IMG/VR virus record: IMGVR_UViG_3300031974_005302
Location: 1 to 49,427 of that record
Origin: a virus
Direction: 5' to 3' (one strand)
Length of the DNA stretch: 49,427 bases
Within the stretch, counting starts at the first letter, position 1, and the number at the start of each line of letters is the position of its first letter. Shown here piece after piece: positions 1 to 49,427 of this stretch. Both the position numbers and the translations under genes were made by a program. Under the pieces are notes generated by a model, which saw nothing but the letters and a program-made list of their open reading frames with translations, was not told the DNA's origin and made no database searches.

Positions 1-549
1 TTTTGTGAGCAAATCATAGAAATGCTACCAAGATGTGTTCTACGAAATGTAGACGTTTGTTACATCTCTGATAGTCCAGTTCTAGACGGTCGCAATGCTG
101 CTTACAACGACGGTGCCATTTATATGAAACTAGATGAGCCGACAAACGAAGATATGATTGAAAACTTTGTTCACGAAGTAGCACACGCCGTAGAGTTGGA
201 AGATCCTCATTTTATTTACGACGACAGACTGATAGCAGAGTTTGCTGGAAAAAGAAGTCGTCTTTATCATCTTCTAACTGCCGAAGGTTTTGATGAGATG
301 CCGCAGAGAAGGTATGATTACCTTGAATACAATGAAGCATTTGATAACTTTTTAGCCAATGTGGTTGGATACCCAACGTTACTAAACATAACAATGGGTT
401 TATTTTGTTCTCCATATGCCGCTACCTCTATACAGGAATACTTTGCTAACGGCTTTGAAAAATACTTTACAGAAGGCCCTCGATATGTTAGAAATATAAG
501 CCCGGTCCTGTACCAGAAAGTAGTAGCAATCCTTAATGACGACAAATAA
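1..549 (+). CDS. Putative zinc metallopeptidase, lethal-factor (ATLF)-like; 5' end outside window
   Basis: The reading frame is open from base 1, so the gene probably starts upstream; the first ATG is at 22 and residues are numbered from it. A zinc-peptidase motif HEVAH lies at residues 51-55. About 85 residues later comes QEYFANGF with E139, resembling the third zinc ligand segment (EFFAEAF-like) of anthrax lethal factor-type peptidases. The spacing and the 'DGRNAAYNDG' segment before the motif fit that family. No signal peptide or membrane segment is visible in the part seen. The 3' end overlaps the nuclease gene by 14 bases, implying co-transcription. The target is unknown: it could act on a host protein or in virion maturation. 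The metallopeptidase call rests on motifs only. Confidence 0.62.
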   Translation, partial: FCEQIIEMLPRCVLRNVDVCYISDSPVLDGRNAAYNDGAIYMKLDEPTNEDMIENFVHEVAHAVELEDPHFIYDDRLIAEFAGKRSRLYHLLTAEGFDEMPQRRYDYLEYNEAFDNFLANVVGYPTLLNITMGLFCSPYAATSIQEYFANGFEKYFTEGPRYVRNISPVLYQKVVAILNDDK

Positions 550-1321
550 GAAGACACACATATCATATTCCGAACTAAAAGATTGGGCACACTGCCCTCA
601 TTATCACAAGAAAAACTGGATCGAGAAGGTAGCCTCATTTGAAGGCAACGAATACACCGCGTTTGGAACTGCTATCCACGATGTATGTGAAAAGAAGCTT
701 CTGCGCGAGAACATAGATGAAGTAAAGGTATTCCAGATTGGCTTTGATGAGGAACTACAAAAACTTGCCGAAAAAAATATCGAAGTAAATGAGAAGAATG
801 TCGAGCAGATGCGCACTGCTGGACCTCAAATACTTGCTGAGGTAGAAGATGCTCTGGGAGAATACTTTGGAGATTATGAGGTATACTCTTCCGAGGAGCT
901 TCTATACGAAGAGATTGAAAACTTTGGATATAACTTTAAAGGTTTTGTCGATGCCGTCGTTAAGGTAGGAAACAAATACCACATCTTTGACTGGAAGACT
1001 TGCTCTTGGGGCTGGGATTCGCGCAAGAAGGCAGAGAAGATGGTTACATACCAGCTTACTTTATACAAACATTTCTTCTGTCAGAAGCACAATCTAGACC
1101 CCAAAGATGTTGAAACTCACTTTGCTTTGTTGAAGAGAACAGCAAAAAGTAATAGAGTAGAGATATTTAGAGTAACGAGCGGACCAAAAAAAACTGAAAA
1201 CGCTCTTAAACTTTTATACCAAGCAATATACAATATCCAAAAGGGCATCGCATTCAAGAATCGACTTAAGTGCTTGAAGCCTTATCCTTGTTCGTTGCGC
1301 AACACTGAACACTGCAGATAG
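536..1321 (+). CDS. PD-(D/E)XK nuclease, RecB/Cas4-like, probable Fe-S
   Basis: 261 residues. The PD-(D/E)XK core is visible: H48 (GTAIHD), D139 (GFVDAVV), D152-W153-K154 (FDWKT), then a YQ-containing helix (TYQLTLYK). This order is that of RecB-family exonucleases. C20 (AHCPHY) and three C-terminal cysteines (C246, C252, C260) have the one-plus-three layout that holds a 4Fe-4S cluster in Cas4, AddB and Dna2 nucleases. The role would be DNA end processing in phage recombination or replication, or degradation of host DNA. The start overlaps the upstream gene by 14 bases. No cas genes are present, so a CRISPR role is not suggested. The nuclease fold is likely; the Fe-S cluster is inferred. Confidence 0.78.
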   Translation: MTTNKKTHISYSELKDWAHCPHYHKKNWIEKVASFEGNEYTAFGTAIHDVCEKKLLRENIDEVKVFQIGFDEELQKLAEKNIEVNEKNVEQMRTAGPQILAEVEDALGEYFGDYEVYSSEELLYEEIENFGYNFKGFVDAVVKVGNKYHIFDWKTCSWGWDSRKKAEKMVTYQLTLYKHFFCQKHNLDPKDVETHFALLKRTAKSNRVEIFRVTSGPKKTENALKLLYQAIYNIQKGIAFKNRLKCLKPYPCSLRNTEHCR

Positions 1322-1329
1322 GAATTTTA

Positions 1330-2580
1330 ATGTCAGATAAAATAAAGATCTTTACGATCAGCGACCACCCGCTGTCTCCGAGTGGTGTTGGAACTCAAAC
1401 AAAATACATTATTGAAGGAATGCTTAAGACTGGTAAGTACCAGTTTGTTTCTTTTGGAGGTGCTGTTAAGCACCCAAACCACGACCCGCAGAGAACTGAA
1501 GAGTGGGGTAGTGATTGGGTAATTTGGCCTGTTGATGGTTATGGCAATCAAGATATGGTCCGAGCAATGATCCGTCAGCAAAAGCCGGATATTCTTTGGT
1601 TCATGACAGACCCGAGATTTTATGGTTGGCTTTGGTCAATTGAAAATGAAATTCGAGCGCATGTTCCAATGGTTTATTACCATGTTTGGGACAATTATCC
1701 ATATCCAAGTTTCAATCGTAAGTTTTACCTATCAAACGATCACGTTGCTTGTATTTCAAAGCTAACACATGACATTGTACAGACAGTGGCGCCAGAGGTA
1801 GATTCTTCCTACATTCCGCATGCGGTAAATCCAGATATCTTTAAGCCCCACACCGCTCAAGAGATAAAGAATTGGAGAATGTCTAAGAACTTAGATGATA
1901 AGTTTGTTTGTTTCTGGAACAGTCGTAACGCAAGACGTAAGCAATCAGGCACATTAATTTGGTGGTTCAAGGAATTCCTAGACAAGGTTGGTCATGACAA
2001 CGCATGCCTTATCATGCATACAGACGTAAAGGATCAACATGGACAGGATTTGGAAGCAATAATTCATGAATTAGGTCTTACTAATGGAGAAGTTCTTTTT
2101 TCAAGAGAGAAGGTCAATGCAGCAGATTTAGCTGGAATGTACAATATGTCTGATCTTACAATTTGTATCTCTGATGCTGAAGGGTTTGGTCTTTCTACCC
2201 TAGAGTCTCTATCTTGCGGCACGCCAATTCTGGTAAACATGACCGGAGGTCTTCAAGATCAAGTAACGAACGGAGAAAAGTTCTTTGGTATCGGACTACA
2301 GCCGGCTTCAAAAGCAATTATCGGATCACAGCAGGTTCCATACATTTACGAAGATCGTCTAAATAAGGATGATTTTATTAATGCTTTGGTTGAACTTTAC
2401 GAGATGACACCAGAAGCCAGAAGAGAACTGGGTATGGCTGGTCGTGCTTGGTCCGAAGATCGATTTGGATTTGATAAGTTTATCCAAACATGGGATGACT
2501 TATTCACATCAATTCACGAAGAAAAAGGTTCTTGGGAAGATCGCAAGGGCTACAACTCATACGAAGTAAAGGTTTACTAA
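1330..2580 (+). CDS. Glycosyltransferase, GT4 family
   Basis: 416 residues, typical for GT-B fold retaining glycosyltransferases. The N-terminal domain begins with a beta strand and the Gly loop 'SGVGTQT', where family members bind acceptor. The C-terminal donor-binding domain holds the E-x7-E motif at E284 and E292 (EGFGLSTLE) followed by SCGTPIL. The protein would transfer a sugar from a nucleotide-sugar to a growing glycan in the cytoplasm; donor and acceptor cannot be read. It is the first gene of the glycan block, eight bases after the nuclease gene, with AGGA about nine bases ahead of the ATG. The TAATG overlap with the next gene implies translational coupling. Confidence 0.88.
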   Translation: MSDKIKIFTISDHPLSPSGVGTQTKYIIEGMLKTGKYQFVSFGGAVKHPNHDPQRTEEWGSDWVIWPVDGYGNQDMVRAMIRQQKPDILWFMTDPRFYGWLWSIENEIRAHVPMVYYHVWDNYPYPSFNRKFYLSNDHVACISKLTHDIVQTVAPEVDSSYIPHAVNPDIFKPHTAQEIKNWRMSKNLDDKFVCFWNSRNARRKQSGTLIWWFKEFLDKVGHDNACLIMHTDVKDQHGQDLEAIIHELGLTNGEVLFSREKVNAADLAGMYNMSDLTICISDAEGFGLSTLESLSCGTPILVNMTGGLQDQVTNGEKFFGIGLQPASKAIIGSQQVPYIYEDRLNKDDFINALVELYEMTPEARRELGMAGRAWSEDRFGFDKFIQTWDDLFTSIHEEKGSWEDRKGYNSYEVKVY

Positions 2581-3845
2581 TGTTAAAGAAGGTTTTAATT
2601 AAGGGCCCGGTCCTATCGCGTTCAGGATATGGAGAACAAGCTCGTTTTGCTTTGAGAGCACTGCAATCGAGACAAGATTTATTTGATATTTATATTGTGA
2701 ATATCCCTTGGGGACGAACAGGACAAATTTCCTCTGTAGATGAGGAAGCGGATTTTATTCATCAAACGATTCTTAAAACTCAAATTTATGTACAACAAAG
2801 AGGCCAGTTTGATATCTCACTACAAGTCACAGTTCCTAACGAGTTTGAGAAAATCGCACCTGTAAACATCGGCTACACAGCTGGCATTGAAACAACAAAG
2901 GTATCTCCACAATGGATTGCCAAATCTAATGAAACCGTTGATAGGATCATTGTCGTTTCTGATCATTCAAAGAAGGTATTTGAACAAACAAAATATAATG
3001 TCAAAGATCAGGCCGGGAACGAGCACAAGGGCTGGGGACTTCAAATACCAGTAGATACAGTTAACTATCCTGTTAGAATGTCTGAGCCAGAAAATGTTAG
3101 CATTGAGTTTAGAACTAGTAAGAACTTTCTCGTCGTATCTCAATGGGGTCCAAGAAAAAACTTAGATAATACCATTAAGTGGTTTGTGGAAACATTTGCC
3201 GACGACGAGGATGTAGGTCTGGTAGTGAAGACAAATACTGCGTCAGACTCTGTGTTAGATAGAGAACTCACACAGAAGCGCCTAGAAGCTCTTCTAAACG
3301 CTTGTGGTCCTCGCAAGTGCTCTGTGTACCTAATTCACGGTGAGATGTCTCCTGGGAACCTAGCGTGGCTCTACGAGCACCCTACTATGAAGGCAATGAT
3401 TAACATTGGTCACGGCGAAGGGTACGGACTTCCTTTGTTTGAGGCTGCTTACCACGGATTACCTCTAATCACAACAACTTGGTCTGGACAGATGGATTTT
3501 ATTTGCAAGCCAAATAAGAAAGGCAAGCAAATTCCAAGAGTTATTAAGGTTGATTACGATTTGCTTAATGTTCAAAAAACTGCTGTTTGGGACGGGGTTG
3601 TACAGGCAGATTCTAAATGGGCTTTCCCAAAAGAAAATTCTTTTAAGAGAGGATTAAAAGATCTCCTAGAAAAGGAGCAGTATTGGAAGAGTGAAGCACA
3701 ATCGTTAAAGAATTATGTGCATGATAATTTTACAAAAGATAAATTATATGAGCAATTTTGTAATTCTGTTTTTGAAGGAGAAGTCCTAACAATGCCGGAA
3801 GAGTCAATAGATGATCTTTTTGCAAAGTTAGAAAATAACAGATGA
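2580..3845 (+). CDS. Glycosyltransferase, GT4 family
   Basis: 421 residues from the ATG at 2580, which overlaps the preceding stop (TAATG). A longer frame from 2532 exists, but its extra residues lie inside the upstream gene; the shorter start gives a normal GT-B N-terminus, MLKKVLIKGPV with the loop SRSGYGEQ. The donor-binding E-x7-E is clear at E280 and E288 (EGYGLPLFE), followed by YHGLPLITT. It probably adds one sugar in the same pathway as its upstream neighbour; the two are tandem but clearly diverged. The last four bases overlap the next gene (ATGA). Specificity is unknown. Confidence 0.87.
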   Translation: MLKKVLIKGPVLSRSGYGEQARFALRALQSRQDLFDIYIVNIPWGRTGQISSVDEEADFIHQTILKTQIYVQQRGQFDISLQVTVPNEFEKIAPVNIGYTAGIETTKVSPQWIAKSNETVDRIIVVSDHSKKVFEQTKYNVKDQAGNEHKGWGLQIPVDTVNYPVRMSEPENVSIEFRTSKNFLVVSQWGPRKNLDNTIKWFVETFADDEDVGLVVKTNTASDSVLDRELTQKRLEALLNACGPRKCSVYLIHGEMSPGNLAWLYEHPTMKAMINIGHGEGYGLPLFEAAYHGLPLITTTWSGQMDFICKPNKKGKQIPRVIKVDYDLLNVQKTAVWDGVVQADSKWAFPKENSFKRGLKDLLEKEQYWKSEAQSLKNYVHDNFTKDKLYEQFCNSVFEGEVLTMPEESIDDLFAKLENNR

Positions 3846-5482
3846 TAGTATTTGTCTCTGATCTTTTTAAACAAGATTATCCCGGTGGCGCCGAGCTGAC
3901 AACAGATGCAATATTACAAGACTGTCCATTACCAACTGTCTTGGTTAGGTCTCAGCAACTTAACTCCTCTGTAATATCTAAATACAAGGACTGGTATTGG
4001 ATTTTTGGGAATTTTGCCAACATAAGTCCAGCAAATTTGATTATTATATCAGATAACGTAGATTACTCGGTGATAGAGTACGACTATAAATACTGTAAAT
4101 ACAGATCTTCCGAAAAACATGAAAATATCGAAGGTGCATGCGATTGTAGGCTAAGTCAGCGCGGTAAAGCGGTATCAATATTTTTATCGCGCGCGTCCAA
4201 TGTATGGTTTATGTCTGAGGGGCAACGACAATTTTACTGCAATTTTTATTCATTTCTGGATAAGGATGAAACAAAAGTTTTAAGCTCTGTATTCGATAAA
4301 AAATCACTTGAATATTTTAATTCTGTTGATACAACACAAAAAGAGGACATTTGGCTTATTCAAAAATCTCCTTCTTGGATTAAAGGAACAGAAGATGCGA
4401 TTTCCTATGCTATTGATAATAACCTTAATTATGAAGTGTTTGAGGGTCTAAGTTATCAAGAGATGTTGGATAAATTTTCAAGGTCCAAAGGGTTTATAAC
4501 ATTTCCAAGAGGAAAAGACACTTGCCCTCGAACGGCTATTGAGGCGAAATTATTAGGATGTGAAATCATAAGCAATGAGTTTGTTCAACATCGCGACGAA
4601 GAATGGTTTATAGGTGATAAAAATAGGGCGATCAGTTATTTGAAGGATAGAACCAAAATCTTTTGGAGAGAGACGCTTAATAATTCAAACTTAAATTTAC
4701 CTTTTATAAAAGATAGTTCTTATAAAAATAAAATAAAATTTAAAATAATTGTGCCTGTTTATAACTCTGAAAGTTGGATTGGAAGGTGTATCTCTAGCAT
4801 ACTAAAGCAAGATTATGATAATTTTGAATGCATAGTGACAGACGATATATCAACGGACGATACATATTTTGCTGCCATAAAAGCAGTCAATGGAGATAAA
4901 AGGTTTAATATCATTAAAAATAAAGAAAAGAAGTATGCACTTAAAAATATACATGACGCCATAAATATTGCTAATCCAGAAACGCAAGATGTGGTGGTGA
5001 TATTAGATGGAGATGACTGGCTATCGACAGATTACGTTCTATCTAATCTAGCTCGGTATTATACAGAGGAAAAATGTTGGATGACATATGGTAGCTTTGT
5101 AGAGTACCCAACTGGTCGTGTAGGGGCTGAATCAAGCAATTATCCTTCTCATATTGTAGATAATAATCTATATCGTCAAGATACTTGGCGCGCTTCACAC
5201 CTTAAGACATTTAAGTATTTTTTGTGGAATAAAATTAAAACTAAAGATCTTATGGATGAAGACGGTAAATTTTATGAAATGACCTATGATCAAGCGATGA
5301 TGTTGCCAATGCTAGAGATGTCCGGACCACGAGCCAAATATGTTAGTGAAATAAATTATGTATATAATGTTTCAAACCCCAACGCTGTTAATAAAACAAG
5401 AGCCAGTAAACAACATAGTTTAATGCTTAAGATAAGATCAAAATCATCATACGAGAGATTAACAGATGAAAATTTTGCTTGA
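3842..5482 (+). CDS. Two-domain glycosyltransferase: GT4-like N-terminus fused to GT2
   Basis: 546 residues, nearly twice a normal GT2. Residues 1 to about 290 look like a GT-B-type domain: an N-terminal FVSDLF strand with PGGAE loop and, near residue 235, a stretch (CPRTAIEAKLLGC) like the GT4 donor-binding end. From residue 300 a GT2 (GT-A) domain starts with FKIIVPVYNSE and has DGDDWL at 389-394, the DXD-type metal and nucleotide-sugar site. The fusion could add two sugars in sequence. The gene is notably AT-rich, like those after it. Start and stop both overlap neighbours (4 and 17 bases). GT2 is secure; the N-terminal half is less so and may be degenerate. Confidence 0.78.
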   Translation: MIVFVSDLFKQDYPGGAELTTDAILQDCPLPTVLVRSQQLNSSVISKYKDWYWIFGNFANISPANLIIISDNVDYSVIEYDYKYCKYRSSEKHENIEGACDCRLSQRGKAVSIFLSRASNVWFMSEGQRQFYCNFYSFLDKDETKVLSSVFDKKSLEYFNSVDTTQKEDIWLIQKSPSWIKGTEDAISYAIDNNLNYEVFEGLSYQEMLDKFSRSKGFITFPRGKDTCPRTAIEAKLLGCEIISNEFVQHRDEEWFIGDKNRAISYLKDRTKIFWRETLNNSNLNLPFIKDSSYKNKIKFKIIVPVYNSESWIGRCISSILKQDYDNFECIVTDDISTDDTYFAAIKAVNGDKRFNIIKNKEKKYALKNIHDAINIANPETQDVVVILDGDDWLSTDYVLSNLARYYTEEKCWMTYGSFVEYPTGRVGAESSNYPSHIVDNNLYRQDTWRASHLKTFKYFLWNKIKTKDLMDEDGKFYEMTYDQAMMLPMLEMSGPRAKYVSEINYVYNVSNPNAVNKTRASKQHSLMLKIRSKSSYERLTDENFA

Positions 5483-6359
5483 AAATATCAATCTTAAAAG
5501 TTCAAACGGTCCAAACTCTTTTGCACGAAAATTAACCCCCTATATTATTGGTGCGGGCCATGAATTAGCCGACGTGAAAAACGCAGATGTGTCTTTGTGT
5601 TTCATTGAATCTCCATACAAAGATCTACAAGTGCCTAGGGCCCAAAGATTAGATGGAATATATTATAATACGAGATTTGATTATAAGTCGCAAAATAAGA
5701 ATATACAAAGAACATATAACGAGTCACAAGGCATCATATATCAATCGTACTATGGAAAAGAATTGATTACTAAATTCTTTGGCGATCACCAAAATGGAAC
5801 TGTCATTCATAATGGTGCCGATGTACAAACAATTAATAGTATTGAACCGATGAGGAATGATGTTAAGGACCGTAGAATATGGAGTTGTGCGGCTTCTTGG
5901 CGCCCGCATAAACGACTAAATGAAAATATCAGATATTTTCTAGAACATAAATCTGAGAAGGATATTCTTATCGTAGCAGGGAATGTGATAGCTGCTGAAA
6001 AGCTAGATGACCCGAGCATATTCTACATGGGTAATTTAACACAAAATCAATTATATGCTGTATACAAGGCTTCTGAGTTCTTTCTTCATTTAGGCTATTT
6101 GGATTGTTGTCCAAATGTTGTCGTCGACGCTCGCGCCTGCGGCGCGCAAGTAATCTGCACAACATCTGGTGGCACAAAAGAAGTTGCGGGCCCCAATGCA
6201 ATTCTAATTCCTGAAGAAGAATGGAATTTTAAGCCTATTGATCTCTACAGTCCTCCAAAATTATCTTTCGATACAAAACTTCAAAATTCTTGGGATGTAG
6301 ACTACAATATGGAAGTTATTTCGACTCAATACATAAATTTTTTGGAATCACTAATATGA
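5466..6359 (+). CDS. Glycosyltransferase, GT4-like, short
   Basis: 297 residues, shorter than the usual 350-400. A GT-B layout is visible: N-terminal KILLENINLKSSNGPNSFA loop, an IHNGAD linker after the first Rossmann domain, then a C-terminal donor domain with SCAASWRPHKR and YLDCCPNVVVDARACGA. In this last motif the usual E-x7-E is D-x7-D, a conservative change also seen in some GT4 subgroups. The short length comes mostly from the first domain. It overlaps the previous gene by 17 bases and the next by 4 (ATGA). Likely a glycan-chain transferase; substrate unknown. Confidence 0.75.
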   Translation: MKILLENINLKSSNGPNSFARKLTPYIIGAGHELADVKNADVSLCFIESPYKDLQVPRAQRLDGIYYNTRFDYKSQNKNIQRTYNESQGIIYQSYYGKELITKFFGDHQNGTVIHNGADVQTINSIEPMRNDVKDRRIWSCAASWRPHKRLNENIRYFLEHKSEKDILIVAGNVIAAEKLDDPSIFYMGNLTQNQLYAVYKASEFFLHLGYLDCCPNVVVDARACGAQVICTTSGGTKEVAGPNAILIPEEEWNFKPIDLYSPPKLSFDTKLQNSWDVDYNMEVISTQYINFLESLI

Positions 6360-7651
6360 AAATTAATTATTTTGATCTCGGTCTTTATCGTGGAGTAGAG
6401 CTAGAATGGATTGTGAATCAAATTTTACCTGCTTTGGGGGTGGAAGACTATAAGGCGTATGGCTTTGAAGCTTCTTCGGTATATGCCGAAGGGGTAGCTA
6501 AAAGATATGCTTCTAACCCCAAAGTCAAGATAGAACATGTAGCTATAGCTGATAAAGAATCAATAATGAGACTATATCATTCTCCAAACTTACTTGGTCA
6601 TTCAATTTATTCAACTAAAAATAATGTGATGCTGGATAAATACGAAGATGTTATTAGTACGAGGTTTTCTGAGTGGATCAAGAAAAATAATATTGATTTA
6701 GAAAACAGCTTCAATATCATGAAAGTAAATATTGAGGGTGCCGAGTGGCCTCTGTTTCAAGATATGGTAGCCAATGACTTGATTAAACACATAGATATAT
6801 TCTGTGGAGCCGATGGCGATCACGAAGGTCGTCATGACATAGAAAAAGTTGCTGAGCTTAAACCGATCGCAGAAAAGTATTATTCACTCCTAAAAGAGAA
6901 CAACATTGAAATTCATAGGTTCACAGAGTGGAAACCACAACTAAATAAAGATATTGGACGTTTAATATTCGAGAGATACTCATCTAAAGCATTTAAAGAA
7001 GTGTCTAAAATACCGGAGATAACATCAATACAGGTTCCGAAAAATTATTATAAAATATGGGAAGAAGTATCAAAACCTACTCAACTTAAAAAAGCAAAAA
7101 ATCACAAACTAAGCCAGAGTGAAACAGAATCTGCATTGTCACAATTGGTTGTAAGACCAACTTACTTGTGTAATATAGCCTCAATTTATGGAGCTAAGAA
7201 CATTGCTGAAGTAGGTACCGCGCAAGGGCTTCAAAGTTATACTTTTGCCGAATATCTTAGGAGCAACAATATTGATGGTAAAGTTTGGACCTGTGACATT
7301 GTTAATGCAAGGAATGCCGAATATGAATTAAAATACTCTGATCTTATGGTTTTCTGTGAGGGCAATAGTCAAAAAATGACAGAAACTATTTCCTCAACAA
7401 ATCAAAAAATAGACTTGTTTTACATCGATGGAGCACACGACAAGGGAGACGTTATTAGAGACGTTTTCTATCTTAGGCAAGTTCAATCTGAAAATCCAGT
7501 TTGGATATTTGATGATTATGATGATCGTTTTGGTTGTTATAAAGATATAACTGCAATTATGAAAATTGCAAAGAAATTTAAAGTCTATTCCGTTGGGAAG
7601 ACTGCCAGCGGAAATCCAAATCACCAAGTTGTAGTGTATGGAAAATTATGA
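6356..7651 (+). CDS. Double SAM-dependent methyltransferase (FkbM-like plus Methyltransf_24-like)
   Basis: 431 residues from the ATG at 6356, overlapping the previous stop (ATGA); a longer frame from 6290 lies inside the upstream gene. Residues 1 to about 215 resemble FkbM methyltransferases: FDLGLYRG, YGFEAS, a VKVNIEGAEW segment typical of that family, and IDIFCGADGDHE. Residues about 260-431 form a second class I methyltransferase: IAEVGTAQGLQS (SAM loop), WTCDI, IDLFYIDGAHDKGDV and WIFDDYDD, as in the Methyltransf_24 group. Two methylations of one or two sugars are plausible. This is a tandem fusion of unlike methyltransferase types inside a glycan operon. Substrates are unknown. Confidence 0.78.
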   Translation: MKINYFDLGLYRGVELEWIVNQILPALGVEDYKAYGFEASSVYAEGVAKRYASNPKVKIEHVAIADKESIMRLYHSPNLLGHSIYSTKNNVMLDKYEDVISTRFSEWIKKNNIDLENSFNIMKVNIEGAEWPLFQDMVANDLIKHIDIFCGADGDHEGRHDIEKVAELKPIAEKYYSLLKENNIEIHRFTEWKPQLNKDIGRLIFERYSSKAFKEVSKIPEITSIQVPKNYYKIWEEVSKPTQLKKAKNHKLSQSETESALSQLVVRPTYLCNIASIYGAKNIAEVGTAQGLQSYTFAEYLRSNNIDGKVWTCDIVNARNAEYELKYSDLMVFCEGNSQKMTETISSTNQKIDLFYIDGAHDKGDVIRDVFYLRQVQSENPVWIFDDYDDRFGCYKDITAIMKIAKKFKVYSVGKTASGNPNHQVVVYGKL

Positions 7652-7676
7652 AACAAGATAAAGGTAGAAATTAATT

Positions 7677-8921
7677 ATGTTAAAAAGTTTAAATTTTAAT
7701 TCGTTTGAGTTCAATAGCAGGCAAGAAGCCCTGATAGGGGTCGATACATCTAAAAAATATGTGCTTAAAGTTCAGCTGGTGTTTAACCCACGTAAAAAAA
7801 ACACTATTAAAGAAGAATACGAAGTGATGAGACATCTTAATAAATCAGAATGTGTATCTTGTCCAAAAGCTTATGAATACGGAAAAATTACAAAGACTAA
7901 TTTGCTAGACCTTGTAACTGAGAAAGATCATAGAGAGGCCCTGATAGATGATGAGTATGAGTACATACTGCAGGAATATATCTCTGATAGTGGTCTAATA
8001 AATTTACCAGATATTGTTTTATCAATATTAGAACAAAAAAAACTTGGAGTTTATCAAGCCGATATTAAGCCTGGAAATCTCCGCTTTGATGTCAATACAA
8101 GTGTTTGTTACATTATTGATTATGATCAAGCGATATTACTGACTGATGAGCAAAAGTCCTTTCCAAATAAAACATTCTTTAATTTTTGCTCTCAATATGA
8201 TAAACAAGAACATGGTATTGGAAATTGGCTAAGACATCTGCCGCAATACAGTGAATTGGATTTAGACCAGCTTTTTAGAGATGGTAGTTTTAATCTTGGG
8301 CAGACAACAATTTTAAAGACACAAAGAACCACTAATAGCACAACTGGTATTTATCACACAATAGAAAGCGATGACATCTTTGCCGATGGCTCAAGAAAGG
8401 TAAATGTTCGTGCCGGTATACTGGACACATTACAATTTAAAGAAGGCGAAAAGGTATTAGATATAGGATGTAATACAGGATTGCTATGTCAGTATCTTGC
8501 AGCCAGGGGTTGCGAAGTATCTGGCGTTGATAACGATACTAGAGTAGTTATAGTTGCTAAAATTATTTCTAATATATTAGGAAATAATATAGACTACTAC
8601 CATTTAGATTTGGACGATGCTGAGGCCATAAAAGAGTGTGACACAATCATGCTGTTTTCGGTGTTACATCATACTCATAAAGTTAAGGAAAATGCCAAGA
8701 AGATCGCCCAAGCATGCAATAGGATTATTATAGAAGCTAGACTTTTTGAGAATGGAGCACAGCCTTATGGGGATGAGTGGGTACGCACCTCGTCTTGGAA
8801 CTTTAATGACTGGGAGGAGTTTTATACCTTCTGCGAGACGATCTTCCCTGGCTTTAAGTTAAAAAATAATCTAGGATTAGGGTCTAAAAATCGCAACATC
8901 CTTGAGTTGGTAAAAGAATGA
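7677..8921 (+). CDS. Kinase-methyltransferase fusion, possible glycan-capping enzyme
   Basis: 414 residues. The N-terminal part (1 to about 170) has a protein-kinase-like core: K31 in YVLKVQ, a Glu helix near 46-48, the catalytic loop D129-I-K131-P-G-N134 (QADIKPGN) and metal-binding D148 in IIDYDQ. Residues about 235-410 are a class I SAM methyltransferase: VLDIGCNTGLL from about residue 259, then VSGVDND and LFSVLHHTHK. Kinase-methyltransferase fusions in glycan loci recall E. coli WbdD, which phosphorylates and methylates the O-antigen end to stop chain growth, but WbdD has the methyltransferase first. Chain capping here is inference. AAAGG precedes the start. The ATGA overlap couples it to the next gene. 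Confidence 0.8.
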   Translation: MLKSLNFNSFEFNSRQEALIGVDTSKKYVLKVQLVFNPRKKNTIKEEYEVMRHLNKSECVSCPKAYEYGKITKTNLLDLVTEKDHREALIDDEYEYILQEYISDSGLINLPDIVLSILEQKKLGVYQADIKPGNLRFDVNTSVCYIIDYDQAILLTDEQKSFPNKTFFNFCSQYDKQEHGIGNWLRHLPQYSELDLDQLFRDGSFNLGQTTILKTQRTTNSTTGIYHTIESDDIFADGSRKVNVRAGILDTLQFKEGEKVLDIGCNTGLLCQYLAARGCEVSGVDNDTRVVIVAKIISNILGNNIDYYHLDLDDAEAIKECDTIMLFSVLHHTHKVKENAKKIAQACNRIIIEARLFENGAQPYGDEWVRTSSWNFNDWEEFYTFCETIFPGFKLKNNLGLGSKNRNILELVKE

Positions 8922-9541
8922 TTATTCGAGATCACGCGATTAAGAAAATCTGCTGGAGGCTAACTGCCAGTCATGGTGTTTCGCTTGGTAAAATGACAGC
9001 GCTAGATTTTTTTGCAAGAGAGGGCGATTGGCAAACGCAATATATTGCTGAACGTGTAAATAAAATGTATGCCTGGGAAGTAAATGAGGAGTTTGAACCA
9101 AACTTAAGATTAAATCTCCCTGATAACTCGGTGATTCAAATGGGTGACTCCCATATATTAGCCCTGAAGCTAGACACGCCCCGGATATTTGATATGGTTA
9201 TTTATGATAATCCACAAGGTTGTTATGGCAAAGACAATGAATATTGTGAGCATTTCGACGCACTTCCACTGTTGCCTCTCCTTCTTAAGGAAGAAGGTGG
9301 TGTAGTTATTCTAAATGTTAAAGCGCAACCATTCAACTATGAGGATAAGCTTGACTGGCAGTGCCGGCGCAACACTTTTTACGCAATAGATGACACCTCA
9401 AATGTGCCCCTAGATTTTCTCCAGCACCATTACCAAGCTTACTTTGAATCTTTGGGTTATGGTACGGAGTTTTCGTTTATGATTGTGCGCCCACAAGAGA
9501 CCGGCCTCTATTCATTAGTCTCCAAGCTCATTAGGATTTAG
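8918..9541 (+). CDS. Class I SAM-dependent methyltransferase-like protein
   Basis: 207 residues. A Rossmann methyltransferase pattern is visible: ALDFFAREGDWQ in the place of the SAM-binding loop, MYAWEVNEE at the second strand with its acidic end, VIQMGDSH at the third, and DMVIYDNPQG at the fourth, where a D/N-PP-type motif would sit. The loop is atypical (no GxGxG), so activity on a nucleic acid, lipid or sugar cannot be told apart. It starts inside the previous stop and is followed after three bases by a glycosyltransferase. It and the next gene look richer in G+C than the AT-rich genes before them, suggesting a different origin. Confidence 0.65.
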   Translation: MIIRDHAIKKICWRLTASHGVSLGKMTALDFFAREGDWQTQYIAERVNKMYAWEVNEEFEPNLRLNLPDNSVIQMGDSHILALKLDTPRIFDMVIYDNPQGCYGKDNEYCEHFDALPLLPLLLKEEGGVVILNVKAQPFNYEDKLDWQCRRNTFYAIDDTSNVPLDFLQHHYQAYFESLGYGTEFSFMIVRPQETGLYSLVSKLIRI

Positions 9542-9544
9542 TTT

Positions 9545-10681
9545 ATGCTTATTAAAGATATCACCAATGGTTTTCCCACCACCAAAAGGGCGGCTATGTT
9601 TTACAAAACAGAGCCTTTTTATGTAGATGTCGCTCGGTATACCCACACTAATAACTGGGAAATTTTAGAAGCTATCAAGATACTCAATCAAAAGGGATTT
9701 GCGGTCGACTTGATAGATAGGAACAACGGTGGTTGGAAGGGCGGTTATGATTACGATTTGTTTTTAGGTCTCGGCGTTGGGGGCTCTGGCCAGGCTTTCC
9801 CCAAACACGCGAAGACATCACGGGCCCCAGTGAGAATTTTGTTGTCTATGGGCCCCCAGCCTGATGAATCAGCTCGGCTTGTACTTGAGCGATATAAGTT
9901 ATTCAACGATCGAACTGGGCGCAATGTCCCAACAATGCGGGCGCCCACCAATGTTTGCGGTGACGTTTGGCTAGAAATTATGAAATCTACAGATTATATC
10001 TTTAATATTGGGGAAGAAAATAATCAAAGCTCCAAAAGCTTTTTGCCATACGGAAAGCCTATTATTAATTTTTATCCTTCTAGTTCCCCTAAAGTACAAT
10101 TTCATGAGCCTTGGCTCAACACACGTCAACCTGATACATTTCTTTGTTTTGCGGGGAATGGATTTATTTGTAAAGGAGTAGATCTAGTAGTGGAGGCGTT
10201 TCTGCGCGATCCGCAGAAAAAACTTCACATTTGCGGGCCTAATAGTGAACGAGGTTTTTTTGATCATTATGGGCCTCTTATCCATAATGCTCCCAATATA
10301 GAATATCATGGCTTTATAGAGCCCGGTGGACCAGTGTTTAATGATCTAGCATCGCGCTGCTCCTATGTGGTTTTCCATTCAGCTGCTGAGGGGTGTTGCA
10401 CCTCGGTAGCAACCGCCATGCGCGCCGGCCTTGTCCCGATAGTTAACGATTGGACTGGCATTAATATTACCAACGAGGGGATTAACCTTAGTGAGGAGGG
10501 TGACTTAATTCAAAACATCACCGCCGCGCTGACCAGAGCAGTCACGGTTTCCCAAAATCAGTATCGAGTAATGGTGCGCAATACATTAGAAAAAGCAGCT
10601 AAATTTTCTCAAGAATCTTTTACTGAAAGTTATACCGAAGCTATTTCAAAAGTTATAGCCAATGAGAAGTCGTTACAATAA
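9545..10681 (+). CDS. Glycosyltransferase, GT4-like, variant motif
   Basis: 378 residues, normal length for GT-B enzymes. The C-terminal domain is recognisable: FAGNGFICKGVDLVVEAF, LHICGP, then FHSAAEGCCTSVATAMRAGLVPIV. In the usual E-x7-E position the first Glu is present (AEG) but the second is replaced by Thr (SVAT), so this is a variant subgroup or has altered catalysis. The N-terminal domain contains the Gly-rich segment LGLGVGGSGQ. G+C looks higher than in surrounding glycan genes. It lies three bases after the methyltransferase gene and ends 23 bases before a small unrelated gene that has its own strong ribosome binding site. Confidence 0.72.
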   Translation: MLIKDITNGFPTTKRAAMFYKTEPFYVDVARYTHTNNWEILEAIKILNQKGFAVDLIDRNNGGWKGGYDYDLFLGLGVGGSGQAFPKHAKTSRAPVRILLSMGPQPDESARLVLERYKLFNDRTGRNVPTMRAPTNVCGDVWLEIMKSTDYIFNIGEENNQSSKSFLPYGKPIINFYPSSSPKVQFHEPWLNTRQPDTFLCFAGNGFICKGVDLVVEAFLRDPQKKLHICGPNSERGFFDHYGPLIHNAPNIEYHGFIEPGGPVFNDLASRCSYVVFHSAAEGCCTSVATAMRAGLVPIVNDWTGINITNEGINLSEEGDLIQNITAALTRAVTVSQNQYRVMVRNTLEKAAKFSQESFTESYTEAISKVIANEKSLQ

Positions 10682-10691
10682 TTAATCACAC

Positions 10692-10697
10692 AAGGAG
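10692..10697 (+). promoter_or_regulatory. Strong Shine-Dalgarno (AAGGAG) of the 104-residue gene
   Basis: AAGGAG lies seven bases ahead of the ATG at 10705. Most glycan genes around it depend on stop-start overlap and lack so good a site, so this small gene is probably translated independently and strongly. Confidence 0.6.
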
Positions 10698-10704
10698 AAT
10701 AAAA

Positions 10705-11019
10705 ATGGGCGATATTACTAATACAACACCAGACGCGTCTGGAAATGTGGTTCGAACAATTTGCGAAGTACACAGAGAAGTGTATCGGGAACTTTACAAC
10801 TGTTTCCACAATAACGGTGGTGTGATGACAGAGGACAGTTTTGAATTTCTTAAAACTCACATGGAAGAAGCCTTTGAGTATGCTAAAAAAATGAATAATA
10901 AATTAAGACAGTACAAGTACAATTATGATGTGGGATGGTGGGAAACACATCGCCTAGATGGGGGAGAAATTGATGAACTAGTAAAAATTCAGAGTGTCAT
11001 TAAGAAAGATAAAAGTTAA
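10705..11019 (+). CDS. Small protein of unknown function inside the glycan block
   Basis: 104 residues, not recognised. It is mostly helical by appearance, charged, with no membrane segment or signal peptide; a conserved-looking aromatic stretch YNYDVGWWETHRLDGGEID lies near residues 74-92. It is unlike any glycosyltransferase or sugar enzyme. It has its own AAGGAG site while its stop overlaps the next start (TAATG), so it is both well expressed and coupled to the glycosyltransferase that follows. It could be a regulator, a partner of a glycan enzyme, or a phage early-type protein captured in the block. Real coding is supported by spacing and signal, function is not. Confidence 0.65.
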   Translation: MGDITNTTPDASGNVVRTICEVHREVYRELYNCFHNNGGVMTEDSFEFLKTHMEEAFEYAKKMNNKLRQYKYNYDVGWWETHRLDGGEIDELVKIQSVIKKDKS

Positions 11020-11996
11020 TGAAAATTGTTTTTAATAGTGGTCATCGACATGCGGCCGCAACTGTTTTTTATCAAGATGCATTTGCTGATATGCCTGGAA
11101 TAAGCTTGCATGACGATGATTTTGCTAGTGCTGATGTAGCGCTCTTTATGACATATGATCATAAATGGATTAAGGGTACCAAACAAAAGTTTCCACATCT
11201 CAAAATAGGTCTAATAGACCCTCGAACACCGGCAATAATGCAAGACATATCCTATTGCGATTTCTTAGTGGTTGATAGTATAGAGATGGAAGATTACTGG
11301 AGAGTAGCAAAAAAACCAATAGCTCGTTATGTAGAATATCCAAAACTAAACTTAAATGAGCAAACAAAAAATCTTATAAGTTCTATTCAGTCAACGAGAG
11401 ATAAAAATACCATATATATCGGATATCATGGTAATTCTTATCACATTATGGAAGGAGATAAGACTCTTCTTCCCGCTATTGAAGAGCTTGGTAAAAAATA
11501 TAACATAGAGTTATTACTTATGCACAACTCGCCGGCCCACCCCGAGCGCTATAATAGAGCAATGCCAAATGGAATAAAAATTCATCGCGCGCCTTGGAGT
11601 ATGGAAAATTATATTAAATTTTTGTCCTTATCGCAGATTGGATTAGTGCCCAATAACCTTGGAGCAACGCCTAAAGAACCTGGAACCACGGGGGATCCTA
11701 ACACAGATTATTGCTTAAGTTTTAAGATGACCTCCAATCCTGGCAGGTTTGCAGTTTTTGGATTACTAGGAATTCCTGTTGTAGCAGACTTTTATCCCTC
11801 GTCTCTACAATACTTGCAAAATGGCTGTGGTTTTGTAGCACATTCAAAAGATGGGTGGTATCATTCACTAGAGACTTTGATACAGTCAAAAAAAAAGCGA
11901 GAGGAAATGGGAAATAATCTACAGAAGCTAGTAAATAGAGAGTTTGATTTTACTGTACAAAATAAAAATTTTCTGCTATTCTTGGAACAGATATAG
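11019..11996 (+). CDS. Probable glycosyltransferase, GT-B fold
   Basis: 325 residues. It begins with a short strand MKIVFNSGHRHAA and shows a GT-B-like two-domain plan: IYIGYHGNSYHI opening the second domain, IELLLMHNS, IKIHRAPWSMENYIKFLSLSQIGLVPNN, then GRFAVFGLLGIPVVADFYPS near the C-terminus, where GT4 enzymes bind the donor. The canonical E-x7-E is absent; the segment has a Phe/Gly pattern of distant family members. The ATG overlaps the stop of the 104-residue gene. It probably belongs to the same glycan pathway. Family placement is moderate, donor unknown. Confidence 0.62.
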   Translation: MKIVFNSGHRHAAATVFYQDAFADMPGISLHDDDFASADVALFMTYDHKWIKGTKQKFPHLKIGLIDPRTPAIMQDISYCDFLVVDSIEMEDYWRVAKKPIARYVEYPKLNLNEQTKNLISSIQSTRDKNTIYIGYHGNSYHIMEGDKTLLPAIEELGKKYNIELLLMHNSPAHPERYNRAMPNGIKIHRAPWSMENYIKFLSLSQIGLVPNNLGATPKEPGTTGDPNTDYCLSFKMTSNPGRFAVFGLLGIPVVADFYPSSLQYLQNGCGFVAHSKDGWYHSLETLIQSKKKREEMGNNLQKLVNREFDFTVQNKNFLLFLEQI

Positions 11997-12017
11997 TGTT
12001 GTAAATAAGGATCTTTC

Positions 12018-12854
12018 ATGAAAAATAAAAAAGTTTTGGTCACTGGTGCTACTGGATTTTTAGGTAAATCTTTGGTAAGCAATTTATTAAATTGTGGAGC
12101 AGATGTTATTGGGACCGGATACTCTGAGTCGAATATAAAGAAGTTTGAAAGAACATTTGGCAACAAAGTAAAAATTTACTCTGTCGATATAGCTTCTAAT
12201 TACGTTGCCTTAAAAAACATCCTTTTACAGGAAAAGGTTGACTATGTTATCCACGCGGCAGCATTAAAACACGTAGGTATATGTCAAGATAATCCTACTA
12301 GAGCTATAGACGTTAATATAAATGGATCCAAAAATGTTGCTCAAGCTTGTGTGGAAGCAAACGTCACAAATGCTATAGCGGTTAGTACCGACAAAGCTAT
12401 CAATCCCGTATGCACATACGGTATAACTAAAAAGTTGATGGAAGCAATATTCTACGAATATAACTTTGGTATTTTCCAGGGAGTAAATTTCTTGTTTTCA
12501 TCTGAAAGTGTGTTGGATGTTTGGGACCAGATAAGACAGAATAATAAACCCATTCTTGTAAATACGGAGGCAGTTAGGTATTTTTGCACGGTGCAGCAAG
12601 TTTGTGATGCAATATTGAAAAATATAAACACCAAGAGGCAAGTATTTTCGGTTGATCATAGTTATAAAATATCGATTGTGGATCTGCAGGAAGCGTATTC
12701 TACTTGTCACAATTACTGGAATGTTGATAAGTATACTCCTTTAGATATAGAGAAAGTGGAAGAAGAGCTTCCATTTGATCACATTGGTGTTACCACGCCT
12801 AGTCGTGATCAAATCATACAAATGTTTCACGATCACTACAACACAGAAGTATGA
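12018..12854 (+). CDS. NAD(P)-dependent sugar dehydratase/epimerase, FlaA1/CapD (Polysacc_synt_2) type
   Basis: 278 residues. Rossmann loop VTGATGFLGKSL lies at residues 8-19, followed by HAAALKHVGICQDNP, VSTDKAINP and the catalytic-type YGITK (Y-x3-K). The AAALKHV and STDKA.NP signatures mark the FlaA1/PseB/CapD group, which make 4-keto-6-deoxy UDP-HexNAc. The usual length is 320-350; the region after YxxxK is shortened, with RYFCTV still matching the family's RFF(M)T segment. No aminotransferase of the DegT/PseC type, which normally acts next, is seen. The gene follows a 21-base gap with a TGTAAATA octamer at 12000-12007, and overlaps the next gene (ATGA). Confidence 0.82.
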   Translation: MKNKKVLVTGATGFLGKSLVSNLLNCGADVIGTGYSESNIKKFERTFGNKVKIYSVDIASNYVALKNILLQEKVDYVIHAAALKHVGICQDNPTRAIDVNINGSKNVAQACVEANVTNAIAVSTDKAINPVCTYGITKKLMEAIFYEYNFGIFQGVNFLFSSESVLDVWDQIRQNNKPILVNTEAVRYFCTVQQVCDAILKNINTKRQVFSVDHSYKISIVDLQEAYSTCHNYWNVDKYTPLDIEKVEEELPFDHIGVTTPSRDQIIQMFHDHYNTEV

Positions 12855-13480
12855 AAGTTTTAGCAATTGCAGGTCATGCTGATGACGTGGAACTGGGACT
12901 TGGTGGTACCCTAGCACGTCACTCTGATAATGGCGATGATGTTACGGTTGTTTTAGTGACCCATAGCGGTTATTCTAATTATGACGGTCGTATTATCCGT
13001 ACTAGCGAGGTGGCTAGCGCCGAGGCCGTCGAGGCCGCTGATATACTTGGCATTGATAAGCTTATAATATGGGATTACGAAACAAAAGAAGTAGAGTATA
13101 ATGTGAAACTTATAGAAGATTTAAATCGCTTAGTCGATCAGATACAACCAGATGTAGTTTACACACATTGGGTAGAAGACGCAAATCAAGATCATTCTGC
13201 CATATCAAAAGCAACTTTAATAGCAGCTAGAAACATTCCTCGTATTTTAATGTATCAGAGTAATTGGCATAGCTCGGAGAGCACCTTTAGGGGAAGATTC
13301 TACGTCGACATCACAGATTATATTCAAAAAAAGACTAGAGCAATCCAAGCCCATAAATCAGAGGTAGGTAAGCGCGGCAGTTCTTGGGTTGAATTTTTTA
13401 CAAATAAAAACAGAAATGACGGAATTGCAATTGGTGTTGGATATGCGGAATGCTTTGAGATTATTAAATGGCTAAGGTAG
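12851..13480 (+). CDS. PIG-L/LmbE-family deacetylase
   Basis: 209 residues. The family signature appears at the N-terminus: AIAGHADDVELGLGGTLARH, equivalent to the zinc-binding AHPDDxxxGxGG motif, with Ala replacing Pro. The second zinc site region is THWVEDANQDHSAISKA (matching HxxDxHxDH). These enzymes remove N-acetyl groups from GlcNAc-type sugars or related small molecules. In this block it probably deacetylates an amino sugar, next to a UDP-HexNAc-type dehydratase and a WbqC-like protein. Start and neighbours: ATGA overlap upstream, seven bases to the next gene. Family assignment is firm; substrate is inferred from context. Confidence 0.88.
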   Translation: MKVLAIAGHADDVELGLGGTLARHSDNGDDVTVVLVTHSGYSNYDGRIIRTSEVASAEAVEAADILGIDKLIIWDYETKEVEYNVKLIEDLNRLVDQIQPDVVYTHWVEDANQDHSAISKATLIAARNIPRILMYQSNWHSSESTFRGRFYVDITDYIQKKTRAIQAHKSEVGKRGSSWVEFFTNKNRNDGIAIGVGYAECFEIIKWLR

Positions 13481-13487
13481 ACTAAAT

Positions 13488-14084
13488 ATGAGGGTTACGA
13501 TACATCAACCGGAACATTTTCCTTATATGGGATTTTTTCAAAAGATGAAAGCAGCCGATCTTTTTATTGTTTTAGACAACGTAAAGTATAGAAAGAATTA
13601 TTTTCAAAACAGAAATAAGTTTCCCAACGCACAGGGGCGAGATGAGTGGTTCACGATCCCGGTGAATAAGCGATCAAACAACTCTTTGATAAAAGACGTG
13701 CACACAGTGCCAGACAATGGCTGGCGTAAAAAACTTCTAAAACAAATGAAATTTAATTTTGGCTATGACCTAGAAAGAGTTTATGAACCAGACAAACTTA
13801 TTGACATCAACATGTTAAGTATTAAATTTTGTCGTGAAAAATTAGGAATTAGAGTGCCAATGGAGTTTGCCTCAAATTTAGTTAACGACTTGAGCAGCTC
13901 AGAGTTGTTAGTAAATCTTTGTAAAAGCGTTAATGCTTCTACATACATCTCGGGTCCTTCTGGGAGAGATTATTTGAATGTAAGTTTATTTGAAGAGGAA
14001 AACATTGGGGTTGAATTTTTTGATCCACATGTGAAGAACTATTATTCTGCTTTATATAATATAACCAAGGAGATAGAGTTATGA
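13488..14084 (+). CDS. WbqC-like family protein
   Basis: 198 residues. The opening MRVTIHQPEHFPYMGFF followed by DLFIVLDNVKYRKNYFQNRN and the WFTIPV segment are the hallmarks of the WbqC family (PF08889), found in O-antigen and other surface glycan loci, often near sugar aminotransferase and deacetylase genes. Biochemical function of the family is poorly settled; acylation or amino-acid attachment to a sugar has been suggested from context. Here it sits directly after the PIG-L deacetylase, which would expose a free amino group, so a joint deacetylate-then-acylate step is a reasonable inference. The stop overlaps the epimerase start (ATGA). Confidence 0.87.
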   Translation: MRVTIHQPEHFPYMGFFQKMKAADLFIVLDNVKYRKNYFQNRNKFPNAQGRDEWFTIPVNKRSNNSLIKDVHTVPDNGWRKKLLKQMKFNFGYDLERVYEPDKLIDINMLSIKFCREKLGIRVPMEFASNLVNDLSSSELLVNLCKSVNASTYISGPSGRDYLNVSLFEEENIGVEFFDPHVKNYYSALYNITKEIEL

Positions 14085-14977
14085 AGTGTTTAGTAACCGG
14101 TGGAGCCGGTTTTGTTGGTAGTAATTTAGTTGATGAGTTGATTAGAAGAGGTCATGAAGTTGTTATTATTGATAATCTTTCAACCGGTAAGCGAGAAAAT
14201 ATTAATCCGGATGCTAAATTCTACGAGGTAGATATAGAAAGTTCCGATGCTGCTGTTGCCTTTCCGGGTGTTGAAGCAGTATTTCATACTGCGGCCAAAG
14301 CTAGGGTACAGCCATCAATTGAGGACCCCCTCAGTTACAACAAAACCAACGTAGAAGGTACTTTGAACATGCTTAAAATGGCTGTGGACCATGGAGTGAG
14401 AAGGTTTATTTATAGTGCTTCGTCTTCTGCTTATGGCAATACGGATAAGTTGCCCCAACAGGAAACGGATCCTACCAGCCCTCTTAGTCCGTATGGTGTG
14501 CAGAAATTAGTAGGCGAATTATATTGCACCATGTTTGCTCATGTATACGATATCGAAACAGTTAGTTTACGTTACTTTAACATTTACGGTGAAAGACAAT
14601 CTCTAGAGGGCGCCTATTGTTTGGTCATGGGTATATTTGCTAGACAGAGGTTACAGGGCGTGCCTTTAACAATCAACGGTGATGGCAAACAGTCGCGCGA
14701 TTTCACATATGTTGGCGATGTAGTAAAAGCAAACATACTGGCTGCTACATCTCCAAATGTTGGTAATGGAGAGGTCATAAATATTGGTAATGGAAATAAT
14801 AGATCAGTGAACCAAATAGCCGATATGATAGGGGGGGAGAGAATTCACGGCCCAGCCGTAGTAGAACCTAACTCCACTTTGGCTGATAATTCTAAGGCAA
14901 GGGAGCTTTTAGGATGGAAGCCAACGATGATTATAGAAGACTGGGTAAAGGAGTATAAGAAAGAATTAGGGATATAA
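14081..14977 (+). CDS. NAD-dependent epimerase, UDP-hexose 4-epimerase (GalE/WbpP)-like
   Basis: 298 residues, extended short-chain dehydrogenase type. It has GGAGFVGSNL for NAD binding, VIIDNLSTGKREN, HTAAKARVQPSIEDP, the S-S-S segment YSASSSAYG, SPYGVQK with catalytic Tyr and Lys, and RYFNIYGERQ. These match GalE-like and WbpP-like epimerases, which convert UDP-Glc/UDP-Gal or their N-acetyl forms. The length is slightly below the 310-340 norm. The reaction is likely 4-epimerisation; dehydratase activity is less likely because no T-[DE]-E active-site triad is seen. The gene is coupled to WbqC-like upstream and leads within two bases to GDP-fucose synthase. Confidence 0.83.
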   Translation: MKCLVTGGAGFVGSNLVDELIRRGHEVVIIDNLSTGKRENINPDAKFYEVDIESSDAAVAFPGVEAVFHTAAKARVQPSIEDPLSYNKTNVEGTLNMLKMAVDHGVRRFIYSASSSAYGNTDKLPQQETDPTSPLSPYGVQKLVGELYCTMFAHVYDIETVSLRYFNIYGERQSLEGAYCLVMGIFARQRLQGVPLTINGDGKQSRDFTYVGDVVKANILAATSPNVGNGEVINIGNGNNRSVNQIADMIGGERIHGPAVVEPNSTLADNSKARELLGWKPTMIIEDWVKEYKKELGI

Positions 14978-14979
14978 TT

Positions 14980-15915
14980 TTGTACTTGTACGTTGTAACA
15001 GGGGGGTCAGGGATGGTAGGCTCTGCCTTCAAAAATATTATACCACAAGCTGAGTATCCTGACCGGCGTCGATTGTGGAACGAGATGTCTAGAGCGGCGT
15101 CCAATAATGCTGAGTTCTTTACTGGTAAAAATGTTATTCATTTAGCAGCAAAAGTTGGAGGAGTAAAAGCAAATACAGACGAGATAGTCGACTTTTATAT
15201 GATCAATTCTACTCTAAATCAGACTCTTTTAAATACTTGTTCTTTAGCCAAGGCTAATAAGGTTGTTTCTTTACTATCAACGTGTATATACCCCGATGCA
15301 CCTTATGTTTCTTATCCCTTGACGGAGGATCAGCTACACCTTGGCCCCCCTCACGAGTCTAACTTTGGTTACGCATATGCAAAAAGAATGGTCGACGTAA
15401 TGTCTCGGGCCTACCGACAACAGTATGGGTGCAACTTTATTACAGCCATTCCTAATAATCTTTATGGTGAAAACGACAATTTTGATCTAGAGAATAGCCA
15501 TGTTATTCCGGCAATCATAAGAAAAGTTTGGGAAGCAAAGATAAACAAGGAGCCTTCTATTGTCTGTTGGGGCGATGGCTCACCTCTTCGTGAATTTACA
15601 TACTCAAAGGATATTGCTCGTATTCTTATATTTTTGATGGAAAATTATGATGGACCAGAGCCAATAAACATCGGTTGCACAGAAGAATATTCTATTAAAG
15701 AAATCGTAGAAATAATTTGTAATATTTTTGAGTATACGGGGAAAATTGTATGGGACACCAATATGCCTTCGGGACAACACCGTAAACCATCCTCTAACCA
15801 AAAGCTGCTAAATTTAGGGTGGGAAAAGAAATGGTACACGCCTCTTGAAGAGGGCTTAAAAACCACTTGTGAATGGTTTAAAGTAAATTATCCAAACGTT
15901 AGGGGTGTTTCTTGA
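14980..15915 (+). CDS. fcl: GDP-L-fucose synthase (GDP-4-keto-6-deoxymannose epimerase/reductase)
   Basis: 311 residues, close to the family norm of about 320. It has GGSGMVGSAF at the NADP site, HLAAKVGGVKAN (a strong family marker), STCIYPD containing the catalytic Cys region, FGYAYAKR with Y-x3-K, and IPNNLYGENDNFD. It converts GDP-4-keto-6-deoxy-D-mannose to GDP-L-fucose with NADPH. The best start is TTG at 14980, two bases after the previous stop; a second TTG lies at 14986. The next gene encodes the enzyme for the preceding step, so the pair makes GDP-fucose from GDP-mannose. Confidence 0.92.
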   Translation: MYLYVVTGGSGMVGSAFKNIIPQAEYPDRRRLWNEMSRAASNNAEFFTGKNVIHLAAKVGGVKANTDEIVDFYMINSTLNQTLLNTCSLAKANKVVSLLSTCIYPDAPYVSYPLTEDQLHLGPPHESNFGYAYAKRMVDVMSRAYRQQYGCNFITAIPNNLYGENDNFDLENSHVIPAIIRKVWEAKINKEPSIVCWGDGSPLREFTYSKDIARILIFLMENYDGPEPINIGCTEEYSIKEIVEIICNIFEYTGKIVWDTNMPSGQHRKPSSNQKLLNLGWEKKWYTPLEEGLKTTCEWFKVNYPNVRGVS

Positions 15916-16892
15916 AAACAGCGATAATAACAGGTGTTACAGGGCAAGATGGGTCCTACCTAGCAGAACTGCTTTTGTCTAAAGGCTATAAAGTAGTGGG
16001 GCTAAAGAGAAGAACATCTTTAATAAATACCGATAGGGTAGATACAATTTACAACAATCCTAATTTTATTCTTGAATATTGGGACCTGAATGATGTCGGT
16101 TCTATGTATAGACTTATTCTTCAATATAAGCCAAATGAGATTTATAATCTTGCTGCTCAATCACATGTTAGGGTATCGTTCGATATACCCGAACACACTG
16201 TCGACGGAGTGGCACTAGGATCCTTAAGAATTTTAGAGGCAATAAGAAATATTGATAATAATATAAGATTCTATCAAGCCTCATCCTCGGAGATGTTTGG
16301 AGACGCCCAATGTCCTAAAACCGGTTATACTGAAAAAAGTCGAATGACGCCGGCTTCGCCATATGCTTGTGCAAAACTTTTTTCTCATAATTTAGTTAGA
16401 AATTACAGAAAATCTTATAATCTACATGCATCAAGTGGAATTTTGTTTAATCACGAATCTCCTCGCCGTGGTGAAACATTTGTAACTAGGAAGATAACAA
16501 TGGCAGCAGCTCGCATCAAATTAGGTCTACAGGAAGAACTACATTTAGGTAATTTACAAGCTAAAAGAGATTGGGGTTATGCTGGTGATTATGTGGAAGC
16601 GATGTGGGCAATGTTACAACAAAACAAAGCCGATGATTACGTTATTTCCACTGGTGAGACGCATACGGTTCAAGAGTTTCTGGAAGAGGTTTTTGACCAT
16701 GCAAAATTGTCTATTAACAAGCATGTCAAAATTAAAGAAAAATATTTTAGGCCCCACGAAGTGCCTTTGTTGTTGGGTAATAGTGAAAAAGCTAAGAAAT
16801 TATTAAAATGGGAACCTAAAGTTAAATTTAAAGATTTAGCAAAATTAATGTATGATGAAGATCTCAAATATGTTAAATCTATTGTCAAATAA
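15912..16892 (+). CDS. gmd: GDP-mannose 4,6-dehydratase
   Basis: 326 residues; E. coli Gmd has about 370, so it is a compact version. The signature features are clear: GVTGQDGSYLAELLL at the NADP site, VGLKRRTS, NLAAQSHVRVSFD, YQASSSEMFG with the catalytic S-S-E, SPYACAK with Y-x3-K, LFNHESPRRGE, and RDWGYAGDYVEAMW. It turns GDP-D-mannose into GDP-4-keto-6-deoxy-D-mannose. Start is TTG at 15912 overlapping the fcl stop by four bases (TTGA). No ManB or ManC is seen in the window, so GDP-mannose would come from the host or from elsewhere in the phage genome. It is the last glycan gene. Confidence 0.95.
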   Translation: MKTAIITGVTGQDGSYLAELLLSKGYKVVGLKRRTSLINTDRVDTIYNNPNFILEYWDLNDVGSMYRLILQYKPNEIYNLAAQSHVRVSFDIPEHTVDGVALGSLRILEAIRNIDNNIRFYQASSSEMFGDAQCPKTGYTEKSRMTPASPYACAKLFSHNLVRNYRKSYNLHASSGILFNHESPRRGETFVTRKITMAAARIKLGLQEELHLGNLQAKRDWGYAGDYVEAMWAMLQQNKADDYVISTGETHTVQEFLEEVFDHAKLSINKHVKIKEKYFRPHEVPLLLGNSEKAKKLLKWEPKVKFKDLAKLMYDEDLKYVKSIVK

Positions 16893-16898
16893 AAGGAG
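16893..16898 (+). promoter_or_regulatory. Shine-Dalgarno (AAGGAG) that decides the start at 16908
   Basis: AAGGAG directly follows the gmd stop. Two ATGs follow, at 16901 and 16908. The first is only two bases away and opens a frame of about 20 codons; the second is at nine bases and opens the 66-residue gene, so 16908 is taken as the start. Confidence 0.6.
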
Positions 16899-16907
16899 AA
16901 ATGACAA

Positions 16908-17108
16908 ATGAAACTATCCAATCAAGCAATGGGTGCCTTGATGATGGCACTACAAAGATCCTTAATGGAACAAACTGACATAGTTCCAATCTTACAGGGA
17001 ATGAATTTTCAAATTGATGACGAACAGCAAGGAGGTCTTGAATTGGTAATTACCAATCCGCCGACTTTTAACCTGAATAATGTTGTCTTAAACGAGGAAG
17101 GAAATTAA
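16908..17108 (+). CDS. Small conserved-looking phage protein, unknown function
   Basis: 66 residues, not recognised by function. The first 35 residues form a Met/Leu-rich amphipathic stretch (QAMGALMMALQRSLMEQTD), followed by ILQGMNFQID and a hydrophobic, Asn-rich end. There is no signal peptide. The good AAGGAG, the clean frame and the tight spacing to the next small gene (one base) support real coding. It opens the short-gene cluster that leads to the late sigma factor, marking the change from glycan genes to phage core genes. Proteins of this size beside gp55 in T4-like phages are often uncharacterised. Confidence 0.68.
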   Translation: MKLSNQAMGALMMALQRSLMEQTDIVPILQGMNFQIDDEQQGGLELVITNPPTFNLNNVVLNEEGN

Positions 17109-17109
17109 A

Positions 17110-17277
17110 ATGTTTAAGCCAAGAGACAAGACAGAGCCAAGATACCTAACAGAAGGCGCAATCAGAGAAATAGTCGAAACTATTGTAAGAAATGCCGTAA
17201 GACAGCAGGCTCGTGACTTAGAGAAGCACCTAGGAGATATTGATAGGAGACTCACACAGCTTGAAAGAAAGCGGTAA
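17110..17277 (+). CDS. 55-residue basic helical protein, unknown
   Basis: A short frame from ATG at 17110 (MFKPRDKTEPRYLTEGAI...) to TAA at 17275-17277. It is rich in Arg, Lys and Glu, has no hydrophobic segment and looks like one long helix; its end (DLEKHLGDIDRRLTQLERK) has a heptad-like pattern consistent with a coiled coil. GGAAG lies ahead of it in the end of the upstream gene, and its stop overlaps the next start (TAATG), the same coupling used by neighbours. This placement fills an otherwise unexplained 168-base gap, which is why it is called. Function is unknown. Confidence 0.6.
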   Translation: MFKPRDKTEPRYLTEGAIREIVETIVRNAVRQQARDLEKHLGDIDRRLTQLERKR

Positions 17278-17525
17278 TGCCACGATATCAATATCGCTGC
17301 AAAGCGTGTGAAGAAGTCTCAACTATATACCACCCTTCATCCGAGACGCAATCGGTTTGTCCAAAGTGTGACTCGGGATCCACTCTAGTAAAACTCTTAA
17401 CAACGTTTATTACGAGAAAAAAAGGAACAAAATCTAATAAGGTTGGTCAAGTTACAGAGCAATTTATAGAAGATTCGCGTCAAGAGCTAGAACATCAAAA
17501 AGAACAACTAAATAAAAATAAATAA
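17277..17525 (+). CDS. FmdB-like zinc ribbon protein
   Basis: 82 residues. The N-terminus is the FmdB/CxxC_CxxC_SSSS regulatory domain: MPRYQYRCKACEE with Cys 8 and Cys 11, then SVCPKCDS with the second CxxC, binding one zinc. Beyond residue 45 the chain is Lys/Gln/Glu-rich and probably helical. In T4-like marine phages small zinc ribbons of this type commonly stand near late-gene regulators. It may bind nucleic acid or RNA polymerase; no direct evidence. It is coupled at both ends by TAATG overlaps. Confidence 0.82.
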   Translation: MPRYQYRCKACEEVSTIYHPSSETQSVCPKCDSGSTLVKLLTTFITRKKGTKSNKVGQVTEQFIEDSRQELEHQKEQLNKNK

Positions 17526-17893
17526 TGTTCATTTATATTGTATTAATCATATCCCTTGCAGTAAACGTGTTTTTGGGCTGGTATGCGTCGAGGATACTGC
17601 AGAAATTTGTATTCATATCAGACAACATATCTGATTTATTTTTGACCACAAAAGCATTTCATGTGTTTGTAAAGAATATGTATAGCATGGATTCATTTCA
17701 CGGAGAGCCAATTATTCAAGAATTGGTTCTTCGCATAAAAGAAGTAAATGAAGAAATGTCTAATTTTAGAGAGATATTTGAATATACAATAGATGCTGAA
17801 TTGGAACAAGAATTAGAGGAAGCGCTAAATGCCGAGGAAGAAGAGCAAGAAAAATCATTACTTTACGCAGGTACACGAAGACGCAATAGTTAA
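17525..17893 (+). CDS. Small membrane protein with one N-terminal helix
   Basis: 122 residues. Residues 2-20 (FIYIVLIISLAVNVFLGWY) form a clear hydrophobic helix, followed by a basic residue and a soluble domain containing FISDNISDLFL and MDSFHGEPIIQELV, then an acidic Glu-rich tail from about residue 95. The layout fits a single-pass protein anchored in the inner membrane with the body in the cytoplasm. The 3' 65 bases overlap the sigma-factor gene in another frame, which is long for this genome; the acidic tail lies within that overlap. Function is unknown. The protein looks like a family common in T4-like cyanophages, by impression only. Confidence 0.72.
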   Translation: MFIYIVLIISLAVNVFLGWYASRILQKFVFISDNISDLFLTTKAFHVFVKNMYSMDSFHGEPIIQELVLRIKEVNEEMSNFREIFEYTIDAELEQELEEALNAEEEEQEKSLLYAGTRRRNS

Positions 17894-18515
17894 ATACGCC
17901 CTGACAAATGACAGGGAATTGCGATCAAAGTTATACGAAGAGTACATACAGCCTGCATTTGACGATATGGTAGACAAGATAATCTACACTTATCGTTTTA
18001 CAGCCTTACCAAACATTGACTATCTCAGAGCAGATTGCAAGGTTTGGCTTACAACAATCCTAAACAAATATGATCCAAACAAAGGCTCCAAAGCCTTTTC
18101 ATATTTCTCGGTTGTAACTAAAAACTGGTTTATCCATAAGGTTAAAAGAACCAAGAAGCGTCTACAAACAGAAGTCTTTATGGAAGACGTTCTGAACGAA
18201 TTGGATGAAAACCTAGTATCCGAGGATCCCAGCTATTTCGATAAAAGATCAGAGATGGAATTTTGGATGTCCCTTAACAGTGAGATAGAAACTTGGGATT
18301 CATTTATGATAAAAGAAAACGAGAAGAAGGTTCTTATGGCTGTTCGCATTCTTTTAGACTCCGCTGAACAAATAGAAATTTTCAATAAAAAAGCTATTTA
18401 CTTATATCTTCGCGAGATAACTGGGTTGAATACCAAACAAGTTGTAAATAACCTTAATAAGCTTCGCAAGAGATACAGGACGTTTAAGACAAAATGGGAA
18501 AACAGCGAGATCTAA
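17829..18515 (+). CDS. Late-transcription sigma factor, gp55-like
   Basis: 228 residues, against 185 for T4 gp55. The N-terminus NHYFTQVHEDAIVKYALT and PAFDDMVDKIIYTYRF, followed by YDPNKGSKAFSYFSVVTKNWFIHKVKRTKKR, correspond to the short sigma region 2 of T4-like gp55 proteins (aligned by eye to the T4 segment [23 protein letters not shown]). It would guide host RNA polymerase to T4-type late promoters, together with a clamp-bound coactivator. The start within the upstream gene is supported because the conserved N-terminal segment begins there. The extra 40 residues are in the C-terminal half, which has a helix-turn-helix-like end. Confidence 0.75.
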   Translation: MPRKKSKKNHYFTQVHEDAIVKYALTNDRELRSKLYEEYIQPAFDDMVDKIIYTYRFTALPNIDYLRADCKVWLTTILNKYDPNKGSKAFSYFSVVTKNWFIHKVKRTKKRLQTEVFMEDVLNELDENLVSEDPSYFDKRSEMEFWMSLNSEIETWDSFMIKENEKKVLMAVRILLDSAEQIEIFNKKAIYLYLREITGLNTKQVVNNLNKLRKRYRTFKTKWENSEI

Positions 18516-18802
18516 GTTTAGAGCATTACATAGAAGAAACCACGACAAACATCAAAGAAGATCGTGCGATGGCCAAGTCTTTACTAATGGATGTAATGGC
18601 CGATATGAAAGCCTCTCCCGCCGATAGAAGAGAGATGGGCCCAATCGCGGCCAAGTATGTAGAAAATCTTCAAAGATCCAATGAGCAGATGGTGAAGCTC
18701 GCTGCGATCCTTCAACGTCAAAAGACAGGCCAAGTAGGTCTCACAGCCGACGACAAAGAACAGTTGTTTGATTTGCTAAACGAGAATCAAGAAGATGGCT
18801 AA
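18494..18802 (+). CDS. Small helical protein after gp55, unknown
   Basis: 102 residues, almost entirely helical in appearance: LEHYIEETTTNIKEDRAMAKSLLMDVMADMK, then SPADRREMGPIAAKYVENLQRSNEQMVKLAAIL, ending in an acidic LLNENQEDG. There is no membrane segment. It overlaps the sigma gene by 22 bases and the hub gene by 8. The position next to gp55 and its size (T4 gp33 has 112 residues) make a gp33-like late coactivator possible, but no specific motif confirms this. A structural-adaptor role is the other option. Confidence 0.62.
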   Translation: MGKQRDLSLEHYIEETTTNIKEDRAMAKSLLMDVMADMKASPADRREMGPIAAKYVENLQRSNEQMVKLAAILQRQKTGQVGLTADDKEQLFDLLNENQEDG

Positions 18803-20117
18803 CATTATTTCACTAGAGAGTATCCTGAATACATACGGCTCTCTTAATGACCTGAGAGCGCCAGATGGATTGTCGGGTGATAGAAGAACGCTATCCACAA
18901 CGGACGCTTTATCTGCAATCCTTGAAAAGGCATATACAGCCGATTCGTTAGCAAATAAAACTTTCTTTTCGGGAATAGTGATGGCTACCTTACCATCTAA
19001 TGCGCCAACGTTCACGACCGTTAGAGAAAACTTAGAGTATTTATCTTCCATAGAAACCAAGACATCTACGGAATCAACGAACCAAAACTTCTATTTTATA
19101 TACAAAGTTTACGTACCGGAAATTGACCCAAGGAATATATTGGAAGAAAAATCTCCCAATTGTATGAGTTTAGCTCAAAAGATAAATACTTTGCCGGATG
19201 CTGTTTTGGCTGGTGGTGCTAAAGAATCGAATACTCTTAAAGCAATACAGCCTGGGACCCTTGTAGATATCACGTTCACCAATGAGGAAAGATTTTTAAA
19301 TCCTAGAATTGTGAAAATTGGTCCAAAGTTATTTGATATTAATTTGGACGGCTCATCTATAAAATTAGCCCACCAAGCCGGGACACCCACAACTCTTGGG
19401 GTGCCACTAGATACATCTACAGCAGGTTCACCATCAGGGCTCACTCCTGGCCAGAAAAAAGCAAAAAATCTGAAGGAGTTAAGAAAACAAATATTTGATT
19501 CCAAAGGTGTCGAAACTCTCAAGGCGCCTTCTGGGTATACATTCTCTTCTGAGGCTGCCCGAGGTGGCTTGGACGGGCCCCTTAAGAAAAAGAGCAATAG
19601 ATCTTGGGAAAGCAATGCCATTTTAGATGAATCTATGCAACGAGAATTAAAAAAGAAATTTGCGCCCGAGCTTCGAGATATGCTAATCCGTTTAGGAATG
19701 CCATTGGTGACATTTGATAGAATTCTTAGAAAAGAAAGCGGTATCTTTGATCCTTATGCAATCAACAATAATACGAGCGCAGTGGGCTTAATTCAGTTTA
19801 TGCCCAAAACAGCTAAAGGACTGGGTACAACAGTAGAAAAACTACTTACAATGGGCCCCAAAGAACAACTTACATATGTTGAGAAGTATTTTTCAAATCT
19901 AAAAGGAAGTAGAACTATTTCATCCAATGATCAAGGAGTAGATTGGTACTTCTTAGTTTTTTATCCTGCGGCTATAGGCAAAGACAACAATTATGAAATT
20001 GGAGGAAATAAGAAGGCTCTTGCAGCATCTCAAAACCCTGGATACCGCGATCCCTTACATCCACAAAATTTTATCACTCGACGTAGTGTTATAGAAGCTT
20101 GGAAAAAGCAAGTATAG
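18795..20117 (+). CDS. Baseplate hub with lytic transglycosylase domain, gp5-like
   Basis: 440 residues. The N-terminal half (to about 190) includes YFIYKVYVPEIDPRNI and PGTLVDITFTNEERFLNPRIVKIG, a beta-rich arrangement consistent with the OB-fold that starts T4 gp5. Residues about 290-400 are an SLT (lytic transglycosylase) domain: E314-S315 (RKESGIFDPYAI) with the catalytic Glu, and GLIQFMP at 331-337, then YVEKYF. It would cleave peptidoglycan as the tail tip enters the periplasm. T4 gp5 uses a lysozyme domain instead, so the lytic module differs. The position before the spike and wedge genes supports the hub assignment. The SLT domain is firm; the hub role is inferred. Confidence 0.77.
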   Translation: MANIISLESILNTYGSLNDLRAPDGLSGDRRTLSTTDALSAILEKAYTADSLANKTFFSGIVMATLPSNAPTFTTVRENLEYLSSIETKTSTESTNQNFYFIYKVYVPEIDPRNILEEKSPNCMSLAQKINTLPDAVLAGGAKESNTLKAIQPGTLVDITFTNEERFLNPRIVKIGPKLFDINLDGSSIKLAHQAGTPTTLGVPLDTSTAGSPSGLTPGQKKAKNLKELRKQIFDSKGVETLKAPSGYTFSSEAARGGLDGPLKKKSNRSWESNAILDESMQRELKKKFAPELRDMLIRLGMPLVTFDRILRKESGIFDPYAINNNTSAVGLIQFMPKTAKGLGTTVEKLLTMGPKEQLTYVEKYFSNLKGSRTISSNDQGVDWYFLVFYPAAIGKDNNYEIGGNKKALAASQNPGYRDPLHPQNFITRRSVIEAWKKQV

Positions 20118-20128
20118 GTAGGAACAAA

Positions 20129-21115
20129 ATGCCAAAAAGAAGTTACCCAGCAATAAATCCCAATCCCGAGGATCCAATTGAGAAAGAAAAGATTAATAAT
20201 GCATCACCCGCAGAGGAAGCTACTATAAGAGGAGTTGCCTCGGAAGAAACAGAAGATTACGATGTTCCAGAACTTAATCTGACTTCTAATGAAAAGGCAA
20301 TTAGAAAAGGAAATGCATCGATAAAACTCGGTAAAGATAGGCACACAAATCGATTTTCTGGCGCTGGTGGCAAAGGACACTCACATTGTGCTGCTATTGA
20401 TATAGTTGCTGGTAATCTTGGATTTAATGCTAAGTCGAGGAACAATAGACAAGAGAAGATTTTTGTTGATCCGGACTTCAAACTAGACTCTGCAAGAATT
20501 TACTTAAGTCAAAAGTCGGATGTCGATTCTTACTTTGGCTTGAAAAGACCTACAGGGGGTGGCTCAACATCGGATGCTAAGGGATTTTATAAATCCACTG
20601 TAGCTCTTAAAGCTGACACAATCCGTGTTATTGCAAGAGAGAGCATTAGATTGGTTACTAGAACTGATCAATTAGATTCGCAAGGAGGTGAACTATCAAA
20701 CGGAGATAAAAGCGGCTACGGAATTGATTTAATTGCCTGCAATGACCCAGAGGATCTACAACCAATGGTAAAGGGCGAAAATTTAAAAGATTGTTTACTA
20801 GCCTTTAAGGAATATGTTGATGCTATATCAACAATATTAGAAAACTTTATAAAATATCAGAAAGATTTTAATAAAGCTGTTCAAAAACATACTCATATGT
20901 CACCTTTCTATGGTTCTGAAACGGCACCCGATTTTAAGGGGGACGGCGCATTGGTGAAGGGGCTAGAGAGCGATATCTTAACCGCCTTAAACTGTGAGGT
21001 TGATTTAGTCGCTACTATCCCCGTACAGGGAGTGGCTTTAATTAACGATTACTTAGAGAACTCGGGCGCCCCTGGCGATAAATATATTTTAAGTTTATAC
21101 AATAGGACAAATTAA
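20129..21115 (+). CDS. Spike-like baseplate protein
   Basis: 328 residues from ATG at 20129, ten bases after the hub stop, with AGGTAGGA ahead; a longer frame from 20099 would lie partly in the hub gene and has no better signal. The segment from about 145 to 200 (VALKADTIRVIARESIRLVTRTD) alternates hydrophobic and polar residues as in the triple beta-helix of T4 gp5 and phage spike proteins. Downstream a helical part (KDCLLAFKEYVDAISTILENFIKYQKDFNKAVQKH) suits a coiled coil. The N-terminal 60 residues are acidic and disordered-looking. It probably completes the hub or cell-puncturing device. No known spike-tip His iron motif could be assigned confidently, though GHSH and HTH occur. Confidence 0.6.
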   Translation: MPKRSYPAINPNPEDPIEKEKINNASPAEEATIRGVASEETEDYDVPELNLTSNEKAIRKGNASIKLGKDRHTNRFSGAGGKGHSHCAAIDIVAGNLGFNAKSRNNRQEKIFVDPDFKLDSARIYLSQKSDVDSYFGLKRPTGGGSTSDAKGFYKSTVALKADTIRVIARESIRLVTRTDQLDSQGGELSNGDKSGYGIDLIACNDPEDLQPMVKGENLKDCLLAFKEYVDAISTILENFIKYQKDFNKAVQKHTHMSPFYGSETAPDFKGDGALVKGLESDILTALNCEVDLVATIPVQGVALINDYLENSGAPGDKYILSLYNRTN

Positions 21116-21119
21116 AAAA

Positions 21120-24100
21120 ATGGCCATCCCACAAATATCAGCGATTTCGTTAGAAAATAAAATTAAAAAAGGCTTACCCGGTATTCCTTTTATTAATAAA
21201 GTTAATAATTTAATGAGCTTTTACGTCAACGTAAAAAGTGATAGTTCTAGCGAGATACAAAAGAGCTTGGGCACAGATTACTTTATCGAGCATTATTTCC
21301 CAGAGTATTATCCGTTGCTTAAGGACATTGATAATCCAAACTATTCTGACTATAGACAATATTATGAAGATCTGAGGTTGCTTATAGAAGAATCGCTTTA
21401 TTTTAATAGCGACAAAGCACCAAATGTTAAAAACTATAAGTTAACGCTACCGAACAATCAAACAATATACGATGTAAAAGAGCAATACATACAAGAAGAT
21501 AAACTTCCTGACTTCCAAGAGGCTCTTGTAATCTTTAATAATGAAAGGTCTGTCGGAGAGTCAAGTAACGCTACAAGCTTTGAATTCATAAACTACCCAA
21601 GTGCTATGGATAAGTTAACAAATTCAATTAGCGGTTATACTACTGCCTTGTCGTCTTTTAAGGGGATAGTCCCTCTTTCGATTGATACCAATACACTAGG
21701 GTTTACAACAAATAGGATTGTTAATAAACTACTAGACATAGTTTACAGCAGTATAGACTTTAAACATCAGCAAAGTAATCTGTTTGATTCCGACTACGTA
21801 ACGATATATTTTGATAGCAGTTCAAATATTGTAAGTATTGATTACTTTGTTTTGAATGTGACACAGGGCGAAATAAAGACTGCTAAAATAGGTCTTTTTA
21901 CAAACTTAAAATACAATCCTGTTTTTAACGACCCGATAGCTTTAAAAACAATTGAAAACTATAAAGAAATAATCCGGTCCTCTGAGAGGCGATCCAACTT
22001 AACTCAACAGCAATCAATAACTGATTTTTTTGAGACCCTAGGAGTAGAGGGGTCATTTACAAAGCCGCAGATTGGTGATATCCCCGGCTCTTTGACGCCG
22101 GGAAATAACATTTTTGGCAATAGATCGTCTGATGATCTTATCGATGTATCAAATTTTCAACAGCTTGAAAACACATTTAGCACAATCAAAAATAATGAAG
22201 AACTGTTAAGGGAACTAGAAGTTGCCGAAAGTGAAGAAGTAAAAAAGAATATCTTACAAGAGGAAAAAGCCAAGAAACTAAATGCCGGTATCCAAGTGCT
22301 TGATAATATTGATGCAGTTTTAAATTTCAATATTCCCCTAGCCGGCCCGAATAAAACAAAAGAACAAAAAATAATAAATCAAATTCTAAACCAATTTGGA
22401 ATTCAAGCGCTAGCAAAAGAGGCTATTATTTGTTTGACGTTAGGATTGGGAGCAACTGCTTCTAGGATTACACAATCCGTAAGAAATTCAATTGTGGAGA
22501 CAGCCTCGTCTCTAAAAAATGAACCAACACCCCCGTCAGAGGACATAGACATAAAAAGGCCAAACTTGGGAGAGCAACTTCAGATTGGCCTCCCATTCTC
22601 AGTAACTGGCGATCCTCCAATTGGTAAACAAATAGCTGATATTATTCTAGGTGGAATTGCGAATGCAGCTTTTGAAGTTATTAAATCTATAGTTGAATTA
22701 ATCAGATTAAATTGTGATGCCATTTTAAGAGGTAATAAGGGCTTAATAGATGTCGGAGATAGACTTAGACAGGAAAACCAAAAAGCAAGTGCTAGTTTTC
22801 CAAATCTAGAAGAATTACTACAAGCCGAGTTTGCAGGAGATGGATTAGTCTTAAATCAAGTATACGATTACTTTTCCGATGTGTCGAGCATATTGGACCC
22901 AATTGAAGTTTGCAGACTACTGAACTCGCAGACAGAAGTTGAAGAAGAAACATACAATAATATTCTGCAATATAACTCAACTTATCCCTTGCAAGAGATA
23001 AGAAATGGAATAAACACCATAGGCAGGATAAACAGTTACTTTGCTAGAATGTCTCGGTACGTTGATACGGTTACCTTCTGTAACGAAATTATTAACAATA
23101 ATGTGCTACAAGTTGTAGAAAATTGCAACATATGTTTAGATGAGGACTTTTTTGAGAGCACCCCTGCTTTGGAACAATTGATCTCCATTGCGGAAAACGG
23201 AATTGTATTAGAAGCGCCTCCAATTGAATTCTTATGTCCGGATTCTCCAAATTATCTTGAAAATCCTATCGCAACAACAATTTTACCTAATTTGTTCAAT
23301 AACATCTTAGATACAACAAAGACTTATATGGCAGGGTCCCTTGAAGCTGCGCGCACGTCCTTGCTTGAGCCTACAGTATCAAACGATATAAATCCAAATG
23401 TTGCCGGGGCGTTCGGTGCTCTAGGAATTCAGCCTCCAACTGCCTCCTTGGATCCAGCAGTTTTAGACTTTATCACGGATATGTTTGGATTTTTTGACAC
23501 TATAACTGGAGAAGTTGTTGCTGCAGCCCAAAGTGGTGTATGTCAAGATATCGATAATGCGAAAATACAAAATATTATTGATAACGTTGGGATTGTGGTT
23601 GCTGCCATACAAGCCGGATTAAGCGAAGTCCCGGGGGTCATTGAAGAAGTAAACGACAAAATTACTTCCATTCAGGATCAGGCGACTGGCACTGGACCCG
23701 CACACACGAAATATGTATTCCCAGAGGCATTTCGTAAACGGTTTGCAGAAGCTGTACAGCCTCTTAGTTATGATTATGTCCCTGCGGTTGTGGGAGAACC
23801 CCCTGCCGGCGCTGTTTACCAGACAAACTATAATTCGTCTGGTCAAGAACAATTAACTTTAGATTTTATCTTCTCTGGAAACCAGCAGTTTTCTGTACAG
23901 TATCCAAAATGGTCTCTGAACTTAGAAAGCTTTATAGATGTTTCTTATAATTTACAGAGTATAGATCCATCTTTATCTGGCGAGATTAGTAATCTAGTTC
24001 CGCCTGAAAGCTCACAACTTCCTAGCAGCGAGGCTTATCAAGATTTGGAATTAAATCCATATATTTATCGCTTTGTTGAGCCTATCACTATCGCAGAAAA

Positions 24101-25913
24101 TGAGTCGTTGGGCGATGCGTCTTTTGTTCAAGAAGTTGTAGGAGAAAAATACACTTCGGTGTATGGCTCGTTGTATAAAAAACTTTACAACTACATCTTA
24201 AACAATGGAGCGTTTAGTGCTTTTAAGGTAAATAATCTAAAATTCTTTAAAAATAATGATTTGTGTGACCCCGGCGATGTTGGGGATTTATTTGATGCAG
24301 AAGGAATTCTAGATCAAATGAAGAAAGAGTTTGCCGCAGCTGCCTGTTATGACGAGGGGTCCATAAAAGACAAAACTAGAAACACTCTTTATTACGGTTT
24401 AATCCTAATGTTAATCCAGTCAATAATAGATGAGTTTGTGATTAAGAACATTGTTGTGTTCTCAGCATTTAAGATGGATTCCCTACTCGATCTACCTGTT
24501 ATGAGAGAATACATGGTCAACCGATTAGTGGCATCATTTAATGAAATTAGATCTGATGGGAATTCAATTCTAGAGCGTGAACTCTTTAATTACTTCGATA
24601 GAGTATCTCGCAGAGAGTCAACCATCAATAATGGCGGAATTGCCCACGCTTATCCTCCTTTCCAAATTCCGCAAGGCTTTGAACTAAACGATGATGGAAC
24701 GGCAGCCAATTTTCCATTAAATGATAGTGCTCTTATTCGCTTCTTGGTTGAGGAGAGATTGTATTATACTTGGGACAATGGACAAAGAAGTACCTTGGGC
24801 GCAATAAACAACATTATTGATCCAAAGGGCGAAAACAAATCATTTGACGATGTGTTTTTGGAGGATGTGATAACGGTGCTGGATTATGATCCTGCCGCGA
24901 GTATCTCACCGCAGACCCTCGCGGAAGTAGGGTTTAACTCATTTGCATATGGTGTAACAATGTCGCATTATGAGCTTTATAACTCCCAGGCTGCCACGGG
25001 AGCTCCATTGCAGAATGCTGATCAGCTAAATTTAAGCTTAGTTGATGACAATTTTAATATCACCCCTCTTTTTATAATTCCGACAGATCCTAACAACACA
25101 AGACAGGAAAACCTTGCCCTAATCAAGCAAGACCCGCAGTATCAGCTTTTTAAGAACCAAGTATTTAATCAAGATGCGATTATTCTTGGTCCTATATTAC
25201 ACAACTTTTATTTAACAGAGTTATTCTTCTCGGACATTACAGACGCATTTAGAGGAACAAAGCGAGCAATCATAAACTTTATGAATATGACTGATGCTTC
25301 AACAAGACCTCCGCTTCCAGATACTCCAAATAATAATTTCCAAAATACTTTGGCGAACAATGGCCAGCAGGATATGGGCTCACTCGCAAGAGAGATTTTC
25401 TTAAAGTTCTTAAGAGAAACACCAATTCAAATTCTTAAGGGTTTGGTAGAGTTGATCGATCCGCACATTGCAATTTCAAAGATTATTAAGGATGTTACAG
25501 GACAAGCTTTCATAGCGGTTTCGCAGGCCATACAGACTGGGCTTGATGCAGCCGCCCCCTCTGATCCCGAAGCACCCAACCCATTAGCTGGTATCACAGG
25601 TGATGATATATTGGCGCTTCTATTCTGTATTTACAGCATTACTAATGAAGTAACAAGCGAAACTCTTGGTACTGGTGCTACAGGGGAAGACAGCCCATTA
25701 GCTTCAGATGCTGAAGAGCAGCCTCTATTCGGACCTAGAATTACTCTTGACGGAGTTGATTTCAAGGGAACAGTCGCTGGCATGTTTATGGCCCCTCCTT
25801 CTCCGTTGGGAATTCTATATCTGCTAATTGAGCTTCTAAAGGTAAAGATAGATGAGGGACTAGCGGAAGAAGATGTTGATGCAACTGAACCTCCCCCACC
25901 AGAGGAGTGCTAA
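21120..25913 (+). CDS. Giant structural protein (1597 residues), baseplate region, unknown
   Basis: No domain was recognised. The N-terminal 350 residues are rich in Asn, Tyr and aromatic-acidic segments; the middle (about 500-560) has long hydrophobic helices (GKQIADIILGGIANAAFEV); a cysteine pair occurs at CNICLDEDFF; the last 200 residues combine amphipathic helices with a Pro-rich end (EPPPPEEC). There is no signal peptide. Its place between the hub/spike genes and gp25 implies a baseplate or tail-tube-distal role, possibly a hub extension or a tail-fibre network component. It is not an obvious tape measure, since no long coiled-coil repeat is visible. Coding is certain from length and the clean frame. 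Confidence 0.7.
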   Translation: MAIPQISAISLENKIKKGLPGIPFINKVNNLMSFYVNVKSDSSSEIQKSLGTDYFIEHYFPEYYPLLKDIDNPNYSDYRQYYEDLRLLIEESLYFNSDKAPNVKNYKLTLPNNQTIYDVKEQYIQEDKLPDFQEALVIFNNERSVGESSNATSFEFINYPSAMDKLTNSISGYTTALSSFKGIVPLSIDTNTLGFTTNRIVNKLLDIVYSSIDFKHQQSNLFDSDYVTIYFDSSSNIVSIDYFVLNVTQGEIKTAKIGLFTNLKYNPVFNDPIALKTIENYKEIIRSSERRSNLTQQQSITDFFETLGVEGSFTKPQIGDIPGSLTPGNNIFGNRSSDDLIDVSNFQQLENTFSTIKNNEELLRELEVAESEEVKKNILQEEKAKKLNAGIQVLDNIDAVLNFNIPLAGPNKTKEQKIINQILNQFGIQALAKEAIICLTLGLGATASRITQSVRNSIVETASSLKNEPTPPSEDIDIKRPNLGEQLQIGLPFSVTGDPPIGKQIADIILGGIANAAFEVIKSIVELIRLNCDAILRGNKGLIDVGDRLRQENQKASASFPNLEELLQAEFAGDGLVLNQVYDYFSDVSSILDPIEVCRLLNSQTEVEEETYNNILQYNSTYPLQEIRNGINTIGRINSYFARMSRYVDTVTFCNEIINNNVLQVVENCNICLDEDFFESTPALEQLISIAENGIVLEAPPIEFLCPDSPNYLENPIATTILPNLFNNILDTTKTYMAGSLEAARTSLLEPTVSNDINPNVAGAFGALGIQPPTASLDPAVLDFITDMFGFFDTITGEVVAAAQSGVCQDIDNAKIQNIIDNVGIVVAAIQAGLSEVPGVIEEVNDKITSIQDQATGTGPAHTKYVFPEAFRKRFAEAVQPLSYDYVPAVVGEPPAGAVYQTNYNSSGQEQLTLDFIFSGNQQFSVQYPKWSLNLESFIDVSYNLQSIDPSLSGEISNLVPPESSQLPSSEAYQDLELNPYIYRFVEPITIAENESLGDASFVQEVVGEKYTSVYGSLYKKLYNYILNNGAFSAFKVNNLKFFKNNDLCDPGDVGDLFDAEGILDQMKKEFAAAACYDEGSIKDKTRNTLYYGLILMLIQSIIDEFVIKNIVVFSAFKMDSLLDLPVMREYMVNRLVASFNEIRSDGNSILERELFNYFDRVSRRESTINNGGIAHAYPPFQIPQGFELNDDGTAANFPLNDSALIRFLVEERLYYTWDNGQRSTLGAINNIIDPKGENKSFDDVFLEDVITVLDYDPAASISPQTLAEVGFNSFAYGVTMSHYELYNSQAATGAPLQNADQLNLSLVDDNFNITPLFIIPTDPNNTRQENLALIKQDPQYQLFKNQVFNQDAIILGPILHNFYLTELFFSDITDAFRGTKRAIINFMNMTDASTRPPLPDTPNNNFQNTLANNGQQDMGSLAREIFLKFLRETPIQILKGLVELIDPHIAISKIIKDVTGQAFIAVSQAIQTGLDAAAPSDPEAPNPLAGITGDDILALLFCIYSITNEVTSETLGTGATGEDSPLASDAEEQPLFGPRITLDGVDFKGTVAGMFMAPPSPLGILYLLIELLKVKIDEGLAEEDVDATEPPPPEEC

Positions 25914-25921
25914 AATAAATA
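25914..25921 (+). promoter_or_regulatory. Candidate T4-type late promoter (AATAAATA)
   Basis: AATAAATA differs in one base from the T4 late consensus TATAAATA and ends 29 bases before the gp25 start. It precedes the 11-mer CAACTATTTAA shared with the site before the gene at 46025. The intergenic region is AT-rich, so a chance match is possible. Confidence 0.33.
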
Positions 25922-25924
25922 AAT

Positions 25925-25935
25925 CAACTATTTAA
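25925..25935 (+). repeat. Intergenic 11-mer CAACTATTTAA, copy 1
   Basis: An exact copy occurs at 45996-46006. Both copies are in the two widest intergenic gaps of the tail region, each just ahead of a ribosome binding site. The pairing suggests a common regulatory element. Confidence 0.45.
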
Positions 25936-25943
25936 GGAGGAGG
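25934..25943 (+). promoter_or_regulatory. Very strong Shine-Dalgarno before gp25
   Basis: AAGGAGGAGG contains the full anti-16S complement AAGGAGG, with 10 bases from AAGGAGG to the ATG at 25951. It is the best ribosome binding site seen in the window, consistent with high late expression. Confidence 0.6.
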
Positions 25944-25950
25944 GCAGCAC

Positions 25951-26352
25951 ATGGCTTCTGGATTAGCTCCACGATTACCGTTAGTATTTGACGATGTATA
26001 TGGCCCGTATGGGTTGATTACAGACTTTAGAACTTTAGCAACACAAAATTTAAAAATGCTCATTCTAACCAATCCGGGTGAGAGGATAATGGATACTGAA
26101 TTTGGTGTTGGGCTAAAAAGTTATTTGTTTGAGCAGAACACCCCATCAACGTACTCTGAAATTGATAGTAAGATAAGACAACAAGTTCAGAAATATTTAC
26201 CTTACATTGGAATAGAAAGAATAGATTTCGCAGTCCCCGAAGACAACCCGGATCTATTTCCAAATAATTTATCTGTTTCGATATACTTTAATATTATTCC
26301 ACTTAGAACAAACGCTGCTTTAAACGTAGAGGTTAATAACAACATAAACTAA
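25951..26352 (+). CDS. 25: Baseplate wedge protein, gp25-like (GPW_gp25)
   Basis: 133 residues, the normal length (T4 gp25 is 132). The family pattern is clear: TDFRTLATQNLKMLILTNPGERIMDTEFGVGLKSYLFEQ, with the conserved P-G-E-R and F-G-x-G-L, then an alternating helix IRQQVQKYLPYIGIERI. gp25 joins the wedge arms to the tail sheath initiation complex and triggers baseplate change on contraction. The next gene, gp6-like, is its structural partner in T4 and P2-type phages (P2 W and J). The strong Shine-Dalgarno and the separate upstream gap suggest the start of a late transcription unit. Confidence 0.93.
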   Translation: MASGLAPRLPLVFDDVYGPYGLITDFRTLATQNLKMLILTNPGERIMDTEFGVGLKSYLFEQNTPSTYSEIDSKIRQQVQKYLPYIGIERIDFAVPEDNPDLFPNNLSVSIYFNIIPLRTNAALNVEVNNNIN

Positions 26353-26373
26353 TTACAAGAGGTAGTTTAATAG

Positions 26374-28167
26374 ATGTCCAAGAAAAACACAGCAATTAAT
26401 TATACAAGTCGTGATTTTGAATCAATTCGTAGAGATTTAGAAGACTTCGCAAAGAGATACTATCCTAATACTTATAAGGACTTTAATAGAGCATCGTTTG
26501 GCTCATTAATGTTAGATACGGTTTCGTATGTTGGTGACATTCTTTCATTTTATTTAGACTACCAAATGAATGAAACTTTTTTGGACAGCGCTGTCGAGTA
26601 TGACAACGTTGTTAAGCTGGCAAGACAATTAGGATATAAGCTTCAAACTAGTCCTTCTTCTTATGGACGACTAACCTTCTTTGTTGAAGTCCCGGCTTCT
26701 CCTTTAGGACTAGGGCCAGAGGCTACTTTAATACCGGTTCTTCAAGCAGGATCTACTTTTTCTTCGACAGGTGGTGGTTTCTACACTTTGTTGGGTGATG
26801 TAGACTTTTCTCTAGAAGGCAACCAGATTGTTGTTGGCTCTGCTGATTCGGCAACAGGAATTCCATTAACGTATGTTATTCGTGCCACTGGAATAGCCGT
26901 TTCAGGTAGACTAGGAAATCAACAAATCTCGATTGGAGATTTTGTTAGGTTTAGAAGAGTACCGTTGGAAATTTCTAACGTCTCCAACATTGTAAAAGTT
27001 ACTGATTCCGAGGGAAATGAGTATTTTGAAGTAGACCATCTTTCTCAAAACATAATCTACAAAGCAATTAGGAACACAACTACAACCAGAGAAACAGTGC
27101 CTAATTTGTTAAAAGCGGTTCCAGTAGCAAGAAGGTTTACTGTGGAAACCTTAAATGGCTTGTCTTTTCTTCAATTTGGTTATGGGTCTGATTCAAACTC
27201 TCTCACAAATCCAGTTGTTGACCCCACAGAAGTGGTTCTAGATCTTAATGGTCGCACTTACACAACAGATTCGGATTTTGATCCAACAAAGCTAATAGAT
27301 ACAGACAAATTTGGGATTGGACCTTCAAATACAACCTTGACAGTTCAGTATCGCTTTAATACAACTTCTGATGTTAATGCAGCTGTTGATACAATCAATG
27401 GTGTAGCAAATGCTAACTTTAAATTTAACAATCAAGGAAGTCTTTCTCCTGCGAACAGAAACTCTGTAATCAATTCTTTAGAAGTTACAAATGAGGAGCA
27501 GTTTGTTGGAAGTGTTTCCCTTCCATCCTCAGAAGAGATCCGCCAAAGAGCATTTAGTTACTTCGCGACACAAAACAGAGCCGTTACTGCACAGGACTAT
27601 CAGGCCATTTGCTATGGAATGCCGGCAAAATTTGGAATGATAAAGCGCGCAGCAATTCTTAAAGATCCGGATGAATTTAAAAGAAATGTTAACATTTACG
27701 TAATTTCAGAAAATAGTTCTGGTAAATTAACTGCAGCTAATACAACTCTTAAGAATAACTTAAAAAATTGGATTACTCAATATAAAATGATATCGGATAC
27801 GGTAGATATTTTAGATGCTGAAATTGTTAATTTTGACATTAGCTATGAGATACTGACCGATATTAATGCCAATAGATTTGATGTGATTAATAGTTGCAAC
27901 GAAAGATTGACATCCAAATTTATTATGAAGCAAGACATTGGTGAGCCAATAAAAATAACTGACATATATCGTGAGCTTCAGAAAGTAAATGGCGTAGTTG
28001 ATGTAACATCTGTAGATGTCGGCCTTAAGTCTGGTGGGATCTACTCCGAATCTAACTATGATTTTGATGCTGCACTGTCGTCAGATGGCAGGATGATTGA
28101 GGCGCAACCTAATATTGTGTTTGAATTAAAGTATCCAAATGTTGATATTAAGGGATCTATTAGATAA
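26374..28167 (+). CDS. 6: Baseplate wedge protein, gp6-like (Baseplate J)
   Basis: 597 residues (T4 gp6 is 660). It contains the conserved N-terminal pattern INYTSRDFESIRRDLEDF and YPNTYKDF, a beta-rich J-domain centre (FSSTGGGFYTLLG, LQFGYGSD) and the strongly conserved RQRAFSYFATQNRAVTAQDYQ near residue 400, followed by PAKFGMIKRA. gp6 dimers form the ring of wedges and bind gp25 and gp7. It is followed, at a TAATG overlap, by a structural protein and then by the giant gene that has a gpI/gp7-like motif, giving the usual wedge gene order W-J-(extra)-I. GAGGTAG lies ahead of the start. Confidence 0.94.
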   Translation: MSKKNTAINYTSRDFESIRRDLEDFAKRYYPNTYKDFNRASFGSLMLDTVSYVGDILSFYLDYQMNETFLDSAVEYDNVVKLARQLGYKLQTSPSSYGRLTFFVEVPASPLGLGPEATLIPVLQAGSTFSSTGGGFYTLLGDVDFSLEGNQIVVGSADSATGIPLTYVIRATGIAVSGRLGNQQISIGDFVRFRRVPLEISNVSNIVKVTDSEGNEYFEVDHLSQNIIYKAIRNTTTTRETVPNLLKAVPVARRFTVETLNGLSFLQFGYGSDSNSLTNPVVDPTEVVLDLNGRTYTTDSDFDPTKLIDTDKFGIGPSNTTLTVQYRFNTTSDVNAAVDTINGVANANFKFNNQGSLSPANRNSVINSLEVTNEEQFVGSVSLPSSEEIRQRAFSYFATQNRAVTAQDYQAICYGMPAKFGMIKRAAILKDPDEFKRNVNIYVISENSSGKLTAANTTLKNNLKNWITQYKMISDTVDILDAEIVNFDISYEILTDINANRFDVINSCNERLTSKFIMKQDIGEPIKITDIYRELQKVNGVVDVTSVDVGLKSGGIYSESNYDFDAALSSDGRMIEAQPNIVFELKYPNVDIKGSIR

Positions 28168-29693
28168 TGGCAATTCTCAGATATACAGCTAGTGCTGATA
28201 ATACAATCACAAATGCATATGAAGCCAACTTGGTTACGAGAGGTACCGGTGCCAATATGGGCTATGCTGATTCGCTTGAAGTCTTCTCAATCTATGGTCA
28301 AGAGTCGGGCTCTAATGGCCAATCACAAGAGCTTTCAAGAATTCTAATTCAGTTCCCAGTATCAGCCATTTCTGCCGACAGAACTGCTGGCACAATCCCG
28401 GCATCTGGCTCTGTATCGTTCTATCTCAAGATGTTCAATGCTGAGCATCCATTCACACTTCCGCAAGACTTCAACTTGGTTGTCGCCCCTGTATCACAAT
28501 CTTGGACGGAGGGCGCCGGCCTTGACATGGACGAGTATCAGGACATCGGCGTTTCAAACTGGCTATCTGCTTCTTCTACAGCTGGATGGACAAATGTTGG
28601 CGGCGACTACCTAGCCCAAGACAACTATAACGTTCGATTTGAGCAGGGTTATGAAAATTTGGAATTAGATGTTTCTGAAGTTGTAGAAAACTGGATCAAG
28701 GGATTTTCCGGAGGAGAATACAATAACTACGGTTTTGGTATACGTCTAACGGCTTCACAAGAAGCTTATTTTTCCTCGTCTTTGGGAACTGATTCAGGTT
28801 CTGTAATTCAAAATACTGTAGGCGCAACACAGTCATACTACACAAAGAAATTCTTTGCTCGCTCAACAGAGTTCTTTTTTAAGCGCCCTGTTATCGAAGC
28901 ACGTTGGGACTCACGCACAATGGATGATAGAGAGAACTTTTTCTTCTCTTCTTCGCGAGCACCAGCAGCAGATAACCTGAACACTTTGCAATTCTATAAC
29001 TATGGTCGACGTGGCTTGAATAATGTTCCGGCTATTGGAACAAACAATATACTTGTTTCGTTCTACTCAAGTTCATTCGGTACTCCGGCAGGATCCAAGC
29101 TATCTCTCCAGGCTGGTGGTAGCGTCGTCTCTACTGGCGATACAGACGCTACTGGCAGTTATGTGAGCACTGGCATCTATTCTTGCGAAATCGCCCTTAC
29201 AGCGGCTGCTACGCCCCTGCAAGAGATACATGATGTGTGGCATTCTGGAGGAGTTGAATACTTTACCGGTTCGTTCTTCCCTGAATTGATGCCAACTTAT
29301 GACAGCGCTCCAACGTTTAACCGAATTACATCTTGCAAGAATCTTAAAAAGAAATACTCTATACAAGACACAGCAAGATTTAGATTTTTTGTTCGCGACA
29401 GAAACTGGTCTCCAACCATCTACACAGTTGCAACAGCAAACAATCCAACTGATATTATCGAGAGTGCTTCATACAGCATTTATCGTGTCACAGATAATTT
29501 GGCAGCTATCCCGTATGGCACCGGGTCAGATTTAAGCACCTACTTGTCTTACGATAAGGAAGGAAATTTCTTTGATTTAGATATGTCTCTTCTAGAGCCA
29601 GATTATATGTATGAGATAAGATTGTCTTATTACAACGACAGTATTGGTGACTGGCAAGAGCAACCTCAAACGTTTAAATTTCGAGTTGAATGA
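28167..29693 (+). CDS. Virion structural protein, DNRLRE/CBM96-like beta domain
   Basis: 508 residues. The first 250 residues resemble the DNRLRE-type domain: ELSRILIQFPVSAI, VSFYLKMFNAEHP, VVAPVSQSWTEGAGLDMDEYQDIGVSNWL, and YENLELDVSEVVENWIKG, i.e. the order of strands seen in DNRLRE/CBM96 sheets that bind carbohydrate or form surface assemblies. The C-terminal half is beta-rich and ends with SLLEPDYMYEIRLSYYNDSIGDW. It sits between gp6 and the gp7-like giant gene. It may be a wedge-associated or fibre-attachment protein; the match is by pattern, and no enzymatic residues were found. G+C is higher than in the next gene. Confidence 0.68.
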   Translation: MAILRYTASADNTITNAYEANLVTRGTGANMGYADSLEVFSIYGQESGSNGQSQELSRILIQFPVSAISADRTAGTIPASGSVSFYLKMFNAEHPFTLPQDFNLVVAPVSQSWTEGAGLDMDEYQDIGVSNWLSASSTAGWTNVGGDYLAQDNYNVRFEQGYENLELDVSEVVENWIKGFSGGEYNNYGFGIRLTASQEAYFSSSLGTDSGSVIQNTVGATQSYYTKKFFARSTEFFFKRPVIEARWDSRTMDDRENFFFSSSRAPAADNLNTLQFYNYGRRGLNNVPAIGTNNILVSFYSSSFGTPAGSKLSLQAGGSVVSTGDTDATGSYVSTGIYSCEIALTAAATPLQEIHDVWHSGGVEYFTGSFFPELMPTYDSAPTFNRITSCKNLKKKYSIQDTARFRFFVRDRNWSPTIYTVATANNPTDIIESASYSIYRVTDNLAAIPYGTGSDLSTYLSYDKEGNFFDLDMSLLEPDYMYEIRLSYYNDSIGDWQEQPQTFKFRVE

Positions 29694-29703
29694 TAATTAA
29701 AGT

Positions 29704-32700
29704 ATGAGTTTCAAAACCTTATTTGATAAAGCTACAAAAGTCAGTTCTCTCTCTAACAAGTCCGCAAAGGATATTGGTGGAGAAGTCGAATCGGTTGGAT
29801 ACCACAAAGAAGACATAAAGCACGAAAAGCGGTTTATACCGAATGTAGACTTCTCTGATCCAGCTAATTTTGCTCGTTACGGTTCAGCGGAAGAATATTA
29901 CATTCAATCAATAGATAGGATTTATGATACTTATCCTTATGATGGCTCTTTAAGAGAGAAGCTACAATGGGAAAATCAATCAACTTACATTGATTTATAT
30001 ATTTTAAACAATCTATATCCTAGAACAAATGGCTATGCCATCTTTTCAGCAGACGGTTGGGGAACCTCATCTATAACAGAGACTTATGGGTTATCAAGCG
30101 ATTTAGAATACGTATACTTTGAAGGAGGGCCGCATGCCAACCCTAATGGCATGAGTCCTTTCTCTACTAACTTCACAGGCTCAAATTATTATGATACAAG
30201 TACAAACCGCGAAAGTAATCTTAAATATGATCTTCAAAATGATGGTGTAACAGTTGAGTTCTGGCTAGAAAAAGACGAGTTCCTTACATCTCTTACAGAG
30301 AAAGAAATAATTTTTGACCTCTGGAATGGAGAAACATACAACACTCCAACCTATGGTCGCTTAACAATTGAGCTTACCGGCGCCGCTGATGGGCAGAATC
30401 CATTTTTGATTACTGCTCTGTCTGGTACAACTGGTATTACACGACAGACATTAACAAATGATTCTACTTTTACAACAGCGTCTGTTGCTGATGGCAATTG
30501 GCACCATTATGCTGTTAGCCTTATATCAGCGTCCGCAGGCATTGAAACAAAATTTTATGTTGATGGTTCCTTAAAAAGCACAATTACACAAGGCTCATCT
30601 GGAATTAACGAAGTTACCGGAGCTTTACGAGCAAATTTAGCTGCTGCGATTACCAGTCCAGCCGGCACATCTGCTCCTGCTTACTCAGGTAAATTGTCTG
30701 GCTCTTTAGACGAATTCAGATATTGGAAGACCCAAAGAAGTTCAAAAGATGTGGGCAGATATTTTATCAGCCAAGTTGGTGGTGGTACTAACACAGACCC
30801 AGAGCCGTTTACAGATACACAAGAAGACGTTAATACAAAGCTCGGTGTTTACTACAAGTTTAATGAGGGAATTACTGGCGTATCTTCAACAGACAGTGTT
30901 GTGTTGGATTATGCTGGTCGTGTTACAAACGGAGCGTGGACCGGGTACGGAACAAATTCAAGAAATACTGGGTCAGCGATAGTTCTTTCTAACGCAGCAA
31001 CAAAAGAATTTTTAGACCCAATTATCAGATCAAACCATCCTGATGTTATAACGCTTAGAGCTAACTTAGCAAACTCAGGCTCAGCGTATGATGTTGGCAA
31101 CAATGCTTCTATATACAACTCAATTCCTGCTTGGATTACAGAACAAGATTCAGAGGGACAGAAACAAACAAAGTATCTAACACAAATTATTTCTAGCTAC
31201 TTTGATACTCTACACATTCAAGCTTCGGATTTAAATAATCTAAAAAATATTGAATATGTAAGTGGAAGCGATAAACCATTTCCTTTCTCTTATAAGAAGC
31301 TTAACTCTCACGGCTTTGTGGCTCCAGAGATTTTCTTGGATGCTGACATCCTAGAGAAGCTCGCTGATAGAAGTGAAGATAGGATCTATGATAAGTCTTT
31401 GAATGATATAAAAAATATCATTTACCAAAACATTTACAATAACTTAACTTACATTTACAAAACAAAGGGTACTGAAAAGTCTTTTAGAAATCTTATTCGT
31501 TCGTTCGGTATTGATGATGAGTTAATCAAACTGAATATGTATGCTCAGAATACTGAGTATGAATTCCGAGAAAACAGAAGAACTATTCTTGTTAATGATA
31601 AGTTAATTAATTTCAATAATAATATTAATAAGTCCGCAGTTGTATATTCTTTTTCCTCATCTGTAAATCCAGACTCAACTGGTGTTATAGCCGCAGCAAC
31701 TGAGCTTACAGGCGGCTATGCTATTACGCTTGAAGCAGATGTGACTTTCCCAACAAAACCTCTGGAATCTCAAGATGGTGGATACTTTTTTACAAATGCT
31801 ATTAGCTCTTCTATTTTTGGTGTTCACAGCGCTCTTGCAGACCAGACTGATACAACTTGGGACGCACAAGATGCGGTTAATTTCCAAGTTCTGTCAATCC
31901 GCGATGAATTAAATTCTGATAACGCTCGCTTCATGCTTACGGGGACTGCTGGAGGGTACGTTCCGGAACTAACCTCCTCACTTTATGAGGATTTATACAC
32001 AGATTCTACTTGGAACCTGTCAGTTAGAATTAAGCCAGAAAAGTATCCTTTATCCTACTTTGCTGATGGTGCCGATTCAGGAAATTATACTGTTGTATTT
32101 AGCGGTGTTGAGGTTCGGTCTGGCGAGATCGTCAATACTTTCTCTGTCTCGGAAACTATCAATTCTCCACCGGACTCGTTTATTAGTGGCTCTAGAAGAG
32201 TATTCTTGGGGGCCCATAGAACAAATGTTACCGGAACAGTTCTACAGACATCTGATGTTAAGATTAATTCTTGCCGTTTCTGGCTAGATTATGTTGAAGA
32301 TAAGGCTTTACAGGAGCACGCTCTAGATACCGAAAATCACGGCGCTCTTCGACCAAGCTTATACGCATTCCCGTGGGAAGCTAATGCTTTGTATGGTGAA
32401 GTTTCTAAATTAGACACCTTAGCATTTAATTGGGAGTTTAGTCAGAACACAGGCTCTAATGCATCCGGTGAATTTACGGTCGAAGATGAGTCTTCTGGAT
32501 CCGCTACACTTGCTTCAACTAGATTTGGCTGGATTGGTGATATTGTAAATAAACAAGTCACCGCAAAGGGTTATGGGTTTGAGGCTTCTTCTACATCGCC
32601 TATCAAAAAAGATTTTATTGTAGCCGCTAGATTGAACGAGCTTGAAACAATCGCCCCATCAGAGACAGTACAAGTTCTAAATGCTCAAGATCAAAAAGAG

Positions 32701-35700
32701 TTTAAGATCGATTCTCGACCAATAAATTACTTCTTTGCTTTTGAAAAAAGCATGAGCAAGGTTATTTCCGAGGAGATGATTAATACATTCGGAAGTCTTA
32801 AAGACTTTAATAACCTAATTGGCGACGGCGTCAACAGATACCGCGATGAATATAAGACTCTTAAGTTTGTAAGACAAAAGTTCTTTGAGAAGGTTGGAAA
32901 CGATGAGATTGATTTTGATCGTTTCTATGAGTTCTATAAATGGTTTGATTCGTCATTATCGTTCATGTTGGGGCAACTTGTTCCAGCATCGGCAGAATTT
33001 GCCGACAATGTTCGAACAGTTGTAGAAAGCCACGCTTTAGAAAGAAGCAAGTACAGGAATGTTTTCCCATTCATTGATAGCGAAAAGTCGGTTTTCGAAG
33101 CAACAGCGTCTTCAAACGTAGACTACGGAGATGCCATTTCATCTCCTGATGATGACTTGCAAGGAACTGGTTTTTATCCTGCTCACGCTCCAAGAAGAAG
33201 AACGGTAGGTTTATCAGCTAGAGAATTAGTAAAAAAGTGGAAGTATGATCACGCGCCTGAAGATGCGGACCAAAAGAAGAATTATCTTTGGTGGAAGAAT
33301 AAGGCTGAGAGAGACAATCCGACCATCTCAGAGAACAGCGATGTAAACAATTCAAGAGGCGCAATATTAAGCGTAATTGATCAGATATCTGTGCGCGAAG
33401 CATTTAGGCCCTATCGTTTTTCAATTGGTGGAAATAAAATCCTCGGTGGTGTCGGGCAACATCAAAATAAAGATGTCAATTTCGTATTCCAAGCAACACA
33501 GCCATACGGACCGGTTAGTGAGTCTTCCAACATACCAATTAACATTATGCTGTCGTTTGATGCCGATGTGGAAAGGCTGTTAGACACAGACGATGAATTT
33601 TTCCCAACTTATAAACAAAGATTAGGATTTGGCCTCAACCCGGACATCAACAGAAATAATGACAACAAATTAAAAATGAACGGCAACAAGTTGGCACCGT
33701 TCAGCCTCTATGAAACAACAGAGCAGTCGACTTTTAACGCCATCATCTCTAGTTCTTATAAGCCGGGTGTAACAATCACCAATCTTCATCATGATTTAGT
33801 TATTGATACTGATATTGCGGCGCAAAGTCCATTTACAGAGAAGTTTGTTGGTGGTAGATATTATCGCCACTCTGAGTTAAATGCTGGTTCAGATAGCAGA
33901 GATACGCGCGCAGAAGGTTTCCGATTAGCGCTGGGCCTTAATACTGGAAGTTCTAACATCCCTGTAGGCGCTTCTGGTGCTCTTGGTATTATTCCGCCAA
34001 ACTATCCGTTCCTTGATTCGCCGGCAGGCTCAGCGCCGCATGGATGGCTTCCAGAGCTTCCTACGGCACAACGCTTTCGCGACGAAACTGCAAAGCGTCC
34101 TGTAAACATTAAGAACATTTTGATGACGACTGCTTCGGTTGGAACGCGTCTTTCGGGAACGATTGTTCACAACCAAATCGGCAACTACCAAAAGAACTAT
34201 CAAGTTGTTCAGACATCTGGTCGCTCTATTAACGACCCATTCTTCCAAGATCAGTCATTTAGTTTCGCACCAAACCCGGAAACACTCGCGACAAGAGGAC
34301 GCTTCCCGCTAACAACAGATACTACAGAAAACACTGGTGGTGATTTGGATTACGCATTACCGGATAGAATAGGCGCCAATTCTAATAAAACAGTATTTGT
34401 TAACCTATTCTCGTCTCCGGGCTCTTATGAGGTTCTGTCAAGAGGCTATAGAGATCCGGCACACGAGGAATTGTCTGTCTACAACGCCCTTCCGTACAGA
34501 AACCTGGGAATTATCAATAGAGGGCTTTCAGGCTCCAATACAGACAATAGTCTAACTGGGTCGATCAGAGTTAATGACCACATTAACAAGCCACGAGGTC
34601 TAAACCAATTAGCGACATTACATGCCGGAGCTTTTGGTCATGATCCAGTATTCGGGTCCGTGCCAGAACTAACTTATGTTACAACGCCATCCTGGCACAA
34701 GACAAACAGAAACTCTTTAAGAAGAATTGAGTCTTCGTCGGCTGGGTACTTTACGGCGTCGGTATACGATAACCTCTTTGTTCAGCACGCAATCCCGCGC
34801 TCTACACAACAATACTCTTGGGTAACAGCTTCATTAAAGTCAGGAGAGGCGATATTCGGACTACAGCCTCCAACATATTACAGTGCTAGTGTACTAAACA
34901 AACTTATAGTCTCAGGCGCTTATGAAGATACAACCTTTGCAGACTTAAATACAGCGGTACTTGATGCTCTAACAGCTTCTACACACACTGAAGGGTTTCC
35001 ATTATCTTCAGATGCAATTGCTTCTTATATTAATGCTGACTATTGGGCATCTCCAGCCCTGGACAACGACGAAGATTACTTTAATGTTCTAACATCAATG
35101 AGAAATGGCCCATGGGGGTATCCAACTTGGAAGCAGATCAGAACTGGCGAAACAAAGGTTGCTAGAAAACTACGCGAAACAAACCAGATTGGTTTAATAA
35201 CGCCCCCACCTCAAGTTCCGGTTACTTTGACTGACGGAACAACGTATCAATATGTAAGAGGATTAAAGTCAAATGACTTTGTCGATTATACGGAACAGCC
35301 AATTAGTAGCCGCTATGCTCCAACGAGCGTGCTCTTGGAGGATAATACAGAAAACTCCGATACTCTAAACAACGTGTCTTTAAAAGTGACGTTTGGCAAT
35401 GAATTGGATTTCTTCTCTAATGAGCCTTTAAACAATCGTCTAAATATTCCTGCTCCTAATTTAGCCAACACTTCCTTGAACAAGGTTTTCGAATATGTTA
35501 CTTCAAGTCAGCTAAGCACGATTATCGACTACAAAGAAAGAGTGTATCCAGCTGAAATTAACGCATATAAGAATATTGTCCGAAGAAGAACAGATTTTAC
35601 TATCACCAATATTTGGGATGACAACAGAGCTGACAGATCAATAAAATATGGTGGTTTGCGAAACTCTCAAGGGTATGTTTTTGATAGTACTACCAATAGT

Positions 35701-38175
35701 ACGCCAACAAGTATTTGGCCATTAGATCCGCACATAAACTTTGCAACTACGCAATCTATTGGGCCTTTTGTCACCTCATCATTGGCTAGCGCTGAAGGTG
35801 AGGGAGAGTTATTAAATTCGCGCTCTAGATTCTATCGCCAGCCCGATGGATTTAAGGGTGTTGCTGGAATGCCAACGTATGCTGCTAGAGTGCCAGCAGG
35901 CTCATCAAGTGCCGGCGGCGATCTAGTATTTGCTGGTGACGCTTTGTGGGAAGCCGGCTCACAATCTGGCAAGGTACCACACCAAAGTTACACATCTTAT
36001 TCTGAGAGAATTGCTTTGGCTGGCAAAGATCATTCAATTGTTCCAGAATTTAGAATAAGTGAGTTAATAGAGACTTATACACAAGATAAAGCAAATGACT
36101 TCCTGGCAGACGTAGATAATATATTTAACTTAACAGGAGCCACAATTTACGATAGCTCTGAAGCGAACTTCTTCAAGACATATACAAACTCTGACTTTAT
36201 TAAGTACTTCAGCGTTATAGATGAAGGTCTTAATGATAAAAGATCGGGAGATCTTAAGATCAAGAGAGATAAGATCTCTTTACGTTGTAACGCCCTTCTT
36301 AAATTCCTACCTTACAAGGGCTTCTATCCTGTTGAGCGCACACTTGAATTAGCAACGTTGTTATCTAAGTCTTATGGCGATTACATAGAAATTAATGCAA
36401 CAGGTAGTGATATCACATTTACAGGACAAGGGGCGGCATATAGAGCATTTATGGAGCCTCTTATGGCTCCGGGTATTTTGTATAACACGATTAAGTCTGG
36501 GTTAGCAGTTAGTAACATGATACTCACCAACCAAGGGACCGACGCCGAGACGGTTAGGGTAACAGAGGGTATCCCTACGGCTTCATGTGCGCCTACTGAC
36601 TTGCCGGAAGGAACCGTTCAATACAAAAAAATGATAAATCTTGTTGATGGCCCGAACCAAAATGGATACATACTTAAAAAGTTGCCTTTTGAAGCTCTAC
36701 AGAGACCATTGTCATACTTGGATACCAATCTACTAACTGGCTCCGGCGCCTTTTACGATACAGGCGTTAGTGAATATGATGAACTTGTCAGCCGCGCCGG
36801 CCCTCCGGCTGTTACGGGTTCGGATTACGTAAAGATAAACGCTGGTAAGAAACTTTATGAGTTGGCTATTGATAACTTCTTGTGTGAAACAACAAACTTT
36901 TTTATGGATGGTTTGGCTTATTTGAAATCAAAGCGTGAAGATCAATTTCAATCTGTAAGAAGCGGGTCCTCATATTCAATGACGCTTGAGGTCTTTAGAA
37001 CACTTGATAGCAACTTGGAGGTTGACAGAGCGGCATTTGACTTATACGCAAGAGAATCGGCATTTGGATATCCTCTTGGGCAGGGACTTGACCCCTCTAC
37101 AAACCCAGAGCAATCGGCTTCCTTCGGGCACGTCGTACCGCCTTACTATCACGGCAACACAACAAGCAAGATTACTTTCACAGCACCAAGATCAGGTCTA
37201 CCTACAATTGAGGAGATTGCTGGGAACATTACTGTAGAAGACACTACTACCTATCCTCACACGATGAGGGAAGATTATCTTATGAAGTTGAGTGACAGTG
37301 TCATTACTACGGATTTCCTCACGGAGGTGCCCGAGGGTACGAACGAGCAGTTTAGAACTTGGTTCTTCCAGACCAAGTTTGAAACTCCAATATTAAACTT
37401 TGCTGATGCTTCTTATACGCAGACAGCAACTAGCTCTGTAGAAGCCGGCCTTACTAATGCTCAAGATATTAAAATTAACGGCATGTGGCACCAGTATGGA
37501 AGTCAGATAACCTCTTCTAATGAGGGTGTCTTTTTGAGAATTAGACAAGACGAGTCCGCTGGCAGCAATCAGTTGGCAGAAGTTCTTGGCTTCGACGCGG
37601 GTATTCCTATAAGAATTGGTAAGCCAAAGGAAGCGAACATACTAGAAGAAGCAGTTGTAGCAATTCCTTACAAAACAAATAAAAATAGAAGAGAATTTTT
37701 CGGCATAAGCGAAAGAAGCTCAAATTATGATGTAATAAAGCAGCATATGGAAAAATATGTTTTCCCACCGAAATTTGATTTTGTAACCAATAAAACTGTA
37801 GAGCCTATTTTAATGTATGTTTTTGAGTTCTTCAAATCAGTAACGCAGCAAGATATTACGGATATGTGGCAAAACTTGCCACCAGAGGCTGGAGAGAAAT
37901 TCGAGCAAAAAGAAGTTTTGATTGAGGAGAGAGAATTAGTAGATTACATTTTTGATCAGTCTGATGAAATTCAGTGGATGGTATTTAAGGTCAAAAAGAA
38001 GGCAGTCAAGAATTACGACAAATACAGAAGATCGCTTATCTCCGAAGATACATCGGCGTTCCCAGAAACTATAGGTAACTACAGCTATAACTGGCCATAT
38101 GATTACTTCTCACTTGTAGAACTAGTTAAGATTGATGAAACAGTCAGGTACATCTCGGGTGACATAGAAGAATGA
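29704..38175 (+). CDS. Giant baseplate protein with two LamG-like domains and a gpI/gp7-like core
   Basis: 2823 residues. Residues about 170-355 are a LamG/concanavalin fold: GVTVEFWLEKDEF, DGNWHHYAVSLIS, TKFYVDGSLKS and GKLSGSLDEFRYW. Residues about 652-877 look like a second, divergent copy (YAITLEADVTFP, WNLSVRIKPE, FLGAHRTNV, CRFWLDYVEDK). Between them NIYNNLTYIYKTKGTEKSF with K588-G589-T590 matches the KGT pattern of P2 gpI and T4 gp7 wedge proteins. Later parts (TVFVNLFSSPGSYEV, SVYNALPYRNLG) are unassigned. LamG folds bind glycans, so receptor or virion-glycan contact is plausible. ATG at 29704 is eight bases past the previous stop. The gpI/gp7 identity is inferred from the motif and gene order. 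Confidence 0.78.
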   Translation: MSFKTLFDKATKVSSLSNKSAKDIGGEVESVGYHKEDIKHEKRFIPNVDFSDPANFARYGSAEEYYIQSIDRIYDTYPYDGSLREKLQWENQSTYIDLYILNNLYPRTNGYAIFSADGWGTSSITETYGLSSDLEYVYFEGGPHANPNGMSPFSTNFTGSNYYDTSTNRESNLKYDLQNDGVTVEFWLEKDEFLTSLTEKEIIFDLWNGETYNTPTYGRLTIELTGAADGQNPFLITALSGTTGITRQTLTNDSTFTTASVADGNWHHYAVSLISASAGIETKFYVDGSLKSTITQGSSGINEVTGALRANLAAAITSPAGTSAPAYSGKLSGSLDEFRYWKTQRSSKDVGRYFISQVGGGTNTDPEPFTDTQEDVNTKLGVYYKFNEGITGVSSTDSVVLDYAGRVTNGAWTGYGTNSRNTGSAIVLSNAATKEFLDPIIRSNHPDVITLRANLANSGSAYDVGNNASIYNSIPAWITEQDSEGQKQTKYLTQIISSYFDTLHIQASDLNNLKNIEYVSGSDKPFPFSYKKLNSHGFVAPEIFLDADILEKLADRSEDRIYDKSLNDIKNIIYQNIYNNLTYIYKTKGTEKSFRNLIRSFGIDDELIKLNMYAQNTEYEFRENRRTILVNDKLINFNNNINKSAVVYSFSSSVNPDSTGVIAAATELTGGYAITLEADVTFPTKPLESQDGGYFFTNAISSSIFGVHSALADQTDTTWDAQDAVNFQVLSIRDELNSDNARFMLTGTAGGYVPELTSSLYEDLYTDSTWNLSVRIKPEKYPLSYFADGADSGNYTVVFSGVEVRSGEIVNTFSVSETINSPPDSFISGSRRVFLGAHRTNVTGTVLQTSDVKINSCRFWLDYVEDKALQEHALDTENHGALRPSLYAFPWEANALYGEVSKLDTLAFNWEFSQNTGSNASGEFTVEDESSGSATLASTRFGWIGDIVNKQVTAKGYGFEASSTSPIKKDFIVAARLNELETIAPSETVQVLNAQDQKEFKIDSRPINYFFAFEKSMSKVISEEMINTFGSLKDFNNLIGDGVNRYRDEYKTLKFVRQKFFEKVGNDEIDFDRFYEFYKWFDSSLSFMLGQLVPASAEFADNVRTVVESHALERSKYRNVFPFIDSEKSVFEATASSNVDYGDAISSPDDDLQGTGFYPAHAPRRRTVGLSARELVKKWKYDHAPEDADQKKNYLWWKNKAERDNPTISENSDVNNSRGAILSVIDQISVREAFRPYRFSIGGNKILGGVGQHQNKDVNFVFQATQPYGPVSESSNIPINIMLSFDADVERLLDTDDEFFPTYKQRLGFGLNPDINRNNDNKLKMNGNKLAPFSLYETTEQSTFNAIISSSYKPGVTITNLHHDLVIDTDIAAQSPFTEKFVGGRYYRHSELNAGSDSRDTRAEGFRLALGLNTGSSNIPVGASGALGIIPPNYPFLDSPAGSAPHGWLPELPTAQRFRDETAKRPVNIKNILMTTASVGTRLSGTIVHNQIGNYQKNYQVVQTSGRSINDPFFQDQSFSFAPNPETLATRGRFPLTTDTTENTGGDLDYALPDRIGANSNKTVFVNLFSSPGSYEVLSRGYRDPAHEELSVYNALPYRNLGIINRGLSGSNTDNSLTGSIRVNDHINKPRGLNQLATLHAGAFGHDPVFGSVPELTYVTTPSWHKTNRNSLRRIESSSAGYFTASVYDNLFVQHAIPRSTQQYSWVTASLKSGEAIFGLQPPTYYSASVLNKLIVSGAYEDTTFADLNTAVLDALTASTHTEGFPLSSDAIASYINADYWASPALDNDEDYFNVLTSMRNGPWGYPTWKQIRTGETKVARKLRETNQIGLITPPPQVPVTLTDGTTYQYVRGLKSNDFVDYTEQPISSRYAPTSVLLEDNTENSDTLNNVSLKVTFGNELDFFSNEPLNNRLNIPAPNLANTSLNKVFEYVTSSQLSTIIDYKERVYPAEINAYKNIVRRRTDFTITNIWDDNRADRSIKYGGLRNSQGYVFDSTTNSTPTSIWPLDPHINFATTQSIGPFVTSSLASAEGEGELLNSRSRFYRQPDGFKGVAGMPTYAARVPAGSSSAGGDLVFAGDALWEAGSQSGKVPHQSYTSYSERIALAGKDHSIVPEFRISELIETYTQDKANDFLADVDNIFNLTGATIYDSSEANFFKTYTNSDFIKYFSVIDEGLNDKRSGDLKIKRDKISLRCNALLKFLPYKGFYPVERTLELATLLSKSYGDYIEINATGSDITFTGQGAAYRAFMEPLMAPGILYNTIKSGLAVSNMILTNQGTDAETVRVTEGIPTASCAPTDLPEGTVQYKKMINLVDGPNQNGYILKKLPFEALQRPLSYLDTNLLTGSGAFYDTGVSEYDELVSRAGPPAVTGSDYVKINAGKKLYELAIDNFLCETTNFFMDGLAYLKSKREDQFQSVRSGSSYSMTLEVFRTLDSNLEVDRAAFDLYARESAFGYPLGQGLDPSTNPEQSASFGHVVPPYYHGNTTSKITFTAPRSGLPTIEEIAGNITVEDTTTYPHTMREDYLMKLSDSVITTDFLTEVPEGTNEQFRTWFFQTKFETPILNFADASYTQTATSSVEAGLTNAQDIKINGMWHQYGSQITSSNEGVFLRIRQDESAGSNQLAEVLGFDAGIPIRIGKPKEANILEEAVVAIPYKTNKNRREFFGISERSSNYDVIKQHMEKYVFPPKFDFVTNKTVEPILMYVFEFFKSVTQQDITDMWQNLPPEAGEKFEQKEVLIEERELVDYIFDQSDEIQWMVFKVKKKAVKNYDKYRRSLISEDTSAFPETIGNYSYNWPYDYFSLVELVKIDETVRYISGDIEE
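36248..36279. repeat. Nested inverted repeats inside the LamG gene
   Basis: GATCTTAAGATC (36250-36261) is a perfect 12-base palindrome. GAGATCTT at 36248-36255 also pairs with AAGATCTC at 36271-36278, and AGAGAT/ATCTCT (36265-36270 / 36274-36279) form a further short hairpin. All lie inside coding sequence and may be incidental. Confidence 0.4.
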
Positions 38176-39152
38176 GTTTTTTCGACAAAAAAGAAGAAGT
38201 TCTAGAGTTTAAATTAACTGAGTATGGAAAAAGAAAGCTGCAGCTTGGTAGGCTGAAGCCAGCTTTTTATGCTTTCTTTGACGACGATGTTTTATATAAC
38301 ACAGAAGCTGCTGGGTTTTCTGAAGATCAGAATGATGCTGATAGAAGAATTCGCTTTGATACGCCAACTCTTAAAGTTCAAAAAAGTACCACTGGGGCAG
38401 AGACAAGAGTTAATCAGTTTTTGGACGCAATCTCAAGCTCGCTACAAGAGACAGACAGCACAGGCCAATATGTTATTTCTGAAAATTCTGTTGAGTTTGT
38501 AAACGCTTTCCAAGATACGCCGCAGTTTGCACAAAAGTTTTTCTTAGGATCCGACCCGCTTGGAACCAGCGACCTTAAGACACAGTACGCCCCAGCATGG
38601 CACATTAACGCTCTAGAAGGCGAGGTATCATCAAGTCAGTATTATCAGACCGTTAATCTTACAGCCAGCAACACTGGACTAGCAGACGGAATTGTTAGAA
38701 ACATTCCTCAGATTGATGTTACAGTGGACTACAAATCTTTTTATTCATCAGACGATGAGTTAGATGACTTTACTGGTGAAGAGGCAGAAAAAATCATTCG
38801 GCTAACACAAGATAATGTTGCTGGTGTTGCTTTGTACTTACAGGAAAATTATTTAGTTTTGGATGTCGTTGAAAGAAATACAAGCAACTTAAAAGAAAAC
38901 TTTGAAATAGAGGTATACTTGTCTGGCTCTGATGGCACTTATGCGCAGAAAACATTCCTAACAACGCAGAATCTAGGCGAAGTTTTAGATGATCAAAAAG
39001 TTGAATTCTTTACAAATATTCTTGTTGATTCTGAGATGCCTGAAGAAGTTATAACAAGGTTAAACATTCAGGAAAGCACCCTTAAGGGAACAATTGCTAG
39101 AACACAGCTTTCAAGAAACCTATATACTTCTGATAACGAGGAGCCTTGCTAA
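38172..39152 (+). CDS. Virion structural protein with shared 'LTxxGKRKL' N-terminal domain
   Basis: 326 residues. The first 80 residues (EVLEFKLTEYGKRKLQLGRLKPAFYAFFDDDVLY) resemble the start of the protein at 46025 (DIILDAVLTDTGRMRLAKGDGTFRISKFALGDDEIDY): both show L-T-x-x-G-[KR]-x-[KR]-L, a short G-containing turn, and an F/A-x-x-D-D pattern followed by a Tyr, then a TP/SP-x-L segment. The rest is beta-rich with acidic loops (YSSDDELDDFTGEEA). It likely is a baseplate, collar or fibre-joining protein. The ATG overlaps the giant gene's stop (ATGA). Confidence 0.68.
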   Translation: MSFFDKKEEVLEFKLTEYGKRKLQLGRLKPAFYAFFDDDVLYNTEAAGFSEDQNDADRRIRFDTPTLKVQKSTTGAETRVNQFLDAISSSLQETDSTGQYVISENSVEFVNAFQDTPQFAQKFFLGSDPLGTSDLKTQYAPAWHINALEGEVSSSQYYQTVNLTASNTGLADGIVRNIPQIDVTVDYKSFYSSDDELDDFTGEEAEKIIRLTQDNVAGVALYLQENYLVLDVVERNTSNLKENFEIEVYLSGSDGTYAQKTFLTTQNLGEVLDDQKVEFFTNILVDSEMPEEVITRLNIQESTLKGTIARTQLSRNLYTSDNEEPC

Positions 39153-41977
39153 TGTTAAATGTAGCCAAAGGAGTATTTAAATCTCGTCTACCAGTTCCTT
39201 TGATTAAGGAAATTATCATTTTACCTTCTGAAGTTCAACAAGAGCAAATCAAACAATTTAATATTATTGTTAAAGTTCTTTTGCAGACCGTTAGAGAAAA
39301 TTACAACAGATCTTTTAATCTTAATGTCACGGCTATTACTACTCCGCAAGAGGAAAGTATCCTAAGTTTAAATCCTGACGGCATTAAAAGCTATGTATCA
39401 AGCCAGTCAAACTTGGTTAAAAATGTAAAAATCAATAATCTCTCAAAGGAGGGAACTCTTTCTTATTACAACAAGACGGAGGATTCAAGATTATATACAA
39501 AAATTATTGATGTTCCTATGACCATACCAAGCATCGGAAGTCTTGAGTATTTATCAATTTTATGCTTTACCAATAGTGTTGATGAAACCGAAGATACAAA
39601 GACTTCGGGGCTAACCTTGACCGGAAATCAGATTGATGTTAGCCGTCATGTAATAGAGAAAGTAAAGACCGCTGGCGCTATAAGCAGAACATCGTTAATT
39701 TATAAGCTTCTAGACACTATTCCAGGGTATGGTAATGTTGGAGATGTTTGGGTAGGACCAGTACATATGCATCCCGAAACTGGCTTAATGGCCGAGAAAG
39801 TACATGTAAATAGCCCCCATCCCAGGTTAGAAGTATTTCAAGTGCCAAATCAAAAAATAAAAGATTACAGAACAAATATTGTTAATTCTATTATTAAGAA
39901 TCGGCCTCGCCTTTCGGATGCTGTAGAGAAGTACATCACAGCACCTGAGTATTCTAGATCTAAAGATGGATCGCTAAAAATCCACACTAACTTCAGTTTC
40001 CTGCAGTATATAAGAGATGAGGGAGCCCTATCATATCTTTTTGATAATGATACGGCCTTGCTATCAACGGCAGAACTGCTTGATATTAAAGTTTATCGTA
40101 ATAGATCAGATACGGCAAACTACGGTAACTTTTTAACTTCTGTCCAAAGACTAGAAAATCAAAGCATATCTGAACACTCCCCTAGAAGATTGGTAGGAAC
40201 TTTATCGGATGGATCAGTAAAGTTAATACAAAAAAACTCTGAAGATTTGAGTTTGGAAGTTTTGCCGATATTAATAATCGATAGTCAAATTAAGGACGAG
40301 CTAGAAGGGTACTATCGTTACGAGATCGAGATTGTCATTAATGACAACTCGGCTAAGATTGTGTCAGAGATGGCTACAAAGCTACAAAACAAAATCACGG
40401 AAGCTCAATCTTATAATCTTAAGTTTAATAACTATGGTAAAAGAAACTACGATGTAGATGCCAATGTTGTAGCACGGGAAGTTCAATTAAAATCTGATAA
40501 TAGTTGGAAATCTGCGTTAGAAGAGTATGCCTCTATATTGCAGTTTATGTTTGGGTCGCAAGTTGGTCCAATTCCGGTCGCTCTTCTAGCAAGAAATATG
40601 TTTTCTTTCGCTAGTCCGTACTCGGCCAGCGAAGAGTCATTGGCAGAATTTAACAATATTCTGAATACCTTTGTGCAGATATTGTTTGAGACTGTCTCAA
40701 AAACAACCGGCAGTATTCAAAAGAAGCAAAGATTTAACTCTGCTATAGCTAGTGCCGTACCGCTAGTCAGAAAATTGAAGTATGTTTACGATACAAAACA
40801 AAATTATTTCAATAGCTTAACAAGAAATAATGGTTATGATTATTTAGGCCCCGATGTGGGAGTATCTGATTTAGGATTTAGCAGAATAAGTTTGAATCAA
40901 TTTCAAAATCGAATAATAGAAGAAACAGAAAAATATGATGTATCTTCTCAAAATTCATTAGACATAAACAAATTTGGTTACTTATCACCAAGCCAAATTA
41001 AAACAAATACTACAAATATCAAAGTAGAAAAACAAATAGATTTTAATAAATCTTTAGACTTGTTACAAGCCAATGAAAGCCCTATTGGAATGTCTAAGAA
41101 TTTTAAGACAAACTCTGATATAAAATCTGGTCAGGCTGATGCAGCTGGAGACTTGCTGGGCTTGAGCGGGGTTATGTTGGCGCCAAAAGTTTTGAAGCTA
41201 TCAAATTTAAGAAAAGCTCAAATAGAAGTAAATTCGCTTGACTCATCTAAATTCTTATCAAACACCAGCGGGTTCACTAAAGAAAATAGAGATGCTGAAA
41301 CAAAAGTTTCTGGAAGTAAAGAAATAAAGTTCAAACAAGATTCATCACAAAGAGAAAAATACGTTGATAGTAATTTAGTGCAGTTTATGCTGCAGCAAAA
41401 AGCAGCCGACTTTAAAAGTGTAAAGGCTCCGAATATAGGAGAAATTTCTGGATCACTAGCTTATGTACAGGTAACAAAAGCCCCAGATAGTTTTGAGTCT
41501 CTTAACGTCTTGGAAAAAAATATAAACTTCAATTCTGTTGTGAAGGTAGAATATTCTGTTGGTAGTGGTGATAACTGGGAAATCTTAAACTCTGAAAAAT
41601 TTAATGATATAAAGAATTCAAATACATCTGTATTGTGTCGAATTACAAAACCGAATGATGTTTTAAATGTATCTAATAAGTTTAAGCTTGAAAGATATGA
41701 TCAGCTGTTTGTATTGGGGGATGAAGATCTGAATACAAGAACAAGCAATATTAGCCCAGATAGACTAATGGATACCATAAAGAAAAATGTTACGAAACTA
41801 TTTAGTAGTAATTTGAATAATAAGTTAGCAGGCGGCGCCGTTATGAGTCAATATCTAACAAGCCAAGCTATGTCTTTCGAAAGATTAGCTGGTCGCTCAA
41901 CTACCGATAATGCAAGTAGTTCCGAAGGTCAGGCTATTATCGCCGCAGCGCGCTCTACTAATTCTAGAGGTTATTAG
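39152..41977 (+). CDS. Large virion structural protein (941 residues), unknown
   Basis: Started at ATG 39152, overlapping the previous stop (TAATG); a TTG six bases upstream is possible but inside the upstream gene. No family was recognised. The first 100 residues (SRLPVPLIKEIIILPSEVQQEQIKQFNIIVKVLLQ) form amphipathic helices; the middle has a mixed alpha/beta part with VWVGPVHMHPETGLM; the last 300 residues are Ser/Asn/Lys-rich, with LAYVQVTKAPDSFE and a helical C-terminus ending in Ser-rich sequence. It lies among tail genes, so it is probably a tail or fibre component. No transmembrane segment or enzyme motif was seen. Confidence 0.65.
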   Translation: MLNVAKGVFKSRLPVPLIKEIIILPSEVQQEQIKQFNIIVKVLLQTVRENYNRSFNLNVTAITTPQEESILSLNPDGIKSYVSSQSNLVKNVKINNLSKEGTLSYYNKTEDSRLYTKIIDVPMTIPSIGSLEYLSILCFTNSVDETEDTKTSGLTLTGNQIDVSRHVIEKVKTAGAISRTSLIYKLLDTIPGYGNVGDVWVGPVHMHPETGLMAEKVHVNSPHPRLEVFQVPNQKIKDYRTNIVNSIIKNRPRLSDAVEKYITAPEYSRSKDGSLKIHTNFSFLQYIRDEGALSYLFDNDTALLSTAELLDIKVYRNRSDTANYGNFLTSVQRLENQSISEHSPRRLVGTLSDGSVKLIQKNSEDLSLEVLPILIIDSQIKDELEGYYRYEIEIVINDNSAKIVSEMATKLQNKITEAQSYNLKFNNYGKRNYDVDANVVAREVQLKSDNSWKSALEEYASILQFMFGSQVGPIPVALLARNMFSFASPYSASEESLAEFNNILNTFVQILFETVSKTTGSIQKKQRFNSAIASAVPLVRKLKYVYDTKQNYFNSLTRNNGYDYLGPDVGVSDLGFSRISLNQFQNRIIEETEKYDVSSQNSLDINKFGYLSPSQIKTNTTNIKVEKQIDFNKSLDLLQANESPIGMSKNFKTNSDIKSGQADAAGDLLGLSGVMLAPKVLKLSNLRKAQIEVNSLDSSKFLSNTSGFTKENRDAETKVSGSKEIKFKQDSSQREKYVDSNLVQFMLQQKAADFKSVKAPNIGEISGSLAYVQVTKAPDSFESLNVLEKNINFNSVVKVEYSVGSGDNWEILNSEKFNDIKNSNTSVLCRITKPNDVLNVSNKFKLERYDQLFVLGDEDLNTRTSNISPDRLMDTIKKNVTKLFSSNLNNKLAGGAVMSQYLTSQAMSFERLAGRSTTDNASSSEGQAIIAAARSTNSRGY

Positions 41978-41979
41978 TA

Positions 41980-44730
41980 ATGTATTTTAAAGTATATGAA
42001 GCTGTAAATGCGAACTTGCTCGGATTAAACAAAGACGAGAGAAGATCGGGAAACTATCAGCTTCATCCTCTAATAAGAGATGATTGGAAATCAGTCGATA
42101 AATATAGAGATCTGCAAGGTAATGTTCCAGCGTTAACAACCAATGCTAATGGGGATCTGATAGTTGATGAGCGCGTGGCTGTTGACGATTCGTCATTCTT
42201 TAGGCCCTTTGTTGGCGCAACCTATACTCAAACGGGTGGCAACAATTCTTTTGATACAATCACCATAACCTTTAAAGCAGAAAACTATCTTTTAGATTGG
42301 AATGAGGGGAACATCAATAATGTTCCTGCAATGGAGAACCTTTTAGAACAAAATAATCCCAACGGTCCTTTCGCTGGAATTCCTTATTTTGAAAAGTTTT
42401 TTAATGTAAACGTCCCGCCGACTGAGGATGATATACCATATGGATTGCTGACAACAGATGCGAGAATGGCGGGCGCCACCAGAAATATTAAGCCCATAAT
42501 GCAACAAGACTGGACTTCCGGTCTTAAGCCCGCCAATCGAATTTTTAATCACAAATTCAATTATCGTTACTATGATCGAACATTAGAGCAGTCTGAATAC
42601 AATATTGAGATAGAATCAATTTACAATTTGTTTTTAGATACAGACCCTGATTATGAATCGGCTATTTCTGATGTATCTGAAGTTTTAATACCAAACTTCT
42701 ATCACATTGAAACATCAATCAGCACAGCAGAAAATGATGGTTCTGTGATACCGGCATACAATGTATTTGACAATGCACAAATTAATAATGAAGATTACAT
42801 TAATGTTCTATTAGGTAGTTTAAGTTCTTCGAACATAGCTGAGAACGATTCAACCTCTCAGGGTTTCCTACAGTTCTATTGCAACAATATAAACAACTTA
42901 TCTCCAAACTACAAAACATATTTTGGAAACGTCGCGGTCTTATCGCACGATGTGGCAGATGGGATTTTAAATGTCATTAATGGAACGATAAGAGACGATA
43001 GAGGAACTAGCACAGAGCAGGACGATTTCTATGCTATTGAAACCTACCCGTTCTATAACAAGATAACAATCCCATATATCAACCAATGGGCTGGAAATCC
43101 TATTATAGAAGCATTGGTAATCAGTAGTGTTTTGGGGCTTGAATGGACACAGTATTTTATTACCTTATTGGAACTGTTAATTATCAAAGAATATAAATTG
43201 ACTGAGGATGGTTCAAACACACCGGCTACTTCCCTACCTTTTGTGATATACGATACCAATGATGGAAACAAAGTCGTCTCTCAAAGTCAAAATGTGGACT
43301 TGGCGATAAGAGTGGAAGATGTGTTAAATGCGTTGATAGATCAAGATACAAGCAATAGCTTGTATCAAGATATAGAGTTCATATTTTCAGACGGAATTGA
43401 TTATTTTACTGGTGATGGCTTGCCGCAGTCCGGTGCATCATTCATACAGAATTATGGCGATCCAAGTGCAGCTGATAGTTTTTTTAATAACTTTTCTCAA
43501 TGGTATGACGATCTCAATCCTGCTCAATTGAATGCCGCTAAAAACATCTTTGGCTTATTTAGAAACGGAGTGTTGTCCTCCGGGGAAAATTTCGAAAATA
43601 TATATCGCAGTACAGAAGACAATAGCTCAAATCACCAAGACACTCCCATAATGTACATGGTTGAGAAGAGAGCGATACCAGTTGGGCAATTATCAGTTGA
43701 TGCAAATGATCCTAGCACAGTGGTGCAACGGCTATTCTTTGGCAGAGACATAACTGGCGGCGAAAAAGGAATTACTTACTACGACACACAGATCAAGTAT
43801 GGTGTTCGGTATCAATACGATATCAAACAAATTAGATTGGTTGTTGGCGAACAATATTATTATCACGACTATGTGTCGATTACCAACTCTGGCTCTATTC
43901 ACCAGGGTCGTGCAATAGGCAATGCCCTAGGATTTTATGCGGAAGAAAATGTTGATATTACATCAACTCAGACATTCCAAATTGCTAACAACTTAGAAGA
44001 CGTAAATGGGTTTACTTACTTACCAGAAGATGAGGAAACACCATTTGTGGCTTGGGATGCTACACAAGTAGGATACTATGTATATAAAATCCCGCTGAGC
44101 ACAACTGGTCGCCTCGATGGCACTGCGGCGATTGGTGATATTAATGATATTTTTGGCGCGCCACCCTTCGCGCCGATTATTAGCTCAACTTGGAGCGCAA
44201 CTTACCCCCCAGCTGCATTTGATTTAAATTTGGTTTTAATAAACATCAAAGGAGGCGATGGTCTTGATGGTAATTTAGATGGCGGCGCGATTGGAGTTGC
44301 GGCTTCTGGTAGTAGCGTGTCCACCTTTGATGTAACTTTGGTCGACACCACCGGGGGTGGCGGTCCAACACCGCAGCTTACTTTAGGTGGCAGCTTTAGT
44401 CAGACAGGCGGGCAAGGCCAACAAGCAGACCCAGGCTCACCAGGGCAAAATGGTAGTGTAGAAGGTGATGAGGAGCCAATTCCACAGAGTTCCACTGGCG
44501 GCACCGGAGGTACAGGCACCGGCGGTACACAACCTGCCGCCCCTAGCACACCACCTTCGAAGACTGCAACGAACAATGATCCATTTGAAGTAGCAGCTGC
44601 TTCTGCAACAACATCCCAAACGTATCAAAATTCTTCTAGTAAAACTGCTTCTAGCAAGACTACATCTAGCAGCAGGGCTACAGCAAAGAACATAGTTCAG
44701 ACGATCAAGAGCGTAGGCGGAAGAGGGTAA
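41980..44730 (+). CDS. Large virion structural protein (916 residues) with low-complexity tail
   Basis: Residues 1 to about 770 have no recognised fold but many aromatic and Asn-rich segments (FFRPFVGATYTQTGG, YYDRTLEQSEYNIEIE, SIYNLFLDTDPDYES). From about residue 755 the composition changes to Gly-rich (GGDGLDGNLDGGAIG), then G-x-y-like GGQGQQADPGSPGQNG, GGTGGTGTGGT, and a Ser/Lys/Thr end (SSKTASSKTTSSSR). Such flexible, charged tails are used to link tail fibres or anchor appendages. A basic final segment (VQTIKSVGGRG) may bind a partner. It is followed after three bases by a FN3-containing gene. Confidence 0.68.
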   Translation: MYFKVYEAVNANLLGLNKDERRSGNYQLHPLIRDDWKSVDKYRDLQGNVPALTTNANGDLIVDERVAVDDSSFFRPFVGATYTQTGGNNSFDTITITFKAENYLLDWNEGNINNVPAMENLLEQNNPNGPFAGIPYFEKFFNVNVPPTEDDIPYGLLTTDARMAGATRNIKPIMQQDWTSGLKPANRIFNHKFNYRYYDRTLEQSEYNIEIESIYNLFLDTDPDYESAISDVSEVLIPNFYHIETSISTAENDGSVIPAYNVFDNAQINNEDYINVLLGSLSSSNIAENDSTSQGFLQFYCNNINNLSPNYKTYFGNVAVLSHDVADGILNVINGTIRDDRGTSTEQDDFYAIETYPFYNKITIPYINQWAGNPIIEALVISSVLGLEWTQYFITLLELLIIKEYKLTEDGSNTPATSLPFVIYDTNDGNKVVSQSQNVDLAIRVEDVLNALIDQDTSNSLYQDIEFIFSDGIDYFTGDGLPQSGASFIQNYGDPSAADSFFNNFSQWYDDLNPAQLNAAKNIFGLFRNGVLSSGENFENIYRSTEDNSSNHQDTPIMYMVEKRAIPVGQLSVDANDPSTVVQRLFFGRDITGGEKGITYYDTQIKYGVRYQYDIKQIRLVVGEQYYYHDYVSITNSGSIHQGRAIGNALGFYAEENVDITSTQTFQIANNLEDVNGFTYLPEDEETPFVAWDATQVGYYVYKIPLSTTGRLDGTAAIGDINDIFGAPPFAPIISSTWSATYPPAAFDLNLVLINIKGGDGLDGNLDGGAIGVAASGSSVSTFDVTLVDTTGGGGPTPQLTLGGSFSQTGGQGQQADPGSPGQNGSVEGDEEPIPQSSTGGTGGTGTGGTQPAAPSTPPSKTATNNDPFEVAAASATTSQTYQNSSSKTASSKTTSSSRATAKNIVQTIKSVGGRG
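44497..44529 (+). repeat. GC-rich imperfect 9-base repeat encoding GGT units
   Basis: The repeat GGCGGCACC / GGAGGTACA / GGCACC / GGCGGTACA occurs inside the 41980 gene and gives the Gly-Gly-Thr tract. It stands out as GC-rich against the surrounding AT-rich sequence and may be prone to copy-number change. Confidence 0.5.
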
Positions 44731-44733
44731 ACG

Positions 44734-45978
44734 ATGAGTACACTAACTAACTGGTGGTTGGACTTTGAAGAAATTTATACCAATGGTACGGTCCTTCAGG
44801 CATCGTATGGTCCTTTTGACTATGATATTAATGAGAACATTTCTGTCAACCAGTTTTTGTTTGACATAAACTCTAAATTCATTCAGCGGAACGGAACAGG
44901 CGGGTATCCTCTCTATTCGATAGAAGCTAGAGTTTTTGGAGGATACTACAATAACGCTGAACCTCAAGACAATTTTGCAATTAAGTACACAATATCTGTG
45001 CTTTCACGAGGCTCTTTGTATGGCGGCTTAAGTGAATACAAAATATCTTTTAGAAACGGTCCGCATGGTTTTAATGTGCCAGTGTATGCCAATGATGCTC
45101 CAGTCCCACGTGGCGAGATTACAATTAAGACCGATATGGATACACGCGCCGCAGTTATTCCTTATTCGTCACACGTTAATACGATACTGGATAAGCCACC
45201 GGTCCCACCAGACTTTAGGATTGTTCCATACAGCGGTGTTAGTAACCGTTTGTTGTTGCTCCTTAACTCTAGTACGGGAGAGTTTGACGCAACGCCGGTT
45301 TTGATAAAAGAAAGTGATTTAGAATCAGTTGTAAATCAGTATGTTGCGCAGACAAATAATCCAATTACTATTGAAGATGCGCAGGAAAAAATTAATAATC
45401 GGACTTTAAAAATAACTTACAAGAACGATGACCCTATTGATCGATATGAAATTTTTAGAACAACAACTAAACCAAATTCGTATGCAGATTTTGCCTTGGC
45501 GGAAGCGCCTTACCAAACAGTTAGTGGCAGAATCACAATAGACAAAAGAGCGTCAGGCGCACATTTAATTGATGATGTTCGTCCAAACACTAAATATTAT
45601 TATTGCGTAAGAGCAATTGATGTACATAACAATTTCTCAAATCCAACCCACGTTTTTGAGGCAGAACTTGTTGATAACGAGGGTCAAATTTATTTGATTT
45701 TAAAAACTATTTATTTTGAAGAAAAATTAGAAAGTTCTCAAACAAAGGCCGGCAGAAGATATATTTATATTGAGCCTTCATTACGAAACGTTGCTTACAA
45801 TGCTTCAATTGACCCAGAACAGTCATCCAACCAAGCACCTTCTAATAACATTCTTGGGCCCGAAGGTGACGCTGATTGCTGGGATAAGACTTTAAAAATT
45901 AGAGTAACAAGCAAAAAGACAGGCAGAAAAGTAGACTTAAACGTCACATTCAAAAACACTGGAGTTGTAACTCCATAG
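44734..45978 (+). CDS. Virion structural protein with fibronectin type III-like domain
   Basis: 414 residues. The N-terminal 200 residues are beta-rich (LTNWWLDFEEIYTNG, RVFGGYYNNAE). Residues about 215-312 follow a fibronectin type III pattern: TLKITYKNDDPIDRYEIFRTTTKP, then RASGAHLIDDVRPNTKYYYCVRAIDVHNNFSNPT, with the typical Y-x-x-x-V-R-A-x-D near its end. FN3-like domains in tail proteins mediate weak binding to cell-surface sugars or proteins. The gene ends with a GGAGTT/AACTCC inverted repeat overlapping its stop region, followed by a promoter-like gap. Function as a tail appendage is inferred from location. Confidence 0.75.
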   Translation: MSTLTNWWLDFEEIYTNGTVLQASYGPFDYDINENISVNQFLFDINSKFIQRNGTGGYPLYSIEARVFGGYYNNAEPQDNFAIKYTISVLSRGSLYGGLSEYKISFRNGPHGFNVPVYANDAPVPRGEITIKTDMDTRAAVIPYSSHVNTILDKPPVPPDFRIVPYSGVSNRLLLLLNSSTGEFDATPVLIKESDLESVVNQYVAQTNNPITIEDAQEKINNRTLKITYKNDDPIDRYEIFRTTTKPNSYADFALAEAPYQTVSGRITIDKRASGAHLIDDVRPNTKYYYCVRAIDVHNNFSNPTHVFEAELVDNEGQIYLILKTIYFEEKLESSQTKAGRRYIYIEPSLRNVAYNASIDPEQSSNQAPSNNILGPEGDADCWDKTLKIRVTSKKTGRKVDLNVTFKNTGVVTP

Positions 45979-45990
45979 GATTTATTTAAA
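45960..45990 (+). terminator. Weak candidate terminator hairpin at end of the FN3 gene
   Basis: TGGAGT-TGTA-ACTCCA forms a six-pair stem with a four-base loop at 45960-45975, followed by a T-rich run (TTTATTT, 45981-45987) interrupted by AGGA. The stem is short and the run of T is imperfect, so partial termination at most is likely. Confidence 0.25.
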
Positions 45991-45995
45991 ACAAA

Positions 45996-46006
45996 CAACT
46001 ATTTAA
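45996..46006 (+). repeat. Intergenic 11-mer CAACTATTTAA, copy 2
   Basis: Identical to 25925-25935. It lies 18 bases before the ATG at 46025, with TTTAAATA overlapping at 46002-46009. See the gp25 copy for the shared context. Confidence 0.45.
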
Positions 46007-46009
46007 ATA
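46002..46009 (+). promoter_or_regulatory. Candidate T4-type late promoter (TTTAAATA)
   Basis: TTTAAATA differs in one base from TATAAATA. It lies before GAGAGG and the start of the protein at 46025, after the weak hairpin that closes the FN3 gene. A chance AT-rich match cannot be excluded. Confidence 0.33.
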
Positions 46010-46024
46010 ACGAGAGGTAAACAC

Positions 46025-46984
46025 ATGGGATTTCTAGACAATTCAGGCGACATTATATTGGACGCCGTTCTAACAGACACAGGCAGAATGCGACTAGCTA
46101 AAGGTGATGGTACCTTTAGAATTTCTAAGTTCGCTCTAGGTGATGATGAGATTGATTACGGTCTCTACGATAAGAACAACACCAGTGGTTCTGCTTACTA
46201 CGATATTACTATTCTTCAGTCCCCAGTTCTAGAAGCATTTACAAACAATACCTCTCTTATGAAGTCTAAGCTTTTGACTGTTAACAGAAACGACCTACTT
46301 TACTTACCGGTAGTTAAGTTGTTCACAACAGCAGGACAGGGCTCAGCGAAGCACTCTTCTGGAACATTCGTCATCCCGGTAGATAAAACCACAGTTGACA
46401 ACCTAGGAACTCTATCCGAGGGCATCCTAAATGGTTACAAGCCTAACGATGACATATCCCACATCGCAACAGACCAGGGGCTAGATACAACTGAGGTCTC
46501 CAACGAAGAAACACTAGCAAGAGATTTGATTGAAACTCAATACATTGTCGAGCTTGATAATCGGTTGGGGCAAATATTCCCGCCTCCGTCATCACCGACA
46601 GCAACTAATACTAGACTAAGTACGGATACAGCTATCCCAGGAGCTACTCCATCTTTTATAGATGATGACAGCATTGCTTCTTACTTCTTTAACTTGACTG
46701 CCGGAACAGGCTACGTAACTAACCTGGGTGGAACAACCGAATCTTCAGTTGCCGGCCCGAGAGGAACTAGGTTCCAGTTTAGAATTGGATCTTCGCTGGA
46801 TCTGAGAACAAGTGATTTCTTGTTTACTCAGATAGGCTCCTTGGCTACCACGACTTTCTCTAATCCATCGGGGAATGACTTATCAGCAAATCAGTGGAGA
46901 TTTATTGATTCAACAGTTCGCGTAACAGGTGTTAACACAGGATATCGTGTAGATGTCCCAATTAGATTTATTAAATCGGTATAG
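46025..46984 (+). CDS. Virion structural protein with 'GDDEIDY' N-terminal domain
   Basis: 319 residues. The N-terminus (DIILDAVLTDTGRMRLAKGDGTFRISKFALGDDEIDYG) shows the same pattern as the 38172 protein and is followed by ILQSPVLEAFTNNTSLMKSKLL, another conserved element. The middle is beta-rich with Ser/Thr-rich loops; the end (VRVTGVNTGYRVDVPIRFIKS) is a strand-like tail. This N-terminal pattern is common, by impression, in structural proteins of T4-like marine phages. It opens a run of three appendage-type genes after the promoter-like gap; GAGAGG is well placed before the start. Confidence 0.7.
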   Translation: MGFLDNSGDIILDAVLTDTGRMRLAKGDGTFRISKFALGDDEIDYGLYDKNNTSGSAYYDITILQSPVLEAFTNNTSLMKSKLLTVNRNDLLYLPVVKLFTTAGQGSAKHSSGTFVIPVDKTTVDNLGTLSEGILNGYKPNDDISHIATDQGLDTTEVSNEETLARDLIETQYIVELDNRLGQIFPPPSSPTATNTRLSTDTAIPGATPSFIDDDSIASYFFNLTAGTGYVTNLGGTTESSVAGPRGTRFQFRIGSSLDLRTSDFLFTQIGSLATTTFSNPSGNDLSANQWRFIDSTVRVTGVNTGYRVDVPIRFIKSV

Positions 46985-46993
46985 GAATAAAAA

Positions 46994-48055
46994 ATGGCTA
47001 CAACATTCAAGACTTTAAATGCAAAAGATGTAATTTCTACAAGGAACCTTCTTCACGAGGCCATTCCTATTACTGGGCAGATTGTATCTGGAACTTATGC
47101 AGACGAAAACATTAAGAACTTTTCTCATGGTATCTTCCAGTCTGTTTATGATTACCCTTATCTAAGTTCTTCTGCCAACCACATTTTTGATCTAACAGCT
47201 GGTTATACAAGCGTGTCTGGCCTTTCGGGCGCCGCTTCATCCCAAAATGACAAAAAGATCAATATCTACAATCAGATGGCTCAGGTCCTTGTTGGGTTTG
47301 ATGAAAACAATGATGTTAGACAATTTGATGAAGACGGTAATCTAACTGATGGCGGAACAAAAATTAATGAAGCTTATGTGGTTAATTTTACAAGACTTCT
47401 TACTAAGGATGAGGTTAAAAAAGGATCATTTACTCTTGAATTGGGCGTAACTGGTGGTTATGCGAACCCATTTGTAGATCGAATCAAACTACGAGATACA
47501 GACGGTGTCAATTCTTATAAAGTTAATTCACCCGCTGGTGAGTATGGAATTTTGTATGCCACAAATTCCGAGAATGTTCCACTAGATGGTATTACAGGCT
47601 CAACCCAGCAGCCTGCTGGCCTAATTTATTACCAAGCGGGTGTCGCAGTTGTTACGGCATCAGTATTCTCAGGTCTTCTTAGTGCCAGTGCTGAAATGAA
47701 TTCTTCCGGAGAAGATGTTGATGCTGTCCTCACTGGGTCGACAATTCAAGTTAACTGCAATGAGTTTAGGCATAGAATTTATGATCTATCCTTCAATAAC
47801 TCAGTTGAATTGAATTCGACAATATATTTCTGCCGTGCTAATCATAATGAGTTTAATTATTCGGCAAACCCAACATATTTAAGTGCCAGTAAGTTAGTTG
47901 TCAAGAATGACTCTGCTGATGTTCCGGTGTCTTATGCTACCACTGTTGGGCTATACTCGCCAGACAATGAACTAATGGCTGTTGCTAAGTTGTCGGAGCC
48001 TCTTAAAAAGGATCCAACAACAGAGTTTACAGTTCGCGTAAGATTAGATTACTAA
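46994..48055 (+). CDS. Virion structural protein, paralogue of the 48074 protein
   Basis: 353 residues. The first residues FKTLNAKDVISTRNLLHEA and IVSGTYADEN, and the last 70, NEFNYSANPTYL, YATTVGLYSPDNELMAVAKL, PLKKDPTTEFTVRVRLDY, match the 48074 protein (FYKFNRNDVF, SGSAYYNN; GELNHSNNPSFL, YISKIGIYDEDKNLIGIAKV, PVKKTAERDFTFKIKLDI). The middle differs. The two are therefore likely duplicates that diverged in the centre, as receptor-binding or fibre proteins do. AGGAATAAAAA precedes the start. No enzymatic motif was seen. Confidence 0.7.
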   Translation: MATTFKTLNAKDVISTRNLLHEAIPITGQIVSGTYADENIKNFSHGIFQSVYDYPYLSSSANHIFDLTAGYTSVSGLSGAASSQNDKKINIYNQMAQVLVGFDENNDVRQFDEDGNLTDGGTKINEAYVVNFTRLLTKDEVKKGSFTLELGVTGGYANPFVDRIKLRDTDGVNSYKVNSPAGEYGILYATNSENVPLDGITGSTQQPAGLIYYQAGVAVVTASVFSGLLSASAEMNSSGEDVDAVLTGSTIQVNCNEFRHRIYDLSFNNSVELNSTIYFCRANHNEFNYSANPTYLSASKLVVKNDSADVPVSYATTVGLYSPDNELMAVAKLSEPLKKDPTTEFTVRVRLDY

Positions 48056-48073
48056 TAATGTTATGGGCGTTAA

Positions 48074-49351
48074 ATGTCTTTTTACAAGTTTAACAGGAAC
48101 GACGTATTTACCAATACTCTAAAATTATTTCCAGAAGTTAAATTTGTAATTTATAGCGGTTCAGCTTACTACAACAACACGCCCAACATTTCCGGTGCGT
48201 ATGCAGACCCGATCAGATTAACTGACGCTGGCAATGTTTCTTTATATGAACTAAATGTTGATCGCGTTGATTCTTCAACAGGCAAAACAATTGGCCCTGA
48301 CGGCATCGAAGATCGCGGGATTATATATCCTTGGATTGTCAAGGACGGTTCGCGACTAAATTTTAGAACTAGCACATCTGAAGCCTTTAATCTAAAAGAC
48401 CCAGGAGATGTTATCACGGGCAGTCTTTATCCTTATACAGCTTCAATATCAAAAGAGTTCTACTCAGCAACAGATGCTAGATTTGTATCAGCCGTTATAG
48501 GCCAGTCTGCAACAGGACCTACAATTACTAGTAATGGATCTATATCAAATATCCGAGCGCTGAAAACCACGATTAACTACTACAGGAATATATCACCTCA
48601 TTTTGAATATTCATCCTCAGTTGATTCGGTAACTGCTGGAATACACAATAGAGATTTTGATAGTTCTTCATTGGGCTTGGTTTCTATGCCAAGTATATTC
48701 TACGGTAGCCAAATAAAGAAAGGCTCTGTAAACCTAGAGTTTTATTACACTGGATCTCTTATTGCCCGGGCCCAAGATACTAAAAGAAATGGAGAGCTAA
48801 TACAAACATATGGCGATTCATCCCTGACAGATACAGTTGTAGGTTTGGTGCTTTACAATGAGGGCTTTATTATTCTAACAAGCTCGGCAGATCTCTCGGT
48901 AAATCAGGATTACTATACTAGCTCAGTTGGCTTAAGCACTGCAAACTGGACTTATTTTGGGCAATCTATCTCAGGATCAATAACGGCTCCTAGCTCTGCT
49001 TTTAATATGGTGATGAGTGGTACGACTAATACGCAAGTCCTAACCATGTTTGCAAACGCCCCTAAAGGCGAACTAAACCACTCCAATAATCCATCGTTCT
49101 TAACTAACGGCGCCGAGACTTTAATATCTACTGGATCGCTTGGATACATAGAAAGCGATACAATTGAAGTTAAGAACATTGTTAGTTCGTCCTATCCCGA
49201 CCCAACCGGATCATTCGAGAAAACAACATACATCTCAAAGATCGGTATCTACGATGAAGACAAAAACCTTATCGGTATCGCTAAGGTCGCAACACCAGTA
49301 AAGAAAACCGCAGAGCGAGACTTCACATTTAAGATCAAGCTTGACATCTGA
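48074..49351 (+). CDS. Virion structural protein, paralogue of the 46994 protein
   Basis: 425 residues. The C-terminal 80 residues match the 46994 protein (N-x-S-x-N-P-x-[YF]-L, then a Y-x-x-x-[IV]-G-[IL]-Y strand, L-[IM]-x-[IV]-A-K-x-x-x-P-[LV]-K-K and a final F-T-x-[RK]-[IV]-[RK]-L-D). It is longer because of an inserted Ser/Thr/Tyr-rich beta segment between about residues 130 and 330 (INYYRNISPHFEYSSSVDS, LEFYYTGSLI). It probably forms a fibre or decoration on the baseplate. It has only a weak ribosome binding site (GGGCG), six bases before the start, and ends 12 bases before the RuvC-like gene. Confidence 0.7.
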   Translation: MSFYKFNRNDVFTNTLKLFPEVKFVIYSGSAYYNNTPNISGAYADPIRLTDAGNVSLYELNVDRVDSSTGKTIGPDGIEDRGIIYPWIVKDGSRLNFRTSTSEAFNLKDPGDVITGSLYPYTASISKEFYSATDARFVSAVIGQSATGPTITSNGSISNIRALKTTINYYRNISPHFEYSSSVDSVTAGIHNRDFDSSSLGLVSMPSIFYGSQIKKGSVNLEFYYTGSLIARAQDTKRNGELIQTYGDSSLTDTVVGLVLYNEGFIILTSSADLSVNQDYYTSSVGLSTANWTYFGQSISGSITAPSSAFNMVMSGTTNTQVLTMFANAPKGELNHSNNPSFLTNGAETLISTGSLGYIESDTIEVKNIVSSSYPDPTGSFEKTTYISKIGIYDEDKNLIGIAKVATPVKKTAERDFTFKIKLDI

Positions 49352-49363
49352 TATTATTCGGAT

Positions 49364-49427
49364 ATGATTTTAGGACTTGACATCTCAACCAGTATTACTG
49401 GCTTAACAATATTAGACCCCGAAACTG
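49364..49427 (+). CDS. RuvC-like Holliday-junction resolvase, N-terminal fragment
   Basis: Only the first 21 codons are in the window. MILGLDISTSITGLTILD carries the RNase H-fold first strand with catalytic-type Asp (GLDxSTxxTG), as in RuvC-like resolvases and related phage proteins. The family cuts Holliday junctions, which would help resolve replication forks or trim branched DNA before packaging. CGGA lies before the ATG. The fragment is too short to exclude another RNase H-fold enzyme. Confidence 0.6.
   Translation, partial: MILGLDISTSITGLTILDPET

Follow-up and report, generated by a model that had tools for sequence, protein, structure and literature searches.

A phage glycan-gene locus with a fixed glycosyltransferase pair and a replaceable cassette

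Viral glycan loci and the block in the window

Bacterial O-antigen and capsule serotype loci exchange their glycan genes wholesale, as alleles between fixed flanks, and the Gtr cassettes of temperate phages consist of GtrA, GtrB and a multi-span Gtr. Virion glycosylation in mycobacteriophages involves far fewer sugar genes than the locus described here. Glycans on the capsid and tail tube are reported by Freeman et al. 2023 (cited in PMC12619734); in those phages the virion glycans were observed, whereas here they are predicted from genes.

Chloroviruses such as PBCV-1 and NY-2A encode their own glycosyltransferases and nucleotide-sugar enzymes, and published accounts describe glycans with a conserved core and virus-specific outer sugars (PMC7826918, PMC9614988, PMC4691112). 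The locus analysed here has the same division, with core glycosyltransferases conserved among its members and variable outer genes, and both of its framework transferases match B736L of NY-2A best. In contrast, chloroviruses infect eukaryotic algae and carry N-glycans on a known capsid protein, while the acceptor proposed below is putative; a single replaceable cassette does not figure in those accounts (PMC7826918, PMC9614988, PMC4691112). Two points weaken the parallel: B736L has no proven acceptor of its own, and the NY-2A capsid glycan is described as free of mannose (PMC9614988).

That marine phages can carry large glycan clusters has been clear since P-SSM2. The LPS clusters of T4-like cyanophages (P-SSM2, S-SSM7) are reported from some cyanophages but not all, close to hli03 or phoH, and in 2010 it was undecided whether such marine clusters function or are "stuffer DNA" (PMC3037559). 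The P-SSM2 cluster resembles ours in being a 15-gene block (193.4–205.5 kb) with many epimerases and glycosyltransferases and a methyltransferase, with no gene predicted to span the membrane and a GMD 54% identical, but its 178–215 kb stretch contains no match to b01 or b02. Pelagimyophages, also marine T4-like phages, carry glycosyltransferases in a hypervariable region described as intermixed with tail fibres and diverging gradually rather than by complete replacement (PMC7029224); the glycan cassette studied here is instead replaced between fixed flanks.

In the window, the whole 49,427-nucleotide stretch of DNA from a marine T4-related phage that was analysed, 16 successive plus-strand ORFs (b01–b16, Table 1) fill positions 1330–16892 at spacings of −70 to +25 bases, and nucleotide-sugar enzymes share one operon-like run with glycosyltransferases. 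The original prediction of a tightly packed glycan-gene run between a nuclease and the late sigma factor and tail genes was borne out, with baseplate and tail genes located downstream by family scans. The family scans of the window revealed neither a capsid gene nor a portal or terminase gene. T4 late-promoter motifs were not enriched, and late expression of the block is therefore putative. Fifteen of the 16 genes had been claimed as glycan-type; family or profile evidence supports 13 as glycosyltransferases, nucleotide-sugar enzymes or sugar modifiers (12 of the 16 score above the curated Pfam threshold of a glycan-type enzyme family), one (b10) is weak, and two (b07, b09) are unassigned.

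Table 1. Predicted genes of the glycan block and its flanks
Gene	Position	Strand	Predicted product	Evidence
exo	536..1321	+	PD-(D/E)XK exonuclease, left flank	PF12705 E 2.3e-13; phrog_69 E 2.3e-18
b01	1330..2580	+	framework glycosyltransferase 1, GT4 family, GT-B fold	PF00534 E 1e-12
b02	2532..3845	+	framework glycosyltransferase 2, GT-B fold	PF00534 below cut-off, E 1.7e-5
b03	3842..5482	+	GT2 glycosyltransferase	PF00535 E 6.4e-23
b04	5466..6359	+	GT4 glycosyltransferase	PF13692 E 2e-7
b05	6290..7651	+	two methyltransferase-like regions (weak FkbM + Methyltransf_24)	PF13578 E 2.4e-13
b06	7677..8921	+	N-terminal kinase-like domain + C-terminal SAM methyltransferase	PF13489 E 3e-11
b07	8918..9541	+	cassette gene	homolog in L221 (46%)
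b08	9545..10681	+	GT4 glycosyltransferase	PF13692 E 4.2e-7; 58% in L221
b09	10705..11019	+	small gene	
b10	11019..11996	+	probable glycosyltransferase (weak)	phrog_7162 E 2.9e-4; PDB GT-B E 0.04
b11	12018..12854	+	short PseB/FnlA-like UDP-sugar 4,6-dehydratase	PF02719 E 3.9e-41
b12	12851..13480	+	PIG-L/LmbE-type sugar deacetylase	PF02585 E 4.6e-24
b13	13488..14084	+	WbqC-like protein	PF08889 E 9.7e-44
b14	14081..14977	+	nucleotide-sugar 4-epimerase (SDR)	PF01370 E 2e-62
b15	14980..15915	+	Fcl-like epimerase/reductase	GDP-L-fucose synthase model 237 bits, under cut-off 500
b16	15912..16892	+	GDP-mannose 4,6-dehydratase	TIGR01472 442 bits, cut-off 415
p66	16908..17108	+	small conserved gene, right cassette edge	
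	17277..17525	+	zinc-ribbon protein, right flank	PF09723
	17829..18515	+	late sigma factor, T4 gp55 type, right flank	phrog_234 E 3.6e-6

The framework pair and the exchange of cassettes

Relatives were defined as the 34 contigs common to two scans (best 80 matches each) in which both flanks were caught. All 34 carry b01 and b02 while the remainder of the block differs. Across 30 non-duplicate relatives, among the matches listed, identity is 68–97% for b01 and 54–82% for b02. The exonuclease adjoins the pair in relatives too, and at 44 more distant exonuclease loci b01 was present in 43 of 43 testable cases and b02 in 41 of 41. Judged by sequence comparison, b01 and b02 thus form a framework and b03–b16 an exchangeable cassette.

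The best PDB profile match of b01 (motif EGFGLSTLE, model pLDDT 84) is chlorovirus B736L (3oy2, E 1.7e-12), which is also its best Foldseek match. For b02, 3oy2 is the sole PDB profile match (E 1.2e-4) and again the best in Foldseek; despite its Pfam score, the family profile and the structural model identify b02 as a GT-B glycosyltransferase. The shared fold by itself tells little, since 3oy2 (Z 33.9) was level with a sucrose-phosphate synthase (34.0) in VIA-align. Seven of the 30 relatives have a b02 extended by a further C-terminal domain (GT2 in 4 of the 7), which ties the framework to the cassette.

The slot between the flanks holds 9.9–23.7 kb in all 34 related contigs, among the matches listed, so the block is no misassembly of host and phage DNA. 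On the right, p66 occurs in 34 of 34 relatives (54–74%, among the matches listed). Because the count of 34 admits only contigs found in both scans, the other 46 sigma loci were also inspected; all 24 with at least 4 kb to the left of p66 contain this gene, and 44–100% of their DNA on that side matches cassette-family proteins. No empty slot was seen among the 34 contigs and these 24 loci. Rather than lacking the block, relatives have the slot filled by other cassettes, and the signs of transfer are clear. The 593 block proteins of 31 non-duplicate contigs (including the window) form 272 families, and 178 of these are confined to a single contig. Three pairs of different records (L046/L048, L059/L060 and L066/L112) share the same gene list.

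Comparison by blastn with the 11 closest relatives among the matches listed (pieces >150 bases) located the breakpoints: similarity ends in the 3′ part of b02 at 3.53–3.76 kb and returns at p66 (16.88–17.22 kb), with the exception of the Fcl and/or GMD end, which is common to the window and four contigs. The 1330–16892 run stands as a gene block, but these breakpoints restrict the replaceable unit to b03–b16 (13 kb, ~3.75–16.89 kb). Relatives with a 96% identical sigma factor carry different cassettes, with at most the Fcl/GMD end in common. In one of the records (L047), 12 of 14 late genes are 68–96% identical and the cassette is different.

Conversely, phages with a b01 of only 39–63% identity carry collinear versions of the window's cassette, with 12 of its 14 genes in L221 and 8 of 14 in L223. 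In L221, 11 of the 12 shared cassette genes are 42–65% alike, compared with 36–39% for exo, b01 and b02. These comparisons show that cassettes are units that are allelically replaced and common to distant phages, and the collinear recurrence in L221 and L223 supports the earlier proposal of one pathway.

A further idea is that the block is genome-length ballast or hitch-hiking host DNA, a reading left open for cyanophage LPS clusters (PMC3037559) and in keeping with the variable block length. Of 59 families, 34 were saturated; in the 25 that could be used, omega had a median of 0.04 and a maximum of 0.11, so that block families are under strong purifying selection where codon comparison allows measurement. 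Moreover, b03 and b06 contain catalytic motifs, as do the four SDR enzymes, and cassettes are collinear across distant phages. Filler or passive cargo is close to refuted. Purifying selection, the fixed framework and whole cassettes common to distant phages together make a function for the block very likely.

Predicted activities of the cassette

We infer that b01 and b02 would act first, building the inner part of a glycan on an acceptor that is conserved and made by the phage. The transferases b03, b04, b08 and b10 would then lengthen it. The GT2 domain of b03 (residues 302–431, DGDD at 389) has a weak GtrB-like match (phrog_841); its N-terminal region recurs alone in other cassettes and starts a 14-contig cassette family, as judged by eye. 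Homologs of b10 occur in four viral loci, and its weak sequence matches make it a probable glycosyltransferase.

The cassette enzymes would also supply unusual sugars. GDP-mannose 4,6-dehydratase b16 (motifs SSSEMF and YACAK) and b15 probably yield a GDP-6-deoxyhexose, while b11 and b12 would provide a deacetylated amino sugar. The PseB match of b11 is below the cut-off (E 6e-30; YGITK motif), and b12 matches diacetylchitobiose deacetylase (8bgn, E 2.3e-18). The best PDB matches of b14 are UDP-glucose 4-epimerase (4zrm) and WbpP.

Methylation and perhaps phosphorylation of the glycan could be carried out by b05 and b06. For b05, the PF05050 and fkbM_fam matches are both below cut-off, as is the APH match of b06; the motifs YQ[AG]D[IV]K..N and DYDQ are present in four of four aligned b06 homologs, and b06 is possibly a cap-adding enzyme. 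No Pfam, NCBIfam or PHROG family was found for b07, whose PDB matches are at chance level, although it accompanies the cassette in L221. No Pfam or PHROG family matches b09, which is absent between b08 and b10 of L221 and is, on that comparison, apparently an insertion.

Acceptor of the glycan and biological meaning

The original prediction had called the block nearly a whole surface-polysaccharide cluster, and this could not be upheld. No plus-strand block ORF had at least two predicted spans, neither among the 706 of the 34 relatives (20 minus-strand ORFs excluded, 12 of the 34 blocks unread in the middle over up to 5.4 kb) nor among the 16 of the window; E. coli flippases and polymerase, used as controls, scored 9, 9 and 6. 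The multi-span Gtr of a seroconversion cassette was likewise not predicted in the blocks, and WecA-type initiating enzymes are themselves multi-span. The flippase, polymerase and ABC export families PF01943, PF04932 and PF01061 and the initiating sugar-phosphate transferase PF02397 had no match in 47 related records (the window's own excluded, most of them fragments), with the controls working. The block is thus not a near-complete surface-polysaccharide cluster. It shares fixed flanks and cassette exchange with O-antigen and capsule loci but differs from them in that flippase and polymerase or ABC export are present there, as in E. coli K-12, and none was found here.

These results also weigh on the proposal that the phage rewrites the host surface, published for cyanophage P-SSM2 and pelagimyophages (PMC2984593, PMC7029224), in which the cassette would make lipid-linked or core-linked glycans and host enzymes would flip these and join them to capsule or LPS, as a block to superinfection or a defence from predation. 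The cassette families do resemble O-antigen and capsule loci (epimerases, DegT aminotransferases, WbqC, GT2/GT4), and their products could be flipped and polymerised by the host. In record L048 (sigma 96%), many tail genes differ together with the cassette (24–88%), which makes a host-range link possible there. Against this stand the missing multi-span proteins and export and initiation families and the occurrence of b01/b02 in phages of different hosts, where a lipid acceptor is not necessarily common. We consider host-surface remodelling a serious but rather unlikely explanation.

Cultured phages with Flavobacterium and Microcystis as their recorded hosts have b01 and b02 next to each other. 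The pair is also present in Rhodothermus phage RM378, where the b02 match is weak (91 residues, E 2.5e-5) and the neighbours are annotated "similar to DNA polymerase I" and ribonucleotide reductase. The Far-T4 phage group is delimited by monophyly with RM378 in gp23, gp20 and gp17 trees (PMC4360716). That the pair persists across recorded hosts of different phyla speaks for an acceptor made by the phage.

Phage DNA would likewise be a conserved phage-made acceptor, on which the pair and the cassette could place an oligosaccharide as protection from restriction. The exonuclease adjoins the pair, the RM378 pair is surrounded by genes with DNA-metabolism annotations, and a substitution of ~1 kDa on thymidine, described as probably an oligosaccharide, is a precedent in Yersinia phage YerA41 (PMC9023294). 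Flavobacterium phage immuto has a gene of PF00303, the thymidylate-synthase family. We take this family to cover T4-type dCMP hydroxymethylase as well; it was found in none of 42 IMG/VR relatives (up to 203 kb, mostly fragments), nor in Mel-JY01 or RM378. A surface glycan better accounts for the sulfotransferases, the MptE-like proteins and the rapid exchange of alleles, and DNA hypermodification appears improbable.

A soluble machinery could also serve host flagellin, pilin or cytosolic proteins, since flagellin-glycosylation islands resemble it. PF01973 MptE-like proteins, presumably related to the flagellar Maf family, account for 3 of the 149 cassette representatives that were scanned, and an immuto gene is annotated "pilin glycosylation protein". 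However, this would require a host acceptor common to different phyla and would seem of little benefit to a lytic phage; we regard it as improbable.

Of the two uses first proposed, glycosylation of the virion fits better than rewriting of the host surface, in view of the pair common to different host phyla and the lack of multi-span block proteins. We give about even odds (0.5) to the reading that the phage encodes a soluble, cytosolic glycosylation system in which the core is fixed and the outer part can be exchanged; its acceptor would be made by the phage and is most likely a virion protein. To our knowledge, no glycan is known for any of these phages. Under virion glycosylation, the phage population would hold many alternative cassettes, comparable to bacterial serotypes, with recombination within b02 and close to p66 producing the swaps. 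More tentatively, a large aquatic T4-related lineage might possess its own serotype system, in which a fixed two-enzyme core gives all virions one common inner glycan, a pool of cassettes spanning the whole population jumps between distant phages, and rare virion sugars are favoured; host receptors or decoys, competing phages or grazers would recognise virion sugars, and rare types would win.

While large phage glycan clusters were already known, the organisation into a fixed framework pair and a replaceable cassette is new. The function of marine phage glycan clusters is now testable, with the framework pair present in cultured phage immuto. If virions do bear exchangeable sugar coats, phages would have their own equivalent of the serotypes of bacteria.

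Gene content of the block

Family scans of the 49,427-base virus record, whose main genes lie on the plus strand, placed the 16 ORFs of the block (b01 to b16) between a PD-(D/E)XK exonuclease (exo) and a T4 gp55-type late sigma factor (sigma), with baseplate genes beyond, in agreement with the order of nuclease, block, and late sigma/tail genes in the original prediction. That prediction also counted 15 of the 16 as glycan genes; 12 pass curated Pfam cut-offs as glycan enzymes and b02 joins them on profile and model evidence, while b10 is a weak glycosyltransferase candidate and b07 and b09 are without assignment. PDB matches of the b07 pair to influenza haemagglutinin (E 0.09 and worse) were judged to be chance, and a search of the phage collection returned no match for b10. 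Used as viral scan queries, b06 and b07 returned no relatives although both are encoded in the distant locus L221; negatives from this tool are therefore weak. The small gene b09 is probably an insertion.

Features of the window and of two related loci, with predicted functions
Feature	Position	Assignment	Observation
Block b01–b16	1330–16892 (+)		
b01	1330–2580	Framework glycosyltransferase	
b02	2532–3845	Framework glycosyltransferase	
b06	7677–8921	Kinase-like domain joined to SAM methyltransferase	YQ[AG]D[IV]K..N and DYDQ in 4/4 aligned homologs
b09	10705–11019	Small gene, no known family	Absent from otherwise collinear L221 cassette
b11		PseB/FnlA-like	
b12		PIG-L deacetylase	
b13		WbqC-like	
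Gene pair	12851–14084	PIG-L deacetylase then WbqC-like	
b14		4-epimerase	
b15		Fcl-like	
b16		GDP-mannose 4,6-dehydratase	442 bits vs NCBIfam cut-off 415; catalytic motifs present
p66	16908–17108	Small conserved gene, right cassette edge	
Unmatched stretch	20099–21115		No match in phage-collection search
Tail-region ORF	29704–38175	2,823 residues	No Pfam or PHROG match; 76% identity in L047 record
L221 locus	L221:495–16969		Cassette before, not after, the exo-b01-b02 trio
L211 locus	L211:9206–11033		exo-b01 pair in WOR-3 MAG 'chromosome' CP070664.1, pieces joined by 100-N gaps

WbdD, which terminates O-antigen chains, pairs kinase-like and methyltransferase domains as b06 does, in the opposite order. 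The WbdD match is confined to the methyltransferase part of b06 (E 0.001) and ranks behind many other methyltransferases. A WbdD-type terminator is kept as a lead; b06 could add a methyl-phosphate-type cap. Distant matches of both the PIG-L deacetylase and WbqC families occur in the cassettes of L058 and L066, and in three Vibrio phages the match to WbqC falls under features including a BshB1-type deacetylase, which hints that the two genes recur together as a sugar-modifying unit.

The block does not resemble an export system. By hydropathy count, none of the 16 window genes or of the 706 plus-strand block ORFs of 34 IMG/VR relatives (duplicates included, 20 minus-strand ORFs excluded) has more than one predicted span, and 21 of the 706 have one; control proteins from E. 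coli gave 9 and 9 spans (flippases) and 6 (a polymerase). The blocks of Flavobacterium phage immuto (12 ORFs), Microcystis phage Mel-JY01 (8), and P-SSM2, which has a comparable 15-gene cluster, all scored zero. The export or initiation families PF01943, PF04932, PF02397, and PF01061 were absent from 47 records, mostly fragments, with positive controls found in 9–14 of 14 genomes; the window record was covered by the hydropathy count and family scans, outside this 47-record search.

A fixed slot with two framework genes

IMG/VR was scanned with the exonuclease and sigma as queries, and 34 contigs were common to the best 80 of each. In all 34 the gene order starts exo, b01, b02, and p66 is present; just before sigma lie a zinc ribbon, where called, and the gene x122, called in 33. 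The exo-to-sigma gap spans 9,934–23,703 bases (16,507 in the window), and between the conserved ends the genes are almost wholly different among these relatives, the middle being unread, for up to 5.4 kb, in 12 blocks. Because this count needs capture by both scans, the other 46 sigma loci were also checked: in each of the 24 with 4 kb or more to the left of p66, cassette-family protein matches cover 44–100% of that stretch. No empty slot was seen among the 34 two-flank contigs and these 24 loci. Misassembly of host and phage DNA is ruled out by the block standing at the same place in all 34 contigs, with cassette-type genes in all 24 further loci. Base composition is uninformative on a recent foreign origin (GC 0.377 and GC3 0.326 in the block vs 0.395 and 0.337 in late genes). 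T4 late promoters (TATAAATA) numbered 4 against 5.9 expected, which lends no support to late expression.

The framework of the locus is b01 plus b02, which in 30 non-duplicate relatives are 68–97% and 54–82% identical to the window, respectively. Wherever the DNA of 44 more distant exonuclease loci (exo 47–63%) reaches far enough, b01 is present (43 of 43) and so is b02 (41 of 41), with b01 about 1 kb further on in four. Nuclease, b01, and b02 homologs also occur in succession in immuto (27, 31, and 33%; one small ORF between), followed by annotated glycosyltransferases, aminotransferases, and an epimerase, and in Mel-JY01 (26, 32–35, and 31%), where an IMP-dehydrogenase-type gene lies between and the b01 homolog is annotated as two genes. 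In Rhodothermus phage RM378 the gene after a b01 homolog (29%) matches b02 weakly (27% over 91 residues, E 2.5e-5), and the annotation shows no glycan cassette beyond it. In seven of the 30 relatives (L049, L058, L064, L065, L066, L067, and L068), b02 is extended at its C-terminus by a further domain of about 250 residues, a GT2 domain in four and without assignment in three.

In PDB profile searches b01 matches the glycosyltransferase B736L of chlorovirus NY-2A best (3oy2; E 1.7e-12, positions 6–395 of 416), and at E 0.01 b02 matches this protein alone (E 1.2e-4). Foldseek ranked 3oy2 first for both models (E 9e-21 vs 1e-17 for the next, and 6e-15 vs 7.5e-11). VIA-align tied it with sucrose-phosphate synthase (33.9 and 34.0), so the B736L likeness is a lead and not proof. 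GDP-mannose is described as the best-bound ligand of B736L, its acceptor as unproven (PMC9614988).

Replacement and sharing of cassettes

Beyond b01 and b02, the block is a replaceable cassette. When the window is compared with its 11 closest relatives, DNA similarity ends inside b02 at 3.53–3.76 kb and returns at 16.88–17.22 kb; four of the 11 share the Fcl and/or GMD end with the window. At 30% identity and 70% coverage, the 593 block proteins of at least 100 residues from 31 non-duplicate contigs, the window included, fell into 272 families, 178 of them confined to a single contig, and window b05–b12 had no member in the other 30. Contigs with 96% sigma identity (L046/L048, L047, L049, and L050) carry differing cassettes, with Fcl and GMD of L049 79–81% identical to the window and GMD of L047 55%. 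Of the 14 late genes in the L047 record, 12 are 68–96% identical, with the match covering 85% of the length in one case; two are lower, at 51% and at 48% over 43% of the gene. Independence of cassette and tail genes holds in this record and not in the L048 record, where late genes are 24–88% identical and tail and cassette both differ. Cassettes of the 34 relatives include aminotransferase, sulfotransferase, cytidylyltransferase, and radical SAM genes and, read by eye, a NeuB-like gene, suggesting that some may make sulfated or nonulosonic-acid glycans.

Four loci were recovered with b10 as query. L223 (b01 62%, sigma 62%) holds b03, b04, b05, b06, b08, b10, b13, and b14 in the same order and slot. 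L221 has b03–b08 and b10–b13 collinear, then GMD and Fcl, for 12 of the 14 cassette genes; its b03 is split in two (42% and 28%) and the b05 match is 33% over less than half. The L221 exo-b01-b02 trio is only 36–39% identical, below 11 of the 12 shared cassette genes (42–65%), and the position of its cassette indicates that the slot itself moved in this distant lineage. L220 and L222 carry partial versions, framework genes not being in view. A cassette common to distant phages while close kin differ amounts to allele sharing across lineages, and is good evidence that the cassette genes form one pathway, as had been predicted.

Selection acts on the cassette genes. Nei-Gojobori omega was computed for 59 cassette families, each represented by its closest 70–97% pair; 25 values were usable (34 were saturated), with a median of 0.040 and a maximum of 0.111, which argues against filler DNA.

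Host, acceptor, and proposed pathway

Five loci with exo and b01 lie on MAG contigs whose bins carry the names of five different taxa; one locus is the N-joined WOR-3 piece L211, probably a binning contaminant, and bin names are thus no evidence of host. None of the 24 records searched had psbA. Shine-Dalgarno-like motifs occur at 21 of 37 starts vs 4.5 by chance (one start, 16907, was one base off the true 16908).

Glycan clusters in phages are already known as a kind. P-SSM2 is described with 24 LPS genes in two clusters (PMC2984593) and pelagimyophages with glycosyltransferases in a hypervariable region (PMC7029224), a change of the host surface being proposed for both; mycobacteriophage virions carry glycans, according to a citing paper (PMC12619734). 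Titles and abstract openings, with few subscription papers covered, gave no earlier description of the framework-and-cassette organisation. As far as these literature searches show, what is new is a two-enzyme framework that stays fixed while whole cassettes are exchanged across an aquatic lineage.

That the pair is retained although the recorded hosts of these phages belong to different phyla implies an acceptor made by the phage. Phage DNA is the main alternative of this kind: the nuclease adjoins the pair and the gene context in RM378 fits, but the thymidylate-synthase family PF00303 is absent from 42 IMG/VR relatives, Mel-JY01, and RM378, with one member in immuto. The acceptor is most likely a virion protein, and the 2,823-residue tail ORF is, speculatively, a candidate. 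Chloroviruses are reported to build a common glycan core with virus-specific additions, core synthesis being deduced from a conserved glycosyltransferase gene (PMC7826918), and the same logic is applied here to b01 and b02. The two enzymes would prime an acceptor that these phages share; transferases of the cassette, one of which is sometimes fused to b02, would extend the glycan with sugars supplied by b11–b16, and b05 and b06 would cap it.

What the first reader, a model, noticed from the sequence alone, without database searches (positions are those of the whole stretch)
7677..8921. Kinase-methyltransferase fusion resembling a reversed WbdD chain terminator
A full kinase core (K31, D129/K131/N134, D148) is followed by a class I methyltransferase. 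E. coli WbdD uses methyltransferase then kinase to cap O-antigen and fix its length. A phage-coded protein with the opposite order could cap host or virion glycan. If so, the phage may shorten or seal host O-antigen chains, or set the length of its own glycan.
Basis: partly seen in the sequence, partly recalled or inferred. Interest (0 to 1): 0.7.

Follow-up and report, generated by a model that had tools for sequence, protein, structure and literature searches.

The report
Phage kinase–methyltransferase for glycan capping
A virus of bacteria carries a two-part enzyme that probably adds a phosphate to a sugar chain and then caps that phosphate with a methyl group; its relatives in bacteria are fused to sugar-attaching enzymes beside flagellum genes, so it most likely decorates sugars on proteins rather than trimming the host's O-antigen.

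Summary
CDS 7677-8921 (414 aa) is a kinase (about residues 1-205) followed by a class I methyltransferase (206-414). An alignment-based AlphaFold model is confident (pLDDT 90, pTM 0.90). The fusion is a real, rare family: 7 distinct phage versions (10 records with the window) and 7 bacterial ones. None was found in 50,697 isolate-phage records. The methyltransferase aligns with E. coli WbdD. All four residues whose mutation abolishes WbdD's phosphate methylation (Y16, H132, H133, R203) have invariant counterparts (Y226, H331, H332, R406); none of 16 informative control methyltransferases had the double histidine. The kinase core matches WbdD and CK2. So 'phosphorylate a sugar, then methylate the phosphate', with WbdD's domain order reversed, is well supported as chemistry. 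The O-antigen reading is not: no coiled-coil ruler, no ABC exporter in ten records. Four of seven bacterial relatives lie inside flagellar loci, and six of seven are fused to further domains, mostly glycosyltransferases (GT41, GT2, capsule-type). In phages the gene sits in a conserved glycosyltransferase block within a hypervariable island near baseplate genes. Best explanation: methyl-phosphate decoration of a cytoplasmically made glycan, most likely on virion protein. New variant of a known kind.

The parts
7677..8921 (+). Kinase-methyltransferase fusion, 414 aa (stop codon included)
7677..8291 (+). Kinase domain, residues 1-205: K31 (beta3), E47 (alphaC), D129/K131/N134 catalytic loop, D148 in D-Y-D-Q replacing DFG; short C-lobe
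8292..8918 (+). Class I methyltransferase domain, residues 206-414, with WbdD-like phosphate-methylation tetrad Y226, H331, H332, R406
3842..5482 (+). Two-domain glycosyltransferase (unassigned N-terminal half plus GT2); co-conserved upstream gene
5466..6359 (+). Group 1 glycosyltransferase; co-conserved
6356..7651 (+). FkbM-like plus Methyltransf_24 double methyltransferase; the C-terminal half is conserved in all eight related loci tested
8918..9541 (+). 207-aa protein without a family match (methyltransferase-like by eye), co-conserved in 5 of 8 loci tested
9545..10681 (+). Group 1 glycosyltransferase, co-conserved (52-59%)
11019..11996 (+). 325-aa protein, no family match, co-conserved (37-51%)
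12018..16892 (+). Sugar-precursor genes: epimerase/dehydratase, PIG-L deacetylase, WbqC, two NAD-dependent epimerases, GDP-mannose 4,6-dehydratase
3842..16892 (+). Hypervariable glycan island between conserved GT (2586-3845) and conserved phage genes from 17525 onward; replaced wholly or partly in close relatives

Best explanation
The protein is a bifunctional glycan-decorating enzyme. The N-terminal kinase transfers phosphate from ATP to a hydroxyl of a sugar in a short glycan being built in the cytoplasm. The C-terminal methyltransferase then methylates that phosphate with SAM, leaving a capped methyl phosphodiester. In bacteria the same module is physically coupled to glycosyltransferases in flagellar loci and most likely finishes flagellin-linked glycans. 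In the phage it belongs to a conserved cassette of glycosyltransferases and methyltransferases and most likely caps a glycan attached to a virion protein (tail, baseplate or capsid). Shown here: the family, domain order, active-site conservation, gene context and close structural match of the methyltransferase to WbdD. Inferred: the phosphate as methyl acceptor, kinase before methylation, protein-linked glycan, and virion target.
For: Full-length family with invariant catalytic residues. AF2 model pLDDT 90.2, pTM 0.90. WbdD structures are among the top methyltransferase matches (Z 16.1-16.3, rmsd 2.7, 22% identity, model 206-414 to WbdD 4-211), although tied in Z with unrelated methyltransferases. 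hhalign: methyltransferase vs WbdD P 96.9, E 1.8e-10; kinase vs WbdD kinase P 77.6, E 1.9e-5; swapped pairings give nothing. WbdD Y16F, H132A, H133A and R203A lose methylation but keep phosphorylation, and H132/H133/R203 have no equivalent in the hydroxyl-methylating O8 enzyme (PMC3482155); their counterparts Y226, H331, H332, R406 are invariant. All 16 control Methyltransf_23 proteins covering the His-His site have E-H or I-H; only WbdD has H-H. Fusions to GT41, GT2 and Capsule_synth (G490 by eye). Flagellar context: Thiorhodococcus drewsii flg genes through flgK-flgL, then TPR genes and the fusion; L074 FlgK/FlgL/FliW; L076 flagellin; L077 FliD. Conserved phage cassette.
Against: No activity is shown. 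The kinase acceptor cannot be read from sequence. The H-H pair also occurs in some non-phosphate methyltransferases (NodS/RebM have two His or two Tyr, PMC3482155). R406=R203 rests on the end of the structural alignment being gapless, not on inspected coordinates. L076 and the G490 copy lack the kinase Asn. The virion target is inferred only by analogy and from closeness to structural genes. Three bacterial homologues (L078, L079, G490) show no flagellar genes in the fetched flanks.
Confidence: 0.5

Rival explanations
1. Chain terminator of host O-antigen or capsule: the phage shortens or seals host surface polysaccharide chains during infection.
For: WbdD-like residues; sugar-nucleotide genes of O-antigen type, including WbqC and Gmd.
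Against: No coiled-coil ruler in the chain; no ABC exporter in ten phage fragments; the gene travels with its own glycosyltransferase set; bacterial relatives lie in flagellar loci.
Confidence: 0.12
2. Two independent tailoring steps fused for convenience: the kinase phosphorylates one position and the methyltransferase methylates a different sugar hydroxyl or amine.
For: The island has further methyltransferase genes, so methylated sugars are expected; the methyltransferase fold is generic.
Against: The phosphate-methylation tetrad is invariant and H-H was absent from controls.
Confidence: 0.18
3. Tailoring of phage DNA or of a nucleotide-sugar precursor rather than of a protein-linked glycan.
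For: Several T4-like phages glycosylate DNA (own knowledge); the window is myovirus-like.
Against: Bacterial relatives are in flagellar loci and glycosyltransferase proteins; no DNA-base hydroxymethylase was recognised in the island.
Confidence: 0.1
4. Protein kinase plus protein methyltransferase acting on host regulatory proteins.
For: The kinase profile matches CK2-alpha best in the PDB.
Against: The CK2 match covers only the generic core; the context is glycan throughout; the C-lobe is too short for a typical protein kinase.
Confidence: 0.05

Closest known systems
WbdD of E. coli O9a / K. pneumoniae O3 (PDB 4AZS, 4AX8)
   Same: Kinase and class I methyltransferase in one chain; same catalytic kinase core; same four residues needed for phosphate methylation; methyltransferase aligned over its whole length
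   Different: Order reversed; no C-terminal coiled-coil ruler or polymerase-recruiting tail; no ABC exporter seen; about 22% identity in the methyltransferase and only core similarity in the kinase
K. pneumoniae O7 ORF6 terminator (PMC11231755)
   Same: Methyltransferase and kinase in one protein that also carries GT2 modules, making a methyl-phosphate end; our relative L077 likewise embeds the module among GT2 domains
   Different: O7 order is methyltransferase-kinase-CBM-coiled coil-GT2-GT2, with an AmiN-like kinase and O-antigen as target
GT41 (OGT-like) proteins with TPR repeats
   Same: L074 and the G490 protein fuse the kinase-methyltransferase module to TPR and GT41, on opposite ends (L074; G490 protein read by eye)
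   Different: The phage protein has no glycosyltransferase domain of its own; the glycosyltransferases are neighbouring genes
C. difficile type A flagellin modification (PMC4441256)
   Same: A phosphate-containing, methylated modification on a flagellin glycan
   Different: The methyl group is on threonine, joined to GlcNAc by phosphate; homology to those genes was not tested here

Membership tests
WbdD O-antigen chain terminators | Kinase and methyltransferase in one polypeptide | tested here: met
WbdD O-antigen chain terminators | Domain order methyltransferase then kinase | tested here: not met
   kinase 1-205, methyltransferase 206-414
WbdD O-antigen chain terminators | Phosphate-methylation residues Y16, H132, H133, R203 | tested here: met
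   Y226, H331, H332 by profile alignment; R406 by the end of the structural alignment, 414 opposite 211; all invariant; mutant data from PMC3482155
WbdD O-antigen chain terminators | Kinase catalytic residues D351, R353, N356, D369 | tested here: met
   D129, K131, N134, D148 aligned
WbdD O-antigen chain terminators | C-terminal coiled-coil ruler | tested here: not met
   chain ends in the last strand of the methyltransferase domain
WbdD O-antigen chain terminators | Partner ABC exporter with CBM | tested here: inconclusive
   no ABC2_membrane match and no ABC_tran match over cut-off in ten phage records, all fragments
WbdD O-antigen chain terminators | Phosphorylation of terminal sugar and methylation of that phosphate | not testable with these tools
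   needs biochemistry
APH phosphotransferases (PF01636) | Match above the curated cut-off | tested here: inconclusive
   23.3 vs 23.2 bits on residues 1-188, below cut-off on the full protein; 8 of 13 members match at E<=0.1, best 1.3e-7
Methyltransf_23 (PF13489) | Match above the curated cut-off | tested here: met
   43.8 vs 27 bits

The most novel reading that the evidence does not exclude
A previously undescribed family of kinase-methyltransferase modules puts methyl-phosphate caps on protein-linked glycans made in the cytoplasm: on flagellin in scattered bacteria and on virion proteins in myoviruses known only from metagenomes. Methyl-phosphate capping, known from O-antigen termination, would then be a general protein-glycan decoration shared by phages and bacteria.
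Probability: 0.35. Interest if true: 0.7.

Novelty: new variant of a known kind. Interest (0 to 1): 0.55.

Why it matters
It extends methyl-phosphate capping, known from a few O-antigen terminators, to a separate family with the opposite domain order. It links that chemistry to flagellar glycosylation loci and to phage glycan islands. It makes a definite, cheap prediction: a methyl-phosphate mass (+94 Da) on flagellin glycans of Thiorhodococcus drewsii and on virion proteins of the phages. A phage capping its own virion glycan would bear on adsorption and on how phage surface variation is generated, since the island is exchanged as a block between close relatives.

Tried and rejected
Single-sequence AF2 gave an unusable model (pLDDT 34). 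Searching viral and genome contigs with the full single protein found nothing; the kinase core alone, then alignments, found the family. Isolate phages and plasmids gave only generic methyltransferase hits. Baseplate relatives of the window were searched for the fusion and gave no match (records are fragments). Class and phylum scans showed the family is rare (1 of 369, 2 of 385, 1 of 392 genomes, each count including the starting genome). The Foldseek and VIA-align rows shown are filled by methyltransferases, so the kinase was not fold-tested on its own; absence of kinase chains there is not evidence. Paper searches for flagellin with methylphosphate or phosphomethyl gave no relevant paper.

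Full report
What is there. The window is one 49,427-base virus record. Its right part carries T4-like baseplate and tail genes: baseplate wedge (PHROG 219, E=6.6e-26) and baseplate-hub-like, with wedge relatives in Flavobacterium and Microcystis phages. CDS 7677-8921 encodes 414 aa.

Kinase half. Single-sequence Pfam evidence is weak: APH at the curated cut-off on residues 1-188, Pkinase E=1.1e-3. With the family profile the kinase core matches human CK2-alpha over residues 22-160 at E=3.4e-6, aligning the beta3 Lys, alphaC Glu, catalytic Asp-x-Lys-x-x-Asn and metal-binding Asp. K31, E47, D129 and D148 are invariant in 13/13, and K131 and N134 nearly so. The metal-binding motif is D-Y-D-Q, all four invariant. 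In the model the strand and helix order of residues 7-146 is that of a kinase N-lobe, hinge and catalytic loop, with a short C-lobe up to about residue 205. I could not fold or search the kinase alone, so its fold class beyond 'protein-kinase-like' is untested.

Methyltransferase half. Methyltransf_23 E=3e-11. The AF2 model from 13 sequences has pLDDT 90.2 and pTM 0.90. Against solved structures WbdD ranks second and third by Z (16.3 and 16.2, rmsd 2.7, 180 aligned, 22% identity), spanning model 206-414 and WbdD 4-211; many other methyltransferases score within 1 Z, so the Z value alone is not diagnostic. Profile comparison: P 96.9, E 1.8e-10 for the methyltransferases; P 77.6, E 1.9e-5 for the kinases; crossed pairs give no signal.

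Residue-level test. In WbdD, Y16F, H132A, H133A and R203A keep phosphorylation but abolish methylation, and H132, H133 and R203 have no equivalent in the O8 enzyme that methylates sugar hydroxyls (PMC3482155). The hhalign alignment pairs Y16 with Y226, R31 with R240, R36 with R245, D82 with D285, and H132/H133 with H331/H332. The structural alignment ends with 211 opposite 414, which places R203 opposite R406 if gapless. All these residues of ours are invariant in the family. The WbdD letters used as yardstick were recalled and then checked against the PDB chain sequence. As a control I aligned Methyltransf_23 proteins from 15 genomes to the family profile: all 16 that cover the His-His site have Glu-His or Ile-His, and only WbdD has His-His. 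The controls are biased toward best Pfam matches, and two His or two Tyr do occur in NodS/RebM (PMC3482155), so this is strong but not conclusive.

Family and distribution. It was not found in INPHARED isolates or PLSDB plasmids. In the tree the phage and bacterial versions form separate groups, support 98/99.

Bacterial context. L074: FlgK, FlgL and FliW precede a TPR-GT41-kinase-methyltransferase protein. T. drewsii: a flagellar gene run through FlgK and FlgL, then large TPR proteins and a kinase-methyltransferase-Capsule_synth protein. L076: flagellin, mannose-1-P guanylyltransferase and Gmd, a stand-alone kinase-methyltransferase, a Kdo transferase, then further flagellar genes. L077: a 2,539-aa protein with four GT2 matches around the module, next to FliD and export genes. 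L079: kinase-methyltransferase-Capsule_synth followed by PseB-, PseC- and PseG-like genes and WbqC. L078: module behind an unassigned GT-like region, with an FkbM-like neighbour. G490: kinase-methyltransferase-TPR-GT41, without flagellar genes nearby. Flagellar and GT assignments are Pfam-supported where listed, otherwise by eye.

Phage context. The block glycosyltransferase (3842), glycosyltransferase (5466), methyltransferase (6356), fusion (7677), 207-aa protein (8918), glycosyltransferase (9545), 325-aa protein (11019) recurs in the same order in other phages, usually complete, at 33-59% identity, with variable sugar-precursor genes downstream. Close relatives of the window, sharing flanking genes at 76-97%, carry different glycan genes at the same position and show no fusion. 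So the cassette appears to be exchanged as a block near tail genes.

Mechanism. Most likely the enzyme phosphorylates a sugar and then methylates that phosphate. Physical fusion to GT41, GT2 and capsule-type transferases in flagellar loci argues for cytoplasmic, protein-linked glycans. The phage counterpart probably finishes a virion glycan. The virion step is inference.

Comparison. It works like WbdD and like the K. pneumoniae O7 ORF6 terminator (PMC11231755), but it is not a WbdD family member: order and coiled-coil features were tested and not met. Score: new variant of a known kind, interest 0.55.

Noticed in passing
window 3842-16892; L046, L048, L050: Close relatives carry different glycan sets in the same island: by eye, L050 has KdsA- and KdsB-like genes (Kdo synthesis) and L046 a NeuB-like synthase and cytidylyltransferase-like gene, so these phages may make their own Kdo or nonulosonic acid.
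   Followed up: partly
window 8918-9541: 207-aa protein with no Pfam, PHROG or NCBIfam match, conserved next to the fusion; the sequence (ALDFFAREGDWQT..., DNPQGCYG) looks like another Rossmann methyltransferase.
   Followed up: no
window 11019-11996: 325-aa protein with no credible family match, conserved in seven of eight related islands (37-51%).
   Followed up: no
window 21120-25913, 29704-38175 and 39146-44730: Very large ORFs (1,597, 2,823, 943 and 916 aa) without any Pfam match, in the tail/baseplate region.
   Followed up: no
L075 385-8379 and L079 121-4905: Giant TPR-type proteins (2,239, 418 and 1,595 aa) beside the fusion in both Chromatiaceae; possibly flagellin glycosyltransferases.
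   Followed up: no
window 13488-14084; L079 14638-15360: WbqC-family protein present both in the phage islands and in the Chromatiaceae locus that carries the fusion.
   Followed up: no
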